Shown one piece after another: positions 1 through 64,000 of a stretch of 64,000 nt of DNA. The stretch is from Rhizobium sp. FY34 (GTDB lineage: Bacteria; Pseudomonadota; Alphaproteobacteria; Rhizobiales; Rhizobiaceae), in the NCBI RefSeq assembly GCF_005222845.1, contig NZ_STFZ01000034.1, forward strand, positions 62,001-126,000. Reading direction: 5' to 3'. The notes beneath the pieces are model-generated. The model saw only the letters and a program-made list of their open reading frames with translations, was not told the origin of the DNA and made no database searches. Both the position numbers and the translations under genes were made by a program. Every line of letters begins with the position of its first letter. The first letter of the stretch is position 1.

Positions 1-1936
1 CCACCTCGGCTTCCAGTTCCGACAGGCGGTTCTTCTGGGCAAGCCTCAAGGCCGCCGCACTCGGGGCTTCCGAGCCGGTGACATGGCCATCCCAGCGATA
101 GACGGCGCCATCGCGCGTCACCAGCCGCTGGCCGGGTTTCAGCCCCGCCATCGCAGTGAGGGCATCGGATGCCTCCACAAGGCCGACCTGTTTCAGGCGC
201 CGGGCAAGTTCTGGCGGCGCCGTGACATGGGCTGCAAGCGCCGTGATGCCGGGTCCAAGCGGCGGATCGCCCGCGCCATCGCCATTGCCGGCCCAAAAAG
301 CGGGAGCGGCAGGATCAAGCGCACTGTCGAGATCATCACCCAGCGCTGCACCGAGTGCCGTTTCAAAGCCGCGATCGACACGAATGAGATCGGCGACCGG
401 CGAAAAACTGCCGGTGGCCGAACCGGAGGCCAGCATGCGGCGAATGGTGCGGGCTTCGGTTTCCAAGCCGTTCAATGCAGCGCGTGCCGCCTCCACCGGG
501 CGACGCGCCTCGACTTCGCGGGCGCGGGCTTGAACCAGCCGCGCCTCGATATCCTCAATGGCAATGGCTGTATCCTCGACCGCCATTTCCGAGGCTTCTA
601 CCGCCTCGCGCCGTTCTTCCGGGTCCGGCAGATCGGCCAGCTTTTCGGCAAGCGCCTCGGCCTCGGCCCGGCTTTCCGCCAGCTGCCGGTCAAGCCGCAA
701 GCGACGGTCGCCAATCTCGCGAATGGCGCGGTCCAGCTGGGCGCGGGCAGCAGCCGCCTCGGCGCGCTCGGCGGTGATGGCAGAAAACAGCCGCTCGCTT
801 TCGGCAAGCTGCGATGCGGCGGCCTCGAAGCGTTCGCGCACCTCCTCCGCCTCTTCGCCCGATTGCGACAGCATGTCGGATAGTTCTGCCTCTTCCTCGT
901 CCAGCCGGGCAATCACATTGGCATTGTCGGCCATCAGCTGTTCTTCGCGGCGAATATCCTCGCCCAGCTGCGCCAACCTTCGGGTCAGGTCATCGCGGCG
1001 GCGCAACAACCGGCCGGCCTCTTCCTCCAGCTGGCTGCTGGCAATCTGCAGCCGCTGCAACGCGGCACCGGCCCTGGCTTCCGCCTCGCGCAGTTCCGGC
1101 AGCTTGAGGCTGGCAATGGCTTGCGCTTTGGCCGCCTCCATCTGGCTTTGCGCCTTTTCCGCCACCAGCGATGTCACCTGGTTCAGCGCCAGCGTCGCCT
1201 CGTTTTCCGCATCGCGCGCCAGCACCCAGCGGATATGCAGGAGCATAGCCTCGCGCTGGCGGATATCGGCCGACAGCATCTTGAAACGGTTGGCCTGGCG
1301 GGCCTGGCGCTTAAGGCTCTCGATCTGGCTTTCCAGCTGCGAGGTGACATCCTCCAGCCGTTCCAGATTGGTTTCGGCCGCCCGCAACCTCAGCTCCGCC
1401 TCATGGCGGCGCGAATGCAGGCCGGAAATGCCGGCCGCCTCTTCCAGTAGCTGACGGCGAGCCTGGGGCTTGGCCTGGATCAGCTCGCCAATACGGCCCT
1501 GACCGACCATGGAGGGCGAGCGGGCACCCGTCGAGGCATCGGCAAACAGCAGCTGCACATCCTTGGCACGCGATTCCTTGCCATTGATGCGATAAAGCGA
1601 GCCCTGTTCGCGCTCGATACGGCGCGACACCTGGATTTCGTCGCTATCGTTGAAGCCGGCGGGTGCCGTGCGATCGGCATTGTCGAGGAACAGCGCCACT
1701 TCCGCCGAATTGCGTGCCGGACGATTGCCCGAGCCGGAGAAGATCACATCATCCATACCCGAGGCGCGCATGTTCTTATAGGAATTTTCTCCCATCACCC
1801 AGCGCAGGGCTTCGACAAGGTTCGACTTGCCGCAGCCGTTGGGCCCGACAACGCCGGTCAGGCCCGGCTCGATGATGAATTCGGTGGGTTCGACGAAGGA
1901 TTTGAAGCCGACGACGCGCAGCTTGTTGAACTTCAT
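1..1936 (-). CDS. smc: Chromosome segregation ATPase SMC (C-terminal part beyond window)
   Basis: Core ATPase of the bacterial SMC-ScpAB condensin, which compacts and segregates the chromosome. Read leftwards from the ATG at 1936, the protein opens MKFNKLRVVGFKSF and has a Walker A GPNGCGKSN at about residues 32-40, the hallmark of the SMC head. A long Glu/Arg/Ala-rich coiled coil follows. From about residue 510 the pattern changes to a globular stretch (SPVADLIRVDRGFET) that fits the start of the hinge. The frame is open to base 1, so 645 residues are visible, and the second coiled coil, signature motif and Walker B lie outside. An open 360-bp gap holding a mosaic repeat separates it from the upstream DsbA-like gene on the same strand. 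Confidence 0.95.
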   Translation of the reverse strand, partial: MKFNKLRVVGFKSFVEPTEFIIEPGLTGVVGPNGCGKSNLVEALRWVMGENSYKNMRASGMDDVIFSGSGNRPARNSAEVALFLDNADRTAPAGFNDSDEIQVSRRIEREQGSLYRINGKESRAKDVQLLFADASTGARSPSMVGQGRIGELIQAKPQARRQLLEEAAGISGLHSRRHEAELRLRAAETNLERLEDVTSQLESQIESLKRQARQANRFKMLSADIRQREAMLLHIRWVLARDAENEATLALNQVTSLVAEKAQSQMEAAKAQAIASLKLPELREAEARAGAALQRLQIASSQLEEEAGRLLRRRDDLTRRLAQLGEDIRREEQLMADNANVIARLDEEEAELSDMLSQSGEEAEEVRERFEAAASQLAESERLFSAITAERAEAAAARAQLDRAIREIGDRRLRLDRQLAESRAEAEALAEKLADLPDPEERREAVEASEMAVEDTAIAIEDIEARLVQARAREVEARRPVEAARAALNGLETEARTIRRMLASGSATGSFSPVADLIRVDRGFETALGAALGDDLDSALDPAAPAFWAGNGDGAGDPPLGPGITALAAHVTAPPELARRLKQVGLVEASDALTAMAGLKPGQRLVTRDGAVYRWDGHVTGSEAPSAAALRLAQKNRLSELEAEV

Positions 1937-2005
1937 CGGGGCGACCCAATCGCAGAAACAGCCTGCCGGGCTATCTTAAAGTCAGCGCGCGCCAGCCGGG
2001 AGCTT

Positions 2006-2211
2006 CCCCCCCTCTGCCCTGCCGGGCATCTCCCCCTCAAGGGGGGAGATTGGAAAGACGCCACGTGCCACGTCTCACTACTGTTGGATATACGGCGAAA
2101 TTCTGACTCAGAAAGCCTGCCGTTCTGCTGATCTCCCCCCTTGAGGGGGGTCCGAAGGACGGGTTGAGACGCGTGCCTCAACCCCGGCAGAGCGGCAGGG
2201 CAGAGGGGGGT
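2006..2211. repeat. Palindromic mosaic intergenic repeat (RIME-like), copy A
   Basis: Two inverted arms flank a short unique centre. The left arm (about 2006-2051) reads CCCCTCTGCCCTGCCGGGC and then CTCCCCCTCAAGGGGGGAG. The right arm (about 2130-2211) is its reverse complement interrupted by an extra hairpin, GGTTGAGACGCGTGCCTCAACC in two halves. The same arms recur at 27017-27190, and related forms occur at 19155, 29189 and 43380. This fits the rhizobial intergenic mosaic elements. It fills most of the 1937-2296 gap, where I see no gene. Confidence 0.75.
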
Positions 2212-2296
2212 GAAACGCGAACGCAAAGCGGAAATTGAAGCACAAAAAACGGGCGCGCGGGTTTCCCCGCCGCCCGCTTCAAGGCAAAGGCTGCAA

Positions 2297-3001
2297 TCAG
2301 GCAAGGCTATCGATGAGCGCCGACATGGCTTCAACCGACATGTCTCCCGTGTAGCGGCCGCCGTTGATGAGGAAGGTTGGCGTGGAATTCACGCCGAATT
2401 CTTCCGCGCCGCGCTTCATTGTGGCGTTCACATCATCGAGAAGCTTCTGGTTCGTCAAGCAGGCTTCAAACGTCTCCTGTGTATAACCGGCAAGTTTGGC
2501 CTGCTGCATCAGCGCATTGCGCACATTGCCATCGGCCGGAGCCGCCCAGGCGCGCTGCTGCTTGAAGAGCATGGAGATCATGGCGAAATAAGCCGTCGGC
2601 GTGGCCAGTTCCTGCGGCTTGGTCGGGTTGCTGCGCGCCAGCATGAAGGCCGCCGTTGCGACCGGATCGAACGGGAATTCGCGTACGATGAAGCGCACCT
2701 TGCCGCTATCGATATATTTCGTCTTGATCGGATCGAAGGTGGTCACGTGGAAATGGGCGCAGTGCGGGCAGGTCATCGACATATATTCGACGATAGTGAC
2801 CGGCGCCTTCTCGTCGCCCATCGCCATGTCCGGCAGCGGGCCGGGTTCCATGACCTTGGCCATGTCCACCTTGCCGGACGATTCCGGCACGTCCACCGCA
2901 AAGGCCTGGCTGACCTGGCCCATCAGCGAAAGGCTGAAGGCAGAGGCGGCAACGCCGCAAAGCAGGTGGCGGCGGTTAAGGGAAAATGAGCTGGTCGGCA
3001 T
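2297..3001 (-). CDS. DsbA family thiol:disulfide oxidoreductase, exported
   Basis: Periplasmic thioredoxin-fold protein, expected to introduce or exchange disulfides in exported proteins. A redox motif CPHC (in MTCPHCAHFH) follows the first strand, and a cis-Pro-type TPTFLINGG lies near the C-terminus, as in DsbA/Com1 relatives. The N-terminus MPTSSFSLNRRHLLCG carries a twin arginine and a hydrophobic stretch ending at AFA, so Tat or Sec export with cleavage is likely. I start at the ATG at 3001 because the frame's upstream 35 codons (to 3106) lack signal-peptide character. It is 234 aa, usual for the family, and lies between the DUF721 gene and smc on the same strand. The substrate is unknown. 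Confidence 0.88.
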   Translation of the reverse strand: MPTSSFSLNRRHLLCGVAASAFSLSLMGQVSQAFAVDVPESSGKVDMAKVMEPGPLPDMAMGDEKAPVTIVEYMSMTCPHCAHFHVTTFDPIKTKYIDSGKVRFIVREFPFDPVATAAFMLARSNPTKPQELATPTAYFAMISMLFKQQRAWAAPADGNVRNALMQQAKLAGYTQETFEACLTNQKLLDDVNATMKRGAEEFGVNSTPTFLINGGRYTGDMSVEAMSALIDSLA

Positions 3002-3162
3002 AGATGACACCTGTTGTTCAAGAGAAGAAAGCAGAATCCGTTGTAAATTCCGTAACGCGCCCTGATGACCGCGACAAGCGCGCGCAGGACTTGTTTTCTC
3101 AAACAATCGTGACAGCCAAGAGATGAATGCAGGCTGAGCGATGTGAAACGTCGATCGAAAAT

Positions 3163-3726
3163 TTACGGTTTGCGCCGGGCAGTCGGCTGTAGAACGGCCG
3201 TTCCCAACCGCTCGACGGCGCGTCTCAGCGCCTCGTTTTCAATGCCATCCATCATATCGGCCAGCCGCTTTGCCGCATCGCCCTTCAACGGCTGCGGCGG
3301 GCGGCGGTGGCGGGCAGCCACGCTGACCGGCTTTTGCACGATGCGCATCTGGCGGATGGCCGGGAAACCGAAAAAGCCATTGATGCGGTCGATCAGTTCT
3401 CCCTGCGCATGGCTTAAAAACAGCGCGCGGGCGCCCTCGCAGGCAATCGTCAGAACGCCGGCCTGATAGCCGGCCTCCTGACCGCCATCGCGGCGCGGCC
3501 AGGAAATCTTTTCCGGCCGGGTGCAATCGGCAAACTGCTCGCCGGCGATCTCGTCCCAGGAACCGAGAAGGGCCGTGGATATGCCGGCGCGCTTGGCCAG
3601 CACCGGATCCATCAGGCCATTGGCGATCTCGGCGATCTGTTTTGGTATCGGGCGCCTGCTTATGGCCTTCACATGAACCTCATGATGTCTTCGTTCCGGC
3701 TTGGCTGTGCCGTCAAAGCCAAGCAT
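3163..3726 (-). CDS. DUF721 (DciA-like) family protein
   Basis: A 187-aa protein of the DUF721 family. Family members resemble the N-terminal region of DciA, the replicative helicase loader of bacteria lacking DnaC. The conserved part is residues 30-100, with LGSWDEIAGEQFADCTRPEKI typical of the family (shown here in shortened form: WDEIAGEQFADCTRPEKI), followed by an Arg/Ala/Pro-rich tail. It is transcribed away from mutY across a 62-bp divergent gap. The start could be the ATG at 3726 or a GTG about 18 codons downstream (VKAISRRP). Family assignment is firm, but a helicase-loading role here is inference. Confidence 0.8.
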   Translation of the reverse strand: MLGFDGTAKPERRHHEVHVKAISRRPIPKQIAEIANGLMDPVLAKRAGISTALLGSWDEIAGEQFADCTRPEKISWPRRDGGQEAGYQAGVLTIACEGARALFLSHAQGELIDRINGFFGFPAIRQMRIVQKPVSVAARHRRPPQPLKGDAAKRLADMMDGIENEALRRAVERLGTAVLQPTARRKP

Positions 3727-3788
3727 TGGCTTTGAGTTCGCCGCACTCTATCACATCCACTATCAGATTTCAGCGCAGCCGGAATGCC

Positions 3789-4862
3789 ATGCAGCCCTTG
3801 TCCCCGATCACCCTTGCTCTTCTTGCCTGGTACGACCGCCACCACCGGGAGCTTCCCTGGCGGATAACGCCCGGCGCGCAGACAAACGGCATGCGGGCAG
3901 ATCCCTATCACGTCTGGCTGTCGGAAGTCATGCTGCAACAGACGACGGTGCAGGCGGTCAAACCCTATTTCGCCAAATTCCTCGCCCTCTGGCCCTCCGT
4001 CAACGATCTGGCGGCTGCCCCTGTGGAGGATGTGATGGCCGCCTGGGCGGGGCTTGGCTATTATGCGCGGGCGCGAAACCTTAAGAAATGCGCTGAAGCC
4101 GTGGCCACAGACCATGCCGGCACGTTTCCCGATACCGAAGAGGGGCTTCGCGCCTTGCCGGGCATTGGCGATTATACATCGGCGGCCGTTGCCGCCATTG
4201 CCTTCAACCGGCCCTCGGCAGTGATGGATGGCAATGTCGAGCGGGTGATTTCCAGGCTCTATGCCATCTCCGATCCGCTTCCGGGTTCAAAACCCGCAAT
4301 GAAGACCAGGGTGAAGGCGCTGACGCCGGACACGCGGCCCGGCGATTTCGCGCAAGGCATGATGGATCTTGGCGCCACCATCTGCACGCCCAAGCGCCCG
4401 GCCTGTGCGCTCTGTCCGTTGAACGCCCATTGTCTGGCGCTGACCGACCATGAGCCGGAACGCTTTCCGGTCAAGGCCGCCAAGAAGGAAAAGCCGGTGC
4501 GAAAGGGCGCAGCCTTCGTCGCCGTGAACCGGGAGGGCGAGATTCTGTTGCGCCGGCGCATCACCAGCGGGCTTCTGGGCGGCATGACCGAAGTGCCGAC
4601 CACCGCCTGGACGTCGCGCATGGATGGCGGCACCGGCGCGGACCACGCCCCCTTCCCCGCCGGCTGGCAGGAATGCGGCGCAATCACCCATGTATTTACC
4701 CATTTCGAGCTGCATCTTTCCGTCTACCGGGTGCAGGTGGAAGATCGCTGTTGCGATGACGGCTGGTGGGAACCGGTCACCAATCTTGAGGCGCAGGCGC
4801 TGCCGACCGTCATGAAAAAAGCCATAGCCCAGGCTATACCTCTGGCATTCAAATCCATTTAG
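3789..4862 (+). CDS. mutY: A/G-specific adenine DNA glycosylase MutY
   Basis: Removes adenine mispaired with 8-oxoguanine or guanine in base excision repair. Visible features are SEVMLQQTTV with the catalytic Glu (about residue 42), the helix-hairpin-helix LPGIGDYTSAAVAAIAF, the catalytic Asp in VMDGNVERV, and a 4Fe-4S loop with cysteines spaced C-x6-C-x2-C-x5-C (CTPKRPACALCPLNAHC). The C-terminal third is the NUDIX-like domain that reads 8-oxoG. The start at 3789 (MQPLSPITLALLAWYDRHHR) matches where homologues begin, since the 49 upstream codons run into the divergent gene's promoter region. 357 aa, full length. Confidence 0.96.
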   Translation: MQPLSPITLALLAWYDRHHRELPWRITPGAQTNGMRADPYHVWLSEVMLQQTTVQAVKPYFAKFLALWPSVNDLAAAPVEDVMAAWAGLGYYARARNLKKCAEAVATDHAGTFPDTEEGLRALPGIGDYTSAAVAAIAFNRPSAVMDGNVERVISRLYAISDPLPGSKPAMKTRVKALTPDTRPGDFAQGMMDLGATICTPKRPACALCPLNAHCLALTDHEPERFPVKAAKKEKPVRKGAAFVAVNREGEILLRRRITSGLLGGMTEVPTTAWTSRMDGGTGADHAPFPAGWQECGAITHVFTHFELHLSVYRVQVEDRCCDDGWWEPVTNLEAQALPTVMKKAIAQAIPLAFKSI

Positions 4863-4894
4863 AGAGGCCCGCCTTCATGCAAGGAGAATTGCCC

Positions 4895-5509
4895 GTGACG
4901 GCCAAGATCAAGCACATCGTCTTTGATATCGGCAAGGTACTGATCCATTACGATCCGGATATTCCCTTTTCGCGCCTCATTCCCGACGAGGAAGAACGCC
5001 GCTGGTTCTTCCAGAATGTCTGCACCCCGGACTGGAATATCGAGCAGGATCGCGGGCGCGACTGGGCTGTGGCGGAACAGCTGCTGATCAACCAATATCC
5101 GGATAAGCAAGAGCACATCCGCGCCTTTCGCAAGCACTGGCACGAAATGGTGCCGCATGCCTATGACGACAGCGTCGCGATGATGGAGGGCCTGATCCAG
5201 GCAGGCCATGACGTGACCATGCTGACGAATTTCGCCGCCGACACCTTTGCCCAGGCGCGCAAGATCTTTCCCTTTCTGGAAAAACCACGCGGCGTGACCG
5301 TGTCTGGCGAGATCTTTCTCATCAAGCCGGATGTGGAGATCTACCGGCTGCATGCCAGAAATTTCGGGCTGGAGCCTACCCACACATTGTTCATCGACGA
5401 CGCGCCCGCCAATGTAGAGGGCGCCAGGGCCGCCGGCTGGCAGGCCGTGCATTTTTCCGGCGCTGAAAAACTGAGGGCGGATCTGGCAGGCTACGGGTTT
5501 GCTGTGTAA
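4895..5509 (+). CDS. HAD superfamily hydrolase
   Basis: Haloacid-dehalogenase-fold phosphatase or dehalogenase of unknown substrate. Motif I is FDIGKVLIHYDP (nucleophile Asp about residue 11, but Gly-Lys where the acid/base Asp usually sits), motif II is MLTNFA, and motif IV is LFIDDAPANVEGAR. I place the start at the GTG at 4895 because AAGGAG at 4881-4886 lies 8 nt ahead of it. An in-frame ATG at 4877 is upstream of that ribosome-binding site. It follows mutY by 32 bp, probably as one unit. Its 3' end (GARAAG... YGFAV) is partly duplicated at 5830-5873, beyond the next gene. Confidence 0.85.
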   Translation: MTAKIKHIVFDIGKVLIHYDPDIPFSRLIPDEEERRWFFQNVCTPDWNIEQDRGRDWAVAEQLLINQYPDKQEHIRAFRKHWHEMVPHAYDDSVAMMEGLIQAGHDVTMLTNFAADTFAQARKIFPFLEKPRGVTVSGEIFLIKPDVEIYRLHARNFGLEPTHTLFIDDAPANVEGARAAGWQAVHFSGAEKLRADLAGYGFAV

Positions 5510-5520
5510 CGCGAGGAAAA

Positions 5521-5850
5521 ATGATGCGTGACGAAAAAATCTATCTCGATGGCTATCTCGATATTCCGGCAGAACGCCAACAAGCGGTGATGGAAGCTTT
5601 GCCGCTGCATATATCCCTGACGCTTGCCGAACCCGGCTGCCTGAAATTCGAGGTGCTAGAGAGCACAGAGATTGCCAGACGCCTGCTCGTATCCGAGATC
5701 TTCGTCGATCAGGCCGCATTTGAAGCGCATCAGGCCCGCAACCGCGCATCCGCGTGGTTCAGCGTCACGACCGGCATAGAACGGCATTTCCAGATCCGCA
5801 CAAGGCTCGGATGCCTGACAAACGTGGCAGGCGCCAGGGCCGCCGGCTGA
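5521..5850 (+). CDS. Antibiotic biosynthesis monooxygenase (ABM) domain protein
   Basis: Small dimeric alpha/beta-barrel protein of the ABM/quinol monooxygenase type. It opens DEKIYLDGYLDIP, carries the typical AEPGCLKFEVLES strand, and has the SEIFVDQAAFEAHQ helix that follows it in the family. 109 aa. It starts 11 bp after the HAD gene. Its last codons (NVAGARAAG, then stop) do not belong to the ABM fold. They match the HAD gene's 3' part (NVEGARAAG), so the coding end appears to be fused into a duplicated HAD tail. The substrate is unknown. Confidence 0.82.
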   Translation: MMRDEKIYLDGYLDIPAERQQAVMEALPLHISLTLAEPGCLKFEVLESTEIARRLLVSEIFVDQAAFEAHQARNRASAWFSVTTGIERHFQIRTRLGCLTNVAGARAAG

Positions 5851-5873
5851 CGGGCTACGGGTTTGCTGTGTGA
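5830..5873 (+). repeat. Partial copy of the HAD gene 3' tail
   Basis: Twenty bases at 5830-5849 are identical to 5420-5439 of the HAD gene (encoding GARAAG). Nineteen at about 5853-5871 are identical to 5489-5507 (encoding the YGFAV end). The 49 bases between them in the HAD gene are reduced to about 3 here. The tail copy ends in TGA where the gene has TAA. It lies immediately beyond the ABM gene, so that gene is bracketed by the intact tail and this remnant. Confidence 0.85.
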
Positions 5874-5895
5874 TTGACCGCTTCACGCCGTCATG

Positions 5896-5923
5896 TTGAA
5901 CAGCCTCATGATTATGCTATAGT
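5896..5923 (+). promoter_or_regulatory. Predicted sigma70-type promoter of the candidate small RNA
   Basis: A -35-like TTGAAC at 5896-5901 and a -10-like TATAGT at 5918-5923 are separated by 16 bp. A start site near 5930 would place an intrinsic terminator about 90 nt downstream, with no convincing reading frame between. Confidence 0.4.
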
Positions 5924-5929
5924 CAGGAG

Positions 5930-6017
5930 CGAGGTCAGGAGCGGTAACTCCTGACCCCGCTTCACTTAGCTAAAGAATTGAACCCGGACGCGCACTGACC
6001 AGCCTGTCCGGGTTTTT
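5930..6017 (+). ncRNA. Candidate small non-coding RNA
   Basis: Between the promoter at 5896-5923 and a terminator lie two stem-loops. The first (5933-5956) pairs GGTCAGGAG with CTCCTGACC around a six-base loop, CGGTAA. The second (5981-6014) pairs AACCCGGAC with GTCCGGGTT and runs into TTTTT, an intrinsic terminator. The linker CCGCTTCACTTAGC is AC-rich and unpaired, as in many regulatory RNAs. No family is recognised. An alternative is that the second hairpin merely terminates readthrough from the HAD/ABM unit. Confidence 0.42.
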
Positions 6018-6228
6018 CGTAGCTCAAGTGTGATTATGACAGGTACCCCCATCGTCATCACTCCTGTTCGAGAGCAGAGCCTCTGCCTCGGCCGGTGCGG
6101 CTCATCCTCACCAGTCAACGCCGGCTGGTACGGCGTCTGCTGCTTGGCTCTCGATTTTTGGAATATAGCATCAGGGAAAACAGATACGAAGAGTTGCATT
6201 GCGCGCCCGCCGTATCTCAAGCTGCTTA

Positions 6229-6499
6229 GAGCGGGTTTCGACCTGATTGAATCGTTCTGCGGCAAGGGATTTTTGTGAGGATCAAGGCCTTCGGCGAAGG
6301 CCATACCAGAGGTGTACGGTCGAGACGAAGGCCGCCGATCATCGCGAAAATTCGTGCCGCCCGAAGGGTTGGCCGAAACCGGCGCTCTCCATCGTCGAAG
6401 GGCTTACCATGTATGCTATGGCTACACCGTGCGCCCTTCTCCTTGGATAGCATCCGGTTTGGGCCAACAGAACTGATCCAATCAGGTCGAAACCCGCTC
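6229..6499 (+). mobile_element. MITE, copy 1 (271 bp, terminal inverted repeats)
   Basis: Ends in inverted repeats starting GAGCGGGTTTCGACC and continuing imperfectly through CTGATTGAATCGTTCTG, about 35 bp in all. Flanks are TTA on the left and TAA on the right. A copy about 95 percent identical lies inverted at 44987-45258. No transposase is encoded. A 75-codon frame inside is kept in both copies but looks like no known protein. Ends in GAG and a TNA-like target suggest mobilisation by an IS5-family (IS1031-like) transposase, which is inference. The rest of the gene-free 6018-6228 stretch shows nothing I recognise. Confidence 0.8.
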
Positions 6500-6515
6500 T
6501 AACCGCACAAACAAG

Positions 6516-6588
6516 GACGCCCGGTCTTGGGGATCAAGACCGGGCGTCATTTGCCCTTCTCCGGGACTGGAGTACTAACCGGAGAAGG
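6516..6588 (-). terminator. Two strong stem-loops downstream of ccrM
   Basis: Stem 1 pairs GACGCCCGGTCTT (6516-6528) with AAGACCGGGCGTC (6536-6548) over a 7-base loop. Stem 2 pairs CCTTCTCCGG (6555-6564) with CCGGAGAAGG (6579-6588). On the minus strand the first is followed by CTTGTTTGT, a weak T-tract, so they could end the ccrM transcript. Both lie in the gap between ccrM and the MITE. Confidence 0.5.
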
Positions 6589-6700
6589 AAAGCTTCATCG
6601 ACGGCGGCGGTGGATCGAAAGTCTCCGTCTGATGACTGCCAAGACGAAGAGCCCAGACTGAGGCGAAATTTCGTCGCTGCCCGTCGTTGGGATGCGAAAT

Positions 6701-7864
<1,164 letters not shown>

Positions 7865-7964
7865 TTACTGACTGTTATGGTTACCGAATTTGGTTACCAA
7901 ACCCTGAAGCCTTGCGTGAAAAGGCGAGAAATAATCAGGATGGAAGGAAAAGCCGGAACGGATT

Positions 7965-8273
7965 ATGTTAACCGGCATGAAAAAACAGGACGCGATCAGA
8001 TTGCTGAGCGAACGGGCCGAGGCCATACGGGCACTGGGCGCAACCTCGCTTTACCTGTTCGGCTCCGTGGCGCGAGACGAGGCGCGCGAGACCAGCGATC
8101 TGGACCTGTTCATTGACTATGATGCTGCCAAAAAGTTCTCACTGCTGGATCTGGTGGGGATCAAGCTTTTTCTCGAGGAGGAACTGCTCCTGGATGTGGA
8201 TGTCACCACACGCGATAGCCTGCATCCGAAGCTGAGGGATCGCATCATCGCGTCCGCCGAGCGCGTCTTCTGA
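7965..8273 (+). CDS. mntA: MntA-type nucleotidyltransferase antitoxin
   Basis: Minimal nucleotidyltransferase of the MNT/HepT type VII toxin-antitoxin family. It is expected to neutralise the HepT RNase by adding AMP to it. The catalytic pattern GS...D-x-D is visible as YLFGSVARDEARETSDLDLF at residues 30-49. 102 aa. The start could be the ATG at 7965 or the one four codons later (7977), and neither has a strong ribosome-binding site. Its TGA overlaps the partner's ATG by one base at 8273, so translation is coupled. It is divergent from ccrM. Confidence 0.86.
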   Translation: MLTGMKKQDAIRLLSERAEAIRALGATSLYLFGSVARDEARETSDLDLFIDYDAAKKFSLLDLVGIKLFLEEELLLDVDVTTRDSLHPKLRDRIIASAERVF

Positions 8274-8611
8274 TGCCGCGGGACGCTACGGTCGTACTCG
8301 ACGAAATGTTGGAAACGATCGACCGCATCGAGACATCCTTGCGCAATCGAACGTCGGATCACCTTGTGTCTGACTGGCTGCTGCGCATGGCGATTGAACG
8401 AGCAATAGAGGTCATTTCAGAGGCATCGAGACACATTCCCGACAGCCTGTTGGCAACCGAGCCGCAGATCCCCTGGAAACGGGTTCGCGCAATGGGCAAC
8501 ATTCTTCGCCACGAATATCATCGAATTGCTGTCGAGGTGATTTGGCAAATCGCTGTGAACGACCTCCCGCCTCTGAAAGAAGCCCTGCTCAGCATCAAGA
8601 CACGGCTTTAA
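8273..8611 (+). CDS. hepT: HepT-like (DUF86) HEPN RNase toxin
   Basis: HEPN-fold toxin of the DUF86 family, partner of the nucleotidyltransferase before it. All-helical, 112 aa, with the signature RAMGNILRHEYHRI. The HxY end of the HEPN motif is present, but Gly replaces the usual Arg immediately before Asn, and the nearest upstream Arg is seven residues from the His instead of four to six. Relatives with GN-x-LRHEY are common, so it may still be active. The Tyr in HEY is the residue AMPylated in characterised systems. Translation starts on the TGATG overlap. Confidence 0.85.
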   Translation: MPRDATVVLDEMLETIDRIETSLRNRTSDHLVSDWLLRMAIERAIEVISEASRHIPDSLLATEPQIPWKRVRAMGNILRHEYHRIAVEVIWQIAVNDLPPLKEALLSIKTRL

Positions 8612-8627
8612 CGACCATCTATTGAGA

Positions 8628-8951
8628 CTATCCCGCCGCCGCGTCGCGCTCGAACATGCCGTAATCGCGCAGAACATGGCCAATGCGCAGGCGGCAATCG
8701 GCAAAGATCCGCGCGCGTCCATCCCGCTCGGCCTCACGCTGGGCCTCCAGCTGCCGCCAGGCCTTCACCGCCTGTTCGTCGCGCCAGAAGGAGAGCGACA
8801 GGATCTTGCCGCGCAGCGTCAGGCTTTCAAAGCGCTCGATGGAAATGAAGCCGTCGATCTGCTCCAGCTCGGTGCGAAGCGCACCGGCCAGATCGAGATA
8901 GCGGTGGCGCTCGCCCATATAGGGCACAACCTCGAAGATGACGGCGATCAT
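8628..8951 (-). CDS. ABM-type (dimeric alpha/beta barrel) monooxygenase-like protein
   Basis: 107 aa, small dimeric alpha/beta-barrel fold. It opens MIAVIFEVVPYMGERHRYLD, has the central IDGFISIERFESLT and the LSLSFWRDEQAVKAWRQ helix typical of antibiotic biosynthesis monooxygenase relatives. No cofactor site is expected in this family and the substrate is unknown. It is divergent from the ArsR gene across 72 bp that holds an inverted repeat, so it is a plausible target of that regulator. It is not closely similar to the ABM protein at 5521. Confidence 0.82.
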   Translation of the reverse strand: MIAVIFEVVPYMGERHRYLDLAGALRTELEQIDGFISIERFESLTLRGKILSLSFWRDEQAVKAWRQLEAQREAERDGRARIFADCRLRIGHVLRDYGMFERDAAAG

Positions 8952-9000
8952 GGGTATCTCTCCTATTGCTGAGGCTCACAATGCCCCATTGCACGACGAA

Positions 9001-9026
9001 CATGCTTCGGTTACGATCGAAGTATG
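9001..9026. promoter_or_regulatory. Inverted repeat, possible ArsR-type operator
   Basis: CATGCTTCG and CGAAGTATG (8 of 9 complementary) flank an 8-bp spacer and overlap the start codon of the ArsR gene, between two divergent genes. Position and symmetry suggest autoregulation. Confidence 0.4.
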
Positions 9027-9704
9027 AAAGAAGGACCCGACATAGCCCGTATCGGCACCCTGATCGGCGACCCGGCGCGCGCCAACATGCTGACCGTCCT
9101 GATGGATGGAAAGGCATTGACGGCGACGGAATTGGCGCAGGCGGCCGGCGTGTCGCTGCCAACGGCCAGCGCCCATCTGTCGAAGCTGGAGGATGGCGGC
9201 TTGCTGACCCTGCGCAAGCAGGGCCGACACCGCTATTTCGCGCTTGCCGGCGAGACGGCAGCGCTTCTCGAAACCATCATGGGCTTTGCCGCCAGCCGGG
9301 GGCACCTGCGCCATCGGCCCGGCCCGCGCGATCCGGCCCTTCGTCAGGCGCGCATATGTTACGACCACCTGGCCGGTGATTTCGGCGTGCGCATGCTCGA
9401 CAGCCTGTTTGCGCACGGCGCAATCCTTGCCGATGGCGACATGCTGTCGCTGACGCCGCATGGCAGTCAATATATCTGCGACATGGGCATTGACGTGGAC
9501 GGACTTTCCTCCCCGCGCCGGCCTCTGTGCAAGGCCTGCCTTGACTGGAGCGAGCGGCGCTTTCACCTGGCCGGCACGCTGGGCAAGGCGCTTCTGGCCT
9601 CATTCATCGCCCGTGGCTGGGCACGCCGCGAGGAAAACAGCCGGGCCATCCGCTTCACCCGCGAGGGAACCAATCGCTTTCTGGCCCTGTTCCCCGTCGA
9701 GTAA
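9024..9704 (+). CDS. ArsR/SmtB family winged-helix regulator
   Basis: N-terminal winged helix-turn-helix of the ArsR type: IGDPARANMLTVLMDG, then recognition segment LAQAAGVSLPTASAHLSKLE and wing LRKQGRHRYFAL. The extended C-terminal half (residues 110-226) with PLCKACLDWSERRFHLAG is shared by a rhizobial ArsR subgroup. The cysteines CKAC might bind metal or sense thiol stress, but this is unproven. 226 aa. Its last 22 translated bases (FLALFPV) are repeated exactly at 11122-11143, beyond the DinB and TetR genes. The C-terminus overlaps the convergent DinB gene by 50 bp. Confidence 0.88.
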   Translation: MKEGPDIARIGTLIGDPARANMLTVLMDGKALTATELAQAAGVSLPTASAHLSKLEDGGLLTLRKQGRHRYFALAGETAALLETIMGFAASRGHLRHRPGPRDPALRQARICYDHLAGDFGVRMLDSLFAHGAILADGDMLSLTPHGSQYICDMGIDVDGLSSPRRPLCKACLDWSERRFHLAGTLGKALLASFIARGWARREENSRAIRFTREGTNRFLALFPVE

Positions 9705-10215
9705 GCTGCCGCTCACCCTGCAATCGTCGCGCAGGATCGGCTTGATGAAGATAGACTGCGAAAGTGTCCCACGGCGGAGTGATGGACAGCTGCCAGAGAA
9801 TGCGGCCTACCTCGCCCCGGTGGTAGCCTCCATGCAAGGCGACATGGGTCAGCATTTCCTCGCGGGTCATGTAGCCCTTGTCTCCATCAGTGAAGGTGAA
9901 GGCCACGACCTCGGACAGAATAGCGACAGAGGCCTGTGCGATATAGTCGAGATACCATTGGTCAGAGGAAATGACGGCGGCCCTCAGTTCATCCAATTCG
10001 GGAATTTCTTCGAAGTTGTCGGACATGAAGCCATGTGGCACGCCCTGCAGATGTCCGGCGAATATCCGGGAGACCACATAATAATGGCTGATCAGCCGAA
10101 GAGTGGTTTGTAGCTCTGTTCGGTGTCTTTCAAGGTCAATGCTTTCCAGTTTATTGAACAAATCGACATTGGCCCAAGCATGATAGCCGTAAAGCGTTTG
10201 GAGCAAGGTGCTCAT
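9655..10215 (-). CDS. DinB family protein
   Basis: Four-helix DinB/YfiT-like metalloprotein, often a thiol-dependent transferase. Possible metal ligands are H in LISHYYVVSRIFAGH (about residue 50) and the pair HVALHGGYHRGEV (about residues 130-138). 186 aa from the ATG at 10215, supported by AAAGGA 9 nt upstream, while a GTG two codons earlier is too close to that site. The last 20 or so residues are read from the antisense of the ArsR gene end, so the natural stop may have been lost when the module joined. It is divergent from the TetR gene. Confidence 0.84.
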   Translation of the reverse strand: MSTLLQTLYGYHAWANVDLFNKLESIDLERHRTELQTTLRLISHYYVVSRIFAGHLQGVPHGFMSDNFEEIPELDELRAAVISSDQWYLDYIAQASVAILSEVVAFTFTDGDKGYMTREEMLTHVALHGGYHRGEVGRILWQLSITPPWDTFAVYLHQADPARRLQGERQLTRRGTGPESDWFPRG

Positions 10216-10237
10216 TGCCACCGATCCTTTAGAGGTT

Positions 10238-10268
10238 TAGAAATGTGAGCAAGTCCTTCATATTTCTA
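10238..10268. promoter_or_regulatory. Inverted repeat between DinB and TetR genes, possible operator
   Basis: TAGAAAT (10238-10244) and ATTTCTA (10262-10268) form perfect arms with a 17-bp spacer in the short divergent gap, a usual place for a TetR operator. Confidence 0.35.
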
Positions 10269-10281
10269 CGGAGTTAGTTTT

Positions 10282-10923
10282 TTGTCTACTCGCATTGCAA
10301 AACAGCGATCCGTGATGCGCAAGGAGCCGCGACAGGCGAGATCTCGCGCAACTGTCGAAACCATCGTCCAGGCCGGGGCTCGCATTCTGAGCGATGAAGG
10401 GTGGGCGGGTTTCACGACGAACCGGATCGCAGAACTGGCTGGCGTCAGTATCGGCTCCCTCTACCAGTATTTCCCCGATAAGCTTTCTCTGGTCGATGCG
10501 ATCCGCCATCGTCATCTGGATGACAGCATGGCAGTGATGCGCAGTATCCGAGCAGACGCGTTGTCGTCGGCAGAGTTTGCGGCGCAGCTGGTGCCGGCCG
10601 TAGTCGCCGCCCATAGCGTCTATCCGGGCCTGCACCGCGTGCTGTTGGACGAAGCTCCCAGCTCCGAAGAGTATCGAAACCCGCACAGCGAATTTGAGAT
10701 TGAATATCTCTCTTACTACACCCAGGCCGTCGCAACTTACCGAAAGCGCTCACCCACTGAAGCTGACCGTATCGCGGGACGCGTGATTTCGGATGCGATA
10801 GACGGGGTGATTCACAATGCAGCGCGCCGGGGTTACATCGATGACCCAGTGATGCAAAATGAACTTGTTCATCTGGTAAGACTATATCTTAGCGATGATC
10901 GCGCGACGAAGAACACTGCTTAG
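10282..10923 (+). CDS. TetR family transcriptional regulator
   Basis: 213 aa. The N-terminal helix-turn-helix reads TVETIVQAGARILSDEGW, then TTNRIAELAGVSIGSLYQYF, the classic TetR pattern; the C-terminal domain is ligand-binding and unassigned. I accept the TTG at 10282 because GGAG lies 8 nt upstream. An ATG at 10315 would remove 11 residues and leave the DNA-binding domain intact. It is divergent from DinB and likely regulates it. The TAG stop lies inside the terminal repeat of the element at 10921-11087. Confidence 0.87.
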   Translation: MSTRIAKQRSVMRKEPRQARSRATVETIVQAGARILSDEGWAGFTTNRIAELAGVSIGSLYQYFPDKLSLVDAIRHRHLDDSMAVMRSIRADALSSAEFAAQLVPAVVAAHSVYPGLHRVLLDEAPSSEEYRNPHSEFEIEYLSYYTQAVATYRKRSPTEADRIAGRVISDAIDGVIHNAARRGYIDDPVMQNELVHLVRLYLSDDRATKNTA

Positions 10924-11087
10924 CAGGCGGCTGAAAAGGCCTTTCGAACCCGCCCAGAGAGAAAACTCGCTTGTTTTCTGGCCGATATCCACCGAAACAG
11001 CGGGCGATTCTGGCCGGTTTTGGACAGATTTCCTCGTTTTCCGAGAGCAAGCGCGCGAGCCGACCGCACTTTTTCAGCAGCCTGTTA
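10921..11087. mobile_element. Short element with imperfect terminal inverted repeats (MITE-like)
   Basis: Left end TAGCAGGCGGCTGAAAAGG and right end (reverse complement) TAACAGGCTGCTGAAAAAG match in 16 of 19 positions. 167 bp, no coding capacity I can support. The left end supplies the stop codon of the TetR gene. Unrelated in sequence to the MITE at 6229. Confidence 0.55.
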
Positions 11088-11121
11088 GAATGTCATTTCG
11101 CTCCCAGCCCAAACCGCCCCC

Positions 11122-11143
11122 CTTTCTGGCCCTGTTCCCCGTC
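11122..11143 (+). repeat. Copy of the ArsR gene 3' tail
   Basis: 22 bases identical to 9677-9698, encoding FLALFPV in the ArsR gene. Here the frame goes on for six codons (KAHDAA) to TGA. The DinB/TetR module lies between the two copies. The remainder of the gap 11088-11231 shows nothing else. Confidence 0.7.
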
Positions 11144-11231
11144 AAGGCTCACGACGCAGCCTGATTGTTATCGCGGCCCGCCTCGTGTAGGTCAGGCGCC
11201 ATTGACGGACAAACGGAAAGATCATTCTCCC

Positions 11232-11921
11232 ATGAGCGGTTTCGACCTCATCATCTTCGACTGTGACGGCGTTCTGGTCGATTCGGAAATCATTGCAGCC
11301 CAGGTCGAATCCAGGCTTCTGACGGAAGCCGGCTACCCGATCAGCGTGGAAGAAATGGGCGAGCGCTTTGCCGGCATGACCTGGAAGAACATTCTGCTGA
11401 CGGTGGAAAAGGAGATCGACATCCCGCTCTCCGCCTCGCTGCTCGACAAATCCGAAAAGATGCTGGATGCGCGGCTGGCGCGTGACGTCAAAGTGATCGA
11501 GGGCGTCAAATTTGCGCTGTCGCGCCTGACGACGCAGAGCTGCATCTGCTCCAATTCCTCAAGCCAGCGGCTGGACATGATGCTGACGAAAGTGGGCCTG
11601 AAGCCCTATTTCGAGCCGAACATCTTTTCCGCCAAGGATCTGGGCGCCGATCGCGTCAAGCCGAAGCCGGACATTTTCCTGCATGCGCTGAAGATGTTCA
11701 ACGTGCCGGCAGAGCGCGCCGTGGTGATCGAGGATTCAGTGCATGGTGTGCATGGCGCCGTGGCGGCCGGCTGCCGCGTCATCGGCTTTACCGGTGCCTC
11801 GCACACCTATCCAAGCCATGCGGACCGGCTGACGGATGCCGGCTGCGAAACGGTGATTGCCCGCATGAGCGATCTGCCGGCGACCATCACGGCGCTTGCC
11901 GAATGGGTCGGCGCCGCCTGA
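11232..11921 (+). CDS. HAD-IA family phosphatase (phosphoglycolate phosphatase/beta-PGM-like)
   Basis: 229 aa. Motif I FDCDGVLVDSE carries both Asp residues, a cap domain follows, motif II is CSNSSS, motif III is the Lys in RVKPKPDIF, and motif IV is VVIEDSVHGVHGA. The arrangement matches the subfamily containing beta-phosphoglucomutase, sugar phosphatases and Gph, and the substrate cannot be told. Start at ATG 11232 (MSGFDLIIFDCDG), since the open frame upstream comes from unrelated sequence. Single gene, convergent with the lipoprotein gene. Confidence 0.88.
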   Translation: MSGFDLIIFDCDGVLVDSEIIAAQVESRLLTEAGYPISVEEMGERFAGMTWKNILLTVEKEIDIPLSASLLDKSEKMLDARLARDVKVIEGVKFALSRLTTQSCICSNSSSQRLDMMLTKVGLKPYFEPNIFSAKDLGADRVKPKPDIFLHALKMFNVPAERAVVIEDSVHGVHGAVAAGCRVIGFTGASHTYPSHADRLTDAGCETVIARMSDLPATITALAEWVGAA

Positions 11922-11967
11922 CAGCGGCACCGGTTTTTTGATTGTTCAGGGGTCGAAGCGCTGACGA

Positions 11968-12540
11968 TCAGCGCTTCGGACGCGAGGTCTTTTTTGCCGC
12001 CACATCCTGGAAGCCGAGCCGGACGCGCGTGAAGCGCGAGCCGCCGCTGGCTGCTGAATTGGGGATGGTCACATCCGCCTTGTTGAAGACGAACTGGGCC
12101 GAGCCTTCCGGCGGAACGGAGACGGGGAAAGCGACCGACTGCGAATAGATGACATTATCGCCATCCACCACTTCCACCACGACTGGCAGGGTGGTGGGGC
12201 CGGATTTACCGGCGGGACCGAGCACGATACGGCCCTGCGCCACGACATTGATGGTCATGGTCTGCTCATTGGCCGTGCAGGCGCGCGTGGCTTCGGCCAG
12301 GGACGCCCGGTAGATCAGCTTTTGCGGATCATCCTTGGCATTGCCGGCATAGCTGCTGCGTATAGCGGTTTCGTCGCGCAGCACGACAGGCGGGCAATAG
12401 GCCTGAACCACCGGCGCAACGGCCGGCTGCGCCGCCGTCTGGCCAATATTCAGCCCGCCGGTTGGCGCAGAAGAATTGCAGCCCGTCAGAATTGCGAGAA
12501 GCGACAGCGAGAGAAACTTGAGCGATGGCTTGCCAGACAC
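11968..12540 (-). CDS. Putative outer-membrane or periplasmic lipoprotein
   Basis: An ideal lipoprotein signal, SLKFLSLSLLAILTGC, with lipobox LTGC near residue 22. A Pro/Ala/Gln-rich linker follows, then a beta-rich domain (TMTINVVAQGRIVLGPAG). No catalytic motif is visible. The GTG at 12540 gives a signal peptide of normal length, while the in-frame ATG at 12594 would add 18 charged residues that do not suit export. Function unknown. Transcribed away from thrC across about 280 bp in which I see no gene. Confidence 0.75.
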   Translation of the reverse strand: MSGKPSLKFLSLSLLAILTGCNSSAPTGGLNIGQTAAQPAVAPVVQAYCPPVVLRDETAIRSSYAGNAKDDPQKLIYRASLAEATRACTANEQTMTINVVAQGRIVLGPAGKSGPTTLPVVVEVVDGDNVIYSQSVAFPVSVPPEGSAQFVFNKADVTIPNSAASGGSRFTRVRLGFQDVAAKKTSRPKR

Positions 12541-12821
12541 GTACCTGCGACCCTTTTCTTCTGAACGGTCCCGGAATAGTCGGTGAAGCGACATTCCGGG
12601 CTTTCACGGCAAATTTTGATGGTCTATATCAGCGGCGCACGGAAAAATCGATTGGCATTGCAGCCGAATTTTGTCCGAGGTGTTGTTTGCAGAGACAGGC
12701 CGGTTTTCATACACCCGCCCCCTGCCCGCCTTGATGGCAATGCGCCGGATCTGCCATCTGTCGAAATGCTTGCGCCACCGTCCGTTCCGGACCACCGACC
12801 ACACGCTCTTGGGATACTGTC

Positions 12822-14219
12822 TTGGACTATATTTCGACCCGCGGCGATGCGCCCGCACTCGGTTTTCGTGATGCTCTTCTGGCAGGCCTTGCCCGCGATG
12901 GCGGCCTCTACCTGCCCAGCGAATGGCCTAGCTTTTCCAAAAAAGACATCCGCGCCATGCGTGGCCAGAGCTATCAGCAGATCGCCTTCACGGTTCTGTC
13001 GCGCTTCGTCGATGGCGAAATTCCAGCCGAAGACCTGAAAAACATGATCAACGAGGCCTATGCCACATTCAAGCATCCGGCGATTGCGCCGCTGGTGCAG
13101 GTGGGACCGAATGAATTCGTGCTGGAGCTTTTCCACGGCACGACGCTCGCCTTCAAGGACGTGGCGATGCAGCTTCTCGCCCGCCTGATGGATTATGTGC
13201 TGGCTGAGCGCGGCGAACATGCCACGATCGTCGGCGCGACATCGGGTGATACGGGCGGTGCCGCCATCGACGCCTTTGGCGGGCGTCAGCGCACCGACGT
13301 GTTCATTTTCTTCCCGCATGGCAAGGTTTCCGCCGTGCAGCAGCGTCAGATGACGACATCCGGCCACGCAAACGTGCATGCCGTGGCCGTTCACGGCAAT
13401 TTCGACGATTGCCAGGACCTGGTAAAGGCCATGTTCAACGATGTGCCGTTTCGTGAAGGGGTCAAGCTGTCGGGCGTCAACTCGATCAACTGGGCGCGCA
13501 TCATGGCGCAGGTGGTCTATTATTTCACCTCGGCCGTGGCGCTGGGTTCTCCGGATCGCAAGGTGTCCTTCACGGTGCCGACCGGCAATTTCGGCGATAT
13601 CTTTGCCGGCTATGTGGCCAAGCGCATGGGGCTTCCCATCGACCGGCTGGTGATTGCCACCAATGACAATGACATACTGGCGCGCACGCTGAAGACCGGC
13701 CGCTATGAGATGAAACCGGTGATGGCCACGTCCTCGCCGTCGATGGATATCCAGATCTCATCGAATTTCGAACGCCTTCTGTTTGAAGCCTATGGCCGGG
13801 ATGCGGGCGCCGTGCGCTCTGCCATGTCGGGGCTTCGCCAGTCGGGCGCCTTTGAAATCCAGCCGGAGGCGCTCAAAGCCATCCGCCGCGAATTCAAGGC
13901 GGGACGTGCCACGCAAAAGCAGGTGGCGCAGACAATTCGCGACACATTGGCCGAGACCGGCTACCTGCTTGATCCGCACACCGCCACCGGCATTTTTGTC
14001 GCCGCGAAGAACTCCAAGCCGACCAGCCCAATGGTAACGCTGGCCACGGCGCATCCGGCCAAGTTCCCGGCTTCGGTAGAATCCGCTTGCGGAATTTCCC
14101 CTGCGCTTCCATCATGGCTTGCTGATCTGATGACGCGGGAGGAGCGCTACGACCTGTTGGAACCTGAGCTTAAGGCGGTTGAAACTTTCATCCGCCAGCA
14201 TGCTCGGGCGAATGCGTAA
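12822..14219 (+). CDS. thrC: Threonine synthase
   Basis: Pyridoxal-phosphate enzyme converting O-phosphohomoserine to threonine. FHGTTLAFKDVAMQLL contains the PLP-binding Lys near residue 112, and GATSGDTGGAAIDAF and TGNFGDIFAGY bind the phosphate. 465 aa, full length for the long class. The start is TTG at 12822, because the homologous N-terminus (YISTRGDAPALGF) begins there and no ATG or GTG fits. With the homoserine kinase gene at 31578, the last two steps of threonine synthesis are in this window but not adjacent. The M16 peptidase gene follows by 25 bp. Confidence 0.95.
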   Translation: MDYISTRGDAPALGFRDALLAGLARDGGLYLPSEWPSFSKKDIRAMRGQSYQQIAFTVLSRFVDGEIPAEDLKNMINEAYATFKHPAIAPLVQVGPNEFVLELFHGTTLAFKDVAMQLLARLMDYVLAERGEHATIVGATSGDTGGAAIDAFGGRQRTDVFIFFPHGKVSAVQQRQMTTSGHANVHAVAVHGNFDDCQDLVKAMFNDVPFREGVKLSGVNSINWARIMAQVVYYFTSAVALGSPDRKVSFTVPTGNFGDIFAGYVAKRMGLPIDRLVIATNDNDILARTLKTGRYEMKPVMATSSPSMDIQISSNFERLLFEAYGRDAGAVRSAMSGLRQSGAFEIQPEALKAIRREFKAGRATQKQVAQTIRDTLAETGYLLDPHTATGIFVAAKNSKPTSPMVTLATAHPAKFPASVESACGISPALPSWLADLMTREERYDLLEPELKAVETFIRQHARANA

Positions 14220-14244
14220 GGCCGGAGTGCCGGAAAGACTGACG

Positions 14245-15543
14245 ATGAATGTTGAAATCACCCGGCTGAAGTCCGGGTTGACTGTCGTGACCCAGAACAT
14301 GCCGCACCTGGAAAGCGTTGCGCTTGGGGTCTGGATCAAATCGGGATCGCGCAATGAAACGGCCGATGAGCACGGCATTGCGCATCTTCTCGAACATATG
14401 GCCTTCAAGGGCACCGCACGCCGCAGCGCCCGCGATATTGCCGAGCAGATCGAGAATGTCGGGGGCGAGCTGAATGCCGCGACCTCCACCGAGACGACGT
14501 CCTATTATGCGCGCGTGCTGAAGGACCATGTGCCGCTCGCCATCGATATCCTCGCCGATATCCTCACCGAATCGGCCTTCGACGAGGAAGAGCTGGAACG
14601 CGAAAAACATGTGATCCTGCAGGAAATCGGCGCGGCCAATGATACGCCCGACGACCTCGTCTTTGATCGTTTCTCGGAAGTGGCCTTTCGCGACCAGACC
14701 ATCGGCCGACCTATTCTCGGAACGCCGGAAACGGTGCAATCCTTCAGCCCGAACCAGATCCGCGCCTATCTGTCGCGCAATTACACAACCGACCGCATGT
14801 TCATAGTCGCGGCCGGTGCCGTCGATCATGATGCGCTGGTCAAACAGGTCGAGGACCGTTTTTCACTTCTGCCGGAAAAGCCGGCCTCCGAGCCGATCTT
14901 CGTGCCGGCCCGCTATATTGGCGGCGAAGTGCGCGAGACCCGCGACCTCATGGATACGCAGTTGCTTCTCGGTTTCGAGGGCAAGGCCTATCACATGCGC
15001 GATTTCTACTGCTCGCAGATTCTGGCCAATATTCTGGGCGGCGGCATGTCCTCGCGCCTCTTCCAGGAAGTGCGCGAGCATCGCGGCCTGTGCTATTCGG
15101 TCTATGCCTTCCACTGGGGCTTTTCCGATACAGGCATTTTCGGCATTCACGCGGCAACCGGCGGTGAAGACCTGCCGGAACTGGTGCCGGTGATCCTCGA
15201 CGAGCTGCGCAAATCCTCCGACCTAATCCATCAACAGGAAATCGACCGCGCCCGTGCCCAGATCCGCGCCCAGCTGCTGATGGGCCAGGAAAGCCCGGCG
15301 GCCCGCGCCGGCCAGATCGCCCGCCAGATGATTCTCTACGGCCGGATGATCCCCAATACCGAAATGATGGAACGGCTGGCCGGCATTACGCCGCAGCGCC
15401 TGACCGATCTTGCCGGACGGCTGTTTTTCGATACAGTCCCGACATTATCGGCCATCGGCCCGGTGGAAAAGCTGGCGCCGCTTTCGGATATCACGGCGGC
15501 CCTGTCGTCGCCGGTCTTCAAGACGCAACAGGCAGCCGGCTGA
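14245..15543 (+). CDS. M16 family zinc peptidase (processing-protease-like)
   Basis: 432-aa metallopeptidase of the pitrilysin/mitochondrial processing peptidase type. The inverted zinc motif HxxEH is HLLEH (about residue 50) with the distal Glu in EEELEREKHVILQEI. The second half (residues 220-420) is the non-catalytic M16 domain with GGGMSSRLFQEVREHRGLCY. Start at ATG 14245 (MNVEITRLKSGLTVVT). The 22 in-frame codons before it overlap thrC. It lies in an apparent run thrC - M16 - GNAT - EAL. Substrate unknown. Confidence 0.93.
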   Translation: MNVEITRLKSGLTVVTQNMPHLESVALGVWIKSGSRNETADEHGIAHLLEHMAFKGTARRSARDIAEQIENVGGELNAATSTETTSYYARVLKDHVPLAIDILADILTESAFDEEELEREKHVILQEIGAANDTPDDLVFDRFSEVAFRDQTIGRPILGTPETVQSFSPNQIRAYLSRNYTTDRMFIVAAGAVDHDALVKQVEDRFSLLPEKPASEPIFVPARYIGGEVRETRDLMDTQLLLGFEGKAYHMRDFYCSQILANILGGGMSSRLFQEVREHRGLCYSVYAFHWGFSDTGIFGIHAATGGEDLPELVPVILDELRKSSDLIHQQEIDRARAQIRAQLLMGQESPAARAGQIARQMILYGRMIPNTEMMERLAGITPQRLTDLAGRLFFDTVPTLSAIGPVEKLAPLSDITAALSSPVFKTQQAAG

Positions 15544-15603
15544 GCCTGCGGTTTTTCGCTCCGTTCAACCAGAATGCGTCGGACGGGGCGAAACAAACAA
15601 AGG

Positions 15604-16218
15604 ATGACGAGATCGGTGTTTCGCTTTTTGTCGCGCCAGCAGGACACACCGGAACTATACGGCGATCACCATCTGCTGCGCCTTCCCCGCTATACGGATT
15701 ATCGCGGCTGGTATGCCCTGCGCTCGGAAAGCCGTGCCTTCCTGCAGCCCTGGGAGCCAAGCTGGCGCCATGACGAGCTGACCGAATCTGCCTTTCGCGC
15801 CCGCGTGACCCGCAATACACAGGAATTCTCCTCAGGCATTGCCGTGCCGCTGTTTCTCTTCCGGCGCGAGGATCACGCGCTTTTGGGCGGGATCACCATC
15901 GGCCTCATCCGCCGGGGTGCGGCGCAAAGCTGCATGATCGGCTACTGGATGGGCGAGCGTCATGCCGGCGATGGTCATATGTTTGCCGCACTCCGCCTTG
16001 TAGTACCCTATATCTTCACCGGGCTTCAGTTGCACCGTATCGAGGCAGCCTGTATTCCGGAGAACTGGAAGAGTATCCGGCTTTTGGAAAAGACCGGTTT
16101 CGAGCGGGAAGGTCTGTTGCGGAAATATTTGAAAATCAACGGCGAATGGCGGGATCATATCCTCTATTCCCGGCTGGCTGGTGACGAGGTGGATGACAGG
16201 ATGCAGGCCTTAAAATGA
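15604..16218 (+). CDS. GNAT acetyltransferase (RimJ/RimL-like)
   Basis: 204 aa from ATG 15604. The GNAT core spans residues 60-185, with IGYWMGERHAGDGHMFAAL in the acetyl-CoA-binding region and HRIEAACIPENWKSIRLLEK and GFEREGLLRKYLKING typical of RimJ/RimL relatives that acetylate protein N-termini. The actual acceptor is unknown. An ATG at 15574 would add ten residues. Its TGA overlaps the ATG of the following EAL gene (ATGA at 16215), so the two are translationally coupled. Confidence 0.88.
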   Translation: MTRSVFRFLSRQQDTPELYGDHHLLRLPRYTDYRGWYALRSESRAFLQPWEPSWRHDELTESAFRARVTRNTQEFSSGIAVPLFLFRREDHALLGGITIGLIRRGAAQSCMIGYWMGERHAGDGHMFAALRLVVPYIFTGLQLHRIEAACIPENWKSIRLLEKTGFEREGLLRKYLKINGEWRDHILYSRLAGDEVDDRMQALK

Positions 16219-19118
16219 GAGAGGCCCGCACCATATTCCCGTGCCCGCTGCGCCGTGTGGCCATCGCGCTTGTCCTCCTGCTGCTGGCGCCGCTTTCATC
16301 GGCCTTTGCCTTCGAGCCGGTGAAGATCTCGCGCGACAATGCTGCGCTCGACCTGACGGCCACCACCGACATCTATGTCAACCAGGGCGAGGCCTTCCAG
16401 GTGTCAACCGCGGCGGGATCCGACGGCATTCGCCGGCGCATCGAGGTGCGCGCCAGTTCGCCCGGCCACCAGGGTGACTGGGCAGTGTTTGCGCTCGCCA
16501 ATGTGTCCGAAGAACAGCTGGACCGGTTGATCGTGGCGCCGCATTTCCGCCTCGTCGATTCCAAGCTTGTCTGGCCGGATCTCGGTTCGCGCCGCATTGA
16601 TGCCATTACTCCGTCGGAAGGCTTTGCGCTTGATCGCGTTTCCAGTCCGGATGCCGACGTGTTTCGCATCACGCTGAACCCCGGCGCGGTCGTCACCTTC
16701 GTTGCCGAACTGGCAACGCCGGAACTGCCGCAACTCTATCTGTGGGAAGCCGACGCCTATAAGGATACGGTCAACTCGTTCACGCTCTATCGCGGCATTG
16801 TGCTGGGCATTGCCGGCCTGCTGGCCGTGTTCCTCACCATTCTCTTTGTGGTCAAGGGCACATCCATGCTGCCGGCGGCGGCCGCCCTTGCCTGGGCAGT
16901 GCTTGCCTATATCTGCGTCGATTTCGGCTTTCTCGAAAAGCTGATCAGCATCACCTCCAGCGATGAGCGCGTCTGGCGCGCCTGCGCGGAAGTCGCGCTT
17001 GCCTCCTCGCTCGTCATTTTCCTGTTTACCTATCTCAACCTCAATCGCTGGCACGTGCATCTGGGCTATGCCACCTTTGCCTGGGTGATCGGTCTTGGCC
17101 TGCTGTTTGGCGTGGCGATCTACGATCCCTCGATTGCCGCCGGCATTGCCCGCTTCTCGCTGGTGCTGACCGCCTCTGCCGGCATTCCGCTGATCATCTA
17201 TCTCGGCCTCAACCGCTATGACCGGGCCATTCTTCTGGTGCCCACCTGGGCGCTGATCCTTGTCTGGCTGTTCGGCGGCTGGCTGACGGTGACCGGGCGC
17301 CTGGACAATGACATCATCCAGCCGGCGCTGGGCGGCGGCCTGGTGCTGATCGTTCTCCTCATCGGCTTTACCGTGATGCAGCACGCCTTTGCCGGCGGCG
17401 CCTACCAGCAGGGCCTGTTTTCCGATCTGGAGCGCCAGTCTCTGGCGCTGATGGGCAGTGGCGATACCGTTTGGGACTGGGACGTGGCGCGCGACCGGCT
17501 GGTGACGACGCCCGACATTTCCTTCAAGCTCGGCCTTTCGCCGGGCCTCATGCATGGTCCGGTGCGCAACTGGCTGCCGCGCCTGCATCCCGATGACCGC
17601 GACCGCTTCAAGGCGACGCTCGACGTGCTTCTGGAACACCGCAAGGGCCGGCTGAACCACGAGTTTCGCGTACGCGCCGAAGACGGGCATTTCCACTGGC
17701 TACAAATCCGCGCCCGGCCGGTACTGGGCTCCAACGGCGAAATCATCCGCTGCGTCGGCACCATTATCGACGTTACGGAACCGAAGAATTCCGTCGAACG
17801 GCTGCTGGCCGATGCGCTGCACGACAACCTGACGGGCCTTCCCAACCGCCAACTTTTCCTCGACAGGCTGCAATCCATGCTGGCGATTGCCGGCACCAGC
17901 GAGACCGTGCGCCCGACAGTGATGGCGATCGATATCGACCGCTACAAGCAGGTGAATGACAGCCTTGGCATCGTTGCCGGCGACAATATCCTGATCGCGC
18001 TGACGCGGCGCCTGCGCCGCCTCTTGAAGCCGCAGGATACGCTGGCGCGCATTTCCGGCGATCAGTTCGGCATCATTCTCGTCTCCGAGCGTGATCCCAC
18101 CAAGGTGGCGGATTTTGCCGATGCGGTGAGCCAGGCGATCCGCGTGCCGATCAATTTTGCCAATCGTGAAGTGATCCTGACCGCCTCTGTCGGCCTGTCC
18201 TCCTGGGTGGACCAGCAGGAAAACGCCGCCAGCATGCTGGGCGATGCGGAGCTTGCAATGTACCGCGCCAAGCGCGGCGGCGGCAACCGGGTGGAACCCT
18301 TCCGCCCGGCCTTCCGCACCAATGGCACGCCGGACCGTCTACAGATCGAGACGGATCTTCGCCGTGCCATCGAACGGCGCGAACTGTCGCTTGCCTATCA
18401 GCCGATCATCCGGCTGGAGGATGGCGAGATTGCCGGTTTCGAGGCGCTGATGCGCTGGGAACACCCCAAGCGCGGCACGATACCGCCGAGCGAATTCATC
18501 CCGATTGCCGAAATGTCGGATCTCATCGAGCCACTCGGCATGTTTGCGCTGGAATGCGCCACGAGCGATCTGGCGGCCTGGGAAAAGCAGACGGGCGAGC
18601 TGCCGATCTTCATCTCCGTCAACCTGTCGAGCGCGCAACTGCTGAACGGCGATCTTTTCAACGAAATCCGCGCGCTTCTGGCACGCAGCCATTGCGATCC
18701 GCACCGGCTGAAGCTGGAACTGACGGAATCCATGATGATGGAGAACCCGGAACAGGCGCGCCTGGTGCTGGCCAAGCTGAAGGAAACCGGCATCAGCCTG
18801 GCGCTCGACGATTTCGGCACCGGCTATTCCTCACTCGGTTACCTGACCCAGTTCCCCTTCGATACGATCAAGCTCGACAAATCGCTAGTGCTCGACAATT
18901 CGGAAAAGGGCATCATCCTTCTGCGCTCCATGGTGGGCATGGCGCGCGCCATGGACATGGCCGTGGTGGCCGAAGGCATTGGCAGCGACGAGGATGCCGC
19001 CGAGCTTGCCCGCATGGGCTGCCAGTTTGGCCAGAGCTTCCTGTTCGGCGCACCCATGGCACCCGAACCGGTGCAGCGCCTTTTGAAGGAACGCTTTCCG
19101 CTGACGAAACGGGCGTGA
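16215..19118 (+). CDS. Membrane PAS-GGDEF-EAL protein (degenerate GGDEF, intact EAL)
   Basis: 967-aa c-di-GMP protein. Signal-like N-terminus, a periplasmic domain to about residue 190, about seven hydrophobic segments (residues 195-400), a PAS_3-type domain (WDWDVARDRLVTTPD), then GGDEF and EAL domains. The GGDEF signature is SGDQF and the I-site has Lys for Arg (KPQD), so cyclase activity is unlikely. The EAL domain keeps FEALMRW, VNLSS, ELTES, DDFGTGYSSLGYL, IKLDKS and VAEGI, so a phosphodiesterase is expected. Coupled to the GNAT gene by ATGA. The 19119-19345 gap holds only a repeat. Confidence 0.93.
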   Translation: MREARTIFPCPLRRVAIALVLLLLAPLSSAFAFEPVKISRDNAALDLTATTDIYVNQGEAFQVSTAAGSDGIRRRIEVRASSPGHQGDWAVFALANVSEEQLDRLIVAPHFRLVDSKLVWPDLGSRRIDAITPSEGFALDRVSSPDADVFRITLNPGAVVTFVAELATPELPQLYLWEADAYKDTVNSFTLYRGIVLGIAGLLAVFLTILFVVKGTSMLPAAAALAWAVLAYICVDFGFLEKLISITSSDERVWRACAEVALASSLVIFLFTYLNLNRWHVHLGYATFAWVIGLGLLFGVAIYDPSIAAGIARFSLVLTASAGIPLIIYLGLNRYDRAILLVPTWALILVWLFGGWLTVTGRLDNDIIQPALGGGLVLIVLLIGFTVMQHAFAGGAYQQGLFSDLERQSLALMGSGDTVWDWDVARDRLVTTPDISFKLGLSPGLMHGPVRNWLPRLHPDDRDRFKATLDVLLEHRKGRLNHEFRVRAEDGHFHWLQIRARPVLGSNGEIIRCVGTIIDVTEPKNSVERLLADALHDNLTGLPNRQLFLDRLQSMLAIAGTSETVRPTVMAIDIDRYKQVNDSLGIVAGDNILIALTRRLRRLLKPQDTLARISGDQFGIILVSERDPTKVADFADAVSQAIRVPINFANREVILTASVGLSSWVDQQENAASMLGDAELAMYRAKRGGGNRVEPFRPAFRTNGTPDRLQIETDLRRAIERRELSLAYQPIIRLEDGEIAGFEALMRWEHPKRGTIPPSEFIPIAEMSDLIEPLGMFALECATSDLAAWEKQTGELPIFISVNLSSAQLLNGDLFNEIRALLARSHCDPHRLKLELTESMMMENPEQARLVLAKLKETGISLALDDFGTGYSSLGYLTQFPFDTIKLDKSLVLDNSEKGIILLRSMVGMARAMDMAVVAEGIGSDEDAAELARMGCQFGQSFLFGAPMAPEPVQRLLKERFPLTKRA

Positions 19119-19154
19119 CGTTCAGGCTGCGGTAAGCGGTTCTGCGGCTCGGTT

Positions 19155-19299
19155 TTCCCCCTCTGGCCTGCCGGCCATCTCCCCCACAAGGGGGGAGAAG
19201 AACTGCGGACATCGCCCAATTCCATCACGTGACGGTTCCATCGCACGAGGGCGAGGCTGGGTTAAGCCCTCCCCCTTGTGGGGAGGGTTTGGGAGGGGT
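19155..19299. repeat. Palindromic mosaic intergenic repeat, copy B
   Basis: Left arm CCCCTCTGGCCTGCCGGCC and TCCCCCACAAGGGGGGAGA; right arm CCCTCCCCCTTGTGGGGAG followed by GGTTTGGGAGGGG. A variant of the element at 2006 and 27017, filling the gap between two convergent genes. Confidence 0.65.
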
Positions 19300-19345
19300 C
19301 TTCAGATGCCGTTTGTGGGGAAGGCCATCGCCAATTGATCCCCCG

Positions 19346-20407
19346 CTAATGCTGGCCGTGCACCAGTCCGTGGATGAATTCAAGCTTGGCGACCACGGTG
19401 GGTGTCAGGATGAACGGATAGAGATCCGGCACGCCCATGGAGCGGTGAACGGCATTCATGGCGACGCTGAACGGGATCCAGGCTTCCACCAACTGTGCCG
19501 CATCGCGGGCGCGGTAAGGGTTGAAAGCCACTTCCGATGACAGATCCGAATGGCCCCAGGGATCTGTTCCCATGCCAAAGGCGCGGGCGGTTTCGAGCGT
19601 ATCAACGATATGCAGGTAATGCGCAAAGCATTCGGCGAAATCCTCCCAGGGGTGGGTTGCCGCATAGGTGGAGATGAAATGCTCCTGCCAATCCACGGGC
19701 GGGCCGTTTTCATAATTGCGGCGTAGCGCCTCGGCATAATCCAGCCGCTCATCGCCGAAGGCCGAGCGGAAGGGCGCCAGCCGGCCACGATCGCGTACCA
19801 GTTTGTCCCAGATGTAATGGCCGGTTTCGTGGCGGAAATGCCCAAGCATGGTGCGATAGGGCTCGTTCATCGACACGCGGATCTGCTCGCGCGTTGCGTC
19901 ATTCGCTTCTGCCGCGCGAATGGCGATCAGCCCGTCCTCATGGCCGGTCATGGCCGGCACCACGGTGCCATCCGGCTTGATCTCATCGACCAGAAAATCG
20001 AAGACAAGGCCGCCTTGCGGATCTTCGGCGCGCGTGGTGCGCGGCAGGTCCCATTTCAGCAGCGAATAGAACAGATGCCGCTGCGCCTGGCTGATGCGGC
20101 GAAACTGGCTTAAGCCCTCTTGCGTGGTGGTATCGGGCACAAGGCGATTATGCCGGCAGGAGACGCAAAAGGTCTCGGAGCCTTCGGGCGGAATGGTCCA
20201 GTTGCAGATATCATCAGCGGCATTGGCGCAGAGGCGCACCGCATAGCTTGGCTCCGCCCCCAGATGCCACAGACCGTTTCCCTCATCCCGCAGCGCGTGC
20301 ATGGCCATGCGTTCCGGTATGAAGGCCAGCCGATGGCCGCAATTGACGCAGATGCGATTGTCGAAATGGATCGACTGGCCGCATTGGTCGCAATCATAAA
20401 GACGCAT
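19346..20407 (-). CDS. Zinc-ribbon plus zincin-like putative metallopeptidase
   Basis: 353 aa. The N-terminal zinc ribbon CDQCG...CVNCG (residues 5-25), with further cysteines at about residue 100 (FCVSC), is followed by a zincin-like domain carrying HETGHYIWD (HExxH type) at about residue 207 and a downstream Glu in EDFAECFAHYLH. This fits the putative zinc-binding peptidases of Pfam Peptidase_Mx. I start at ATG 20407 (MRLYDCDQCG), which puts the ribbon at the N-terminus. The substrate is unknown. Last gene of a minus-strand pair with csbD, but a terminator lies between them. Confidence 0.85.
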   Translation of the reverse strand: MRLYDCDQCGQSIHFDNRICVNCGHRLAFIPERMAMHALRDEGNGLWHLGAEPSYAVRLCANAADDICNWTIPPEGSETFCVSCRHNRLVPDTTTQEGLSQFRRISQAQRHLFYSLLKWDLPRTTRAEDPQGGLVFDFLVDEIKPDGTVVPAMTGHEDGLIAIRAAEANDATREQIRVSMNEPYRTMLGHFRHETGHYIWDKLVRDRGRLAPFRSAFGDERLDYAEALRRNYENGPPVDWQEHFISTYAATHPWEDFAECFAHYLHIVDTLETARAFGMGTDPWGHSDLSSEVAFNPYRARDAAQLVEAWIPFSVAMNAVHRSMGVPDLYPFILTPTVVAKLEFIHGLVHGQH

Positions 20408-20462
20408 GGATTTCAGTCCTGGGAAAACGGATCGGGGAAATGCTGGAAGCTCATATACGGAA

Positions 20463-20493
20463 AGCCTGCCCCGCCAAAATGGCGGAACAGGCT
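20463..20493 (-). terminator. Intrinsic terminator after csbD
   Basis: Read on the minus strand, AGCCTG-x2-CCGCCA pairs with TGGCGG-x2-CAGGCT over a TTT loop and is followed by TTTCC. It lies 25 bp past the csbD stop. Confidence 0.55.
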
Positions 20494-20517
20494 GTGTCAT
20501 ATCATCAATCGGAAGGA

Positions 20518-20709
20518 TCAGGCGCGATCAACGACGCCCTTGATGGCATCCTTCGCTTCGCCCTTGGCATGCTGAAGCTTGCCCTTGGCTTCCTGGGCAT
20601 GGCCCTTGGCTTCCAGGGACGGGTTGTCGGTCGCGTCGCCGACAGCCTGCTTGGCCTTGCCAGCCAGTTCATTTGCCTTGCCGGATACCTTGTCGCTCAT
20701 ACTACCCAT
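20518..20709 (-). CDS. CsbD family stress protein
   Basis: 63-aa hydrophilic protein rich in Lys, Ala and Gly with repeated AK/GKA segments (SDKVSGKANELAGKAKQAVG), typical of CsbD, a general-stress family of unknown molecular role that is probably disordered in solution. The start at 20709 (MGSMSDK) is fixed by AAGGAG seven bases upstream. An own promoter in the 20710-20819 gap is likely, and a terminator follows. Confidence 0.88.
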   Translation of the reverse strand: MGSMSDKVSGKANELAGKAKQAVGDATDNPSLEAKGHAQEAKGKLQHAKGEAKDAIKGVVDRA

Positions 20710-20819
20710 GGTGTTTCTCCTTGGTTGACCGCCCTTTTGAGAAAGTTGCGGCGGCTTCGACAAGACAACGCGGCAGATTTATTCTGGTTCCAGAAAGATC
20801 ATGCGAGGGGCAGACGCGT

Positions 20820-21425
20820 TCAGGCGTGGCCGGCTTCCATGGACAGCATTTCCGGGCGAACGCCCATCAGCGCCAGCGCCCGTTCATATTTGTTGTCGAG
20901 TGCGCGATCAAAGATCAGCGCTTCGCTGGCCGGGCAGTTCAGCCAGCCATTGGCACCGATTTGGCTTTCCAGCTGGCCCGGCCCCCAGCCGGCATAGCCC
21001 AGCAGCATAGTGGCGCGGCGCGGACCACGGCCATCGCAGATGGCGCGCACCACATCGAGCGTCGCCGTGAGCGAAATATCGTCACTGACCGGAATGCTGC
21101 TTTCGCTGGAATAATCATCCGAATGCAGCACGAAGCCGCGCCCGGTTTCCACCGGTCCACCATTCAGGATGGGGAAATCACGCGCCGCGCGCGGCAGCAT
21201 GATGGCATCCGGCTGTTCCACCAGTTTCAGGTGCAGGAGGATTTCGGTAAAGGACACGGTTTGCGCCCGATTGATGATGAAGCCCATGGCGCCAGCCGGC
21301 GAATGGGCACAGATATAAACGACCGAGCGGGCGAAATTGCCATCCTGCATGCCGGGCATGGCAATGACAAACTGACCGTCGAGAAAGCCGCGTTCGCGCT
21401 TGTCCTTCAATGCTGTGAATGTCAT
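20820..21425 (-). CDS. YqgE/AlgH family protein (UPF0301)
   Basis: 201 aa of the YqgE/AlgH fold. Characteristic stretches are [19 protein letters not shown] (residues 17-35), [17 protein letters not shown] and the C-terminal [20 protein letters not shown]. The family is conserved across proteobacteria but has no agreed biochemical function; AlgH has been linked to alginate control in Pseudomonas. Standalone, divergent from the DsbD-like gene. Confidence 0.92.
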
Positions 21426-21589
21426 CGTGCCTCCACCTGTGGGTGGCCCGGCCCTTGGGCGGGCGGCTCTTCATCAAAAGCCTCTATCGAAACAAGATGG
21501 GGCAGCCCGGCCGATCAATCAACCGAAAATGATCCGAGATCTCATCATGTGACTGGCAGAGCGCATCCGCGATCGCTAAAACTCGCTTC

Positions 21590-22432
21590 ATGTCCCTTTT
21601 TACCCTGTTCCGCCGCCACCGCCATGCATTTGCCGCCCTTCTGGCGCTCGCACCCCTGTGCCTGGCGCAAGGCGCGCTGGCGGCGATGACGCCCTGGGCA
21701 ACAAACCAGGGTGGCAAGATGCGAATCATTGCACTTGCGCCGGAGCCGGATGGCACGGTGCGCGGTGCCCTGCAGATCGAGCCGGAAAGCGGCTGGATCA
21801 CCTATTGGAAGGAGCCGGGCCAGGCCGGCATACCGCCGCAGATCTCGCTATCGCCCGGCGAGGGCATCACGCTCGAGACGATTGAATTTCCGGTTCCCCG
21901 GCAATTCAACAATGAGGGTGTACGGGATCTGGGCTATGACCATGCCGTGACCCTGCCCTTCACGTTGAAGATCGATGACCTGCAAAAGCCGCTGACGCTG
22001 AATGCCAATGTGTTTGTCGGGCTCTGCCGCAATGTCTGCATTCCCTTCCAGGCGGAGTTCAAGCTGGATCTGGGACAGGCCAAGGGCCTGCCCTTGGAAG
22101 AAAACCTCATTCTGGACAAAGCCCGCCAGTCGCTGCCGGAAAAGCCATCCGCCGATTTTGCCGTGACCCATTATGCGCTGACCGGAGGGCACGAGAGTTT
22201 GAGCCTTGGTCTTCGCCTGCCAGATGGCGCAGATACACCGCAGATCTTCGTCGCCGGCCCCAATGGCCATGTTCTGTTTGACCAGAAGAACCCGCAGACC
22301 ACGCAAGGCCTCTACCGGGTGGACATGCCCGTGGGCAGGCTTCCCAAAGCCTATGAGCCGAAGGGCAAGCGCTGGGGTATTCTGGTGATTGCCGGCAACC
22401 GCGCCATGGAAACCTCGCTTGCCTTCGATTGA
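21590..22432 (+). CDS. Periplasmic DsbD N-terminal-domain-like (ScsB-like) protein
   Basis: 280 aa, exported by an N-terminal signal (HAFAALLALAPLCLAQGALA). It matches the immunoglobulin-like N-terminal domain of protein-disulfide reductases DsbD/ScsB: SGWITYWKEPGQAGIPP, then VFVGLCRNVCIPFQAEF with a Cys pair spaced by three residues, which would be the redox-active pair. It lacks the transmembrane and thioredoxin parts of DsbD, so it must work with another reductant carrier or have a different role. It precedes the peroxiredoxin gene by 62 bp, which suggests an oxidative-stress link. Confidence 0.85.
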   Translation: MSLFTLFRRHRHAFAALLALAPLCLAQGALAAMTPWATNQGGKMRIIALAPEPDGTVRGALQIEPESGWITYWKEPGQAGIPPQISLSPGEGITLETIEFPVPRQFNNEGVRDLGYDHAVTLPFTLKIDDLQKPLTLNANVFVGLCRNVCIPFQAEFKLDLGQAKGLPLEENLILDKARQSLPEKPSADFAVTHYALTGGHESLSLGLRLPDGADTPQIFVAGPNGHVLFDQKNPQTTQGLYRVDMPVGRLPKAYEPKGKRWGILVIAGNRAMETSLAFD

Positions 22433-22494
22433 ACCGAAGCTATAGTCGGCCGCGAACTTTCAACGATCCATTTCCCCCGTTCGAGGAGACGAGC

Positions 22495-22980
22495 ATGACG
22501 ATTTCCGTCGGTGACACCCTGCCTGCTGCAACCTTCAAGGAAAAGACCGCTGACGGCCCTGTCGAAGTGACGACCGAGAGCCTGTTCAAGGGCAAGAAAG
22601 TGGTTCTGTTTGCCGTGCCTGGCGCCTTTACCCCCACCTGCACACTGAACCACCTGCCCGGCTATCTGGAAAACCGCGATGCGCTTCTGGAGCACGGCGT
22701 CGACGAGATCGCCGTGGTTGCCGTCAACGACTGGTTCGTAATGGGCGCCTGGGCAGAAAAGAGCGGCGGCATGGGCAAGATCCACTTCCTGTCGGATTGG
22801 GATGCGGGTTTCACCAAGTCGATCGGTCTCGACATCGATCTGGCAGCCGCAGGCCTTGGCGTGCGCTCCAAGCGCTATTCCATGCTGGTGGAAGATGGCG
22901 TGGTGACCTCCTTCAACCTGGAAGAAAATCCCGGCCAGGCCACCGTTTCCGGTGCCGCCGCCATGCTGGAACAGCTCTGA
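22495..22980 (+). CDS. Peroxiredoxin (Prx5/AhpE-like, glutaredoxin-dependent type)
   Basis: Thiol peroxidase reducing hydrogen peroxide and alkyl hydroperoxides. The catalytic motif PGAFTPTCT places the peroxidatic Cys at about residue 49, with the supporting Arg in SKRYSMLVEDG. No second conserved Cys is apparent, so an external thiol would resolve it. 161 aa. Start at ATG 22495, 5 nt after GAGGAG. An intrinsic terminator follows at 23004. Confidence 0.94.
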   Translation: MTISVGDTLPAATFKEKTADGPVEVTTESLFKGKKVVLFAVPGAFTPTCTLNHLPGYLENRDALLEHGVDEIAVVAVNDWFVMGAWAEKSGGMGKIHFLSDWDAGFTKSIGLDIDLAAAGLGVRSKRYSMLVEDGVVTSFNLEENPGQATVSGAAAMLEQL

Positions 22981-23003
22981 AAGCTTTCTCGGCGATGACT
23001 TTG

Positions 23004-23031
23004 AAAAGCGGTCCGCAAGGGCCGCTTTTTT
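23004..23031 (+). terminator. Intrinsic terminator after the peroxiredoxin gene
   Basis: AAAGCGGTCC and GGGCCGCTTT pair around GCAA and run into a TTTTTT tract, 24 bp after the stop codon. Confidence 0.8.
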
Positions 23032-23067
23032 CGTTTGCGGATGGGGGATACTGCTGTCTGGTCAGTG

Positions 23068-23085
23068 TGTATCGAAACTGATACA
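23068..23085. promoter_or_regulatory. Operator-like inverted repeat upstream of the Xre gene
   Basis: TGTATC-GAAACT-GATACA, a perfect 6-bp inverted repeat with a 6-bp spacer, 8 bp before the start codon of the Xre gene. Typical position for autoregulation by an antitoxin-type repressor. Confidence 0.5.
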
Positions 23086-23093
23086 GTACGGAC

Positions 23094-23372
23094 ATGAAGG
23101 TCATCGACGCAAACGTCTGGGATGCACTCGCAGATACGCAGCAGGAAGCTGCCAACCTCAAAGCGCGTTCCGCGATGCTGTATGAAATCCGCAAGGCGGT
23201 TCTGGCCTGGGACATTCCCCAGGAGGAGGCTGCAAAACGGCTCGGCCTGACACGCCCCCGCACCAATGATCTGTTGCGCGGCAAGCTTGCCAAATTCTCT
23301 CTCGATGCGCTCGTCAACATCGCCGCCGCCGCGCATCTCACTGTTGAAATCCGGGTGAAAGACGTGGCGTAA
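23094..23372 (+). CDS. Xre family regulator, HigA2-like (orphan antitoxin-like)
   Basis: 92 aa. A helix-turn-helix of the HigA2/HTH_37 type covers residues 33-80 (IPQEEAAKRLGLTRPRTNDLLRG). Such proteins usually accompany an upstream gp49-like toxin. Here the upstream neighbour is the terminator of the peroxiredoxin gene and the downstream one is a LysE exporter, so no toxin partner is visible. It may be a relic antitoxin or a stand-alone repressor. A perfect inverted repeat overlaps its promoter. Confidence 0.82.
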   Translation: MKVIDANVWDALADTQQEAANLKARSAMLYEIRKAVLAWDIPQEEAAKRLGLTRPRTNDLLRGKLAKFSLDALVNIAAAAHLTVEIRVKDVA

Positions 23373-23527
23373 TCTGGAGAGCTGCCGCCAACTCTCCGGC
23401 ACCCAACTGGCCACAGGCATCAATCGCGACGGAGCGAGAATTTTCGGAAGGGTTGCAGCAAAACAGTTGCTATTGGAAGGTGCGGTGATAAACGGGAATT
23501 CCGGCTCCATTCCAAAAGGAAACGATT

Positions 23528-24160
23528 ATGCCGGACTTTTCCACATTGATGATTTTTGCCGCTGCCGCACTGGTGCTGACTGCCACGCCGGGCCCGGACA
23601 TGTTGCTCATCGCGTCGCGGAGCGTGAGCCAGGGGCGCTCTGCCGGATTTCTGACCTATCTGGGCATTGCTGCCGGAACATACTGCCACGCCATGGCTGC
23701 GGGGCTTGGCCTGTCGCAGCTTTTTCTGGCGGTGCCCGTCGCCTATGACGTCATCCGCTGGGCAGGATGTCTCTATCTGATCTATCTTGCCTACAAGACC
23801 CTGCGCTCGGACGGCACGGCTTTTGCTCCATCCTCCACGATCAAGCCTCTCTCAAGAAGGCGCATATTCACCGAAGGTCTTGCCACCAATCTTCTCAATC
23901 CGAAGATGGCGCTGTTTGTGCTGGCGCTCTTTCCGCAATTCGTGACCCCATCGGGGGGTTCGATGCTGCTGCAAATGGTTCTGCTGGCGACAATCCTCAA
24001 CGCAGTCGGCCTCCTTGTGAATGGCACAGTGACCATTCTGGGAGGACATCTGCGGGAAAAGCTTTCGACCATGCGGCGGTTTCCCAAGCTTCCCCAGTAT
24101 CTTCTCGCAACCGTCTTCACGGGTCTTGCGTGCCGCCTGGCCTTCAGCGCGCGTCCATGA
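23528..24160 (+). CDS. LysE family transporter
   Basis: 210-aa inner-membrane exporter of the LysE/RhtB superfamily with about six hydrophobic segments. Signature features are ATPGPDMLLIASRSVSQGR near the N-terminus and GLATNLLNPKMALFVLALFPQF at residues 118-139. Family members export amino acids or related metabolites, and the substrate here is unknown. GC-rich stem GGCAGGGGC/GCCCCTGCC follows at 24173-24200 without a T-tract. A second, distant LysE gene lies at 28529. Confidence 0.9.
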   Translation: MPDFSTLMIFAAAALVLTATPGPDMLLIASRSVSQGRSAGFLTYLGIAAGTYCHAMAAGLGLSQLFLAVPVAYDVIRWAGCLYLIYLAYKTLRSDGTAFAPSSTIKPLSRRRIFTEGLATNLLNPKMALFVLALFPQFVTPSGGSMLLQMVLLATILNAVGLLVNGTVTILGGHLREKLSTMRRFPKLPQYLLATVFTGLACRLAFSARP

Positions 24161-24279
24161 TGGCTTGAAACCGGCAGGGGCTTTCAGGAGCGCCCCTGCC
24201 CCACCGCCTCACCACTTGGAACCACAGTGGTTCTTACGTCTTGATCGTGTCTTCCTGCTTGCCTTGATCCCGCCGCATT

Positions 24280-24293
24280 TGTTATAACATAAC
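24280..24293. promoter_or_regulatory. Candidate Zur box of the zinc transporter operon
   Basis: TGTTATAACA (perfect palindrome, 24280-24289) within GTTATAACATAAC. It resembles the AT-rich Zur operators of alphaproteobacteria and lies about 40 bp ahead of the operon's first start codon. Assignment rests on resemblance and context. Confidence 0.5.
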
Positions 24294-24323
24294 GCTTATA
24301 CAATAACGGTTCCAAGGCCAGTC

Positions 24324-24443
24324 ATGCGTAAGCCCTCCCCCATCAGCCTGATGCAGCATGCAGCGCTTTCGCGCATGGCGGCAGCCCTTGTGGTCATTGC
24401 CGGGTTGTGGCTTGCCATTTCCTGGGCGGTCAGCCTGCCATGA
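24324..24443 (+). CDS. 39-aa single-span membrane peptide at the head of the zinc transporter operon
   Basis: ATG at 24324 opens a 39-codon frame whose product has a basic N-terminus (MRKPSPISLMQH) and one hydrophobic span (AALVVIAGLWLAISWAVSL), predicting a small inner-membrane protein with its N-terminus inside. Its TGA overlaps the start of the transporter ATPase gene as ATGA at 24440-24443. AAGG lies about 6 nt upstream of the ATG. I do not recognise a family. It could be a small transporter subunit, a regulator, or a leader whose translation couples to the ATPase gene. Confidence 0.55.
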   Translation: MRKPSPISLMQHAALSRMAAALVVIAGLWLAISWAVSLP

Positions 24444-25192
24444 GTGAGGCCGCGCTGACGCTTTCCAACCTCACCATTGCCTACGACCGGCATCCGGCGG
24501 TGCATCATGTCTCCGGCACGCTGAAGCACGGCAGCCTGACGGCGATTGCCGGGCCGAACGGGGCTGGCAAATCGACGCTTCTGAAAGCCATTATCGGCGA
24601 GCTTGCACCTGCCGAAGGCCGTATCGAACACGGGTTGAAGCGCGCCGAAATCGGCTATCTGCCGCAGGCCGCCGAGATCAACCGGCGCTTTCCCATCAAT
24701 GTGCTGGATACGGTGCTTCTGGGTGACTGGCATCAAAGCGGCGCCTTTGGCCGCGTCAGCCGGGCCGCCCTGGCAAAGGCGCAAGGCGCCTTGCATGCGG
24801 TGGGCCTTGAGGGTTTTGACAAGCGCGCCATCGGCTCTCTATCGGCCGGCCAGTTCCAGCGCGTGCTGTTTGCACGGCTTTTATTGCAGGATGCGCGGCT
24901 GATCCTGCTCGACGAGCCGTTTACCGCCATCGATGCGCGCACGACGCGCGACCTCTTGGGGCTTGTCAGCAACTGGCATGGCGAAGGCCGCACGGTGGTG
25001 GCGGTACTTCACGATTTTGACCAGGTGCGCACGCATTTTCCAGAGACGCTGCTGATTGCCCGCGAGCTGATCGGCTGGGGCACAACCAAGGATGTGATGA
25101 CGCCGGACAATCTGGCCCGCGCCCGCGCCATGGCCGAGCGTTTCGACGAGACGGCAGAGATCTGCGCGCCGCAACGCGAGACGGCCGCATGA
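24440..25192 (+). CDS. Zinc ABC transporter ATP-binding protein (ZnuC/AztA-like)
   Basis: ATPase subunit of a metal-chelate-type importer. Walker A GPNGAGKST (about residue 36), Q-loop in YLPQAAE, signature LSAGQFQR, Walker B LILLDEP and the switch His in VLHDFD are all present. 250 aa. Start at ATG 24440, which overlaps the preceding small frame's stop; its own stop overlaps the permease ATG at 25189. The gene order ATPase-permease-binding protein is that of AztABC or TroCBA systems, hence no firm symbol. Confidence 0.92.
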   Translation: MSEAALTLSNLTIAYDRHPAVHHVSGTLKHGSLTAIAGPNGAGKSTLLKAIIGELAPAEGRIEHGLKRAEIGYLPQAAEINRRFPINVLDTVLLGDWHQSGAFGRVSRAALAKAQGALHAVGLEGFDKRAIGSLSAGQFQRVLFARLLLQDARLILLDEPFTAIDARTTRDLLGLVSNWHGEGRTVVAVLHDFDQVRTHFPETLLIARELIGWGTTKDVMTPDNLARARAMAERFDETAEICAPQRETAA

Positions 25193-26061
25193 GCGCCTAT
25201 GAGATTTTCCTGGCACCCATGGTGGATTACGGCTTCATGCGCCGGGCGCTTGTGGCGTGCCTCTGCCTTGCACTCGGATCCGGGCCGATGGGCGTGTTCC
25301 TGATGATGCGGCGCATGAGCCTGATGGGCGATGCGCTGAGCCATGCCGTACTGCCGGGTGCTGCCATCGGCTATCTGGTTGCCGGTTCGCTGTCGCTGAC
25401 GGCCATGGGCATTGGCGGGCTGGTGGCCGGTCTATCGGTTGCGCTTTTGTCCGGCGCTGTCAGCCGCGCCACGGTTCTGTCGGAAGATGCAAGCTTTGCC
25501 AGCTTCTATCTGGCGTCTCTGGCGCTTGGCGTGCTGATCGTCTCGCTGCGCGGCTCCAATATCGACCTCTTGCATGTGCTGTTTGGCACCATCCTTGCCA
25601 TTGATACGCAAGCGCTGGTGCTGATCGGCGCCATCACCTCTGTCACGCTTCTGGTGTTGGCGCTGATCTACCGGCCATTGGTGGCAGAATGTTTCGATCC
25701 CGGTTTCCTGCGCGCCGTTGGCGGGCGCGGACCGCTCTATCACATCGCCTTTCTGGCGCTGGTGGTGCTCAATCTCGTGGCAAGCTTCCAGGCGCTCGGC
25801 ACGCTGATGGCCGTCGGGCTGATGATGCTGCCGGCGGCCATTGCCCAGCTCTGGTCGCGCAACCTGCCGCGCATGCTGGCGATTGCCGCACTGACCGCCT
25901 TCATCTCCGGCTATCTCGGCCTGATTGCCTCCTATCATCTCGAAATCGCCTCCGGTCCGACCATCATCATGGTGGCGGCGATCATTTATGGCGCTTCGAT
26001 CTTCATCGCGCCCTCCGGCCTTGCCCGGCGCTATTTCCCCCGCCCGCATCTCAAGGGTTGA
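25189..26061 (+). CDS. Zinc/manganese ABC transporter permease (ZnuB/AztB-like)
   Basis: 290-aa integral membrane subunit of the ABC-3 family with about eight hydrophobic segments. LMMRRMSLMGDALSHAVLPG (residues 38-57) is the diagnostic ABC-3 stretch that contacts the ATPase, and LGTLMAVGLMMLPAAIAQLW is equally typical. Translation is coupled to the ATPase gene by an ATGA overlap, and the binding-protein gene follows by 17 bp with its own ribosome-binding site. Confidence 0.93.
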   Translation: MSAYEIFLAPMVDYGFMRRALVACLCLALGSGPMGVFLMMRRMSLMGDALSHAVLPGAAIGYLVAGSLSLTAMGIGGLVAGLSVALLSGAVSRATVLSEDASFASFYLASLALGVLIVSLRGSNIDLLHVLFGTILAIDTQALVLIGAITSVTLLVLALIYRPLVAECFDPGFLRAVGGRGPLYHIAFLALVVLNLVASFQALGTLMAVGLMMLPAAIAQLWSRNLPRMLAIAALTAFISGYLGLIASYHLEIASGPTIIMVAAIIYGASIFIAPSGLARRYFPRPHLKG

Positions 26062-26078
26062 CCTCAAGGAGCTTGCCC

Positions 26079-26978
26079 ATGTTGTTTAGAAAAACGCTTC
26101 TCGCCGCCGCTGCCATTCCGGCGCTGATGGCCTTTTCCGCCCCCGTTTCGGCGGCTGAGCTGAAGGCCGTTGCCTCGTTCACCGTGCTCGCCGATGTCGT
26201 CCACCAGGTGGGCGGCGACAAGGTGAAGGTGACGAGCCTCGTTGGCCCCGACGGCGACCCCCATGAATTTGAACCCTCGCCGAAGGATGCCAAGGCCCTG
26301 AAGGCCGCCGATGTGGTCTTCGTTTCGGGCGAGGGTCTGGAAGGCTGGCTCGACCGGCTGATCTCGGCCTCCGGCACCAAGTCCAAGCCTGTCACCGTCT
26401 CGGAAGGTGTGAAGACCCGCACCATGGATGAGGACGGCAAGACTGTGACCGATCCGCATGTGTGGAACAGCCCGGTGAATGTGAAGTTCTGGGTCGCCAA
26501 TATCGAAAAGGCGCTGTCGGCTGCCGATCCGGCAGACGCTGCCACCTTCAAGGCGAATGCCGAGGCCTACACGAAAAAACTCGACGCCATGGATGCCTAT
26601 GCGCGCGAAAAGTTGGAAAAGATCCCCGAGGATCGCCGCAAGGTGCTGACCAGCCATGATGCCTTTGGCTATTTCGGCCGCGAATACAAGGTGACCTTCC
26701 TCTCGCCGCTCGGTGTCTCCACCGAAAGCGAAGCTTCCGCCGCGGATGTGGCCAAGCTGATCGACCAGATCAAGGCCGAACGGGTGAAGACCTACTTCTT
26801 TGAAAACTCCAACGATCCCCGCCTTGTGAAGCAGGTGGCGAAAGCCACCGGCGCCCAGCCGGGCGGCGAGCTTTATGTTGAAGCGCTCTCCAAGCCATCC
26901 GGCCCGGCAGCCACCTATGAGAAGATGTTCCGGTTTAACGTGGACCAGCTCTCTGCTGCCATGCTGAAGGGCAGCTGA
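26079..26978 (+). CDS. Zinc-binding periplasmic protein of the ABC transporter (ZnuA/AztC-like)
   Basis: 299 aa, cluster A-I solute-binding protein. The signal peptide ends near PVSAAE. Likely metal ligands are His in DPHEFEPS, His in DPHVWNS, His in SHDAFGYF and an acidic residue in FENSNDPR. The His-rich flexible loop common in ZnuA is absent, which resembles AztC or Mn/Zn TroA proteins; the Zur-like box argues for zinc. Start ATG 26079 with AAGGAG 7 nt upstream. Confidence 0.92.
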   Translation: MLFRKTLLAAAAIPALMAFSAPVSAAELKAVASFTVLADVVHQVGGDKVKVTSLVGPDGDPHEFEPSPKDAKALKAADVVFVSGEGLEGWLDRLISASGTKSKPVTVSEGVKTRTMDEDGKTVTDPHVWNSPVNVKFWVANIEKALSAADPADAATFKANAEAYTKKLDAMDAYAREKLEKIPEDRRKVLTSHDAFGYFGREYKVTFLSPLGVSTESEASAADVAKLIDQIKAERVKTYFFENSNDPRLVKQVAKATGAQPGGELYVEALSKPSGPAATYEKMFRFNVDQLSAAMLKGS

Positions 26979-27016
26979 GTTTATTGGAGCGAATACCGGC
27001 GGCAGAGCGGGAGTTA

Positions 27017-27190
27017 TCCCCCTCTGCCCTGCCGGGCATCTCCCCCTCAAGGGGGGAGATCGGCAAGGGGGACGGCCCCGACTTAAAGAACACGATATAT
27101 ATACCGAGAGCTTACAAAAACGTTGCAAGCGTCGGCGACACGGAGATCTCCCCCCTTGAGGGGGAGATGCCCGGCAGGGCAGAGGGGGGT
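27017..27190. repeat. Palindromic mosaic intergenic repeat, copy C
   Basis: Arms of about 45 bp at 27018-27061 and 27145-27190 are inverted copies. Each has an outer CCCCTCTGCCCTGCCGGGC and an inner CTCCCCCTCAAGGGGGGAG hairpin. The centre contains an AT-rich tract (ATATATATAC). It shares its arms with the element at 2006-2211. It occupies most of the gap between the zinc-transporter operon and the Dabb tail copy. Confidence 0.75.
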
Positions 27191-27207
27191 GCAGCCGAGG
27201 CAAAGCC

Positions 27208-27245
27208 TCATACGTCCGTGTCAAACACCAGCGGCTCGGCGAGAC
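27208..27245 (-). pseudogene. Dabb gene 3' tail, remnant 1
   Basis: On the minus strand this reads LAEPLVFDTDV and stop. It aligns with the last codons of the intact Dabb gene at 30764 (LAGLLVFDMDV and stop) with about 75 to 80 percent identity over 38 bases. No upstream coding part remains. It lies directly beyond the transglutaminase-like gene. Confidence 0.6.
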
Positions 27246-27333
27246 ATTGCTATCGCCACAAAGCGCCCAATTGACAAATTTTGAAAATTTGCCCTCCTTG
27301 TCATGTCTCAATCTCCATTGGAAAGAGACGGCA

Positions 27334-28194
27334 ATGCGCAAATCCTTTTATGCTTCCCACAGCACCTACTCAGAACCTGGGCCGTATCGCGAAACATTGA
27401 TGCGCGCTGGCATCGAGCCAAAATCAATTGCCCGGTGGATTGGCTCATTCATGCAGCATCCTCGCGGGCTTGAATCCCAAGAGCGAGGCTTCAAACCTGA
27501 ACAGGCCGCAGATCTGGAGCTTCGTTCGGTGGCAGAGATTCTGTCTGTGGCCGCAAAACGCGATTTGTTTGAAGGCTGTTCTACACAGTTTAAAATCGGC
27601 GGCGTATGCCGGGATTTCGCTCTACTAGCGGTGAGTGGATTTCGTGAGCGCGGCATCCCGGCTCGCCTCCGGGTCGGGTTTGCAGATTATTTGGTGCCTG
27701 GCCATTGGGAAGATCATTGGCTGTGTGAATGGCATGACGGAATGCGCTGGAACCGGCTCGATGTAGAGTTTACGGCTATCGACGGAGTGTCATTCGATAG
27801 CTTGGACGTGCCGCCGGAGCGGTTCCTAACCGCAAGCGAGGCATGGTTCTGGATCAAGGACAAGCCGGAGATCGCCGCGCAGTTTGGCGTGTCGAGCCTA
27901 GATCTTGCTGGGGAGTGGTTCGCCGCGGGGAGCCTGTTTCGCGAAATCGCCGCCCTGCGCCGGCTGGAACTGAAACCCTGGGATTATTGGGGTCTATCAG
28001 AACACCTTTCCCGCGTTTCAACCGAGTGGTCTCAGCAGGCGTGGACAATGCTCGACCAACTCGCTTCACGGCTCAAGAACGCCAATCTTAACGGGGACGG
28101 TGAACCGGACGCTTTAGCGGACTGGCCTTTACCAAATCGGATTGTCAGCTTCCCGCAAGGCGAGGCTGTCGCCGTCATGTTGAGTGATTTCTAA
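27334..28194 (+). CDS. Transglutaminase-like superfamily protein
   Basis: 286 aa with a papain-like transglutaminase core. The presumed catalytic Cys lies in GVCRDFALLAVSGFRERGIP (about residue 92), His in GHWEDHWLCEWHDG and Asp in RWNRLDVEF. The C-terminal 120 residues are helical and unassigned. Cytoplasmic, no signal peptide. Start at ATG 27334; the in-frame extension upstream enters the Dabb remnant. Such proteins act as cysteine proteases or amidases, and the substrate is unknown. It is bracketed by two Dabb tail remnants, suggesting acquisition. A terminator follows. Confidence 0.82.
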   Translation: MRKSFYASHSTYSEPGPYRETLMRAGIEPKSIARWIGSFMQHPRGLESQERGFKPEQAADLELRSVAEILSVAAKRDLFEGCSTQFKIGGVCRDFALLAVSGFRERGIPARLRVGFADYLVPGHWEDHWLCEWHDGMRWNRLDVEFTAIDGVSFDSLDVPPERFLTASEAWFWIKDKPEIAAQFGVSSLDLAGEWFAAGSLFREIAALRRLELKPWDYWGLSEHLSRVSTEWSQQAWTMLDQLASRLKNANLNGDGEPDALADWPLPNRIVSFPQGEAVAVMLSDF

Positions 28195-28231
28195 CCTGCG
28201 CAACAAAACCAAACGCACTGAACAACCAAGG

Positions 28232-28271
28232 AAACTCAGCTGCGAAATTTCAGGTTTCGCGGCTGAGTTTT
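28232..28271 (+). terminator. Intrinsic terminator after the transglutaminase-like gene
   Basis: AAACTCAGCTGCGAAA pairs with TTTCGCGGCTGAGTTT (one mismatch) around a short loop and ends in TTTT, 38 bp past the stop codon. Confidence 0.75.
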
Positions 28272-28292
28272 GCGACGTTTCTGAGGCCACCC

Positions 28293-28380
28293 TCACACGT
28301 CCATGTCAAACACCAGAAGCGCAGCGAGCCCGCCATCGCAGGCAGCGACGGCTTCCCATCGGCGGTCTCGCGCCATCGGA
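28293..28380 (-). pseudogene. Dabb gene 3' tail, remnant 2
   Basis: On the minus strand the frame ends VAACDGGLAALLVFDMDV and stop, against VAACDGGLAGLLVFDMDV in the intact Dabb gene. The first 60 bases from the stop are roughly 85 to 90 percent identical, after which similarity fades into rearranged sequence. The remaining 28381-28528 stretch shows nothing else I can name. Confidence 0.75.
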
Positions 28381-28528
28381 ATGGCATGGCCGCTGCCGCA
28401 AGATTGCTTGGTCTGCAATATCGCCAGACTCGGGAAAAAACGTTGCGGAACAGGGAATTTGTGACCAGATGGAATAACGAATAATGATCGGCTAAGGTCT
28501 TTAAAAGCCGCTCTATCCGAGGTCACCC

Positions 28529-29143
28529 ATGGAACTGTTGTCTGTCGCTATCTTTGCAGGCGCCCTGCTTCTAAACGCGGGCACGCCCGGCCCGAGTATA
28601 GCCGCACTTGTATCGCGTGTGATCACCAATGGTTGGCGAGACGTCATCCCCTTCGTCGCCGCTATGTGGATCGGCGAGGTAATTTGGCTTACTATGGCAA
28701 TGGCTGGCCTCACAGCGTTGGCTCAGACATTCCAGTTCGGTTTTCACGTCTTGAAGTGGCTGGGCGTCGCGTATCTCTGCTGGTTGGCGTTCAAGATGTG
28801 GCACAAGCCAGTGGGCGAAAGTGCTGACGATCTTCCTCGGCGTGCCTCGCCCTTGTCCATGTTCGGCGCAGGCATGGCGCTCACCTTGGGCAATCCGAAG
28901 ATTATGGTGTTCTACATTGCCCTTCTGCCGTCCTTGATCGATCTTTCTGCTACGGGACTTCAGGAATGGGCAATCCTCGCAGCCACCACGTTGGTGACGC
29001 TTGCCGCAATTGATTTGACCTGGACCTTCCTCGCGCACAAAGCGCGGCTTCTATTGCGAACCCCTCGCGCCATACGGATTGCGAACCGGATTGGAGCCGT
29101 CGCTCTGGGCGGGGCCGCAGCCGCTATCGCGACACGAAATTGA
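28529..29143 (+). CDS. LysE family transporter, second gene
   Basis: 204 aa, six-span exporter of the LysE/RhtB superfamily. NAGTPGPSIAALVSRVITNG near the N-terminus and GMALTLGNPKIMVFYIALLP at about residues 113-132 are diagnostic. The substrate is unknown. Codon use is more AT-rich than the backbone. It is preceded by AGG-type ribosome-binding site TCCGAGGTCACCC and lies in the accessory stretch between a Dabb remnant and the intact Dabb gene. Confidence 0.88.
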   Translation: MELLSVAIFAGALLLNAGTPGPSIAALVSRVITNGWRDVIPFVAAMWIGEVIWLTMAMAGLTALAQTFQFGFHVLKWLGVAYLCWLAFKMWHKPVGESADDLPRRASPLSMFGAGMALTLGNPKIMVFYIALLPSLIDLSATGLQEWAILAATTLVTLAAIDLTWTFLAHKARLLLRTPRAIRIANRIGAVALGGAAAAIATRN

Positions 29144-29188
29144 TGATCGTGAATAAAGCAGCGGCGCAGAACGATATGGCAGGTTAAG

Positions 29189-29320
29189 CCCCTCACCCCG
29201 TCAAGAGCGGGGTGAGGGAACGAGGCAGATGACATCTCGAAAAGGTAGAACCAGTGCGGCATATCCCTTCGCCCCGCCAAGCAGGGAGAAGGGTCCGCAG
29301 GACGCAGCCGGATGAGGGGC
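29189..29320. repeat. Palindromic intergenic repeat, copy D
   Basis: Left hairpin CCCCTCACCCCGTCAAGAGC and GGGGTGAGGG (29189-29218), right part CCCTTCGCCCCGCCAAGCAG to GGATGAGGGGC (29265-29320). Related to the element at 43380. It lies in the 350-bp gap 29144-29494, which otherwise shows only AT-rich sequence before the next gene, probably its promoter. Confidence 0.6.
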
Positions 29321-29494
29321 TTTGAGCCCATGATGGTCATTGACTTGAGCCTCACGTCTTCCAGAAAGCGACATGAAGCAGCATGACTGCAGCCAATGCG
29401 ACCAATCACAGTAAATCTGCTACTTTAAATCGCAGTGGCGCGCGAGAAATTTTTACTATAGAATCTCGAAATTGAAAATAACTAGAGCTTTACT

Positions 29495-30724
29495 ATGGCA
29501 ACGACCGTCATTCTGCATCTTAGCGGCGGCAATAACTTCAGGAAAATTGTAAGATTCACCGGCCTTTCCCATGACATGCTATTACACCCCGCAGTAACTA
29601 GCGAACCTGTCCTCACAGCCCAAGCGTTCTACTACATCGACGACCTTGAGCTTGTCGCCAAAATTCGTTTTGAGCACGAGACTGACGAGATTTCAGAAGC
29701 TGATATAGATTATCTTGTAGACAACTATCTATTCGAGCTTAGCAGAATTCACGACGAGCAAAAAATCTGTGCCAAGTTAGATAGGTTCAGATTCTGGAGC
29801 AATGACCCGGACGATTTTTACGTCAATGTCGATAATCGGCACACGCGATCGTTGGTGCTGGATGTATACAACGATCCAGATGTGGCGTATGTGTTAGCTG
29901 CTGACGGTTTTGTAGACGTTAACCTGTCGAGCTGGGACATAGGGCGAAATTGCGCTGCAGACTGCCTACAGGCATACGTAAAGACGCTCGCAGCAACCCT
30001 TGAAAGCAAGATCTCCACGGCTATCAGTCCGACGCCTTATCGCAGCGGATATATTGGACGTATGCGCGTTCTCAAATCAGGCGACGGTCTATTGGACTTC
30101 AATCAAGCAATGTCACTTGAGGATATATCAATTCGAGCTGTTGGACCGGAAACGACTGTCCTGCCGCTTAGGCCGTCAGACACCGAGTGGACGGAAACGG
30201 ACCTGTCTGTTGAGCACGTGCAGGCCATAAATCGCTATAATCCTGTTCTACTCTCACACTACTTCTCCGGCCTCAAAGAGATCAATCCGATGAAGGCGTT
30301 CATAGGGTTCTACAATGTTCTTGAGTATTTTCTTGGGGAGATTCCCGCTCAGACCAACCTCGGCCGTGACATCGAAAAAGTGCAACTCGCAGCACTGATT
30401 AAGCATCTTTTTACAGAGCAGAATATTCAGACACTCATTTTGAAGAGCACCAGCGAGGATCTATCGATAGTCAGTAGGGATTTAATGACTTCATCCGGAG
30501 TACCGATTAGGGGCCTTATACTCGGAACTGACACATGCGCGGAAGTTTCACGGTGGCTTTACGATATCCGCTGTGCAGTGGTGCATTCCAAGAAAAGTAG
30601 GCGTGGCCAATTGACTGCTTCGTTTGAGCCGTATTCCGCAGCGTCCAACTCGCTGCAAAGCGTCGTGCCGATAGTGCGCTGGATTGCGGCTGAAGCCATG
30701 ATGGCAGAAGGCGTAGAGCCATAG
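29495..30724 (+). CDS. Uncharacterised protein with C-terminal HEPN-like motif (MauJ-like)
   Basis: 409 aa, clearly lower GC than its neighbours and with no signal peptide or membrane span. The N-terminal 230 residues are mixed alpha/beta and unrecognised. The C-terminal 150 are helical: AFIGFYNVLEYFLGEIPAQ at about 265-283 and, near residue 364, YDIRCAVVHSKK, which contains R-x4-H, the RNase motif of HEPN domains. The overall layout recalls MauJ-like proteins. A ribonuclease, perhaps in phage defence or stress response, is inference. No adjacent antitoxin or nuclease partner is visible. It is convergent with Dabb. Confidence 0.7.
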   Translation: MATTVILHLSGGNNFRKIVRFTGLSHDMLLHPAVTSEPVLTAQAFYYIDDLELVAKIRFEHETDEISEADIDYLVDNYLFELSRIHDEQKICAKLDRFRFWSNDPDDFYVNVDNRHTRSLVLDVYNDPDVAYVLAADGFVDVNLSSWDIGRNCAADCLQAYVKTLAATLESKISTAISPTPYRSGYIGRMRVLKSGDGLLDFNQAMSLEDISIRAVGPETTVLPLRPSDTEWTETDLSVEHVQAINRYNPVLLSHYFSGLKEINPMKAFIGFYNVLEYFLGEIPAQTNLGRDIEKVQLAALIKHLFTEQNIQTLILKSTSEDLSIVSRDLMTSSGVPIRGLILGTDTCAEVSRWLYDIRCAVVHSKKSRRGQLTASFEPYSAASNSLQSVVPIVRWIAAEAMMAEGVEP

Positions 30725-30763
30725 CAGTGGGTCCCCCAACCGACCACTGCGCCTCCCTCCCCC

Positions 30764-31072
30764 TCACACGTCCATGTCAAATACCAGCAGTCCGGCGAGC
30801 CCGCCATCGCAGGCGGCGACGATGCGGTCGCCAACCGCCATATGGTCGGGATGCGAGAGATAGGCGTCGCGGGCATCAGCGGTCTCGAAGGTGACCACGA
30901 AACCATCCTGAAAACCGCCGCTCAGACCTTCGCGCGAGACATTGGGGCCAAAGGAAATGCCGGCAATGCCGGGTATGACGGTTTTCAGCGCCGCAATTGC
31001 CGCAAAGATCGACTGTTTCTCGGCAGGTGGCAATGACGCCTTCAGCCGCAGGAATACGCAGTGCAGGATCAT
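30764..31072 (-). CDS. Dabb (stress-responsive A/B barrel) domain protein
   Basis: 102 aa, small dimeric alpha/beta barrel of the Dabb family: MILHCVFLRLKA, then PGIAGISFGPNVS, GFVVTFETADARDAYLSHPDH, and the final VFDMDV strand. No catalytic residues are conserved in the family, whose role is unclear apart from stress induction in plants. Start at ATG 31072 with GGGAGG 7 nt upstream. Truncated copies of its 3' end occur at 28293 and 27208, each beyond inserted genes. Confidence 0.88.
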   Translation of the reverse strand: MILHCVFLRLKASLPPAEKQSIFAAIAALKTVIPGIAGISFGPNVSREGLSGGFQDGFVVTFETADARDAYLSHPDHMAVGDRIVAACDGGLAGLLVFDMDV

Positions 31073-31140
31073 GGTTTTCCTCCCTCGCTGCCGCAAACCG
31101 GATCGGTTGACGGTCATTTTTTCAGTCAGCGCCTCATCCC

Positions 31141-31581
31141 TCAGCGGGTTTTGAACGGCGCCATGCCAAGCCGCGCCAGTTCATCAGCGCGCTCGTTTTC
31201 CGGGTGGCCGGCATGGCCCTTGACCCAGTGCCATTTTACCTTGTGGCGCTGGTTGGCGAGATCCAGCTGCTGCCAGAGTTCGCCATTCTTCACCGGCTTC
31301 TTGTCGGCGGTTTTCCAGCCGTTCTTCTTCCAGCCGAAAATCCACTTGGATATGCCGTCCATCACATATTTGCTGTCGGTGTGCAGATCCACCTCGCAGG
31401 CACTTTTCAGCGCATTCAGCGCCGAAATCGCCGCCAGCAGTTCCATGCGATTGTTGGTCGTATCGGCCTCGCCGCCGTAAAGCTCCTTCTGCGTCTCGCC
31501 ATAGCGCAGGATGGCGCCCCAGCCGCCCGGGCCCGGATTGCCGGAACAGGCGCCGTCCGTGTAAATTTCCACCTGTTTCAT
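31141..31581 (-). CDS. rnhA: Ribonuclease HI
   Basis: Degrades RNA in RNA-DNA hybrids (R-loops, primers). Catalytic acidic residues appear as Asp in [11 protein letters not shown], Glu in [10 protein letters not shown], Asp in [10 protein letters not shown] and Asp in NERADELAR, with His in [10 protein letters not shown]. 146 aa, full length. Its ATG overlaps the thrB stop as ATGA at 31578-31581, so the two are translationally coupled. Confidence 0.96.
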
Positions 31582-32549
31582 GGCGCAATCTCCAGCCCGT
31601 ATTCGGTGGGCGAGATGATGGCCCGGTGGAAGCGCAGTTTTTTCAGATATTCCAGCGGATCCTTTTTCACCACCAGCGCGCCGGCAGGCGTCGTCAGCCA
31701 GTCATAAAGGCGGGTGAGGAAGAAGCGCAGCGCCGAGCCGCGCGCCAGAATGGGCAGGCTTGCAATCTCTTCTGCCGATAATGGCCGCACCGATTGATAG
31801 CCGGCAAGCATGGCCGCGCCCTTGGCGAAATTGAAGGCGCCATCGGCCTCGAAACACCAGGCATTCAGGCAGATCGCCACGTCATAGGCGAGAAGATCAT
31901 TGCAGGCGAAATAGAAATCGATGATGCCCGACAGCTGGCCGTCGAGGAAAAAAACATTGTCCTGAAACAGATCGGCATGGATGACGCCGGACGGCAGGTC
32001 CTTCGGCCAATGGCCGGAGAGATAATCCAGCTCATCGCCGATTTCAGCTGCCAACCCTTCCAGCACTTCATCGGCGCGGGGTGCCGCCTTCTGCCAAAGC
32101 TCCACCCAGCCATCGAGAGACAAAGCATTGGGCCGGCGGATGGAAAAATCACCGGCTGCAAGATGCATTTCAGCCAGTGCCTTGCCCACCTGACCGCAAT
32201 GGGAGGCATCGGGCTTGCGCAGCCAGACACCTTCGAGAAAGGAGATGAGCGCTGCCGGCCGGCCGGACAATTGCCCAGTCAGCGCGCCATCCTTTCGCGG
32301 CAAAGGCAGCGGGCAGGACAGGCCCTTCTCAGCCAGATGCTGCATCAGGCCGAGGAAGAACGGCAGATCGCCGGCATCGACGCGCTTCTCATAGAGCGTC
32401 AGAATCAGCGGCTCCTTCGTCGTGTGCAAAAGGAAATTGGAATTTTCCACGCCCTCGGCAATGCCGCGATAGGAGGTGAGATCACCGACTGCATAATGCG
32501 CCAGGAAAGTCTTCAGGTCGCTCTCGGCGATATCGGTGTAAACGGCCAA
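31578..32549 (-). CDS. thrB: Homoserine kinase (ThrB, aminoglycoside-phosphotransferase-like type)
   Basis: Phosphorylates homoserine for threonine synthesis. It belongs to the APH/choline kinase fold rather than the GHMP type: ENSNFLLHT nucleotide-binding region, Brenner motif [11 protein letters not shown] with catalytic Asp (about residue 197), and [10 protein letters not shown] metal-binding loop. I choose TTG at 32549 because the product then begins [11 protein letters not shown] as in relatives and AGGA lies about 9 nt upstream. A second TTG ten codons earlier is less likely. 323 aa. Coupled to rnhA. In relatives ispH lies directly upstream. Confidence 0.93.
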
Positions 32550-32678
32550 ATCTCTGGTTCCTGCGGGGTGCGTCTGCAATCTCGGTTAGGGACAGGCATA
32601 CAGCGGCAGGCGCCGGCATGGCTAGCCCCTTGGGCGCCAAGGGCACAGGATTTGCGCGGGGTGGCGGTGGCGCCATCG

Positions 32679-32708
32679 TTGTAATGTACAGCTGAAAGGC
32701 GTACATTA
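32679..32708 (+). promoter_or_regulatory. tacA promoter with overlapping operator
   Basis: -35-like TTGTAA (32679-32684) and -10-like TACATT (32702-32707) are 17 bp apart. A perfect inverted repeat TAATGTAC (32682-32689) and GTACATTA (32701-32708) overlaps both, so a bound TacA-TacT complex would block RNA polymerase. Confidence 0.6.
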
Positions 32709-32735
32709 TGCGCATAGACAAAGGTGGAAACGAAC

Positions 32736-33044
32736 ATGCTGTCTTTCGACAATCTGGCCGGCGAAATTGACGAGCCGAATGAGGCGCGGATGAATTTTCG
32801 CACCAAGAAGCGCATCAAGCAGGCCATACAGCGCGCCGCAGCGCTGAGCGGTGTGGATGATTCCGCCTTCACCATCAATGCCGCCTATCGATCGGCACTG
32901 GAAACCATTGCCGCGCACGAACAGACCATGCTGCAACCGGTGGACCATGCAGAATTTTTCCAGGCGCTCGACAATCCGCCACAGCCGACGGCGCAATTGA
33001 CGCAAGCACTCGAGCACTATCGCAAGACCACACTGTCGCGCTGA
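32736..33044 (+). CDS. tacA: DUF1778 antitoxin (TacA-like)
   Basis: 102 aa. N-terminal ribbon-helix-helix of the DUF1778 family (ARMNFRTKKRIKQAIQRAAALSG), then helices and a C-terminal tail (HAEFFQALDNPP) that wraps the toxin in known structures. I start at ATG 32736, 8 nt after AAGGTGG, rather than the GTG four codons upstream. Its TGA shares one base with the toxin's ATG. It should neutralise TacT and repress the operon through the inverted repeat at 32682-32708. Confidence 0.9.
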   Translation: MLSFDNLAGEIDEPNEARMNFRTKKRIKQAIQRAAALSGVDDSAFTINAAYRSALETIAAHEQTMLQPVDHAEFFQALDNPPQPTAQLTQALEHYRKTTLSR

Positions 33045-33586
33045 TGGCGCATCGCGAGGCGCAACCCTATCTGATCGAGCCTCTCGACCCGGCACGCCAT
33101 GACCGCGCCGGCTTTTCATGCGGCGTGGAGCAGGTCGATAATTTCCTGCGCAAGACGGCCAACAAACTGGCTGAAGCCGACAATCTGCGCGTCTTCGTGA
33201 TGACGCAGGACGGGCGCAGCATCATGGGTTTTTACGCCATCAATGCCCATGCCATGCGCTGCGACGGTCTGCCACCGGCCTATGCGCGGCGGCGACCAGG
33301 GCATGGCTATATTCCGGCGGCCTATATTTCGATGATCGGTCGCGACAAACGGTATGCAGGCCAGGCCATTGGCGGCCATCTGCTCATCGATTGCCTGCTG
33401 CGAATTGCCAGCGCTGCCGATCAGATCGGCCTGTCAGTGATCATCCTGGACGTACTCGATTGCGGCGACGCGCAGCGCACCGCAAAACGCGCCGAACTCT
33501 ATACCGGCTATGGATTTCAGCCGCTGCCATCAAAACCGATGCGGATGTTCCTGCCCGTGGCAACGGTGAGGAAGATGGTCAGCTGA
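33044..33586 (+). CDS. tacT: GNAT-fold toxin (TacT/AtaT-like)
   Basis: 180-aa acetyltransferase toxin that acetylates aminoacyl-tRNA and stops translation in characterised relatives. FSCGVEQVDNFLRKTANK at the N-terminus is typical, the acetyl-CoA pyrophosphate loop reads RYAGQAIGGHLL, and the catalytic Tyr is expected in LYTGYGFQPLP. Start overlaps the antitoxin stop (TGATG). The pair is inserted between thrB and ispH. All family hallmarks appear intact. Confidence 0.9.
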   Translation: MAHREAQPYLIEPLDPARHDRAGFSCGVEQVDNFLRKTANKLAEADNLRVFVMTQDGRSIMGFYAINAHAMRCDGLPPAYARRRPGHGYIPAAYISMIGRDKRYAGQAIGGHLLIDCLLRIASAADQIGLSVIILDVLDCGDAQRTAKRAELYTGYGFQPLPSKPMRMFLPVATVRKMVS

Positions 33587-33606
33587 TGGAGATTTAATCT
33601 CTGTTC

Positions 33607-34005
33607 TTATGCCGAGCCCACCATCTGCCGCCGCGCGGCCTGCGCCAAAAAGCCGGAACGCGTCAGCCCATGCGCCTCGGCATAGGCATCGATGGCCATC
33701 AGCACATCTTCCGGCAGCGTGATATTCAGCCGGACCGCCTTCCTGGCCGTGGTCTTCAGCGCAATCAGTACCGCAACACCATCGCGGTTGTCAGGATCCG
33801 CCATGACCGCCTCCAGCGACGAGGGTTCCGGAATGGCCTCGCCATCCTCGATCATGCCCTCGACATGAAACTCAAGCGCCTCCTGCGCCATGCGTCTTGC
33901 ATCATCCAGATCTGTTCCAGCGGTAATGACGCCAGGAAAATCAGGAAAGGACACGCCGTAATCGCTGTCCGGATCCTTGTGAATGAGACCGATATAGTTG
34001 CGCAT
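33607..34005 (-). CDS. hicB: HicB antitoxin
   Basis: 132 aa. N-terminal partially degraded RNase-H-like HicB fold (YIGLIHKDPDSDYGVSFPDFPG), followed by DDARRMAQEALEFHVEGMIEDG, and a C-terminal ribbon-helix-helix (LNITLPEDVLMAIDAYAEAHG) that binds the operator. Start at ATG 34005, with GAGG 8 nt upstream; a GTG three codons earlier overlaps the ribosome-binding site. Gap to hicA is 5 nt. Convergent with the TacT gene, 20 bp apart. Confidence 0.93.
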   Translation of the reverse strand: MRNYIGLIHKDPDSDYGVSFPDFPGVITAGTDLDDARRMAQEALEFHVEGMIEDGEAIPEPSSLEAVMADPDNRDGVAVLIALKTTARKAVRLNITLPEDVLMAIDAYAEAHGLTRSGFLAQAARRQMVGSA

Positions 34006-34010
34006 GCGGA

Positions 34011-34199
34011 TCACCTCAGTTTCAGGCCGGCCTGCTTTTCAATGCTCTTCAAAGTTCCGATGGCGATATCCCGTTTGGGATGAGGCACGGCGACGCGTCC
34101 TGACTTTACATCATGCTTGAATTGCACATGGCTGCCTTTGGTGGATACCTCGTACCAACCATCTGCTTTCAGGGCCGCGATGATATCCGAACTTCTCAT
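34011..34199 (-). CDS. hicA: HicA mRNA interferase toxin
   Basis: 62-aa double-stranded-RNA-binding-fold toxin. GSHVQFKHD carries the catalytic His (about residue 24), and RVAVPHPKRDIAIGTLKSIEKQAGL is diagnostic of the family. I start at the ATG at 34199 (MRSSDIIAALKADGW). The 12 codons further upstream in the frame are promoter and operator sequence. No ribosome-binding site precedes it, and the -10 box ends only 7 nt before the ATG, so the transcript may be leaderless. Confidence 0.92.
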   Translation of the reverse strand: MRSSDIIAALKADGWYEVSTKGSHVQFKHDVKSGRVAVPHPKRDIAIGTLKSIEKQAGLKLR

Positions 34200-34205
34200 C
34201 TGGGA

Positions 34206-34235
34206 AATTATACACATCTTGCGTGTATAATTCAA
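34206..34235 (-). promoter_or_regulatory. hicA promoter with overlapping operator
   Basis: On the minus strand TTGAAT (34235-34230), 17 bp, then TATAAT (34212-34207) make a near-consensus promoter. A 10-bp inverted repeat AATTATACAC / GTGTATAATT with a 7-bp spacer spans 34206-34232, covering both boxes. It is the expected binding site of HicB. Confidence 0.7.
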
Positions 34236-34242
34236 GGCGTCT

Positions 34243-34426
34243 CGCTGGGTTCCACCCTCGGCCCTTCGCTTTGGGCTCTGGGCGTTCGCGGCTCAAAACG
34301 TGCCACTGGCACCTTTTGCCGGCTGGCGCCGTCGCGCTGGGTTCCACCCCCGGCCCTTCGCTTGAAGCTCAGGGCGTTCGCGGCTCAAAACGTGCCACTG
34401 GCACCTTTTGCCGGCTGGCGCCGTCG
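34243..34426. repeat. Tandem duplication, two 92-bp units
   Basis: Units 34243-34334 and 34335-34426 differ at only a few positions around the middle (CTTTGGGCTCTG against CTTGAAGCTCAG). Each contains the near-palindrome GTGCCACTGGCAC. The second unit ends 4 bp before the ispH stop codon. No coding role is apparent. Confidence 0.85.
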
Positions 34427-34430
34427 CCGC

Positions 34431-35435
34431 TCACCCATTCACCCAGGCCATGTCCTCGCGGGTGAGTTCCACATCGCGAAGCTCACGGTTGACGAGGAAA
34501 TGCTCGTTTTCCTCCGCCGTGATGGCCAGTTCCACCTTGGCATCGAAGCGTTCGCGAAAGGCCTCGATGATTTCATCGACGATGACTTCCGGCGCAGAGG
34601 CGCCTGCCGAAATGCCGAGCGTGCCGATCTCGCCAATCTCCGCCCAATCGATTTCGGCAGCCCGCTGTACGAGAAGCGAGCGCGTGGCGCCGGCGCGCAG
34701 CGCAACTTCCACCAGGCGCTTGGAATTGGAGGAATTCGGCGCACCGACAACGATGAACAGGTCGCAGCCGGGGGCAGCCTGCTTGACGGCTTCCTGGCGG
34801 TTGGTCGTGGCATAACAGATGCTGTCGGCCGATGGTGCCGTCAGGTTCGGAAAGCGTTCCTGCAACTTGGCAATAACGCCGGCGGTATCGTCCACCGACA
34901 GCGTCGTCTGCGTCACATAGCCGAGATTATCCGGATCGAGCGGCTGGTAGCTTTCGGCATCGGCAATCGTATCGATCAGCGACACCGTGCCTTCGGGCAA
35001 TTGACCCATCGTGCCGATCACCTCCGGGTGCCCGGCATGGCCGATGAGGATGACATGGCGGCCAAGCCGCTGGTGGCGCATGGCCTGCTTATGCACCTTG
35101 GAGACCAGCGGGCACGTGGCATCCAGATAGAAAAGGTTGCGGCTCTGGGCATCCTCCGGCACGGATTTCGGCACGCCATGGGCGGAAAACACCACCGGCT
35201 GGGCACGATGCTCTTCCGGGATCTCGTTCAATTCCTCAACGAAGATCGCGCCCTTGGCCTCCAATCCCTCCACGACATAGCGATTGTGGACGATCTCATG
35301 GCGCACATAGACCGGCGCGCCATAGGCCTTCAGCGCCAGCACGACGATCTGGATCGCCCGATCGACGCCAGCGCAAAAACCGCGCGGGCCACAGAGGCGG
35401 ATCGTCAGCGGCGGTCGGTTCACATGCATATTCAT
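34431..35435 (-). CDS. ispH: 4-hydroxy-3-methylbut-2-enyl diphosphate reductase
   Basis: Last enzyme of the MEP isoprenoid pathway, forming IPP and DMAPP. Iron-sulfur ligands are the cysteines in [14 protein letters not shown] (second Cys), [11 protein letters not shown] and [11 protein letters not shown]; the catalytic Glu is in EGTVSLIDT. 334 aa, full length. Homologues are usually followed closely by thrB and rnhA. Here those genes lie 1.9 kb downstream, beyond a tandem repeat, HicAB and TacAT. Confidence 0.96.
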
Positions 35436-35440
35436 TCGGT

Positions 35441-35806
35441 TCAGCCTGCGATGAGGACGGCAATCAGGGCAAGGGCCGCGGGAAGCGCCTGAATGACGAA
35501 AATCTTCCGCGAGGCCGTTGCACCCCCATATAGGCCAGCCAGCACGACGCAGCCAATAAAAAACAGTTTAAGCTGATGGCTAAAGGCTGGATCGGGATGG
35601 ACCAGCGCCCAGATGAGACCCGCGGCGAGAAAGCCGTTGTAGAGCCCCTGGTTCGCAGCCATCACTTTTGTTGCTTCGGCGCGCTCCGGCGAAAGGCCGA
35701 AGGCTTTGCGCCCCTGGGGCTTCGTCCAGAGAAACATTTCCAGCACAAGGATATAGATGTGTTCGATGGCCACCAGTGCGACAAGCAGATTGGACAGGAT
35801 CGACAT
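35441..35806 (-). CDS. DUF1304 membrane protein
   Basis: 121 aa, about four transmembrane segments, of the DUF1304 family. [23 protein letters not shown] (given here as [17 protein letters not shown]) and the helix [17 protein letters not shown] are diagnostic. Function is unknown. Start at ATG 35806. Its stop lies 5 bp before the ispH start codon on the same strand, so the two may be cotranscribed. Confidence 0.85.
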
Positions 35807-35884
35807 TCGAAATTCCCCCCCTCTTTTAGAGCGTGTTCTCACCTGAAGCCCGACGCCCCGCCCCCGCAGCAACGCCGTTTGAAA

Positions 35885-36628
35885 TCAAGGTTTGCGCCGA
35901 AACAGCATAATGCCGGAAACGGCCACGAGCGCGGCGGCCAGACCATACCAGGTGAGCGCATATTGCAGGTGGTTGTTGGGAAGGTCGAATTGCGTGACGC
36001 CGCCCAATGGAAAACCGCCGGGGTTTTTCACGCGGTCATCGGCATCGACAAAGAAGGGCAGAACGCTTGACGCATCAAGCCCAACCGTCTCGACCATGGC
36101 GCTCCAGTCCTTCCAGTAGAAGATGTTTTTGGCCAGATCATTGTCCGGCACCAGCGAAGAGGGTTTTTCCGCCAGCCGATTGCGCAGATAGCCGGTGATC
36201 GTGACATCACCCGTCACCTGGCCTGCCGGCCGCGTCTGCTGCTGTTTCATCTCATAGGGCACGAAGCCGCGATTGACGAAAAGCACGCGGCCATCGGCCG
36301 CCAGCATCATGGGCGTATAGATGTAAAAGCCGCTGGCGCCCTGATGGGTGGCGAAGAAATGCCGTTCATGGGCATGATCGAAACTGCCGGTGACGCGCAC
36401 CCGCGCATATTCCTGGTCTTTACCAGTTTTCTGCGCTTGCTCGATCACGGAAAGATCCACCGGTTCGGCGCTGCGGCGCGCCTCGATCTGCGCCAAAAGG
36501 CCTTCCTTCCAGTGCAACCGCTTGACCTGCCAGGTGCCGAGCGAAAACAGGATCGCCAGCGCCAGGAGCAAGACAATGCCGGTTGCGATGCGTTTGATGA
36601 GGCTCATGCGGGCTGCGGTCTCACTCAC
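35885..36628 (-). CDS. SURF1 family cytochrome oxidase assembly protein
   Basis: 247 aa. Two transmembrane segments frame a large periplasmic domain: the first at residues 8-28 (RIATGIVLLLALAILFSLGT), the second near the C-terminus (YALTWYGLAAALVAVSGIMLF). WQVKRLHWKEGLL after the first span and VNRGFVP are SURF1 hallmarks. It delivers or inserts haem a into subunit I. I start at the GTG at 36628, which overlaps the DUF983 gene's stop by 8 nt. The frame's upstream ATG lies deep in that gene. Last gene of the oxidase cluster. Confidence 0.92.
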   Translation of the reverse strand: MSETAARMSLIKRIATGIVLLLALAILFSLGTWQVKRLHWKEGLLAQIEARRSAEPVDLSVIEQAQKTGKDQEYARVRVTGSFDHAHERHFFATHQGASGFYIYTPMMLAADGRVLFVNRGFVPYEMKQQQTRPAGQVTGDVTITGYLRNRLAEKPSSLVPDNDLAKNIFYWKDWSAMVETVGLDASSVLPFFVDADDRVKNPGGFPLGGVTQFDLPNNHLQYALTWYGLAAALVAVSGIMLFRRKP

Positions 36629-37004
36629 GGTTGATCTGCCCTTCGCTGGCATTATGCTTGTATTGCAGGGCAATCAGCACGCCCTTCAACAGGCGCAGGG
36701 TCAACAGGCAGGCCGCAACGGAAAGCGGCGCCGTGATGACCAGATGCAGCCAGATCGATGGATGAAAGGTGAACTCGAACCAGAGCGCAAAGCCGAGCAC
36801 CAGGAAACCAACGAGCAGCATGACGAAGACGGCCGGTCCATCGCCTGAATCGGCAAAGCCATAATCCAGCCCGCAGGCCGAACAGGAGGGCTTCACCGTC
36901 AGCAGACCGCCGAACAAAGGCCCCTCGCCGCAGCGCGGACAATGGCCTGCAAGGCCGGTGCGAATGGCATCCTGCGGGGGAAATTGCGACTGGTTCTGGC
37001 TCAT
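36621..37004 (-). CDS. DUF983 membrane protein with zinc-ribbon-like cysteines
   Basis: 127 aa. CPRCGEG (residue 22) and CSACGLDYGF (residue 41) form two CxxC pairs suited to metal binding, followed by two transmembrane spans (VFVMLLVGFLVLGFALWF and LVITAPLSVAACLLTLRLL). DUF983 proteins recur in alphaproteobacterial aa3 oxidase clusters between ctaE and surf1, so a part in oxidase assembly is inferred, not shown. Confidence 0.9.
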   Translation of the reverse strand: MSQNQSQFPPQDAIRTGLAGHCPRCGEGPLFGGLLTVKPSCSACGLDYGFADSGDGPAVFVMLLVGFLVLGFALWFEFTFHPSIWLHLVITAPLSVAACLLTLRLLKGVLIALQYKHNASEGQINRE

Positions 37005-37029
37005 GGCCTGGCCTTTCAGTGACTAGAAT

Positions 37030-37056
37030 GAAAAAGGGCGGCACGTGCCGCCCCTT
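37030..37056 (-). terminator. Intrinsic terminator after ctaE
   Basis: Minus strand: GGGCGGCAC and GTGCCGCCC pair perfectly, followed by TTTTTCATTC. It lies 27 bp past the ctaE stop and would separate ctaE from DUF983/SURF1 unless read through. Confidence 0.7.
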
Positions 37057-37082
37057 CCCCTAAATGTTGCACGGCGCTTTTC

Positions 37083-37958
37083 TCAATGCGCCAGCGGCGC
37101 ACCCCAGCCGCCCCAGACATAGATGGCGAAAAACAGGAACAGCCAGACCACATCGACGAAATGCCAGTACCAGGCGGCGGCCTCGAAACCGAAATGCTTG
37201 GTGGAGGTGAAGCCGCCATTCATCGCGCGGATCAGGCAGACGAGCAGGAAGATGGTGCCGACAAAGACGTGGAAACCATGGAAACCCGTGGAGATGAAGA
37301 AGGTCGCGCCATAGATCGAGCCCTTGAAGTCAAAAGGAGCATGGGCGTATTCGTAAACCTGCACGAAGGAGAAGAACAGGCCAAGCGCCACGGTGAGCGC
37401 CAGACCGTTGATAACGCCCTTGCGATCATTGTGCAGCAGCGCATGATGCGCCCAGGTGACACAGGTGCCCGACAGAAGCAGGATGATCGTGTTGTAGAGC
37501 GGCAGGTGCCAGGGATCGAGCACTTCGATGCCCTTGGGCGGCCACTGGCCACCGGTCGCGGTCACACGGCTCGCCTGGATCGCCTCATGGGGATAGAGGC
37601 TGGCATCGAAAAACGCCCAGAACCAGGCCACGAAGAACATCACTTCAGAGGCGATGAACATGATCATGCCATAGCGCAGATGCAGCGATACGACCGGCGT
37701 ATGATGGCCTTCGCGGCCTTCCTTGATCGTATCGGCCCACCAGCCGACCATGGTATAGATGATGATGGCCAGTCCGATGAAGAACAGCCAGGGATTGGCC
37801 CAGTTGAGGCCGAACATCTTAAACTCGGCGCCATGGATATAGCGCATATAGCCAACGCCACCGAAGGTGACGACAAAGGCGCCGACAGAGGCCAGGAAGG
37901 GCCAGATGCTCGGGTCTATGATATGGTAGTCGTGGTTCTTTTGGTGCGCATCGGCCAT
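37083..37958 (-). CDS. ctaE: Cytochrome c oxidase subunit III
   Basis: 291 aa, seven-span subunit III of the aa3 oxidase. WPFLASVGAFVVTFGGVGYM begins the first helix pair, EVMFFVAWFWAFFDASLYP and GFHGFHVFVGTIFL are family signatures, and YWHFVDVVWLFLFFAIYVW closes the protein. Structural subunit that stabilises the proton-pumping core. Downstream of ctaG by about 60 bp. Confidence 0.96.
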   Translation of the reverse strand: MADAHQKNHDYHIIDPSIWPFLASVGAFVVTFGGVGYMRYIHGAEFKMFGLNWANPWLFFIGLAIIIYTMVGWWADTIKEGREGHHTPVVSLHLRYGMIMFIASEVMFFVAWFWAFFDASLYPHEAIQASRVTATGGQWPPKGIEVLDPWHLPLYNTIILLLSGTCVTWAHHALLHNDRKGVINGLALTVALGLFFSFVQVYEYAHAPFDFKGSIYGATFFISTGFHGFHVFVGTIFLLVCLIRAMNGGFTSTKHFGFEAAAWYWHFVDVVWLFLFFAIYVWGGWGAPLAH

Positions 37959-38019
37959 CTGATCAGTCCCCGAAGTTTCTCCTCAAGCCCCCCCGCCCGA
38001 CAAGCGGGAAAGCCCTCTC

Positions 38020-38628
38020 TCACAACTTTTTCGCGCTGTCTTCAATTTTATCCTGCAAGCCGGCGACCGGCTTTGCCCCCTGGCTGGGATAGAATGTATA
38101 GGACAGCGTGATGGTCTTGATATTGCGTGTTTCTTCCGCCTTGACGATCTCCGGATCCACGAAGAACACCACCGGCATTTCCAGGGTTTCCCCCGGCTGA
38201 AGCGTCGTTTCGGTGAAGCAGAAACACTGCACCTTGTTGAAATAGGCCCCAGCTTCCATCGGCGTGACATTGAAGACGGCGGTACCGGTGGTGGCAACAG
38301 GTGAGCGGTTCGTCGCCGTATAATTGATCTGCACCGTCTCGCCGATCTTCGGCTCCACCGAGCGGTCAACCGGTTTGAACGCCCAGTTCAGCCCGTTCGA
38401 CGTATTGGCGTCGAAGGTTACGCGCATTGTCTGGTTGAGCACCGTTTCCGAATATTGTTCGACGCGCTGCGTGGTGCCGTTATAGCCGGTGACCTGGCAG
38501 AACAGGCGGTAAAGGGGCACTGAGGCATAGGCGGCCCCCAGCATGGCGCCGACGAAGACGAGACAGGAGACCAGAATGGTGCCGTTATTCACCTTCCGGG
38601 GCGTCATACCGCTGTCGTTCACACTCAT
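38020..38628 (-). CDS. ctaG: Cytochrome c oxidase assembly protein CtaG/Cox11
   Basis: Copper chaperone that builds the CuB centre of subunit I. 202 aa, one N-terminal anchor ([21 protein letters not shown]) and a periplasmic immunoglobulin-like domain with the copper-binding [13 protein letters not shown] (about residue 125). Same strand as ctaB, coxF and ctaE, and in the expected order. Confidence 0.95.
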
Positions 38629-38656
38629 CTGCCTCTCCCCTCCCCCTTATTGGCCG

Positions 38657-38794
38657 TCAGGCCATGCCGCCAAGCTTGATCATCGTCACCACGTAAAACA
38701 GGATAACCAGTGCTGCGAGCACCAGGCCAAGCGCGATATTGCGCCCGCGCCGGGATTTCTTCTGCGCCTCGTTGAGCTTGACGGTCTCGATCAT
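38657..38794 (-). CDS. coxF: Small oxidase-cluster membrane protein (CoxF-like)
   Basis: 45 codons starting at ATG 38794: a charged N-terminus ([19 protein letters not shown]) and one membrane span ([19 protein letters not shown]). Size, topology and position between ctaB and ctaG match the small CoxF proteins of rhizobial coxBAFC clusters. Its ATG overlaps the ctaB stop (ATGA at 38791-38794), implying coupled translation. Function is unknown, probably an assembly aid or small subunit. Confidence 0.75.
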
Positions 38795-39747
38795 GACAGG
38801 GCTCCGGCAAAGGCTGAAAAGACTGCGCCATAATGGCTGGCAATCAGGCCTGAAAAGATCGCAAACAGATAGAAAACCGAATAGGCAAACATGCGCTTGG
38901 CGGGCACCATCTTTTCGTCACCATCCGCCATACGCCAGACGGAGATGGAACAGAGAACAAAGATGGCACCAAGAAGCGCGGCAAAGATACCATAGGCCCA
39001 GCCGACCAGGCCGGTCATGGTTGGCGCAACGCCCACGACGGCGGTTGCCACCGCATAGGCGACGATCTGGTGCTTGGTGGATCGTTCGCCGGCGACATTC
39101 GGCATCATCGGAATGCCGACGGAGCCATAATCGCGCATCTTGAACAGAGCGAGCGCCCAGAAATGCGCCGGCGTCCAGAGAAAGATGATGAGGAACAGGA
39201 TGACGCTATCGAGCGACACGCCGCCGGTCACGCAAGCCCAGCCGATCATGGGCGGGAAAGCGCCCGACGCACCACCGATGACGATGTTCTGCGGCGTCGA
39301 GCGCTTCAGCCACATCGTGTAGACGACGGCATAAAAGAAGATCGTGAAGGCCAGAAGCCCGGCGGCAAACCAGTTGATGGCAAGCCCGAGAATGGCGACC
39401 GAGAAGGTGGAGAGTGTCAGCCCGAAGGCGAGCGCCTCATTCGGCTGGATTCGGCCGGACGGAATCGGGCGGCGCGCCGTGCGCGTCATCACCGCATCGA
39501 TATCGGCATCATACCACATGTTGAGCGCGCCGGATGCACCGGCGCCGACGGCCACGCACAGGATGGCGATGAAGCCCAGCACCGGATTGATCGTGCCCGG
39601 CGCCAGAAGCAGGCCGGCAAAGGCGGTGAAGACGACGAGCGACATGACCCGCGGCTTCAGAAGCTCGAAGAAATCGCGCGCATTGGCTTCCGACGGACGA
39701 ATGTGCTCGTCTGCTCCCAGCATGGCGTGATTGTCGATGGCGGTCAT
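38791..39747 (-). CDS. ctaB: Protohaem IX farnesyltransferase (haem O synthase)
   Basis: Farnesylates haem B to haem O, precursor of haem A for the oxidase. 318 aa, UbiA family, about nine spans. The first Asp-rich motif is [19 protein letters not shown] (residues 90-108), the second lies near [16 protein letters not shown]. Upstream, the 68-bp gap to ctaD has a stem-loop. Its last codon overlaps the start of coxF. Confidence 0.95.
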
Positions 39748-39772
39748 GCGTCAGTCCTGTTTTCAAAGAGTT

Positions 39773-39800
39773 GGCGGCGCGCGGTGAGCGGCGCGCCGCC
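39773..39800. other. GC-rich stem-loop between ctaD and ctaB
   Basis: GGCGGCGCGC (39773-39782) pairs with GCGCGCCGCC (39791-39800) over an 8-base loop. No T-tract follows on the minus strand, so it more likely protects or processes the ctaD mRNA end than terminates it. Confidence 0.45.
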
Positions 39801-39815
39801 GAAGGTTCGCATGTC

Positions 39816-41525
<1,710 letters not shown>

Positions 41526-42404
41526 TTACTTCGATGCCACGTCGACGGCAGGCGCCGGCGCAGAGACGGATGCGGACAGCACTTTATAGGCGCCCGGCAG
41601 GTCGCTGGCGGCCGCAGCCATCCAGGCATCATAACGTTCCTGCGTCACGACGCGGATCGCAATCGGCATATAGGCGTGGTCCTTGCCGCAGAGTTCCGAG
41701 CACTGGCCGTAATAGAGGCCTTCCTTCTCGGCGCGGAACCAGGTCTCGTTGAGGCGGCCCGGTACGGCATCGATCTTCACACCGAAGGCTGGCATGGCAA
41801 AGGCGTGGATCACATCGGTGGGTGCAGCGGTGACCAGCATGCGCACCGTCTTGTTGACGGGCAGGACAAGCTCATTGTCCACGGCCAGGAGGCGCGGATA
41901 GACAGCCTTGTCCACCTTGCCGGCAGCGGCGCGGTCTTCTTCCTTCAGCATGTAGCTGTCGAAGGCGACCGGCGTTGCGCCGCCTTCATATTCATAATTC
42001 CACTGCCACTGCGTGGCGGTCGCCTTGACCGTCACGTCCGGGTTTTCCGGCATGGTCAGCTGCTTGTTCAAAAGGTTGAAGGATGGGATAGCCAGGAAGA
42101 GAAGGATCAGGACCGGCCCCACGGTCCAGACGATCTCGATCGTCGTGTTATGGCTTGTGCGCGACGGCACCGGATTGGCGCTGGCGCGGAACTTCACCAC
42201 AACCAGGATCAGAAGCGCCAGCACGAACAGCGTGATGGGAACGATGAACCAGAGTGTGTAATGGTTGAACCACTTGATTTCATGCATGATCGACGTTACC
42301 GGCTGCTGCAGGTCGATCTGCCATGCCACCGGTTGATCCGCCCCTGCCCCAGAGGCGAAGAGCAGACAGATCATCGCAGCCAAGGCTGCATAGGCTCTGT
42401 TCAT
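41526..42404 (-). CDS. ctaC: Cytochrome c oxidase subunit II
   Basis: 292 aa from ATG 42404. Cleavable signal (LAAMICLLFASGAGA), two membrane spans, then the cupredoxin domain. CuA ligands are visible in CSELCGKDHAYMP, with the upstream His in IHAFAMPAFG, and the aromatic electron-entry patch in QWQWNYEYEG. GGGGAG precedes the start. First gene of the oxidase cluster. A FixK/FnrN-type box lies 23 bp upstream of the ATG. Confidence 0.96.
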   Translation of the reverse strand: MNRAYAALAAMICLLFASGAGADQPVAWQIDLQQPVTSIMHEIKWFNHYTLWFIVPITLFVLALLILVVVKFRASANPVPSRTSHNTTIEIVWTVGPVLILLFLAIPSFNLLNKQLTMPENPDVTVKATATQWQWNYEYEGGATPVAFDSYMLKEEDRAAAGKVDKAVYPRLLAVDNELVLPVNKTVRMLVTAAPTDVIHAFAMPAFGVKIDAVPGRLNETWFRAEKEGLYYGQCSELCGKDHAYMPIAIRVVTQERYDAWMAAAASDLPGAYKVLSASVSAPAPAVDVASK

Positions 42405-42426
42405 CACGATTTCTCTCCCCAAGCGT

Positions 42427-42440
42427 TTGATCTGGATCAG
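42427..42440. promoter_or_regulatory. FixK/FnrN-like anaerobox upstream of ctaC
   Basis: TTGATCTGGATCAG matches the anaerobox TTGAT-N4-ATCAA in nine of ten defined positions. Its centre is about 30 bp upstream of the ctaC start codon, so a bound Crp/Fnr protein would probably overlap the promoter and repress the aa3 oxidase when oxygen is low. Confidence 0.55.
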
Positions 42441-42521
42441 ATCGCAACGCAAATTCCCAATCTATAGACCATTGGTTCAATCACAGTTTGCCGATCCTCG
42501 CAATATCCGGCGGGGTGTTCC

Positions 42522-42547
42522 ATGCCGCCTGTTCGTGCGGCATTTTT
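42522..42547 (+). terminator. Intrinsic terminator with no obvious upstream gene
   Basis: ATGCCGC (42522-42528) and GCGGCAT (42537-42543) pair over 8 nt and are followed by TTTTT on the plus strand. The 42405-42702 gap between divergent ctaC and ialB has no plus-strand reading frame before it. Confidence 0.5.
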
Positions 42548-42702
42548 GCGCGACGTCAATTCTGGCCGCAAATCCCTACAAAATTGATAGGTAGCAGCCC
42601 TCCGCATTTTTGCCGTACTCGGCTGAAAAGAGCACAAGGGCTTTTCATTCGTGCTCCCCGGCGACAAGAATAGCCGGACTGATTCGAAAGACAGAGGTAT
42701 TC

Positions 42703-43287
42703 ATGCGTTTCCCCACTCTGTGCGCCGCCGTTCTGGCCGCACTGCTGCCGGGCGCCATTCTTTCCGGCGTGGCACTGGCCCAGACGGCACCGCCGGCTGC
42801 ACAGCCGCAGGCGCGCCCGCCACAGGCCGCACCGCAGCCGGGCTCGCCCCAGCAGCCGGGAACGGTGCGCGGCAACCATGGTCCGTGGTCGATCCTTTGC
42901 GACAAGCCCGCCGGCGCTTCCGTCGAGCAATGCGCGCTGATGCAGAATGTGATTGCCGATGACCGGCCGGAAGTCGGCCTGTCCGTCGTCGTCTTGAAAA
43001 CCACGGATCGCAAGGCGCGTATCCTGCGCATTCTGGCGCCGCTCGGCGTGCTGTTGAAGGATGGCATGGACCTGTTCGTCGATGGCAATAATATCGGCCG
43101 CGCCTATTTCACCCGCTGTTTCTCCGAGGGCTGCTATGTCGAGGTGGAAATCGACGAGGAGCTGATGAAGATCCTTCGGGCTGGAAAGAGCGCCGTCTTT
43201 GCTTTGCGCGAATCCAGCGATCAGGACCGCGTCGGCATTCCGATCGAACTCACCGGCTTTGCCTCCGGCTACGACGCGCTTCCCTGA
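42703..43287 (+). CDS. Invasion-associated locus B (IalB) family protein
   Basis: 194 aa, exported: signal LCAAVLAALLPGAILSGVALA, then a Pro/Gln/Ala-rich linker (residues 28-55) and the IalB domain. HGPWSILCDKPAGASVEQCALMQ and YFTRCFSEGCYVEVEIDEEL hold four cysteines suited to two disulfides. The family is named from Bartonella, where it aids erythrocyte entry; in free-living relatives its role is unknown. Start at ATG 42703 after AGAGGT. Confidence 0.88.
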   Translation: MRFPTLCAAVLAALLPGAILSGVALAQTAPPAAQPQARPPQAAPQPGSPQQPGTVRGNHGPWSILCDKPAGASVEQCALMQNVIADDRPEVGLSVVVLKTTDRKARILRILAPLGVLLKDGMDLFVDGNNIGRAYFTRCFSEGCYVEVEIDEELMKILRAGKSAVFALRESSDQDRVGIPIELTGFASGYDALP

Positions 43288-43379
43288 TCCGCCAGTCCGC
43301 GCCGCCTGCGGGCTTGCTTCGCTGCCGGCGCGGACCTACATCGGGTGACAGAACAATTCGGCCTGGATCTGCGTCTTTG

Positions 43380-43515
43380 CCCCTCATCCGCCTGCCGGCG
43401 CCTTCTCCCCGCAAGCGGGGAGAAGGCACATGAGGCCCGACCTTTGCCAAGTGCAAGCGAACGAGGGATTGCCGTTCCCTCTCCCCGCCTGCGGGGAGAG
43501 GGTTAGGGTGAGGGG
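43380..43515. repeat. Palindromic intergenic repeat, copy E
   Basis: CCCCTCATCCGCCTGCC and hairpin CCTTCTCCCCGCAAGCGGGG on the left; CCCTCTCCCCGCCTGCGGGG and GGGTTAGGGTGAGGGG on the right. Related to copy D. Lies between the ialB-like gene and tldD. Confidence 0.65.
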
Positions 43516-43562
43516 CGATTTCCAGCCGAACGAAACACGTGTCGCAAGCGGAGCTTGGAACC

Positions 43563-44978
43563 ATGAACACCGACCTGACCAACCTGTTCGATTGCGACGA
43601 GACGCGTCTGCGCGACATTCTGGCCAAGGCGCTCAACGGCGCAGATGATGGCGAGCTTTTTCTCGAACATGCCCAGGCGGAATCGCTGACCTTCGACAAT
43701 GGCCGCCTGAAGGGCGGTTCCTTCAACACCGACCAGGGCTTTGGCCTGCGTGCCGTTGCCGGCGAAGCCGTCGGTTACGCCCATTCCGGCGAGCTTTCAG
43801 CCTCGGCGCTGTCTCGCGCTGCTGACGCCGTCACCGCCGTGACGCGCGGCTATTCTGGCACCTATGCCAGCGCCCCGCAGCGCACCAATAAAAAGCTCTA
43901 TGGCGATGAAAACCCGATCGGTACGCCGAGCTTTGAAGAAAAAGTGGCACTTCTGACTGAAATCGACGCCTATCTTCGCGCCAAAGACCCGCAAGTGCGC
44001 CAGGTAACCGCCTCCATTGCCGCCAGCTGGCAGGTGGTCGATATCCTGCGCGCCGATGGCCACCGGGTGCAGGATGTGCGTCCGATGACGCGGCTCAATG
44101 TGTCCGTAATCGTTGGCGAGGGCGACCGCCAGGAGAGCGGCTCTTTCGGCACCGGCGGGCGCATTGGCTTTGGCGATTTCATCCGAGCGGACAATTGGCA
44201 GGCGGGCGCCGATGAAGCGCTGCGCCAGGCTTTCGTCAATCTGGAAGCCATCGAGGCGCCGGCCGGCACCATGGATGTGGTACTGGGCAATGGCTGGCCG
44301 GGCGTTATGCTGCACGAAGCTGTAGGCCACGGGCTGGAAGGCGATTTCAACCGCAAGAAGACATCCGCCTTTGCCGGCCTCCTGGGCGAAATGGTGGCGG
44401 CACCGGGCGTCACCGTGGTCGATGATGGCACGATCGACAATCGCCGCGGCTCGATCACTGTCGATGACGAGGGCACGCCATCGGCCTATAACGTGCTGAT
44501 CGAGAACGGCAAACTGGTCGGCTATATGCAGGACCGCCAGAACGCCCGGCTGATGGGCATGAAGGCGACCGGCAATGGCCGCCGCCAGGGCTATGCTCAT
44601 CAACCCATGCCGCGCATGACCAATACCTACATGCTTTCCGGGACCCAAACGCCGGAAGAAATCATCGCTTCGGTGAAAAAGGGCATCTATGCCGTCTCCT
44701 TCGGCGGCGGCCAGGTGGATATCACATCCGGCAAATTCGTCTTCGGCTGCACGGAAGCTTACATGATCGAGAATGGCAAGATCGGTGCGCCGATCAAGGG
44801 CGCCATGCTGATCGGCAACGGCCCGGATGCGATGAAGCGCGTCTCGATGGTCGGCAATGATTCAAAGCTCGATACGGGCATCGGCAATTGCGGCAAAGCT
44901 GGCCAGTGGGTGCCGGTCGGCGTCGGCCAGCCACATCTGCGCATGGACCAGGTGACGGTAGGCGGCACCCGGACTTAA
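43563..44978 (+). CDS. tldD: Metalloprotease TldD
   Basis: 471 aa, one subunit of the TldD-TldE (PmbA) protease, which matures peptide natural products and degrades CcdA in E. coli. The zinc motif HExxxH is seen as HEAVGHGLEGDF (about residue 255), with a third ligand expected in the CTEAYMIENGKIG region. Start at ATG 43563; eight in-frame codons before it include the repeat's border. The MITE inserted 8 bp after its stop. Confidence 0.94.
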   Translation: MNTDLTNLFDCDETRLRDILAKALNGADDGELFLEHAQAESLTFDNGRLKGGSFNTDQGFGLRAVAGEAVGYAHSGELSASALSRAADAVTAVTRGYSGTYASAPQRTNKKLYGDENPIGTPSFEEKVALLTEIDAYLRAKDPQVRQVTASIAASWQVVDILRADGHRVQDVRPMTRLNVSVIVGEGDRQESGSFGTGGRIGFGDFIRADNWQAGADEALRQAFVNLEAIEAPAGTMDVVLGNGWPGVMLHEAVGHGLEGDFNRKKTSAFAGLLGEMVAAPGVTVVDDGTIDNRRGSITVDDEGTPSAYNVLIENGKLVGYMQDRQNARLMGMKATGNGRRQGYAHQPMPRMTNTYMLSGTQTPEEIIASVKKGIYAVSFGGGQVDITSGKFVFGCTEAYMIENGKIGAPIKGAMLIGNGPDAMKRVSMVGNDSKLDTGIGNCGKAGQWVPVGVGQPHLRMDQVTVGGTRT

Positions 44979-44986
44979 GGCGTTAA

Positions 44987-45258
44987 GAGCGTGTTTCGAC
45001 CTGATTGGATCAGTTCTGTTGGCCCAAACCGGATGCTATCCAAGGAGAAGGGCGCTCGGTGTAGCCATAGCATACATGGTAAGCCCTTCGACGATGGAGA
45101 GCGCCGGTTTCGGCCAACCCTGCGGGCGGCATGAATTTTCGCGATGATCGGCGGCCTTCGTCTCGACCGTACACCGCGGGTATGGCCTTCGACGACGGCC
45201 TTGATCCTCACAAAAAATTCCTTGCCGCAGAACGATTCAATCAGGTCGAAACACGCTC
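44987..45258 (-). mobile_element. MITE, copy 2 (272 bp, inverted relative to copy 1)
   Basis: Ends GAGCGTGTTTCGACC and its complement. The copy is about 95 percent identical to 6229-6499 when reverse-complemented. Both ends carry T at repeat position 6, where both ends of copy 1 carry G. The immediate flanks are TAA on both sides, a possible 3-bp target duplication. The right end is 6 bp before the VOC gene's start codon. Confidence 0.85.
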
Positions 45259-45264
45259 TAAGCT

Positions 45265-45687
45265 ATGGCTGAAAATGCGCTCGTGCCCGAACTGGCAGTG
45301 ACAGACTGGCAGGTCAGCCGCGCCTTTTATCGCGATCTCATTGGCTTTGAGGTTCTCTATGAGCGACCGGAAGACGGCTTCAGCTATTTAACGCTTGGGG
45401 CCGCGCAATTGATGATCGACCAGATCGGCACCGGGCGCACCTTTGACATCAAGAATGCGCCCCTGGAAAACCCATTCGGGCGGGGCCTCAACCTGCAGAT
45501 CCGCGTGCCGGATGTGTCAGCTATTCTGACCCGCCTTGAGACGACAAAAATCCCGCTCTATCTGCCACTTGAGGAAAAATGGTACCGGCGCGACGACCAC
45601 GAAGTCGGCAATCGCCAGTTCATGGTTGCCGATCCGGATGGCTATCTGCTGCGGCTGTTTGAAGATCTCGGCACGCGCAGCCGGTAA
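45265..45687 (+). CDS. VOC (glyoxalase/bleomycin-resistance) family protein
   Basis: 140 aa with the paired beta-alpha-beta units of the vicinal oxygen chelate fold: PELAVTDWQVSRAFYRDLIGFEVLYERP and, in the second half, NLQIRVPDVSAILTRLET and FMVADPDGYLLRLFEDLG (written in shorter pieces: VTDWQVSRAFYRDLIGFEV). It resembles bleomycin-binding relatives, but the substrate is unknown. No ribosome-binding site precedes ATG 45265, because the MITE ends 6 bp upstream. Expression may depend on the MITE or be impaired. Confidence 0.86.
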   Translation: MAENALVPELAVTDWQVSRAFYRDLIGFEVLYERPEDGFSYLTLGAAQLMIDQIGTGRTFDIKNAPLENPFGRGLNLQIRVPDVSAILTRLETTKIPLYLPLEEKWYRRDDHEVGNRQFMVADPDGYLLRLFEDLGTRSR

Positions 45688-45718
45688 GACTTAAATTGAA
45701 AGCGTAACGCTTGCGCTC

Positions 45719-45732
45719 ATGGAAATTTCCAT
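45719..45732. promoter_or_regulatory. Palindrome upstream of vapB, possible operator
   Basis: ATGGAAATTTCCAT is a perfect 14-bp palindrome 26 bp before the vapB start codon, preceded by AGCGTAACGCT (AGCG/CGCT arms). It is a likely binding site for the VapBC complex. Confidence 0.4.
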
Positions 45733-45758
45733 TACTTTTCGGACAAGGAGATTTCGCG

Positions 45759-46007
45759 ATGACATCACTCACCGTCACGATGAAAGGGCAGGTTACGCTG
45801 AAGCGGGAATTGCTGCAGCATCTCGGCATCAAACCCGGTGAGCGTGTCGAGTTCGACAAGATGCCGGATGGCGAGCTTCGGGTGAAAGCTGCCCGGCCCG
45901 CCGGCAGTATTGACAGTTTCATCGGTCGGCATGCGGGCAAGCAGAAGACGCCGCTCACGATCGAAGAGATGAACGAGATCGCCGCATCCGGATGGGCGGG
46001 CGGCTGA
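45759..46007 (+). CDS. vapB: AbrB/MazE-type antitoxin VapB
   Basis: 82 aa. The swapped-hairpin AbrB DNA-binding domain is at the N-terminus (TVTMKGQVTLKRELLQHLGI, then GERVEFDKMPDGELRVKAA). The C-terminal tail (IEEMNEIAASGWAGG) should bind the toxin. Start at ATG 45759, with AAGGAG 9 nt upstream. The toxin gene begins at the base following its stop. Confidence 0.9.
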   Translation: MTSLTVTMKGQVTLKRELLQHLGIKPGERVEFDKMPDGELRVKAARPAGSIDSFIGRHAGKQKTPLTIEEMNEIAASGWAGG

Positions 46008-46412
46008 GTGAAAATATCCGTCGACACGAATATTCTCGCGCGGGCGGTCCTGCAAGATCACCCGGAACAGGGTGCAACCGCCGCCAAGCTTCTGAAGGAA
46101 GCTTCACTGATTGCGATTTCGCTGCCTTGTCTTTGCGAACTGGTGTGGATTTTGCGCCGTGGCGCGAAACTGTCCAAGGACGAAGTCGCCCAGACGCTTC
46201 AGGACCTGCTGGCTGCCGGAAACGTTGCAATGAACCGACCCGCCGTCGAGGCCGGACTGGCCGTTCTGCAAGCCGGCGGTGACTTCGCTGACGGCGTGAT
46301 CGCCTATGAAGGTCAATGGCTGGGCGGCGAAACCTTCGTCTCTTTCGACAGAAAAGCCGTCGAACTGCTGATGGCTCAGGGTCAGGCGGCCAAACTCATC
46401 AGTTGTCCTTGA
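46008..46412 (+). CDS. vapC: PIN-domain RNase toxin VapC
   Basis: 134 aa, PIN fold. Acidic active-site residues are visible as Asp in SVDTNILAR, Glu in CLCELVWIL, Asp in GGDFADGVIA and Asp in FVSFDRKAVE. Characterised VapCs cleave tRNA or rRNA. The start is a GTG at 46008, directly after the vapB stop. The last 14 bases overlap the end of the convergent MazG-like gene. Confidence 0.92.
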   Translation: MKISVDTNILARAVLQDHPEQGATAAKLLKEASLIAISLPCLCELVWILRRGAKLSKDEVAQTLQDLLAAGNVAMNRPAVEAGLAVLQAGGDFADGVIAYEGQWLGGETFVSFDRKAVELLMAQGQAAKLISCP

Positions 46413-46731
46413 TTGCCAAGACGTTCTTCCTGCTCGGCTCGAACCGCCATTTGCGCGCAATCGCTGCCTCGATATCCAGGCCATTGGCATGGGCAAACAG
46501 CAGGATATGACCCAGAACATCGGCTGCTTCGTCGCAAAGATCGCGTCGCATTTCCTCTTCGCTGCGGCCTTTCGCCAATGCCCGGCCGCGAACCCGGTTC
46601 CAGGCCTGCGTCAACTCGCCCACCTCCTCATGCAGCTTCAGCACATACCAATCCGGATCGCGCGTGACACCGTGGTGATCGACATAGCGGCGGGAGGCCG
46701 TTTCGAAATCCTGCATGAGTTGCAACACCAT
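46399..46731 (-). CDS. MazG-like nucleotide pyrophosphohydrolase family protein
   Basis: 110 aa of the all-alpha NTP-PPase superfamily. The metal-binding pattern is KLHEEVGELTQAW followed about 30 residues later by DEAADVLGHILLFAH, giving the ExxE...ExxD set. It should hydrolyse noncanonical or excess nucleoside triphosphates; the real substrate is unknown. No recognisable partner. It converges on vapC, with 14 bp overlap of the coding ends. Confidence 0.87.
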   Translation of the reverse strand: MVLQLMQDFETASRRYVDHHGVTRDPDWYVLKLHEEVGELTQAWNRVRGRALAKGRSEEEMRRDLCDEAADVLGHILLFAHANGLDIEAAIARKWRFEPSRKNVLAIKDN

Positions 46732-46881
46732 AAAGTTCTTCCTTTGTTCCTGTGCATCTCAGTCTGATTCGACAGTTCTGTCCAGTATTGCTGCGGAATT
46801 CTCATTACAGCTTTAGCAAGACTTAACGGTCTTCACGCTAGCGTGAGTTTCATCCCGTTTGGAAAGCGGATTGTTTTGCGC

Positions 46882-47937
46882 ATGAGCGTTACTCTCGATG
46901 CCCTATGGCGACGCGCCGTCAGACGCGGACTGATTGCCAGCGGCCTGGAAACGGCCCATCTGCTTGCCCGCATCGGCCTGATGCGGCAGGCACGCGGTCG
47001 TGGCGCGATCTTTACGCTGCATCATGTGCGCCCGCAGCAGATTTCCCCCATAGCCCCCAATGCGCATCTGGAAATAACGCCCGAATTCCTCGATCAGGCC
47101 ATCTTGCAACTTGCCGCCGATGGCTATGATTTCATCCCCCTTGATGCGCTGCCGGCCCGGCTTGCGATGAACACCGCCCGCCCCTTTGCCTGCTTCACAC
47201 TCGATGATGGCTATCGCAACAATGTCGATTTTGCCCTGCCGGTCTTCGAGCGCCATGGCGTTCCCTGCACCATCTTCGTCAGCGAGGGCTTTGCCGAGCG
47301 CCGCGCCACGCTCTGGTGGGAAACGGTAGCGCTGCTTCTGTCGCGGGTCGATAGCCTGCGTTTTGATTTCGGTGCGGGCGAAGAACAGGTATCGGTGGCC
47401 TGCCCCAAGCGCAAGCTCGATGCCTTTGACCGGTTTTCGATGTTCGTGCAGGCGGGCGATGAGACCTGCGCCGTCGCATCCATCGATGCGCTGGCGTCAG
47501 GCCACGGTATCGACGCCATGGCCATCACCTCGGCGTTGACCATGGACAGCGCAGAGCTTGCCCGGATCTCCACGCATCCGCTGATCTCTCTGGGCGCCCA
47601 TACGCCCAGCCACCGCGCGCTTGGCCGGTTGACGGAAGAGGTTGCGCGCCGCGAAATGGTCAGCTCCACCGAATGGCTGGAGCAGTTGACCGGGCAGCGA
47701 CCAAGAACGCTTGCCTATCCCTATGGAACGCGCTGGGCGGTGACGGAGCGCGAGCCCAAGATTGCCCGCGAGCTTGGCTATACGGTGGCCGTAACCACCC
47801 AGCCCGGCACCATCTGCGACAGTTCGATCCACGAACTGACCGCCCTGCCGCGCATTTCCCTCAACGGCTATTACCAGACTCCGCGTTATGTCACGGCACT
47901 GGCGTCAGGCATTCCCTTTGCCATGAGCGCCGCCTGA
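46882..47937 (+). CDS. Polysaccharide deacetylase family protein
   Basis: 351 aa, NodB-homology carbohydrate esterase 4 fold. FTLDDGYRNNVDFALPVFE holds the first motif, with the DD pair (base and metal ligand) at about residue 118. SLGAHTPSHRALGRL is the second, with the metal-binding His pair spaced H-x3-H, and LAYPYGTRW is the third. No signal peptide is evident. It probably modifies an exopolysaccharide or lipid-linked sugar. Start at ATG 46882; a GTG 13 codons earlier is possible. Confidence 0.9.
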   Translation: MSVTLDALWRRAVRRGLIASGLETAHLLARIGLMRQARGRGAIFTLHHVRPQQISPIAPNAHLEITPEFLDQAILQLAADGYDFIPLDALPARLAMNTARPFACFTLDDGYRNNVDFALPVFERHGVPCTIFVSEGFAERRATLWWETVALLLSRVDSLRFDFGAGEEQVSVACPKRKLDAFDRFSMFVQAGDETCAVASIDALASGHGIDAMAITSALTMDSAELARISTHPLISLGAHTPSHRALGRLTEEVARREMVSSTEWLEQLTGQRPRTLAYPYGTRWAVTEREPKIARELGYTVAVTTQPGTICDSSIHELTALPRISLNGYYQTPRYVTALASGIPFAMSAA

Positions 47938-47968
47938 CCCCTGCCGATGGCCCGCATCGGAGCGCGCT

Positions 47969-48604
47969 TCAGCCGCCACTCAACGGTTTCCAGAACAGAA
48001 ACAGACTGTTGGCCGTCTTGCCGCCATGGGCATCCATGAGCTTCAATTCCGACAGAAGCTGAAGGCCTTCGCCTTTCAGCGTCTCGCGGTATTGGTTGAC
48101 GTCCCGGTATTTGGCGACATAGCCGGATTTATCGTTCAATATCAGATTTTGCGTATGGGACAGCGTGTCGCCCATCAGCACGAAGGCGTTTTCGTGGACA
48201 TAGCCGGCAATATTCCGGATGAGCTGGTGATATTTGTCGTCGTCGATAATGCAGCTGGTTACCCCCATGCACAAAACGATGTCGAAGGCCCCCTTCTCTT
48301 CGGGGATCTCGTCAACGGCGGCCTGGTGAAAGCTCATCCGTTCTTCGCCGGCATAGGTCTGCCGTGCGGCTTCCAGCAGGCCGGGAGACAGGTCGTAGCC
48401 GACGACCTTTTCGGTTTTGGGCAGGAGAAGCGCTGTATATTCGCCATTGCCGCAGCCGATATCCAAGCCGGCCTTCATGGCCGGCAGCTTGTCCAGGATG
48501 GCCGAAATGAAATGCCGCTTGCGCGCGTAAAAATCGGGCGATGCCAGATGGGAATTGCTTGCGTTCTTCCAGAATAATTCTGATTTTTCCTGATTCGACG
48601 TCAT
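47969..48604 (-). CDS. Class I SAM-dependent methyltransferase
   Basis: 211 aa Rossmann-like methyltransferase. Motif I is AGLDIGCGNGEYTALLL (about residue 46), the acidic end of beta-2 lies in VVGYDLSPGLLEAA, and DIVLCMGVTSCIID is motif IV. The substrate is unknown. Somewhat lower GC than its neighbours at the N-terminus and in the upstream gap. Convergent with the deacetylase gene, so not evidently linked to it. Confidence 0.88.
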   Translation of the reverse strand: MTSNQEKSELFWKNASNSHLASPDFYARKRHFISAILDKLPAMKAGLDIGCGNGEYTALLLPKTEKVVGYDLSPGLLEAARQTYAGEERMSFHQAAVDEIPEEKGAFDIVLCMGVTSCIIDDDKYHQLIRNIAGYVHENAFVLMGDTLSHTQNLILNDKSGYVAKYRDVNQYRETLKGEGLQLLSELKLMDAHGGKTANSLFLFWKPLSGG

Positions 48605-48743
48605 AGGATCCCCCTATTTCATCGAATTAGATGATATTAATTTAGTTTGCAGTCAATAAGATGTTCGGCACTGATCAGTTTTCAGGGAGGCAGATCCAGG
48701 CCGTGCAAGCTTTCGAGCACGGCCCTTATCACGGGCTTCGGGT

Positions 48744-49364
48744 TTACGGATACATCCGCGTCTTCGACCAGCCTTCGGCCTCGCCCTCGCGGCGGAATTC
48801 CACCCGGTCATGCAGGCGGAAGGGCCGGTCATGCCAGAATTCGATAGAGCTTGGCTCGATGCGAAAGCCCGACCAGTGCGGCGGACGCGGAATATCGCCG
48901 ATGGCATAGCGGGCGGTATATTCGGCCACGGCCTTTTCCAGCGCAAACCGGCCTTCCAGCGGGCGCGACTGCTTGGACGCCCAGGCACCGATGCGGCTGC
49001 CGCGCGGACGCGAGGCATAATATTCGTTGGCCTCTTCGTCAGAGACCACGGTGACCGGGCCGCGCACGCGCACCTGACGGCGCAGGGTCTTCCAGTGAAA
49101 GCACATGGCGGCCTTCTTCTGGCCCAGGATTTCCTGTCCCTTGCGGCTCTCGAAATTGGTATAGAAAACGAATCCGCGTTCGTCGAAACCCTTCAGGAGT
49201 ACCATGCGCACATTGGGCATTCCGTCCGTATCGACCGTGGCAAGCGCCACGGCGTTCGGATCATTGGGTTCGGCGCCTTCCGCATCCTTCAGCCATTGCG
49301 CAAACAGGGCGAATGGCTCGTTTTCCTCGGTGAAGTCACCAGTTGTTAACCGATCTTTCGACAT
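48744..49364 (-). CDS. pdxH: Pyridoxamine 5'-phosphate oxidase
   Basis: FMN enzyme making pyridoxal 5'-phosphate from PNP or [23 protein letters not shown] and [17 protein letters not shown] bind FMN and substrate, and [15 protein letters not shown] and the C-terminal W-x-K-x-R-MYP end (GWSKTRMYP) are characteristic. 206 aa. The start at ATG 49364 ([11 protein letters not shown]) is preferred over the long upstream extension, which reads into the divergent gene. Confidence 0.95.
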
Positions 49365-49402
49365 ATTAGCTAAAATGCTCCCGATCTGCTTGAACGCACC
49401 CC

Positions 49403-49888
49403 GTGGACCCTTTCCGGATTGGACGCAAGGTGGCTCTGACTGCAAAAATAAATAACCGCATCCGACAGCCGCTGTCACTGTTTCCAAAAGCCGCATGTGC
49501 CGCTCTTTTCGTGCTCACGGTTTCGGGCTGCACCAGCACGAGTTTCGATTTCTTCGGCAGTTCGCCCAAGGTGGACCGCAGTATCTCGACCGCCACGGTG
49601 CCCAAGCGCGCCGATGACACAACATCCGACCAGATCACCGTGCTCAACGCCGTGACCTCTGCCGATATCGTGCGGCTGGCCGGCGCTCCCCTTCCCTGGG
49701 CCAATACATCGACGGGCAGTGCCGGGGTGATTTCCGGTATTTCCGAGATGCCGGTTAACAATACCGTGTGCCGAAACTTCGTCACGACCCGCCATTCCTA
49801 TGACGGGATTACCCGCGTCAAAGGTCGTGCCTGCCTGGTTCAGACCGATCAGTGGGCAATGCTCTCTTTCGAGCCGGAGATTCAGTGA
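49403..49888 (+). CDS. RT0821/Lpp0805-like surface lipoprotein
   Basis: 161 aa. Lipoprotein signal [14 protein letters not shown] with lipobox VSGC, then a Ser/Thr-rich linker and a beta-rich domain ending [15 protein letters not shown], like the 17-kDa surface antigen C-terminal domain. Outer-membrane location is likely, function unknown. The GTG at 49403 gives a long n-region, and a GTG at 49430 would give a more usual signal. It is divergent from pdxH across 38 bp. Confidence 0.78.
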
Positions 49889-50093
49889 TTACCCTCCGGT
49901 AAGCTTAATTTTACTTTCCGCTTTCGATTAAAAGCATCTTTAGAGACTGCCGCGCTAAGCTCCTCCCATATAAGCGGTGGCCGTCTCCGATCCTCCTTGC
50001 GGGAACCGGACGGCAACAGCGAGAGTTGTTCGTCCATGGCAGACTCCACTTACAAAGGGATCTGCTCCGGCAAGAGTAATCGGTGACGGTATT

Positions 50094-51281
50094 ATGCGCG
50101 ATCCCTATTCCCTTCTTGGCGTCAAGAAAGACGCTGGAGCCGACGAGATCAAGGCCGCGTGGCGGTCCAAGGCGAAATCGCTCCATCCAGACCATAATCA
50201 GGACGACCCCAGCGCCACCAAGCGGTTCGCCGAGGTGGGCCAGGCCTATGAAGTGCTGAAGGATCCGGATCGCCGCCGCCGCTATGACACGGCCCGCGAA
50301 ACGCACCAGACCATCATGCAGCAACGCGAGGCAACCCGGCAGGCGGAGGAACGCGCCAAGGCGGCCCGCGCCAATGCGGAAAAGGTGATGGAGGAACTGG
50401 CACGCGCCAATGCGCAGCGTGCCCAGGCGCAGGCAAGCGCCACAGCCAGTGCCAATGCAGGCTCAACCTCCGGCGCCGGCCAGGCAAAGGGCGAGAGCCC
50501 CGAGGACATGGTGGACCGCATCTTCGGCACCGCATCGGCAACATCCGGCGGTACGAAACCCAGCCCGGAACAGCGGCAGGCCAGTGCTTCGGGACAAGCC
50601 CAGGGCCAGAGCCAGAGTCAGGCCCAGACGGGCAGCGAGGCCGGTGCAAAACCCGAGTCAAAGCCCGAGGCTGCGGCTGCGGCTGCAAAGCCAGCCCCGC
50701 CATTGCCGTTGCAGGCTATCGAACTGATCGGCACCCTGTTGCGGCGCATCCGTGGTGAAAGCCCTCCCCCGGAAAAGGCGCCGGATCTGCTGGCCACCGC
50801 CAAGGCGACGCTGGATGACATGCTGACGCTCAACGTGCTGACCGTGACCCTGTCAGACGAACGGGAAATCCGCCTGCCGCTGGAAGCTGGCATGACGGAT
50901 GGGCAGGAAATCCGACTGAAGGGCCAGGGTCTGCGCCTGCAGGGCATGCAGCGCGGCGATCTGGTCGTGACGCTGCGCATAACGCGTGATCCGCGTTTCG
51001 TGGTGGAAGGCCACGACCTGCACACCGTGCTGTCGATTTCGCTCGAGGATGCGGTTCTGGGCGGCGAACATGAAGTGGAAACGCCGGGCGGCAAGGTGCC
51101 GGTCTCGGTGCCCGCCTGGTCCGGCTCCGACCAATCGCTGACGGTTCCCGGCCTTGGTCTTTTGAAGGAGGATGGCGAACGCGGCGACCTCATCGTCGAA
51201 TTGCGTGTAATCCTTTGGGAAAAGCCGGATGAGAAAATCGTTGATCTGATGCGTCATATGCGTCACGGCCTGTTCGTATGA
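50094..51281 (+). CDS. DnaJ-like (CbpA-type) co-chaperone
   Basis: 395 aa. J domain at residues 1-68 (YSLLGVKKDAGADEIKAAWR, with HPD in KSLHPDHNQDD) that should stimulate a DnaK ATPase. Residues 75-220 are a low-complexity Ala/Gln/Ser/Lys-rich linker. The C-terminal substrate-binding domain follows (LPLEAGMTDGQEIRLKGQG). The zinc-finger CxxCxGxG repeats of true DnaJ are absent, as in CbpA. Start at ATG 50094; the earlier in-frame codons have no matching homology pattern. Confidence 0.9.
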   Translation: MRDPYSLLGVKKDAGADEIKAAWRSKAKSLHPDHNQDDPSATKRFAEVGQAYEVLKDPDRRRRYDTARETHQTIMQQREATRQAEERAKAARANAEKVMEELARANAQRAQAQASATASANAGSTSGAGQAKGESPEDMVDRIFGTASATSGGTKPSPEQRQASASGQAQGQSQSQAQTGSEAGAKPESKPEAAAAAAKPAPPLPLQAIELIGTLLRRIRGESPPPEKAPDLLATAKATLDDMLTLNVLTVTLSDEREIRLPLEAGMTDGQEIRLKGQGLRLQGMQRGDLVVTLRITRDPRFVVEGHDLHTVLSISLEDAVLGGEHEVETPGGKVPVSVPAWSGSDQSLTVPGLGLLKEDGERGDLIVELRVILWEKPDEKIVDLMRHMRHGLFV

Positions 51282-51415
51282 CGCTTTTGCGACATTATCC
51301 CCACTTCGCACCCAATGTTACGGATGCTTACATGAGATGATCCCCGTCCTGCTTGAACGCCGGGACAGGCTATGCCATAGGCAACCCTCGTCTTTTATGT
51401 CTCAGAGGATAGAGT

Positions 51416-52234
51416 ATGGCTCAGGCAACCGGCCTTATGGCAGGCAAACGCGGCATCATCATGGGTGTTGCGAACAACCGCTCGATCGCTTGGGGTATTG
51501 CCAAAGCCATCCACCAGCATGGCGGCGAAGTGGCTTTCACCTATCAGGGCGACGCTCTGAAGAAGCGCGTCGAGCCGCTGGCTGCTGAAATCGGCGCCAC
51601 GCTTGCCGGTCACTGTGATGTTTCCGATGAAGCCTCGATCGATGCCGTGTTTGCCGAAATCGAGCAGCGCTGGGGCAAGATCGACTTTCTCGTGCATGCC
51701 ATCGGCTTTTCCGACAAGGACGAGCTGACCGGCCGCTACATCGACACATCGGCCGACAATTTCGCCAAGACCATGCAGATTTCCGTCTATTCCTTCACCT
51801 CGGTTGCCCGGCGTGCGGAAAAGCTGATGACCGATGGTGGCGCCATGCTGACGCTGACCTATTACGGCGCCGAGAAGGTCATGCCGAACTACAACGTCAT
51901 GGGTGTTGCCAAGGCGGCTCTCGAAGCCAGTGTCAAGTATATGGCGGTTGACCTCGGCCCGAAGAATATCCGCGTCAACGCGATCTCCGCCGGCCCGATC
52001 AAGACGCTTGCCGCGTCCGGCATCGGTGATTTCCGTTATATTCTCAAGTGGAACGAATATAATGCGCCCCTGCGTCGCACCGTGACCATCGAGGATGTCG
52101 GCGATGTCGGCCTCTACATGCTTTCCGACCTGTCGCGCTCGGTGACCGGCGAAGTGCACCACGCCGATAGCGGATACCATGTCATCGGCATGAAGGCCGT
52201 AGACGCTCCCGATATCTCGGTCGTCAAGGACTGA
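51416..52234 (+). CDS. fabI: Enoyl-[acyl-carrier-protein] reductase (NADH), FabI
   Basis: Last step of each fatty-acid elongation round and the triclosan target in many bacteria. NAD-binding GIIMGVANNRSIAWGIAKAI and the catalytic pair Y-x6-K in YNVMGVAKAALE are clear, with Tyr also in LTYYGAEK. 272 aa, usual length. AGAGGAT precedes the ATG. Followed at 25 bp by the phosphatase gene. Confidence 0.96.
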   Translation: MAQATGLMAGKRGIIMGVANNRSIAWGIAKAIHQHGGEVAFTYQGDALKKRVEPLAAEIGATLAGHCDVSDEASIDAVFAEIEQRWGKIDFLVHAIGFSDKDELTGRYIDTSADNFAKTMQISVYSFTSVARRAEKLMTDGGAMLTLTYYGAEKVMPNYNVMGVAKAALEASVKYMAVDLGPKNIRVNAISAGPIKTLAASGIGDFRYILKWNEYNAPLRRTVTIEDVGDVGLYMLSDLSRSVTGEVHHADSGYHVIGMKAVDAPDISVVKD

Positions 52235-52259
52235 CCGGAACCGAAAAGGCCAAGATGCC

Positions 52260-52850
52260 GTGCTCATCTATATGATCCGCCACGGACAGACTGACTGGAA
52301 TGCCGAAGGTCGCCTTCAGGGCCAGAAGGATATCGGCCTCAACGATACCGGCCGCGCCCAGGCGCGGCTGAATGGCGAGGCGCTGTCGCGGCTCGTCGCG
52401 GACAAGGTGACGGATTTCGATTTCGTCGCCTCCCCCCTGTCGCGCACCCGCGAAACGATGGAACTGGCGCGTGGCGCCATGGGTCTTGACCCGAAAGACT
52501 ATCGCACCGACGAGCGGCTGGTCGAACTGTCCTTCGGTGACTGGGAGGGGCATACGCTGGATGATATCCGCGCCATTTCACCCGAACGCCTGAAAATGCG
52601 CTCACGCCAGAAATGGGGATTTATCCCGCCCGGCCCGTTTGCGGAAAGCTATGAAATCCTGTCCTGGCGGGTGGGCGCCTGGCTGCAATCGGTGGAACAG
52701 CCCACGATATGCGTCAGCCATGGAGGCGTGGTTCGCTCGGTTTTGAAGCTCATTGGTGGCTGGAGCGAAAAGGATGCCGCCAAATGCGATATTCATCAGG
52801 ACCGCGTCCTGATCATCGAACGCGACAATAGCCGCGCTGAATGGCTCTGA
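52260..52850 (+). CDS. Histidine phosphatase family protein (phosphoglycerate-mutase-like)
   Basis: 196 aa. The phospho-accepting motif is MIRHGQTDWN near the N-terminus, Arg in SPLSRTRETME, Glu in ELSFGDWEGH and the second His in VSHGGVVRSVL complete the family's active site. Substrates in this family range from phosphoglycerate to small phosphosugars. The start is a GTG at 52260. It lies 25 bp after fabI and is probably cotranscribed. Confidence 0.9.
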   Translation: MLIYMIRHGQTDWNAEGRLQGQKDIGLNDTGRAQARLNGEALSRLVADKVTDFDFVASPLSRTRETMELARGAMGLDPKDYRTDERLVELSFGDWEGHTLDDIRAISPERLKMRSRQKWGFIPPGPFAESYEILSWRVGAWLQSVEQPTICVSHGGVVRSVLKLIGGWSEKDAAKCDIHQDRVLIIERDNSRAEWL

Positions 52851-52889
52851 CCCTATACACAGCCGTGTAGAGCCGCTTGAACCATGGCT

Positions 52890-53150
52890 TTACTGGACGA
52901 CCTGCAGGTCATCGACAATGCGATTTCCATCCACGACCGTATAGAAGACGACAACCTTGACGCCCGATGCCAGGCCATCGAAGTTGAACTCTTCCGGCAG
53001 CTTATACAACTTGCCGTCATCCAGCGTCAGGCTGAGCTTCTTGACATCGATCGATTTGATCGTCGCTTCGACATCCACGCTCTGTGCCAGGCTGGACAGG
53101 GGCGAAAGCAGGCTCGCAGTGGCCAGGAGGGCGGCAATCAGGATACGCAT
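52890..53150 (-). CDS. DUF1344 small periplasmic protein
   Basis: 86 aa: signal peptide LIAALLATASLLSPLSSLAQ, then about 65 residues of beta-rich sequence with VEATIKSIDVKKLSLTLDDG, typical of DUF1344. The family is common in rhizobia and may form a small OB-like barrel; its function is unknown. Its upstream gap (53151-53442, 292 bp) has short inverted repeats (GGCGAA-A-TTCGCC at 53213; GCCACC-TAG-GGTGGC at 53392) but no gene I can support. Confidence 0.85.
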   Translation of the reverse strand: MRILIAALLATASLLSPLSSLAQSVDVEATIKSIDVKKLSLTLDDGKLYKLPEEFNFDGLASGVKVVVFYTVVDGNRIVDDLQVVQ

Positions 53151-53442
53151 CGAAAAGCTTCCATAAAGTGATCGAGTATTTTGTTTCGCAAGGGTTTTTG
53201 CTTTCCGATTGTGGCGAAATTCGCCCCGTGGCGTGACAAATTTTTATCAAATCATGAAGCAGATCTTAACCTTTTTCAACTGGGTTGACGTAGCGACTGC
53301 TCAAGCCCGCTGCACCACAAACAAATGCTCGCCAACCCTAAGAAATCCTAGAGTAAATCGTGGGGGTATATTCAATCGTAAATTAACTACCGCCACCTAG
53401 GGTGGCCTCATCAGATGCAATTTAGAGAGAAGGCGTGCGCGC

Positions 53443-56400
53443 TTGCTACCCTGGCTATCTTCCAAATGGCACATGGACCAAGCGCAGCGACAATGGCGAC
53501 TGCCCGTCGCCGTGGCGACGGCAATCGCGCTTGTGGTCATTCTGCTTGGAGTGGCGCTTGACCAGCAGCGCGCCAGTACGCATCGCCAGATCGTGCGCGA
53601 AACGGCCGAGAGCACGATGAACATGCTGTTGCAGCGCATCGTCAGCCGGCTTCAGGGTGACGTGCTGATTGCCGATCACCTGGCAACTCTTTTCCAGCAT
53701 GCCGCAGACTATACACCGGAACGGTTCGCCGATCAGGCCAGGGAGGTTCTGGCCCGCAATCCGCATACGCTCGCCGTAGCGATCGCGCCTGACAACCAGC
53801 TGGCGCAGCTCATCACCCGTGCCGACATGTCGCCTGGCGCTGCGACAGGTGCGCTGGCCATGCCGCGCATCGATCTGAACATACTGAAGCAGCGCCTTGC
53901 CACCGCCCCTTTTTCCGATCTGAACCTGATGATGCAGGGCGCAACGGATGGAACGATGACGCTTGCCATTCCCATTCAAAACGGCAGCAGTGCCTGGGGC
54001 TCTCTGGCGCTGGTTATCGATCAGAAGCGTTTTCTGGCCGAAATGGGCATCAATCCCGGCCAATCGACCGTCAGCATGCGCGAAATGCCCGGTGATGACT
54101 GGCTGCATGTCGCCATCCGCAATGTGGGCGACACCGAGACATCCATGGTCACCGGCCAGGAGAATATCCAGGATCACACCCCGCTCAGCACGACGCTTGC
54201 CATTGCCGGCGGGCGCTGGGAAGTGATGGCCGCGCCGCGCGAGGGCTGGGATGCCCTGCCGATGGACCAGACTACGTTCCGGCTGATGCTGATTGCCGCC
54301 GGACTTGCCGTCATCGTGCCGATTTTCATCGCCAGCATTCTGATTGCCGAGCGCAACCGCCATATCGATATGCTCAAGGCACGCGAAGCCAATCTGGTGG
54401 AACTGTCGCAGCGCTTCAACCTGGCCATGGAAACCTCGCGCATCGGCATATGGGAAGTTGCAGATGACAACCACCTGACCTGGGATAGCCGCGCATCCAC
54501 TCTGCACGGCCAATCGAGCGACGCCCAGGAAAGCCGGCTGGAGGACTGGTTGCGCGCGGTGCATCCCGACGACGTGGACGTGGCGGAGGCCTTCTTCTTC
54601 ACCTGCATCTGCTCGTCCGATCCCTGCAGCCAGGTCTATCGGGTACGCCTTGCCGATGGCCAGGTTCGCTATCTGCGCTCGGCCGGCGCCAGCTATCGCA
54701 GCCCGGATGGCAGCACCCGCACCACCGGCATCGTCTGGGACATCACGTCCGACATGATGGTCAACCAGACCCTGCGCGATGCCAAAGAAAACAGCGACAT
54801 CAAGAATGCCGAGCTGGAACTGGCGCTGGACGAATTGTCCAACCGCGAGCAGGAGCTGGAGGAATTGTCGAGCCGGCTCGATCTGGCACTCGCCTCCTAC
54901 AATTGCGGCACATGGGAATCCACGCCGCATACGCGCACGGAAATCTGGGATGCGCGCATGTGCCAGCTCTATGGCATCGTCTATTCGCCAAAGCCGGTCA
55001 CCACAGAGCGCTGGCTGAGCATGATCCACCCGGAAGACCGGATGCTGGCCCAGCGCATATCGCCGAACTTTCCGACATCCATGAAGGAATCGCTGACCGT
55101 GCGCGTGCCGCAGCCCGATGGCAGCCTGCGCTATGTCCGCTCCATCGGCAAGGCACATACGATGCGCGACGGATCGACCAAGATCGTCGGCATTGCCTTC
55201 GACGTGACGGAAGACATGCAGCTGACACAGCAGTTGCAGGTGGCAAAGCTGGATGCCGAAGCCAAGAATGTCGAACTGGAACTGGCCAAGCGTCGTATCG
55301 AGCACAATGCCCTGCATGATCCGCTGACGCTGCTGGCCAATCGTCGCAAGCTCGATCTGGAACTCGACAGCCTGTCACGCGACAGTCGCAGCGAACGCCA
55401 GCAGGTCTCCATCCTGCATCTCGATCTCGATCGTTTCAAGCAGATCAACGATACGCTGGGCCATGCCGCCGGCGATGCCATGTTGAACCATGTGGCGCAG
55501 ATCCTGACGCGCACGGTGCGCAGCAGTGATGTCGTGGCGCGCATCGGTGGCGACGAATTCGTCATTCTGGTGCGCAACAGTTGCAGTGCCGACGAAATGG
55601 CGGAACTTGCCGGACGCATTGTCGTGGAATTGCGCCAGCCGCTCAATTTCGACGGCTTTTCCTGTCGCTGCGGCGTATCGATCGGCATTGCTCAAGCCAG
55701 CGGCATGAGCATAGACGGGCGCAAGATGCTGGTGAATGCCGATATTGCGCTGTACCGGGCCAAGGCGCTGGGGCGCAACCGCTATGAGTTCTTCACGCAG
55801 AACCTGCAGGCGGAAGTGATCAACCACAAACGCACCGCCGACGAACTGCTGACGGCGATCGATGAAAACCAGTTCGTGACCTGGTACCAGCCGCAATTCT
55901 GCGCCGAAAGCATGGCGCTGACGGGCGTCGAGGCGCTGATCCGCTGGGACCATCCGCATCGCGGCATCCTGGCGCCCGATGCCTTCCTGAAGATCGCCGA
56001 AGACCTGAATGTTTCGGCCACGCTCGACCAGATCGTGCTGGAAACCGTGCTCAAGGACCAGATGCGCTGGGCCGCCTCCGGCATCGAAGTGCCGAAGGTT
56101 TCGGTGAATGTCTCCTCCAAGCGGCTGAACGACGAGAGCCTGATCGAAACCTTGAAGACGCTGGCCATCACACCGGGCAGAATCGCCTTCGAACTGGTGG
56201 AATCAATTTTCCTCGATGAGAGCGAGGACGTGGTGACCGACAATCTGGAGCGCATCAAGGCGCTGGGCATCGATATCGAGATCGATGATTTCGGCACCGG
56301 CCACACGTCCATCGTCAGCCTGCTGAAACTGAAGCCGAAGCGGCTGAAGATCGACCGCCAGCTGGTGATGCCGATCATCACATCGCCGCAGGAACGCGCG

Positions 56401-56595
56401 CTGGTGCGCTCCATCATCGAGATCGCCAAGTCGCTGGGCGTGGAAACCGTAGCGGAAGGCGTGGAAACCATGCAGCACGCCATGCTGCTGCGGGAACTGG
56501 GCTGCGACCTTTTGCAGGGCTATGCCTTTGCCCGGCCCCTGCCCTTTACCGATTTCACTGCAGCGGCAAGGGCTGGCTTCCGCAATGCCGCCTGA
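53443..56595 (+). CDS. Membrane GGDEF-EAL protein with PAS domains
   Basis: 1050-aa c-di-GMP enzyme. One N-terminal span (VAVATAIALVVILLGVAL), a CHASE-like periplasmic sensor (residues 45-280), a second span (LMLIAAGLAVIVPIFIASIL), two PAS domains (about 315-450 and 475-600), then GGDEF with intact VARIGGDEF and I-site RSSD, and EAL with VEALIRW, VNVSS, ELVES, DDFGTG, LKIDRQ and VAEGVE. Both activities look possible. TTG at 53443 is 9 nt from AAGG; an ATG at 53473 has no ribosome-binding site. Confidence 0.93.
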   Translation: MLPWLSSKWHMDQAQRQWRLPVAVATAIALVVILLGVALDQQRASTHRQIVRETAESTMNMLLQRIVSRLQGDVLIADHLATLFQHAADYTPERFADQAREVLARNPHTLAVAIAPDNQLAQLITRADMSPGAATGALAMPRIDLNILKQRLATAPFSDLNLMMQGATDGTMTLAIPIQNGSSAWGSLALVIDQKRFLAEMGINPGQSTVSMREMPGDDWLHVAIRNVGDTETSMVTGQENIQDHTPLSTTLAIAGGRWEVMAAPREGWDALPMDQTTFRLMLIAAGLAVIVPIFIASILIAERNRHIDMLKAREANLVELSQRFNLAMETSRIGIWEVADDNHLTWDSRASTLHGQSSDAQESRLEDWLRAVHPDDVDVAEAFFFTCICSSDPCSQVYRVRLADGQVRYLRSAGASYRSPDGSTRTTGIVWDITSDMMVNQTLRDAKENSDIKNAELELALDELSNREQELEELSSRLDLALASYNCGTWESTPHTRTEIWDARMCQLYGIVYSPKPVTTERWLSMIHPEDRMLAQRISPNFPTSMKESLTVRVPQPDGSLRYVRSIGKAHTMRDGSTKIVGIAFDVTEDMQLTQQLQVAKLDAEAKNVELELAKRRIEHNALHDPLTLLANRRKLDLELDSLSRDSRSERQQVSILHLDLDRFKQINDTLGHAAGDAMLNHVAQILTRTVRSSDVVARIGGDEFVILVRNSCSADEMAELAGRIVVELRQPLNFDGFSCRCGVSIGIAQASGMSIDGRKMLVNADIALYRAKALGRNRYEFFTQNLQAEVINHKRTADELLTAIDENQFVTWYQPQFCAESMALTGVEALIRWDHPHRGILAPDAFLKIAEDLNVSATLDQIVLETVLKDQMRWAASGIEVPKVSVNVSSKRLNDESLIETLKTLAITPGRIAFELVESIFLDESEDVVTDNLERIKALGIDIEIDDFGTGHTSIVSLLKLKPKRLKIDRQLVMPIITSPQERALVRSIIEIAKSLGVETVAEGVETMQHAMLLRELGCDLLQGYAFARPLPFTDFTAAARAGFRNAA

Positions 56596-56748
56596 CGGCC
56601 GGTGCCTGTAGTGACGACTTTACGCAGACAGACTGTTCAGTGCCCGCGCCCATCGGCCACATAAAAAGGGCTTTCCACCACGCCCGCTTTTCCACTATGA
56701 CAGACCCGCTTCACGTCCAGGCGGCGCGCCGCCCAACGGTCAGGTCTT

Positions 56749-57846
56749 ATGTCGCACAATACATTCGGTCATCTTTTCCGCGTCACCACCTGGGGTGAAA
56801 GCCATGGACCCGCACTGGGCTGCGTGGTGGACGGTTGCCCTCCGGGCATTCGTTTCACGCTGGACGAAATCCAGTCCTATATGGACAAGCGCAAGCCCGG
56901 CCAGTCGCGTTTCGTTACGCAAAGGCGCGAGGATGATATCGTCAAGGTTCTGTCCGGCGTGATGCTGGACGAGGACGGTGTGACGATGACGACGACCGGA
57001 ACGCCGATTTCCATGCTGATCGACAATACCGACCAGCGTTCCAAGGATTATGGCGAGATTGCCAAGCGCTACCGTCCCGGCCATGCCGATTACGCCTATG
57101 ACGTGAAATATGGTATTCGCGATTATCGTGGCGGCGGGCGTTCATCGGCGCGCGAAACTGCTGCTCGCGTCGCAGCTGGCGCACTGGCCCGTAAGGTCCT
57201 GCCGGGCGTCACCGTGCGTGCCGCCCTCACCCAGATCGGCAAGCACCGTATCAACCGCGCCAACTGGGATTGGGCGCAGATCAACGAGAACCCGTTCTTC
57301 TGCCCGGATGCCGAGATGGTTCCCGTCTGGGAAGACTATCTCGACGGCATACGCAAAGCGGGCTCCTCCATCGGCGCCGTGATCGAAGTGGTCGCCGAAA
57401 ACGTGCCGGCCGGCCTTGGCGCGCCGATCTATTCCAAACTCGACCAGGACATTGCCTCGCTGCTGATGTCGATCAATGCGGTGAAGGGCGTCGAAATCGG
57501 CGACGGCTTCCAGTCGGCCGAGCTTTCCGGCGAGGAAAATGCCGACGAGATGCGCATGGGCAATGACGGCCAGCCGCTGTTTCTGTCCAATCATGCGGGC
57601 GGCCTGCTCGGCGGCATTTCCACCGGCCAGCCGATCGTCGCGCGCTTTGCGGTCAAGCCCACATCCTCGATTCTCACCGAACGCCAGTCGATCGATTCCA
57701 GCGGCAACAATGTCGATGTGCGCACCAAGGGGCGCCACGACCCCTGCGTCGGCATTCGCGCCGCACCCATCGGCGAGGCCATGGTTGCCTGCGCGCTGGC
57801 CGACCACTACTTGAGAGATCGCGGCCAGACAGGCCGGCAGAGATAA
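56749..57846 (+). CDS. aroC: Chorismate synthase
   Basis: Seventh and last shikimate-pathway enzyme, FMN-dependent, making chorismate from EPSP. The N-terminal signature [39 protein letters not shown] and [17 protein letters not shown] are diagnostic. 365 aa, full length. Followed 51 bp later by ribB. Confidence 0.96.
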
Positions 57847-57897
57847 CAGGCCGCCAGAGACGACAGCCCGACAGAGACAAGAAGCGTCAACGATAGG

Positions 57898-59010
57898 ATG
57901 AAATTGCCCATGCCGTTCGATCAGAAGCGCGTCGTTGACGCCATCCGGGCCTTTGAAGCCGGCCAGATCATTGTCGTGACCGATGATGACGACCGCGAGA
58001 ACGAAGGCGATCTCATCGTCGCCGCCGTGCACTGCACGGCCGAGAAAATGGCCTTCATCGTGCGCCACACATCCGGCATCGTCTGCACGCCCATGCCGCG
58101 CGAGGAGGCCAAGCGCCTGAACCTCAATGCCATGGTGGCGGAAAACGACAGCGCCCATACGACCGCCTTTACCGTCAGCGTCGATTTCAAGCATGGCACG
58201 ACGACCGGAATTTCCGCCGATGACCGCACGCTGACGGTGCGCAATCTGGCCAACCCGAATGTCGGTGCCTCGGATTTCGTGCGCCCCGGCCATATTTTTC
58301 CGCTGATTGCCCGCGAAGGCGGCGTGCTGATGCGCTCGGGCCATACGGAAGCGGCCGTCGATCTGTGCAAACTGGCTAATCTGCCGCAGATCGGCGTGAT
58401 CAGCGAGCTGGTGAATGACGACGGCACCGTGATGCGCGGACCCCAGGTGGCCGCCTTTGCCGAACAGCACGGCCTGCTACAGCTCTCCGTTGCCGATCTC
58501 ATCGCCTATCGCCAGCGCAAGGAAACCCTGATCGAGCTGCAATCGAGCTTCGATATCGAAACGCCCGCCGGCCAGGCCCTGGCGCATGCCTATTCGCTAC
58601 CCTGGGACCCGATGCAGCATCTGGCGGTGATTTTCGGCGATATTCGCGATGGCGTCGATATTCCGGTGCGCCTGCAGCTGGAAAATGTCGCCAAGGATGT
58701 GTTCGGCGAGCAGCGTTCCATCGAACGCTACATGAAGAAGATCGCCGAAAGCGGTCGCGGCGTCATCATCTACCTGCGCGAAGGGTCCGTCGGCGTTGGC
58801 CAGAAGGGCAATAACCGCAGGGCACGCATGGGCGTGGAAGATCATGGCAATGCGCAGAGCCGCGAAAGCGAATGGCTGGAAATCGGCCTTGGCGCACAGA
58901 TCCTGAAAGATCTCGGCGTCACCTCGATCCGCCTTTTCTCGTCTCGCGAACGCCATTACGTCGGTCTTGAAGGCTTTGGTATCAAGATCAGCTCGACCGA
59001 GATTGTTTGA
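57898..59010 (+). CDS. ribB: 3,4-dihydroxy-2-butanone 4-phosphate synthase (RibB) with GCHII-like C-terminus
   Basis: Riboflavin precursor enzyme acting on ribulose 5-phosphate. The N-terminal 205 residues hold DDDDRENEGDL (metal and substrate acids) and RPGHIFPLIAREGGVLMRSGHTEA (written as RPGHIFPLIAREGG). The C-terminal 160 residues resemble GTP cyclohydrolase II but lack its zinc cysteines, so only the RibB activity is expected, as in other alphaproteobacterial RibBX proteins. Starts at ATG 57898 or at 57910, where AGGA lies 11 nt upstream. 370 aa. Confidence 0.93.
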   Translation: MKLPMPFDQKRVVDAIRAFEAGQIIVVTDDDDRENEGDLIVAAVHCTAEKMAFIVRHTSGIVCTPMPREEAKRLNLNAMVAENDSAHTTAFTVSVDFKHGTTTGISADDRTLTVRNLANPNVGASDFVRPGHIFPLIAREGGVLMRSGHTEAAVDLCKLANLPQIGVISELVNDDGTVMRGPQVAAFAEQHGLLQLSVADLIAYRQRKETLIELQSSFDIETPAGQALAHAYSLPWDPMQHLAVIFGDIRDGVDIPVRLQLENVAKDVFGEQRSIERYMKKIAESGRGVIIYLREGSVGVGQKGNNRRARMGVEDHGNAQSRESEWLEIGLGAQILKDLGVTSIRLFSSRERHYVGLEGFGIKISSTEIV

Positions 59011-59031
59011 GACCCGCAGGCGGCTTCGGTC

Positions 59032-59412
59032 CTAACCCTTGAACCAGGCCGCCGGAACGCCGAGAATAGTCGAGAGGCTTTGGGCAACGGCGTCGGTGAC
59101 ATTCCGGCGGCCGTTCTCAAGGTCCGACAGGAACCCCTGCCCCAGTCCGGTTTTCGTTGCGAGTTGCTGTTGTGTCAGCCCACGCGACATGCGCAGCGCC
59201 TTGATGCGATGATCGCCGCGCAGGATGGCGATCGTCACCTCGGCCGGAAGCAAACCTTCTGCTTCAAGTTCGGCTTTGCGGGCATCATAGATGGCGACAT
59301 CGTCGTCTTCGGCATCGCTGTTAAGGGCGGCCATCATGGCATCGTAATCTGCCTTCGGCAAAACCACCATTTCCTCACCATTGCTGGCCGTAATGATCTG
59401 GATCTTATGCAT
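59032..59412 (-). CDS. Xre-type antitoxin (HigA-like)
   Basis: 126 aa. The N-terminal 60 residues (HKIQIITASNGEEMVVLPKADYDAM) resemble the RelB/Phd-like segments that bind RelE toxins. The C-terminal helix-turn-helix is RMSRGLTQQQLATKTGLGQG, followed by LSDLENGRRNVT. Toxin precedes antitoxin by 9 bp, the HigBA order. It probably represses the operon through the ATCGCA repeats upstream of the toxin. Convergent with ribB. Confidence 0.88.
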   Translation of the reverse strand: MHKIQIITASNGEEMVVLPKADYDAMMAALNSDAEDDDVAIYDARKAELEAEGLLPAEVTIAILRGDHRIKALRMSRGLTQQQLATKTGLGQGFLSDLENGRRNVTDAVAQSLSTILGVPAAWFKG

Positions 59413-59421
59413 GGCCTCTCC

Positions 59422-59673
59422 TCAGTTCCGGCTGTAGGTGGTCGTCTCGCGCTTGCCGATATAGATCGCGAGGATAGTGTTGGCGTCTTCATCGAATATG
59501 ACGCGGTAGCGACCGACACGCATCCGGTAACCAGCCCTGCCCTTCAGCATCCTGACGTCGCCTTCGCCCTTTATGGCGTAGTGGATCAACGCCTCCGATA
59601 CCAGCTGCCGCGCATCGGCGGGAAGCTTGTCGAGGTCCTCTGCCGCACCAATGGAGAGGATCAACGTTTTCAC
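59422..59673 (-). CDS. RelE/ParE family toxin (HigB-like)
   Basis: 83 aa from the GTG at 59673. RelE fold: LILSIGAAEDLDKLPADARQ, then the core GDVRMLKGRAGYRMRVGRYR and VIFDEDANTILAIYIGKRE. Family toxins cut mRNA at the ribosome. An in-frame ATG at 59700 would add nine residues (MRFPAIFHD) but its codons run through two ATCGCA operator-like repeats, so I favour the GTG. Pairs with the antitoxin downstream. Confidence 0.87.
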   Translation of the reverse strand: MKTLILSIGAAEDLDKLPADARQLVSEALIHYAIKGEGDVRMLKGRAGYRMRVGRYRVIFDEDANTILAIYIGKRETTTYSRN

Positions 59674-59683
59674 ATCGTGAAAT

Positions 59684-59738
59684 ATCGCAGGAAATCGCAT
59701 TTTCGCAAGCAGATTATCGCACTATATCGCAAATCGCG
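59684..59738. promoter_or_regulatory. Iterated ATCGCA hexamers upstream of the toxin
   Basis: ATCGCA occurs at 59684, 59694, 59716 and 59726, plus ATCGCG at 59733 and TTCGCA at 59702. Two pairs are spaced 10 bp, one helix turn. Likely operator of the HigBA-type pair. Confidence 0.45.
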
Positions 59739-59754
59739 ACAATGGCCGACAACG

Positions 59755-60942
59755 TCACCCGCGCCAGCCGTCCATGAAGCACACCCGCTCCACGCCGGTG
59801 AATTTGGCAAGCCTTGCAAGCTCGGCCTCCAGCCTGTCCAGCCGCCCGGCGCTTTCCCGCACGCCCGGCTGCCACCAGATCCGTTTGACATCGAGGCTGC
59901 CGGCCTTGCGATCCGCCTTCATGTCGATGCGCCCGACCATGCGGTCGCCCTCAAGAAGCGGAAACACATAGTAGCCGTATTGCCGCTTGGGTTCCGGCAC
60001 GAAGACCTCGATCCGGTAATGGAAGCCGAACAGGCGCTCAGTCCGGTCGCGGTCACGCAGGAGCGGATCAAACGGGCTCAGGACCCGCAGCCGGCCCGGC
60101 GGTTCCGGCGGCGACAGGAGTGCCGGCAGCCGATCGGCCAGCGCAAAGGACGGACGCCTTCGCCCGTCCACGCTCTCGATCTCCACTGCTTGCAGCGCGT
60201 CGCGGTGGCGAAGAACCCAGTCCTTGGCCTCCTGCGGCGTGACGATATCGAAAAACGCGGCAATTTCGCCAGACGTGGCAAAGCCCAGCCGCTCCAGCGC
60301 CGAACGGCAGGCCCAGTCGATGAAGTCGGCCTCGCTGACCTCCGGTTCATGGTGCTCTGCCGGCAAAACGCGTTCGGTCAGATCATAGATCTTCTGGAAA
60401 TTGACCCGGCCGGCAATCGCCAGCCTGCCCGTCTGCCACAAGAATTCCAGTGCCGTCTTGGAGGGGTGCCAGTTCCACCAGCCGCCGGACACATGTTCAT
60501 CGGTCTTGCCCTCGCGCGCCATCATCGGCCCCTGATCGCGGATGCGATCATAGGTGTCGGCCACCGCTGAATCATAATCCTCGCCACGCCAGCGCGTCCA
60601 ATTGGCGCGGATACGGGCCTCGCGCCGCACGAAACGGTGCTTCCAATAGGGAAAGAACGCGGACGGAATGATCGAGGCATCATGCGTCCAGTTTTCAAAC
60701 AGCGCGCCCTGCCTTTCCAGAAGATCGGTGAGATGTCCGCGTGCATAGGTCTGGTTGCGGGAAAACAGGATCAACTGATGCGCCCGCTCCACCGTCTGGA
60801 TACTGTCCACCTGCACAAAACCCAGATCCTCCACCAAAGCCTGCACACCATCGCGGCCAAGCTGCCGGTTCGGCGGGCGAGAAAGCCCCTGCCGCTCCAG
60901 GAAAATGCGCCGTGCCAGAGAATTTTCGATCAGGATAGCCAT
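59755..60942 (-). CDS. YcaQ/AlkZ-type winged-helix DNA glycosylase family protein
   Basis: 395 aa, the HTH_42 family that includes AlkZ and E. coli YcaQ (AlkX), which unhook interstrand crosslinks and remove bulky alkylated bases. The catalytic QxQ/QxD-type motif appears as FVQVDSIQTVERAH near residue 42; further signatures are FENWTHDASIIP, VGRIDMKADRKAG and, at the end, VKRIWWQPGV. Single gene, divergent from bioM. Enzymatic activity is inferred from family membership. Confidence 0.88.
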   Translation of the reverse strand: MAILIENSLARRIFLERQGLSRPPNRQLGRDGVQALVEDLGFVQVDSIQTVERAHQLILFSRNQTYARGHLTDLLERQGALFENWTHDASIIPSAFFPYWKHRFVRREARIRANWTRWRGEDYDSAVADTYDRIRDQGPMMAREGKTDEHVSGGWWNWHPSKTALEFLWQTGRLAIAGRVNFQKIYDLTERVLPAEHHEPEVSEADFIDWACRSALERLGFATSGEIAAFFDIVTPQEAKDWVLRHRDALQAVEIESVDGRRRPSFALADRLPALLSPPEPPGRLRVLSPFDPLLRDRDRTERLFGFHYRIEVFVPEPKRQYGYYVFPLLEGDRMVGRIDMKADRKAGSLDVKRIWWQPGVRESAGRLDRLEAELARLAKFTGVERVCFMDGWRG

Positions 60943-61068
60943 GCAGAAAAACTAGCGGATGTTCGTGCTTTGTTCAAGTGTATCCGATCATGGATTGCCA
61001 ATTGACGGGACTTGGTTCGCCTGCCTCTCCGGTCTATAGAGACCCCGACAGCGCAAGAGGCTTCCCAC

Positions 61069-61749
61069 GTGCACATCATTTTCGACAAGGTTGCGCTGCG
61101 CTATGGCGAGCGCACCGCGCTCCAGCCGCTCAGCCTTGAGCTTTCAGATCAGCGCATCGGCGTGATCGGTCTCAACGGTTCCGGCAAGACGAGTTTTGCG
61201 CGGCTGGTGAATGGTCTTGCCAAGCCCACGACCGGCCGCGTGACGCTTGACGGGCTGGATACGGTGGAGGATGCGCAAGCGGTGCTGCGCGCCACCGGCT
61301 TTATCTTCCAGAACCCGGCCAACCAGATCATCCTTCCCATTGTTCGCGACGATATTGCCATGGGGCCGAAAAGCCGCGGCCTCAAAGGCAGAGCCGTGGA
61401 TGAGGCCGTCGATGCCGTGCTGTCACGTTTCGGCATCGCGGATCTTGCCGCCCGCCGGCCGCATGAACTGTCGGGCGGCCAGTTGCAGCTGGTGGCGCTT
61501 GCCGCCGTGGTGGTGAATGATCCGGGCCTTATTCTGTTTGACGAGCCGACCAACCAGCTGGACCTCAAAAACCGCGCATCTGTGAAGGCAGCCATCGAGG
61601 CGCTTAGCCAGCAAGCCATTGTCATCAGCCATGATCTTGATCTTGTGGCCGATTATCCGCGCGTGCTGGTGTTTCACGAGGGGCGGGTTGCCTTTGATGG
61701 AAAAGGCGCAGCAGCCATTACCCGCTACCGGGAGATTGCCGCGTGCTGA
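61069..61749 (+). CDS. bioM: Biotin ECF transporter ATPase BioM
   Basis: 226-aa energy-coupling-factor ATPase. Walker A GLNGSGKTS, Q-loop GFIFQNPANQIILP, signature LSGGQLQLV, Walker B LILFDEPTNQLD and switch His VISHDLDLV. The short form with FQNPANQ is typical of BioM/CbiO. The start is a GTG at 61069 (VHIIFDKVALRYG); the upstream in-frame ATG gives 19 residues without homology. Overlaps bioN by 7 bp. Confidence 0.93.
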   Translation: MHIIFDKVALRYGERTALQPLSLELSDQRIGVIGLNGSGKTSFARLVNGLAKPTTGRVTLDGLDTVEDAQAVLRATGFIFQNPANQIILPIVRDDIAMGPKSRGLKGRAVDEAVDAVLSRFGIADLAARRPHELSGGQLQLVALAAVVVNDPGLILFDEPTNQLDLKNRASVKAAIEALSQQAIVISHDLDLVADYPRVLVFHEGRVAFDGKGAAAITRYREIAAC

Positions 61750-62348
61750 AAAGCCTCTATGTGGATGGCCATAGCCTGATGCACCGGCTGCCAGTCAGGC
61801 CGAAGCTTTCAGCACTCCTGCTCACAAGCCTTGGCCTGTTCTTCGTGCACCAGCCACTGGTGCTGGCGCTTTCCGCCGCCCTCACCGGATTTGTCTATTT
61901 CACCCTCGGCCTTGGCTTTCGCGAGGCGCTCGGGCGGCTCACGCCCGTGCTCTTCACCATTGCCGTGCTCGGCCTGTTCAACCTCGTGCTGCTTTCGCCG
62001 CAGGAAGCGCTTGTCTCGGTGCTGCGGCTGGTCGCCATCCTGTTTCTGGCAGCCAGCGTGACGGCAACGGTAAAGATTGCCGATTTCATCGACACGCTCA
62101 CCCGGATTTTTGTGCCGCTGGAACGGCTGGGCCTGCTGAAAGCCGCCGATGTCGGGTTGGCCTTCGGGCTCGTTCTGCGTTTCGTGCCGGAAATTGCCGC
62201 GCGCTATGAGAGCCTGAAGGAAGCGCATCTGGCACGCGGCCTTACCGTCAAACCGCATAAAATGATCGGCCCACTCATCATTTCCACACTGAAGGATGCC
62301 GATGCGATTGCCGAGGCAATTGACGCACGCGGCATTCGGGGCCAGTAA
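61743..62348 (+). CDS. bioN: Biotin ECF transporter T component BioN
   Basis: 201-aa transmembrane coupling protein (CbiQ family) with about five spans. The conserved ARG coupling motif appears in KEAHLARGLTVKP and a second in AIDARGIRGQ at the C-terminus; these contact the ATPase. The start is a GTG at 61743 inside the end of bioM, so translation is coupled. The first 20 residues (YVDGHSLMHRLPVRPKL) match BioN. Confidence 0.92.
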   Translation: MLKSLYVDGHSLMHRLPVRPKLSALLLTSLGLFFVHQPLVLALSAALTGFVYFTLGLGFREALGRLTPVLFTIAVLGLFNLVLLSPQEALVSVLRLVAILFLAASVTATVKIADFIDTLTRIFVPLERLGLLKAADVGLAFGLVLRFVPEIAARYESLKEAHLARGLTVKPHKMIGPLIISTLKDADAIAEAIDARGIRGQ

Positions 62349-62381
62349 ACAGGGCAACGACATTCTCCCGGAGAGACATTC

Positions 62382-62945
62382 ATGACCACCAAGGACCTCG
62401 TGCTGGCGGCTCTGTTCACGGCCATCATCATCGTGCTCGGCCTTATTCCGCCCGTCACACTCGGCTTCATTCCGGTGCCGATCACCGCTCAGTCGATGGG
62501 CGTGATGCTGGCCGGCTGCATTATCGGGGCAAAGCGCGGTGCCACCGCCTATGCGCTGCTTGTGGTTCTGGTCGCCATCGGCATGCCGGTTCTCTCGGGT
62601 GGCCGCGGTGGCCTTTCCGTGCTGATGGGCCCGACCGCCGGCTATATCTTTGCCTGGATCGTCGGCAGTTTCGTCACCGGCCTTGTGGCCGAACGTTTCG
62701 TGCGCGAAGGTCAGTCGAACGCGCGCCAGATGGCCGGCTTCTTCATCGCCAGCCTGATCGGCGGCATCGGCGTCGTCTATGCCATCGGCATGCCGGTCGT
62801 ATCGTTGGTGGCCGGCACGCCCTTCGACAAGGTGGTCATGGGCTCGCTCGCCTTCATTCCCGGCGACGTGCTGAAGGCAGCCATTGCCACGCTTGCCGCC
62901 CGCGCCGTGATGCTGGGCTATCCGCTCCTGCCGCAGCGGGCTTAA
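62382..62945 (+). CDS. bioY: Biotin ECF transporter S component BioY
   Basis: 187-aa, six-span substrate-binding subunit. IPVPITAQSMGVMLAGCIIG and GRGGLSVLMGPTAGYIFAW carry the biotin-binding and family signatures. With BioM and BioN it forms a complete BioMNY importer in one operon (gaps of -7 and 33 bp). An intrinsic terminator follows at 62975. Confidence 0.94.
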   Translation: MTTKDLVLAALFTAIIIVLGLIPPVTLGFIPVPITAQSMGVMLAGCIIGAKRGATAYALLVVLVAIGMPVLSGGRGGLSVLMGPTAGYIFAWIVGSFVTGLVAERFVREGQSNARQMAGFFIASLIGGIGVVYAIGMPVVSLVAGTPFDKVVMGSLAFIPGDVLKAAIATLAARAVMLGYPLLPQRA

Positions 62946-62974
62946 AGCCCTTCCGCATTCATCTCGCACTCTTG

Positions 62975-63005
62975 AAATGCCACCTTAAAGGTGGCATTTT
63001 TCGTT
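62975..63005 (+). terminator. Intrinsic terminator after bioY, abutting mqsR
   Basis: AATGCCACCTT pairs with AAGGTGGCATT around a single A, followed by TTTTT. The descending arm contains AAGGTGG, a possible ribosome-binding sequence 12 nt upstream of the mqsR ATG at 63007. Confidence 0.85.
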
Positions 63006-63006
63006 G

Positions 63007-63312
63007 ATGGAGAAGAGAAGGCCGACCTATGATCTGAAGGCCATCCAGACGGTTTTGGGCCGCGTCGAAACGCTTGCGATGACGACATCGGCGCTTCGGG
63101 ACGCGACGTCGATCGGTTTCGACCGTCATGGCATCGTCGAGATCATATCCGGTATTGCACCGTCAATGTTCTACAAGTCGATGACGACCTTTGCCGACCA
63201 CCGGACATGGCAGGATGTCTACCATGTACCAATGCGTGATCTTCTCCTCTACGTAAAGTTTCAAGCTGATGTCATTACCGAGTTCAAGCTGGTGTCATTC
63301 AAGGAGAAGTAG
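63007..63312 (+). CDS. mqsR: MqsR family mRNA interferase toxin
   Basis: 101 aa RelE-like toxin that in E. coli cleaves mRNA at GCU. EKRRPTYDLKAIQ at the N-terminus and the core MFYKSMTTFADHRTWQDVYHV with Lys, Gln and Tyr of the active site are present, ending VSFKEK. I take ATG 63007; a TTG one codon earlier is possible. Toxin precedes antitoxin, as in mqsRA. The start lies 2 nt past the bioY terminator. Confidence 0.9.
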   Translation: MEKRRPTYDLKAIQTVLGRVETLAMTTSALRDATSIGFDRHGIVEIISGIAPSMFYKSMTTFADHRTWQDVYHVPMRDLLLYVKFQADVITEFKLVSFKEK

Positions 63313-63313
63313 A

Positions 63314-63733
63314 ATGTCCGACAGTGACACGACAGACACGATGATTTCGCCTGAGACCGGTGTCACGCTCCGGCGGGACGTACGCCCGTTCAGAGTAGCC
63401 TACAAGGGACAGGAGGCATGGGTGGATCTGCCCGGCTTTTATCCCGAGAGTGACGACGAAGGCCTGCATGTGGGCGACGACATGCAGGTTGTGGATGCCG
63501 CTTTGCGGATTTTGAAGGAGAAAATCGATGGCATTCCCGCACCGGATACGATCCGCAAGTTTCGCCGCAAGCTGAAACTGTCCCAGCGAGAAGCCGGCAG
63601 TTTGCTGAAAGTCGGTGAAAGCGCTTTTGATAAATATGAGCGAGGCTTGGCAGAACCGAGCGGGCCAACAATTCAGTTGATGAAGCTCCTGGATCGCCAT
63701 CCCGGCCTTTTGGACGAACTGAAAACGGGCTGA
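63314..63733 (+). CDS. mqsA: MqsA family antitoxin lacking the zinc-binding cysteines
   Basis: 139 aa. The C-terminal Xre-type domain (KFRRKLKLSQREAGSLLKVG, then SAFDKYERGLAEPSG) matches MqsA. The N-terminal region that in E. coli binds zinc with four cysteines is present in outline (ISPETGVTLRRDVRPF, WVDLPGFYP) but has no cysteine, and the whole protein has none. Starts one base after the mqsR stop. It is expected to neutralise MqsR and repress the operon. Confidence 0.87.
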   Translation: MSDSDTTDTMISPETGVTLRRDVRPFRVAYKGQEAWVDLPGFYPESDDEGLHVGDDMQVVDAALRILKEKIDGIPAPDTIRKFRRKLKLSQREAGSLLKVGESAFDKYERGLAEPSGPTIQLMKLLDRHPGLLDELKTG

Positions 63734-63744
63734 CGGTTCGCCAC

Positions 63745-64000
63745 TCAATCCAGATATTGATAGAGCCAGTCGCGCAGCTCTTCCGGAAGCGGCACCGGTT
63801 CTCCGCTTTGCCCATCACAGGCCGACCAGACGATTTCGGCTTCCGCCACCAGTTCCTCGCCGCGATACATCAGAACCGCAAAGCCTGCCGTCTTGCCGCC
63901 AATCTTGCTGACCCTGACGGAGGTTGTCACCGCATCATTAAAATGCAGGCCCCGGTGCAGGTGGCAGCCGACCTTGGAGACGCTGAAGGCGGGATCGGAG
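63745..64000 (-). CDS. 4HBT-type acyl-CoA thioesterase (5' part beyond window)
   Basis: Minus-strand frame open to the right edge, 84 residues visible to the stop at 63745. LHFNDAVTTSVRVSKIGGKT, AVLMYRGEELVAEAEIVWS and PLPEELRDWLYQYLD match the hot-dog fold of YbgC/4-hydroxybenzoyl-CoA thioesterase-like proteins. The active-site Asp near the N-terminus is outside the window. Convergent with mqsA. Confidence 0.83.
   Translation of the reverse strand, partial: SDPAFSVSKVGCHLHRGLHFNDAVTTSVRVSKIGGKTAGFAVLMYRGEELVAEAEIVWSACDGQSGEPVPLPEELRDWLYQYLD

Follow-up and report, generated by a model that had tools for sequence, protein, structure and literature searches.

Copies of gene tails behind accessory modules in Rhizobium sp. 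FY34 as probable scars of one-sided recombination

How do small accessory genes enter a genome when no recombinase lies beside them? Such genes abound, yet in most cases there is no explanation for how they arrived. The window analysed here (the whole stretch of 64,000 nucleotides from Rhizobium sp. FY34) raised this question at three loci, where an intact HAD, ArsR or Dabb gene was followed by accessory genes and, beyond them, by a duplicate of its tail 22-97 bp in length. A preliminary description had interpreted this order as intact gene, insertion and displaced old tail, and had proposed either homology-assisted illegitimate recombination or an integrase acting in trans on gene ends. It had seen no integrase at the three loci, and this was borne out: no integrase or transposase domain was found by Pfam among the window proteins scanned.

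Tail copies at three loci of the window

The HAD-family hydrolase gene (4877..5509, plus strand; Pfam HAD_2/Hydrolase) was intact and had a match in all 57 genomes of the genus. It was followed by an ABM-domain gene (5521..5850, plus strand; Pfam ABM) whose final codons were read from the displaced HAD tail copy at 5821..5871 of the same strand; in a protein comparison, the ABM of relatives was alignable only up to residue 93-94. The copy, placed earlier at 5830-5873, was confirmed with slightly different borders, as it matched the gene at 29 of 35 positions in 5411-5445 and at 23 of 25 in 5483-5507. It corresponded to gene positions 5411-5507, the 97 bp that precede the stop, from which 46 bp between two CTGGCAGGC repeats have been lost. 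The ABM gene was found behind HAD in 9 of the 57 genomes, and on this count we rejected the view that it was a plain newcomer; the spacing between the two genes also resembled that in relatives. ABM is an old neighbour of HAD, and the order of addition is less certain here. Since ABM was such a frequent neighbour, the HAD locus was given less weight.

Tail copies of HAD were present in 3 of the 57 genomes, the pattern recurring in two relatives; this count left out two weak non-tail matches, in G011 (on the other strand) and in G070 (at the gene start). In a separate HAD scan 6 of 80 loci matched, four of them weakly (57-68%); these four are probably HAD paralogues. In G046, the displaced HAD tail and everything after it were collinear with the HAD of G063, whereas the intact HAD ended differently and had HipBA as its next neighbour. 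Thus, the newcomer in G046 brought its own tail.

The ArsR-type regulator gene (9024..9704, plus strand) ended in new final codons, GAG TAA, and its stop was antisense to codons of a DinB-family gene (9655..10221, minus strand; Pfam DinB) whose own 3' end was changed at the junction. A TetR-family regulator gene (10282..10923, plus strand) belonged to the same module, according to a Pfam scan and a module comparison. Beyond these two genes, the 22-bp copy described earlier (11122..11143, plus strand) was identical to gene positions 9677-9698 at all 22 positions, and the following stretch (11144..11200, plus strand) resembled the remainder of the native ArsR 3' end and the intergenic DNA of relatives. 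The long native end together with the start of this intergenic DNA was common to G058, G053, G018, G012 and G019, and a sixth relative, G011, had it in the coding part only. Judged by these alignments, the copy and its downstream flank are the native ArsR end, displaced, which agrees with the order proposed at the outset. Because the present stop comes from the DinB antisense strand, the donor ArsR end is invisible beyond the 22 bp, and no ArsR-DinB donor allele was found among the relatives compared. The slot between ArsR and HAD2 was 1.6-2.0 kb long in 10 of 23 relatives.

G008 carried a homologous DinB/TetR module (84%) at a different location, within an array that has repeated sites and adjoins a tyrosine recombinase, and copies of the window's modules elsewhere adjoined palindromic sites. 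Integron-like cassettes were considered and rejected, since inspection by eye showed no attC-like site where the DinB module joins ArsR.

The third locus carried two copies. Reading from the intact Dabb-domain gene (30764..31072, minus strand; Pfam Dabb), we found a 409-aa gene without a Pfam match in the module beside Dabb (29495..30724, plus strand), a LysE-type exporter gene (28529..29143, plus strand; Pfam; with an 86% relative in C11 of G000), the first tail copy (28290..28350, minus strand; 55/61), a transglutaminase-like gene (27247..28194, plus strand; Pfam; with 80-82% relatives elsewhere in G046, G052 and G057) and the second tail copy (27205..27244, minus strand). The latter matched the gene at 32 of 40 positions in register, whereas shifts of 1-3 bp gave 8-11 of 40, and it is read as the oldest displaced end. 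Both copies noticed earlier were real, although the first was not clear out to 28380 as had been stated. The next gene (26064..26978, plus strand), whose product, read by eye, we take to be ZnuA, was the native downstream neighbour of Dabb in the slot comparison: this putative ZnuA-like gene lay downstream of Dabb in the fetched stretch of 21 of the 29 relatives compared, and in 16 of those 21 the distance was at most 225 bp; the slot was 0.7-2.5 kb long in 5 of the 29. None of these 29 relatives showed a Dabb allele in which the LysE or the transglutaminase gene occurred by itself. We did not score as tails the weak interior matches of G046, G005 and G058; G016 could not be used, and G012 and G050, which appeared twice, were counted once.

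Frequency of the layout and alleles in relatives

We compared the last 160 nt of each gene with the non-coding DNA up to 6 kb downstream in 1.23 Mb of this genome, window included (1073 genes). A score of at least 20 was reached by four genes, namely HAD, ArsR, Dabb and rluD, the last one outside the window. Such copies were not as common when gene orders were swapped, the control suggested at the outset, as none of 10,489 swapped gene/flank pairs reached score 18. Exact 20-mers counted without the non-coding filter discriminated poorly (5/1073 genes versus 14/5362 swapped pairs), presumably due to dispersed coding paralogues entering the count, and that test was replaced by the edge scan. Repeat scans of other genomes gave one clean case in 400 kb of G053, one in 400 kb of G015, and none among 5 repeat rows in 400 kb of E. 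coli MG1655. The repeat scans, including those of the present genome, excluded coding-coding paralogue or domain pairs, a tRNA pair, multi-copy intergenic repeats, a resolvase-like pair (C6 142881), a 29-bp repeat in a gene interior (C6 162563) and the pair formed by the two Dabb copies, which belonged to one locus; the cases also leave out other intergenic pairs, for example at 9-18 kb and 94.7/99.4 kb of G053 and at 60 kb and 329 kb of G015. True tandem paralogues were present in the genome and were kept separate.

The pattern was also seen at rluD, at an oligopeptidase-like gene and at a DagK-like gene, several cases involving toxin-antitoxin genes, and it recurred in multiple species. The oligopeptidase-like gene was affected in both G053 and G062. 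Over all cases the direct repeats around modules spanned 22-325 bp, and the idea that blocks have a typical length of about 100 bp was dropped after the 325-bp tail match in G062. A single mirror case had a duplicated gene 5' end. Its two heads were 79% alike, and heads of the G044 type were 52-60% like either; with these values and no donor identified, a donor origin of the 5' copy was rejected.

Relatives showed slots without the window's modules. At rluD, the genome of the window (G000) had the order rluD, antitoxin-like gene, rluD tail (108/111) and methyltransferase-like gene. In G008, G012 and G018, rluD was directly followed by the methyltransferase-like gene, while G058 had a BrnT toxin and an antitoxin-like gene behind rluD and G053 had an antitoxin-like gene; the module started similarly in G000 (TAGCGACTGG) and G053 (TGACGCCTGG). 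Among the matches listed for the DagK-like gene, the merged form was contiguous in G015, G001, G023, G057 and G002; in G049, G010 and G020 a GGDEF gene was the sole content of the slot and adjoined the next gene; G068 had ORF2 alone and contiguous; and the slot was empty in G000 and G011. Also among the matches listed, G043, G044, G069 and G071 had both modules without the tail copy, the tail copy was unmatched in G022, G063 and G046, and the GGDEF match in the slot lay more than 2 kb from the DagK-like gene in G007, G054, G056 and G072. At both rluD and DagK, relatives carried each module singly and the tail copy sat where two such alleles meet; an arrangement of the kind sought in the preliminary description, in which the gene directly precedes the post-copy sequence, was seen in relatives at these two loci.

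Junctions and possible routes of entry

At rluD, DagK and HAD, relatives that lack a tail copy shared the junction between gene and module; no such relative was found at ArsR and Dabb. The junction between module and old tail was new at rluD and DagK. When the module end was compared with the gene sequence before the duplicated block, 5-8 of 30 positions were identical at HAD, ArsR, Dabb copy 1, rluD and the oligopeptidase gene, and 14 of 30 at DagK, so the far joint lacks homology. The old resident 3' end was kept behind the newcomer at ArsR, rluD, DagK and the HAD of G046.

We consider it probable that slot accretion left the tail copies as scars, by one-sided homologous plus illegitimate recombination akin to homology-facilitated illegitimate recombination (HFIR). 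On this reading, the slot behind the HAD, ArsR, Dabb, rluD, DagK-like and oligopeptidase-like genes is variable within the genus, either empty or filled with one or another small module. An incoming fragment with a gene end and module A from another strain would meet a resident gene with module B or an empty slot. The exchange on the gene side would be homologous, leaving module A behind the stop codon as in the donor and, for this reason, the gene intact. The far end of A would find no homology and would be joined illegitimately inside the last 22-125 bp of the resident gene (325 bp once), giving the order gene, A, old gene tail, B and next gene. Repeated rounds may stack modules, as in the two tail copies at Dabb. 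The modules apparently entered by recombination that matched the gene on one side rather than through a dedicated integrase. We infer a donor molecule with one-sided homology, linear or circular, and RecA dependence; since the compared copy pairs resembled each other more than relatives, the donors would mostly belong to the same species or to one very close to it. The displaced native ends and the junction comparison support the homology-assisted route named in the preliminary description.

Some observations count against accretion. Most joints, instead of being scattered through the gene, lay no further than 125 bp from its stop, and in published work HFIR often deletes recipient DNA. The merged DagK form could have given rise to the GGDEF-only alleles by loss. 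At ArsR the donor end is invisible beyond 22 bp and a donor allele was not found, and the 29 relatives showed no Dabb slot with the LysE or the transglutaminase gene by itself. The two copies belonged to one lineage at rluD and in the 5' case, and they were almost the same at ArsR (22/22) and Dabb; in-place target duplication fits this equally well. That rival reading, insertion with a long target duplication in which gene ends look targeted only through survival of harmless insertions, is rather unlikely in our view. Copy pairs of one lineage in most cases and the existence of a mirror 5' case suit it, and it is compatible with this 5' case as well as with ArsR, Dabb and rluD; ArsR itself resembles a 22-bp target duplication around a shortened module. 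Most repeat lengths (22-125 bp) also fit a target duplication "in the order of 100 bp", as worded in PMC3874152. However, the two HAD tails of G046 were different allele types, and the left junctions at rluD, DagK and HAD existed in alleles without a tail copy. It is also disfavoured by the lack of a Ku homologue in the genome (PF02735, 0 matches in G000; the profile matched in B. subtilis among 14 control genomes), which makes Ku-type end joining unlikely, and the Ku-dependent route was rejected. A variant overlaps with slot accretion, and the likelihoods of the two are not additive: a circle of gene tail and module, freed from its donor by recombination between tail copies, would enter the same gene by a single crossover as a homology-borne mobile cassette. 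It would account for short tails, intact genes and the use of one gene in different species (HAD in 3/57 genomes, the oligopeptidase-like gene in G053 and G062), and single crossovers of partly deleted circles in E. coli conjugation gave duplications of 109-950 bp according to PMC3240628. We find it improbable, as no circle was observed, the 22 bp at ArsR are very short for RecA, and simple circle entry would not leave the modules that stand behind the same gene without a tail copy.

The anatomy can also be read as attL, element and attR at a gene end, that is, as site-specific integration of CIME-like elements between att sites by an integrase in trans. The repeat blocks at rluD, Dabb and the oligopeptidase-like gene stopped 2-3 bp past the stop codon, and a true integrase case existed in this genome, with 47-bp repeats 9.7 kb apart, one overlapping tRNA-Val, and its own integrase. 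Yet the six duplicated tails had no shared core: 14 of 15 pairs fell within the shuffled range and the fifteenth (rluD-DagK) equalled the shuffled maximum without exceeding it. Each gene would therefore need its own absent integrase. With the 5' case and the gene/module junctions that lacked att-like repeats or a tail copy in relatives, this part of the earlier proposal is very improbable. Reading the HAD slots of 25 relatives by eye revealed no integrase. Hardly any likelihood is left for decayed tandem duplicates that have lost most of the gene, the other outcome that the preliminary description had set against its own reading. Same-gene fragments did lie close by, true tandem paralogues occurred in the genome, and the 325-bp tail match in G062 could be such a remnant. 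But no full second copy was present in the stretches examined for HAD (57 genomes), ArsR (23 relatives), Dabb (29) or rluD (29), and the rluD copy was 97% identical yet only 111 bp long, with flanks matching single-module alleles.

Related systems and implications

The closest known kinds are the T6SS immunity arrays of Vibrio cholerae and insertion with long target duplication. For the former, homology-facilitated illegitimate recombination was proposed by Kirchberger et al. 2017 (PMC5361080), which describes new modules behind a shared anchor, an old 3' end and accessory genes pushed downstream, and repeated rounds, as in slot accretion. Unlike the anchor of those arrays, which is part of the effector locus, the anchors here were ordinary genes (rluD, DagK-like, HAD, Dabb and ArsR), and the modules consisted of toxin-antitoxin genes, regulators, exporters and enzymes that have no relation to their anchor. 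The restriction-modification genes of Helicobacter pylori are similar in that small modules without a transposase lie between direct repeats of about 100 bp, as reported for Nobusato et al. 2000 in PMC1643837, PMC4978471, PMC3874152, PMC3154945 and PMC2749054. By comparison, the repeats here were gene edges, the inner junction pre-existed in relatives at three loci, and the two repeats were different alleles in one case. Displaced C-terminal ends of rhs/CDI toxin genes are mentioned in PMC5361080. They likewise leave orphaned gene 3' ends behind a newer end, but toxin tips are exchanged there, whereas the anchor protein here was hardly changed. CIMEs and tandem accretion involve an element without an integrase between repeats at a gene 3' end, with stacked insertions. 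The present modules share this layout and differ in having no common att core and no related integrase-bearing element found at these genes. Our literature search, whose coverage left out most subscription journals, found no report of the pattern in rhizobia.

A bolder idea, which we regard as improbable, treats gene edges as addresses: small modules, among them several toxin-antitoxin genes, would travel between strains as units with some 20-125 bp from the end of one particular gene of the host. Homology alone would bring them in, the gene would be rebuilt, and the direct repeats left behind would permit clean excision. If true, this would be integrase-free, homology-addressed mobility. The gene-tail scars offer a readable record of the last module in, the allele it met and the position of the joint. 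The edge scan with its swapped-pair control is simple and can be run on any genome, and it therefore becomes possible to measure how much of the gain of small genes is due to one-sided recombination. The direct repeats also predict reversible loss of the modules.

Tail copies in the genome and their chance level

According to the preliminary description, the accessory genes behind the HAD, ArsR and Dabb genes of the window were each followed by a copy of that gene's own tail, and re-examination of the window sequence recovered the copies at all three loci. The scan of gene 3' ends that it proposed was run on 1.229 Mb of Rhizobium sp. FY34 (G000), where a simple codon-usage caller gave 1113 genes. 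For the 1073 genes that were 240 bp or longer, the last 160 nt were compared with non-coding DNA up to 6 kb downstream (match +1, mismatch -1). A score of at least 20 was reached by four tails, namely rluD (104), Dabb (46), ArsR (23) and HAD (21). When tails and flanks were swapped between genes, 0 of 10,489 pairs scored 18 or above, which argued against such copies being equally common in shuffled gene orders. A cruder test with exact 20-mers gave 5 of 1073 genes versus 14 of 5362 swapped pairs. On the opposite strand, no match scoring at least 22 was found for tails or heads in a 718-gene part-sample of G000. Three of the four scoring genes lay within 26 kb, inside the window picked for the preliminary description; we offer no explanation for this clustering beyond chance and the choice of window.

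Slots behind the window genes in related genomes

The genus sample comprised 57 species, G000 included (G numbers denote genomes, C numbers contigs, L numbers stretches cut from other genomes). The window lies on contig C30 of G000, at 62001-126000. Named relatives in the genome collection included Neorhizobium galegae, N. huautlense, N. alkalisoli and Rhizobium oryzicola, among others. Alignment with relatives bore out the expectation for ArsR: HAD2 started 71-131 bp behind it in 13 of 23 relatives (1.6-2.0 kb in the other 10), and the displaced native end in the window matched that of relatives. Namely, in G058, G053, G018, G012 and G019 the ArsR end continued into CCTGATTGTT...CTCGTGTAG and the C-terminus was mostly ...FPVxDxDAA* (longer in G019), while G011 had the long ArsR end in common and the intergenic part less so. 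In the window, this end and the intergenic stretch now stood after the 22-bp copy. The intact ArsR gene terminated in GTC GAG TAA; this TAA is the antisense of codons in DinB, the inserted gene, and DinB itself had a changed end at the junction. An 84% relative of the DinB-TetR module was located at another place in G008. By eye, a stretch of ~170 bp next to the ArsR tail copy (10921-11090) looked IS- or MITE-like; its inverted ends read CAGGCGGCTGAAAAG / CTTTTTCAGCAGCCTG.

Of the 57 genomes, 54 had both HAD and the methyltransferase gene in the stretch, separated by 112 bp to 3.5 kb. ABM was present in this gap in 9 of 57 genomes, and HAD tail copies in three of 57: G000, G022 and G046. Among 80 named HAD loci there were six matches; the two good ones came from N. 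huautlense and N. alkalisoli. A MazEF-type pair (Pfam PemK_toxin and MazE-like) separated HAD from the tail copy in G022. In G046 this place was taken by HipBA (HipA_C; HTH_3), and beyond the displaced tail there were a decayed MazF and a ParD-type pair, recognized visually and from the alignment with G063 (the ParD match is that of the G063 protein, and the partner protein had no Pfam match). The displaced tail of G046 and its downstream DNA aligned unbroken with G063, along its HAD end and the DNA behind it (75.7%, 1482 columns), whereas the intact ends differed (...GVQV* in G046 versus ...RVRNVDI* in G063). Because of this, the displaced tail is, on sequence grounds, that of the resident allele, and the newcomer would have brought its own.

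The window also contained a repeat element with 28-nt inverted ends (6226-6502), probably a MITE, with copies of 95-97% elsewhere in the genome (C30, C6). An interspersed repeat at 5913-6170 was also present in the HAD slot of G018, G012, G050 and G019 and recurred at further places in several genomes. In ten relatives (G001, G004, G005, G007, G016, G041, G048, G056, G059 and G062), a LexA/phage-repressor-like gene (by eye) stood antiparallel directly behind HAD, and these slots had no tail copy.

ZnuA was found behind Dabb in the fetched stretches of 21 of 29 usable relatives, at most 225 bp away in 16 of these; the gap was 0.7-2.5 kb in G008, G019, G011, G012 and G050. The three Dabb-slot modules of the window were absent from every fetched stretch of the 29. 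The LysE gene had an 86% relative on C11 of G000 itself, and the transglutaminase-like gene had 80-82% relatives in three species. A perfect 44-nt inverted repeat was located between the second Dabb copy and ZnuA (27018-27188), and similar palindromes occurred at many places in these genomes. By eye, in stretches L086, L088, L089 and L206 (9760-11110), a palindromic site of the kind present in the integron-like array of G008 (see below) followed the transglutaminase-like module in three species and flanked a LysE-GNAT pair on C11 of G000. In L088, the transglutaminase-like module sat in the loop between the arms of a long inverted repeat.

Further duplicated gene ends

The names Gfo/Idh, acetyltransferase, GGDEF, oligopeptidase, DagK, rluD, glnA and ZnuA are readings of protein sequences; Pfam was run on a subset of proteins, among them those of window modules and toxin-antitoxin genes. 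In G000, the order was rluD, an antitoxin-type helix-turn-helix gene (HTH_3 above the cut-off, MqsA below), a 111-bp rluD tail copy (108/111) and a methyltransferase-like gene, and from the copy onward the sequence was collinear with G008. The methyltransferase-like gene followed rluD in G008, G012 and G018, a BrnT toxin and the antitoxin-like gene in G058, and the antitoxin-like gene in G053. No further rluD tail copies were found among 29 relatives.

The 400 kb of G015 that were scanned contained a DagK-like gene with an 89-bp tail copy (82/89) behind a GGDEF-like gene. Alleles of this slot were taken from match coordinates. Among the matches listed, the merged form occurred in G015, G001, G023, G057 and G002; G049, G010 and G020 had the GGDEF gene by itself, adjoined by the next gene; G068 had only ORF2, immediately behind the gene; and in G000 and G011 the slot was empty, the DagK-like gene preceding the next conserved gene. 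Also among these matches, both modules were present with ~100 bp missing at the place of the copy (G043, G044, G069, G071) or with the copy stretch unmatched (G022, G063, G046), and in G007, G054, G056 and G072 the slot had a GGDEF-type match at a distance of over 2 kb from the DagK-like gene. A prolyl-oligopeptidase-like gene in the 400 kb scanned of G053 had an 87-bp tail copy (83/87), after which came a Gp49-like gene and another small gene; in G062, match coordinates placed a 325-bp, 82% match to the oligopeptidase-like gene end ~1.3 kb downstream of the gene. Applied to positions 100-500 kb of E. coli MG1655, the same repeat search returned five rows, annotated as aceF (two rows), tRNA-Asp, IS30 and IS1.

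One mirror case was found, on C11 of G000, where a Gfo/Idh-like gene had its RBS and first codons duplicated upstream (81 bp, 80%) with an acetyltransferase-like gene between the two heads. G008 had this case too, decayed (by eye), and the acetyltransferase was missing at this site in G011, G053, G012, G018, G050 and G058.

Possible routes of insertion

At rluD, DagK and HAD-ABM, the loci where this was checkable, the junction between gene and module was present in relatives without a tail copy. The junction between module and tail is the new one. Compared with the gene before the block, the sequence preceding it was identical at 5-8 of 30 positions at five loci and at 14 of 30 at DagK. Since one junction pre-existed and the new one was without likeness, we favor an exchange that would be homologous on the side of the gene and illegitimate at the far end of the module, and that would require no dedicated enzyme. 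Thus, of the two routes considered in the preliminary description, homology-assisted illegitimate recombination fitted the junctions, but an integrase acting in trans was unlikely because the six tails had no common core in comparison with shuffles. Entry of a circle would be a special form of the one-sided exchange; E. coli data support it as a process (PMC3240628). Both copies were of one lineage at ArsR, Dabb and rluD and in the 5' case, and for these duplication of the target in place remains a rival.

The tail-copy pattern resembles insertion with long target duplication, a process described for restriction-modification genes and given by PMC3874152 as 'in the order of 100 bp'. It works like the T6SS arrays of V. 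cholerae, for which sequential displacement has been proposed (PMC5361080). In contrast to both systems, the anchors here were ordinary genes, and single-module alleles were seen at two loci.

Ku-type end joining was not available in the G000 genome. On its contig C11 (264874-274684), there was a prophage-like element of 9.7 kb that carried an integrase-like gene and had identical 47-bp repeats on either side, one of which overlapped a tRNA-Val gene. A small accessory gene array in G008 (C29; L207, 2151-10173), by eye with methyltransferase-, MocR-, EamA-, NUDIX- and AraC-like and TetR/DinB genes, was integron-like, but its tyrosine recombinase near one end (Pfam Phage_integrase) was short, at 206 aa. 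A 76-bp repeat was located between three gene pairs of this array, and related half-sites occurred elsewhere.
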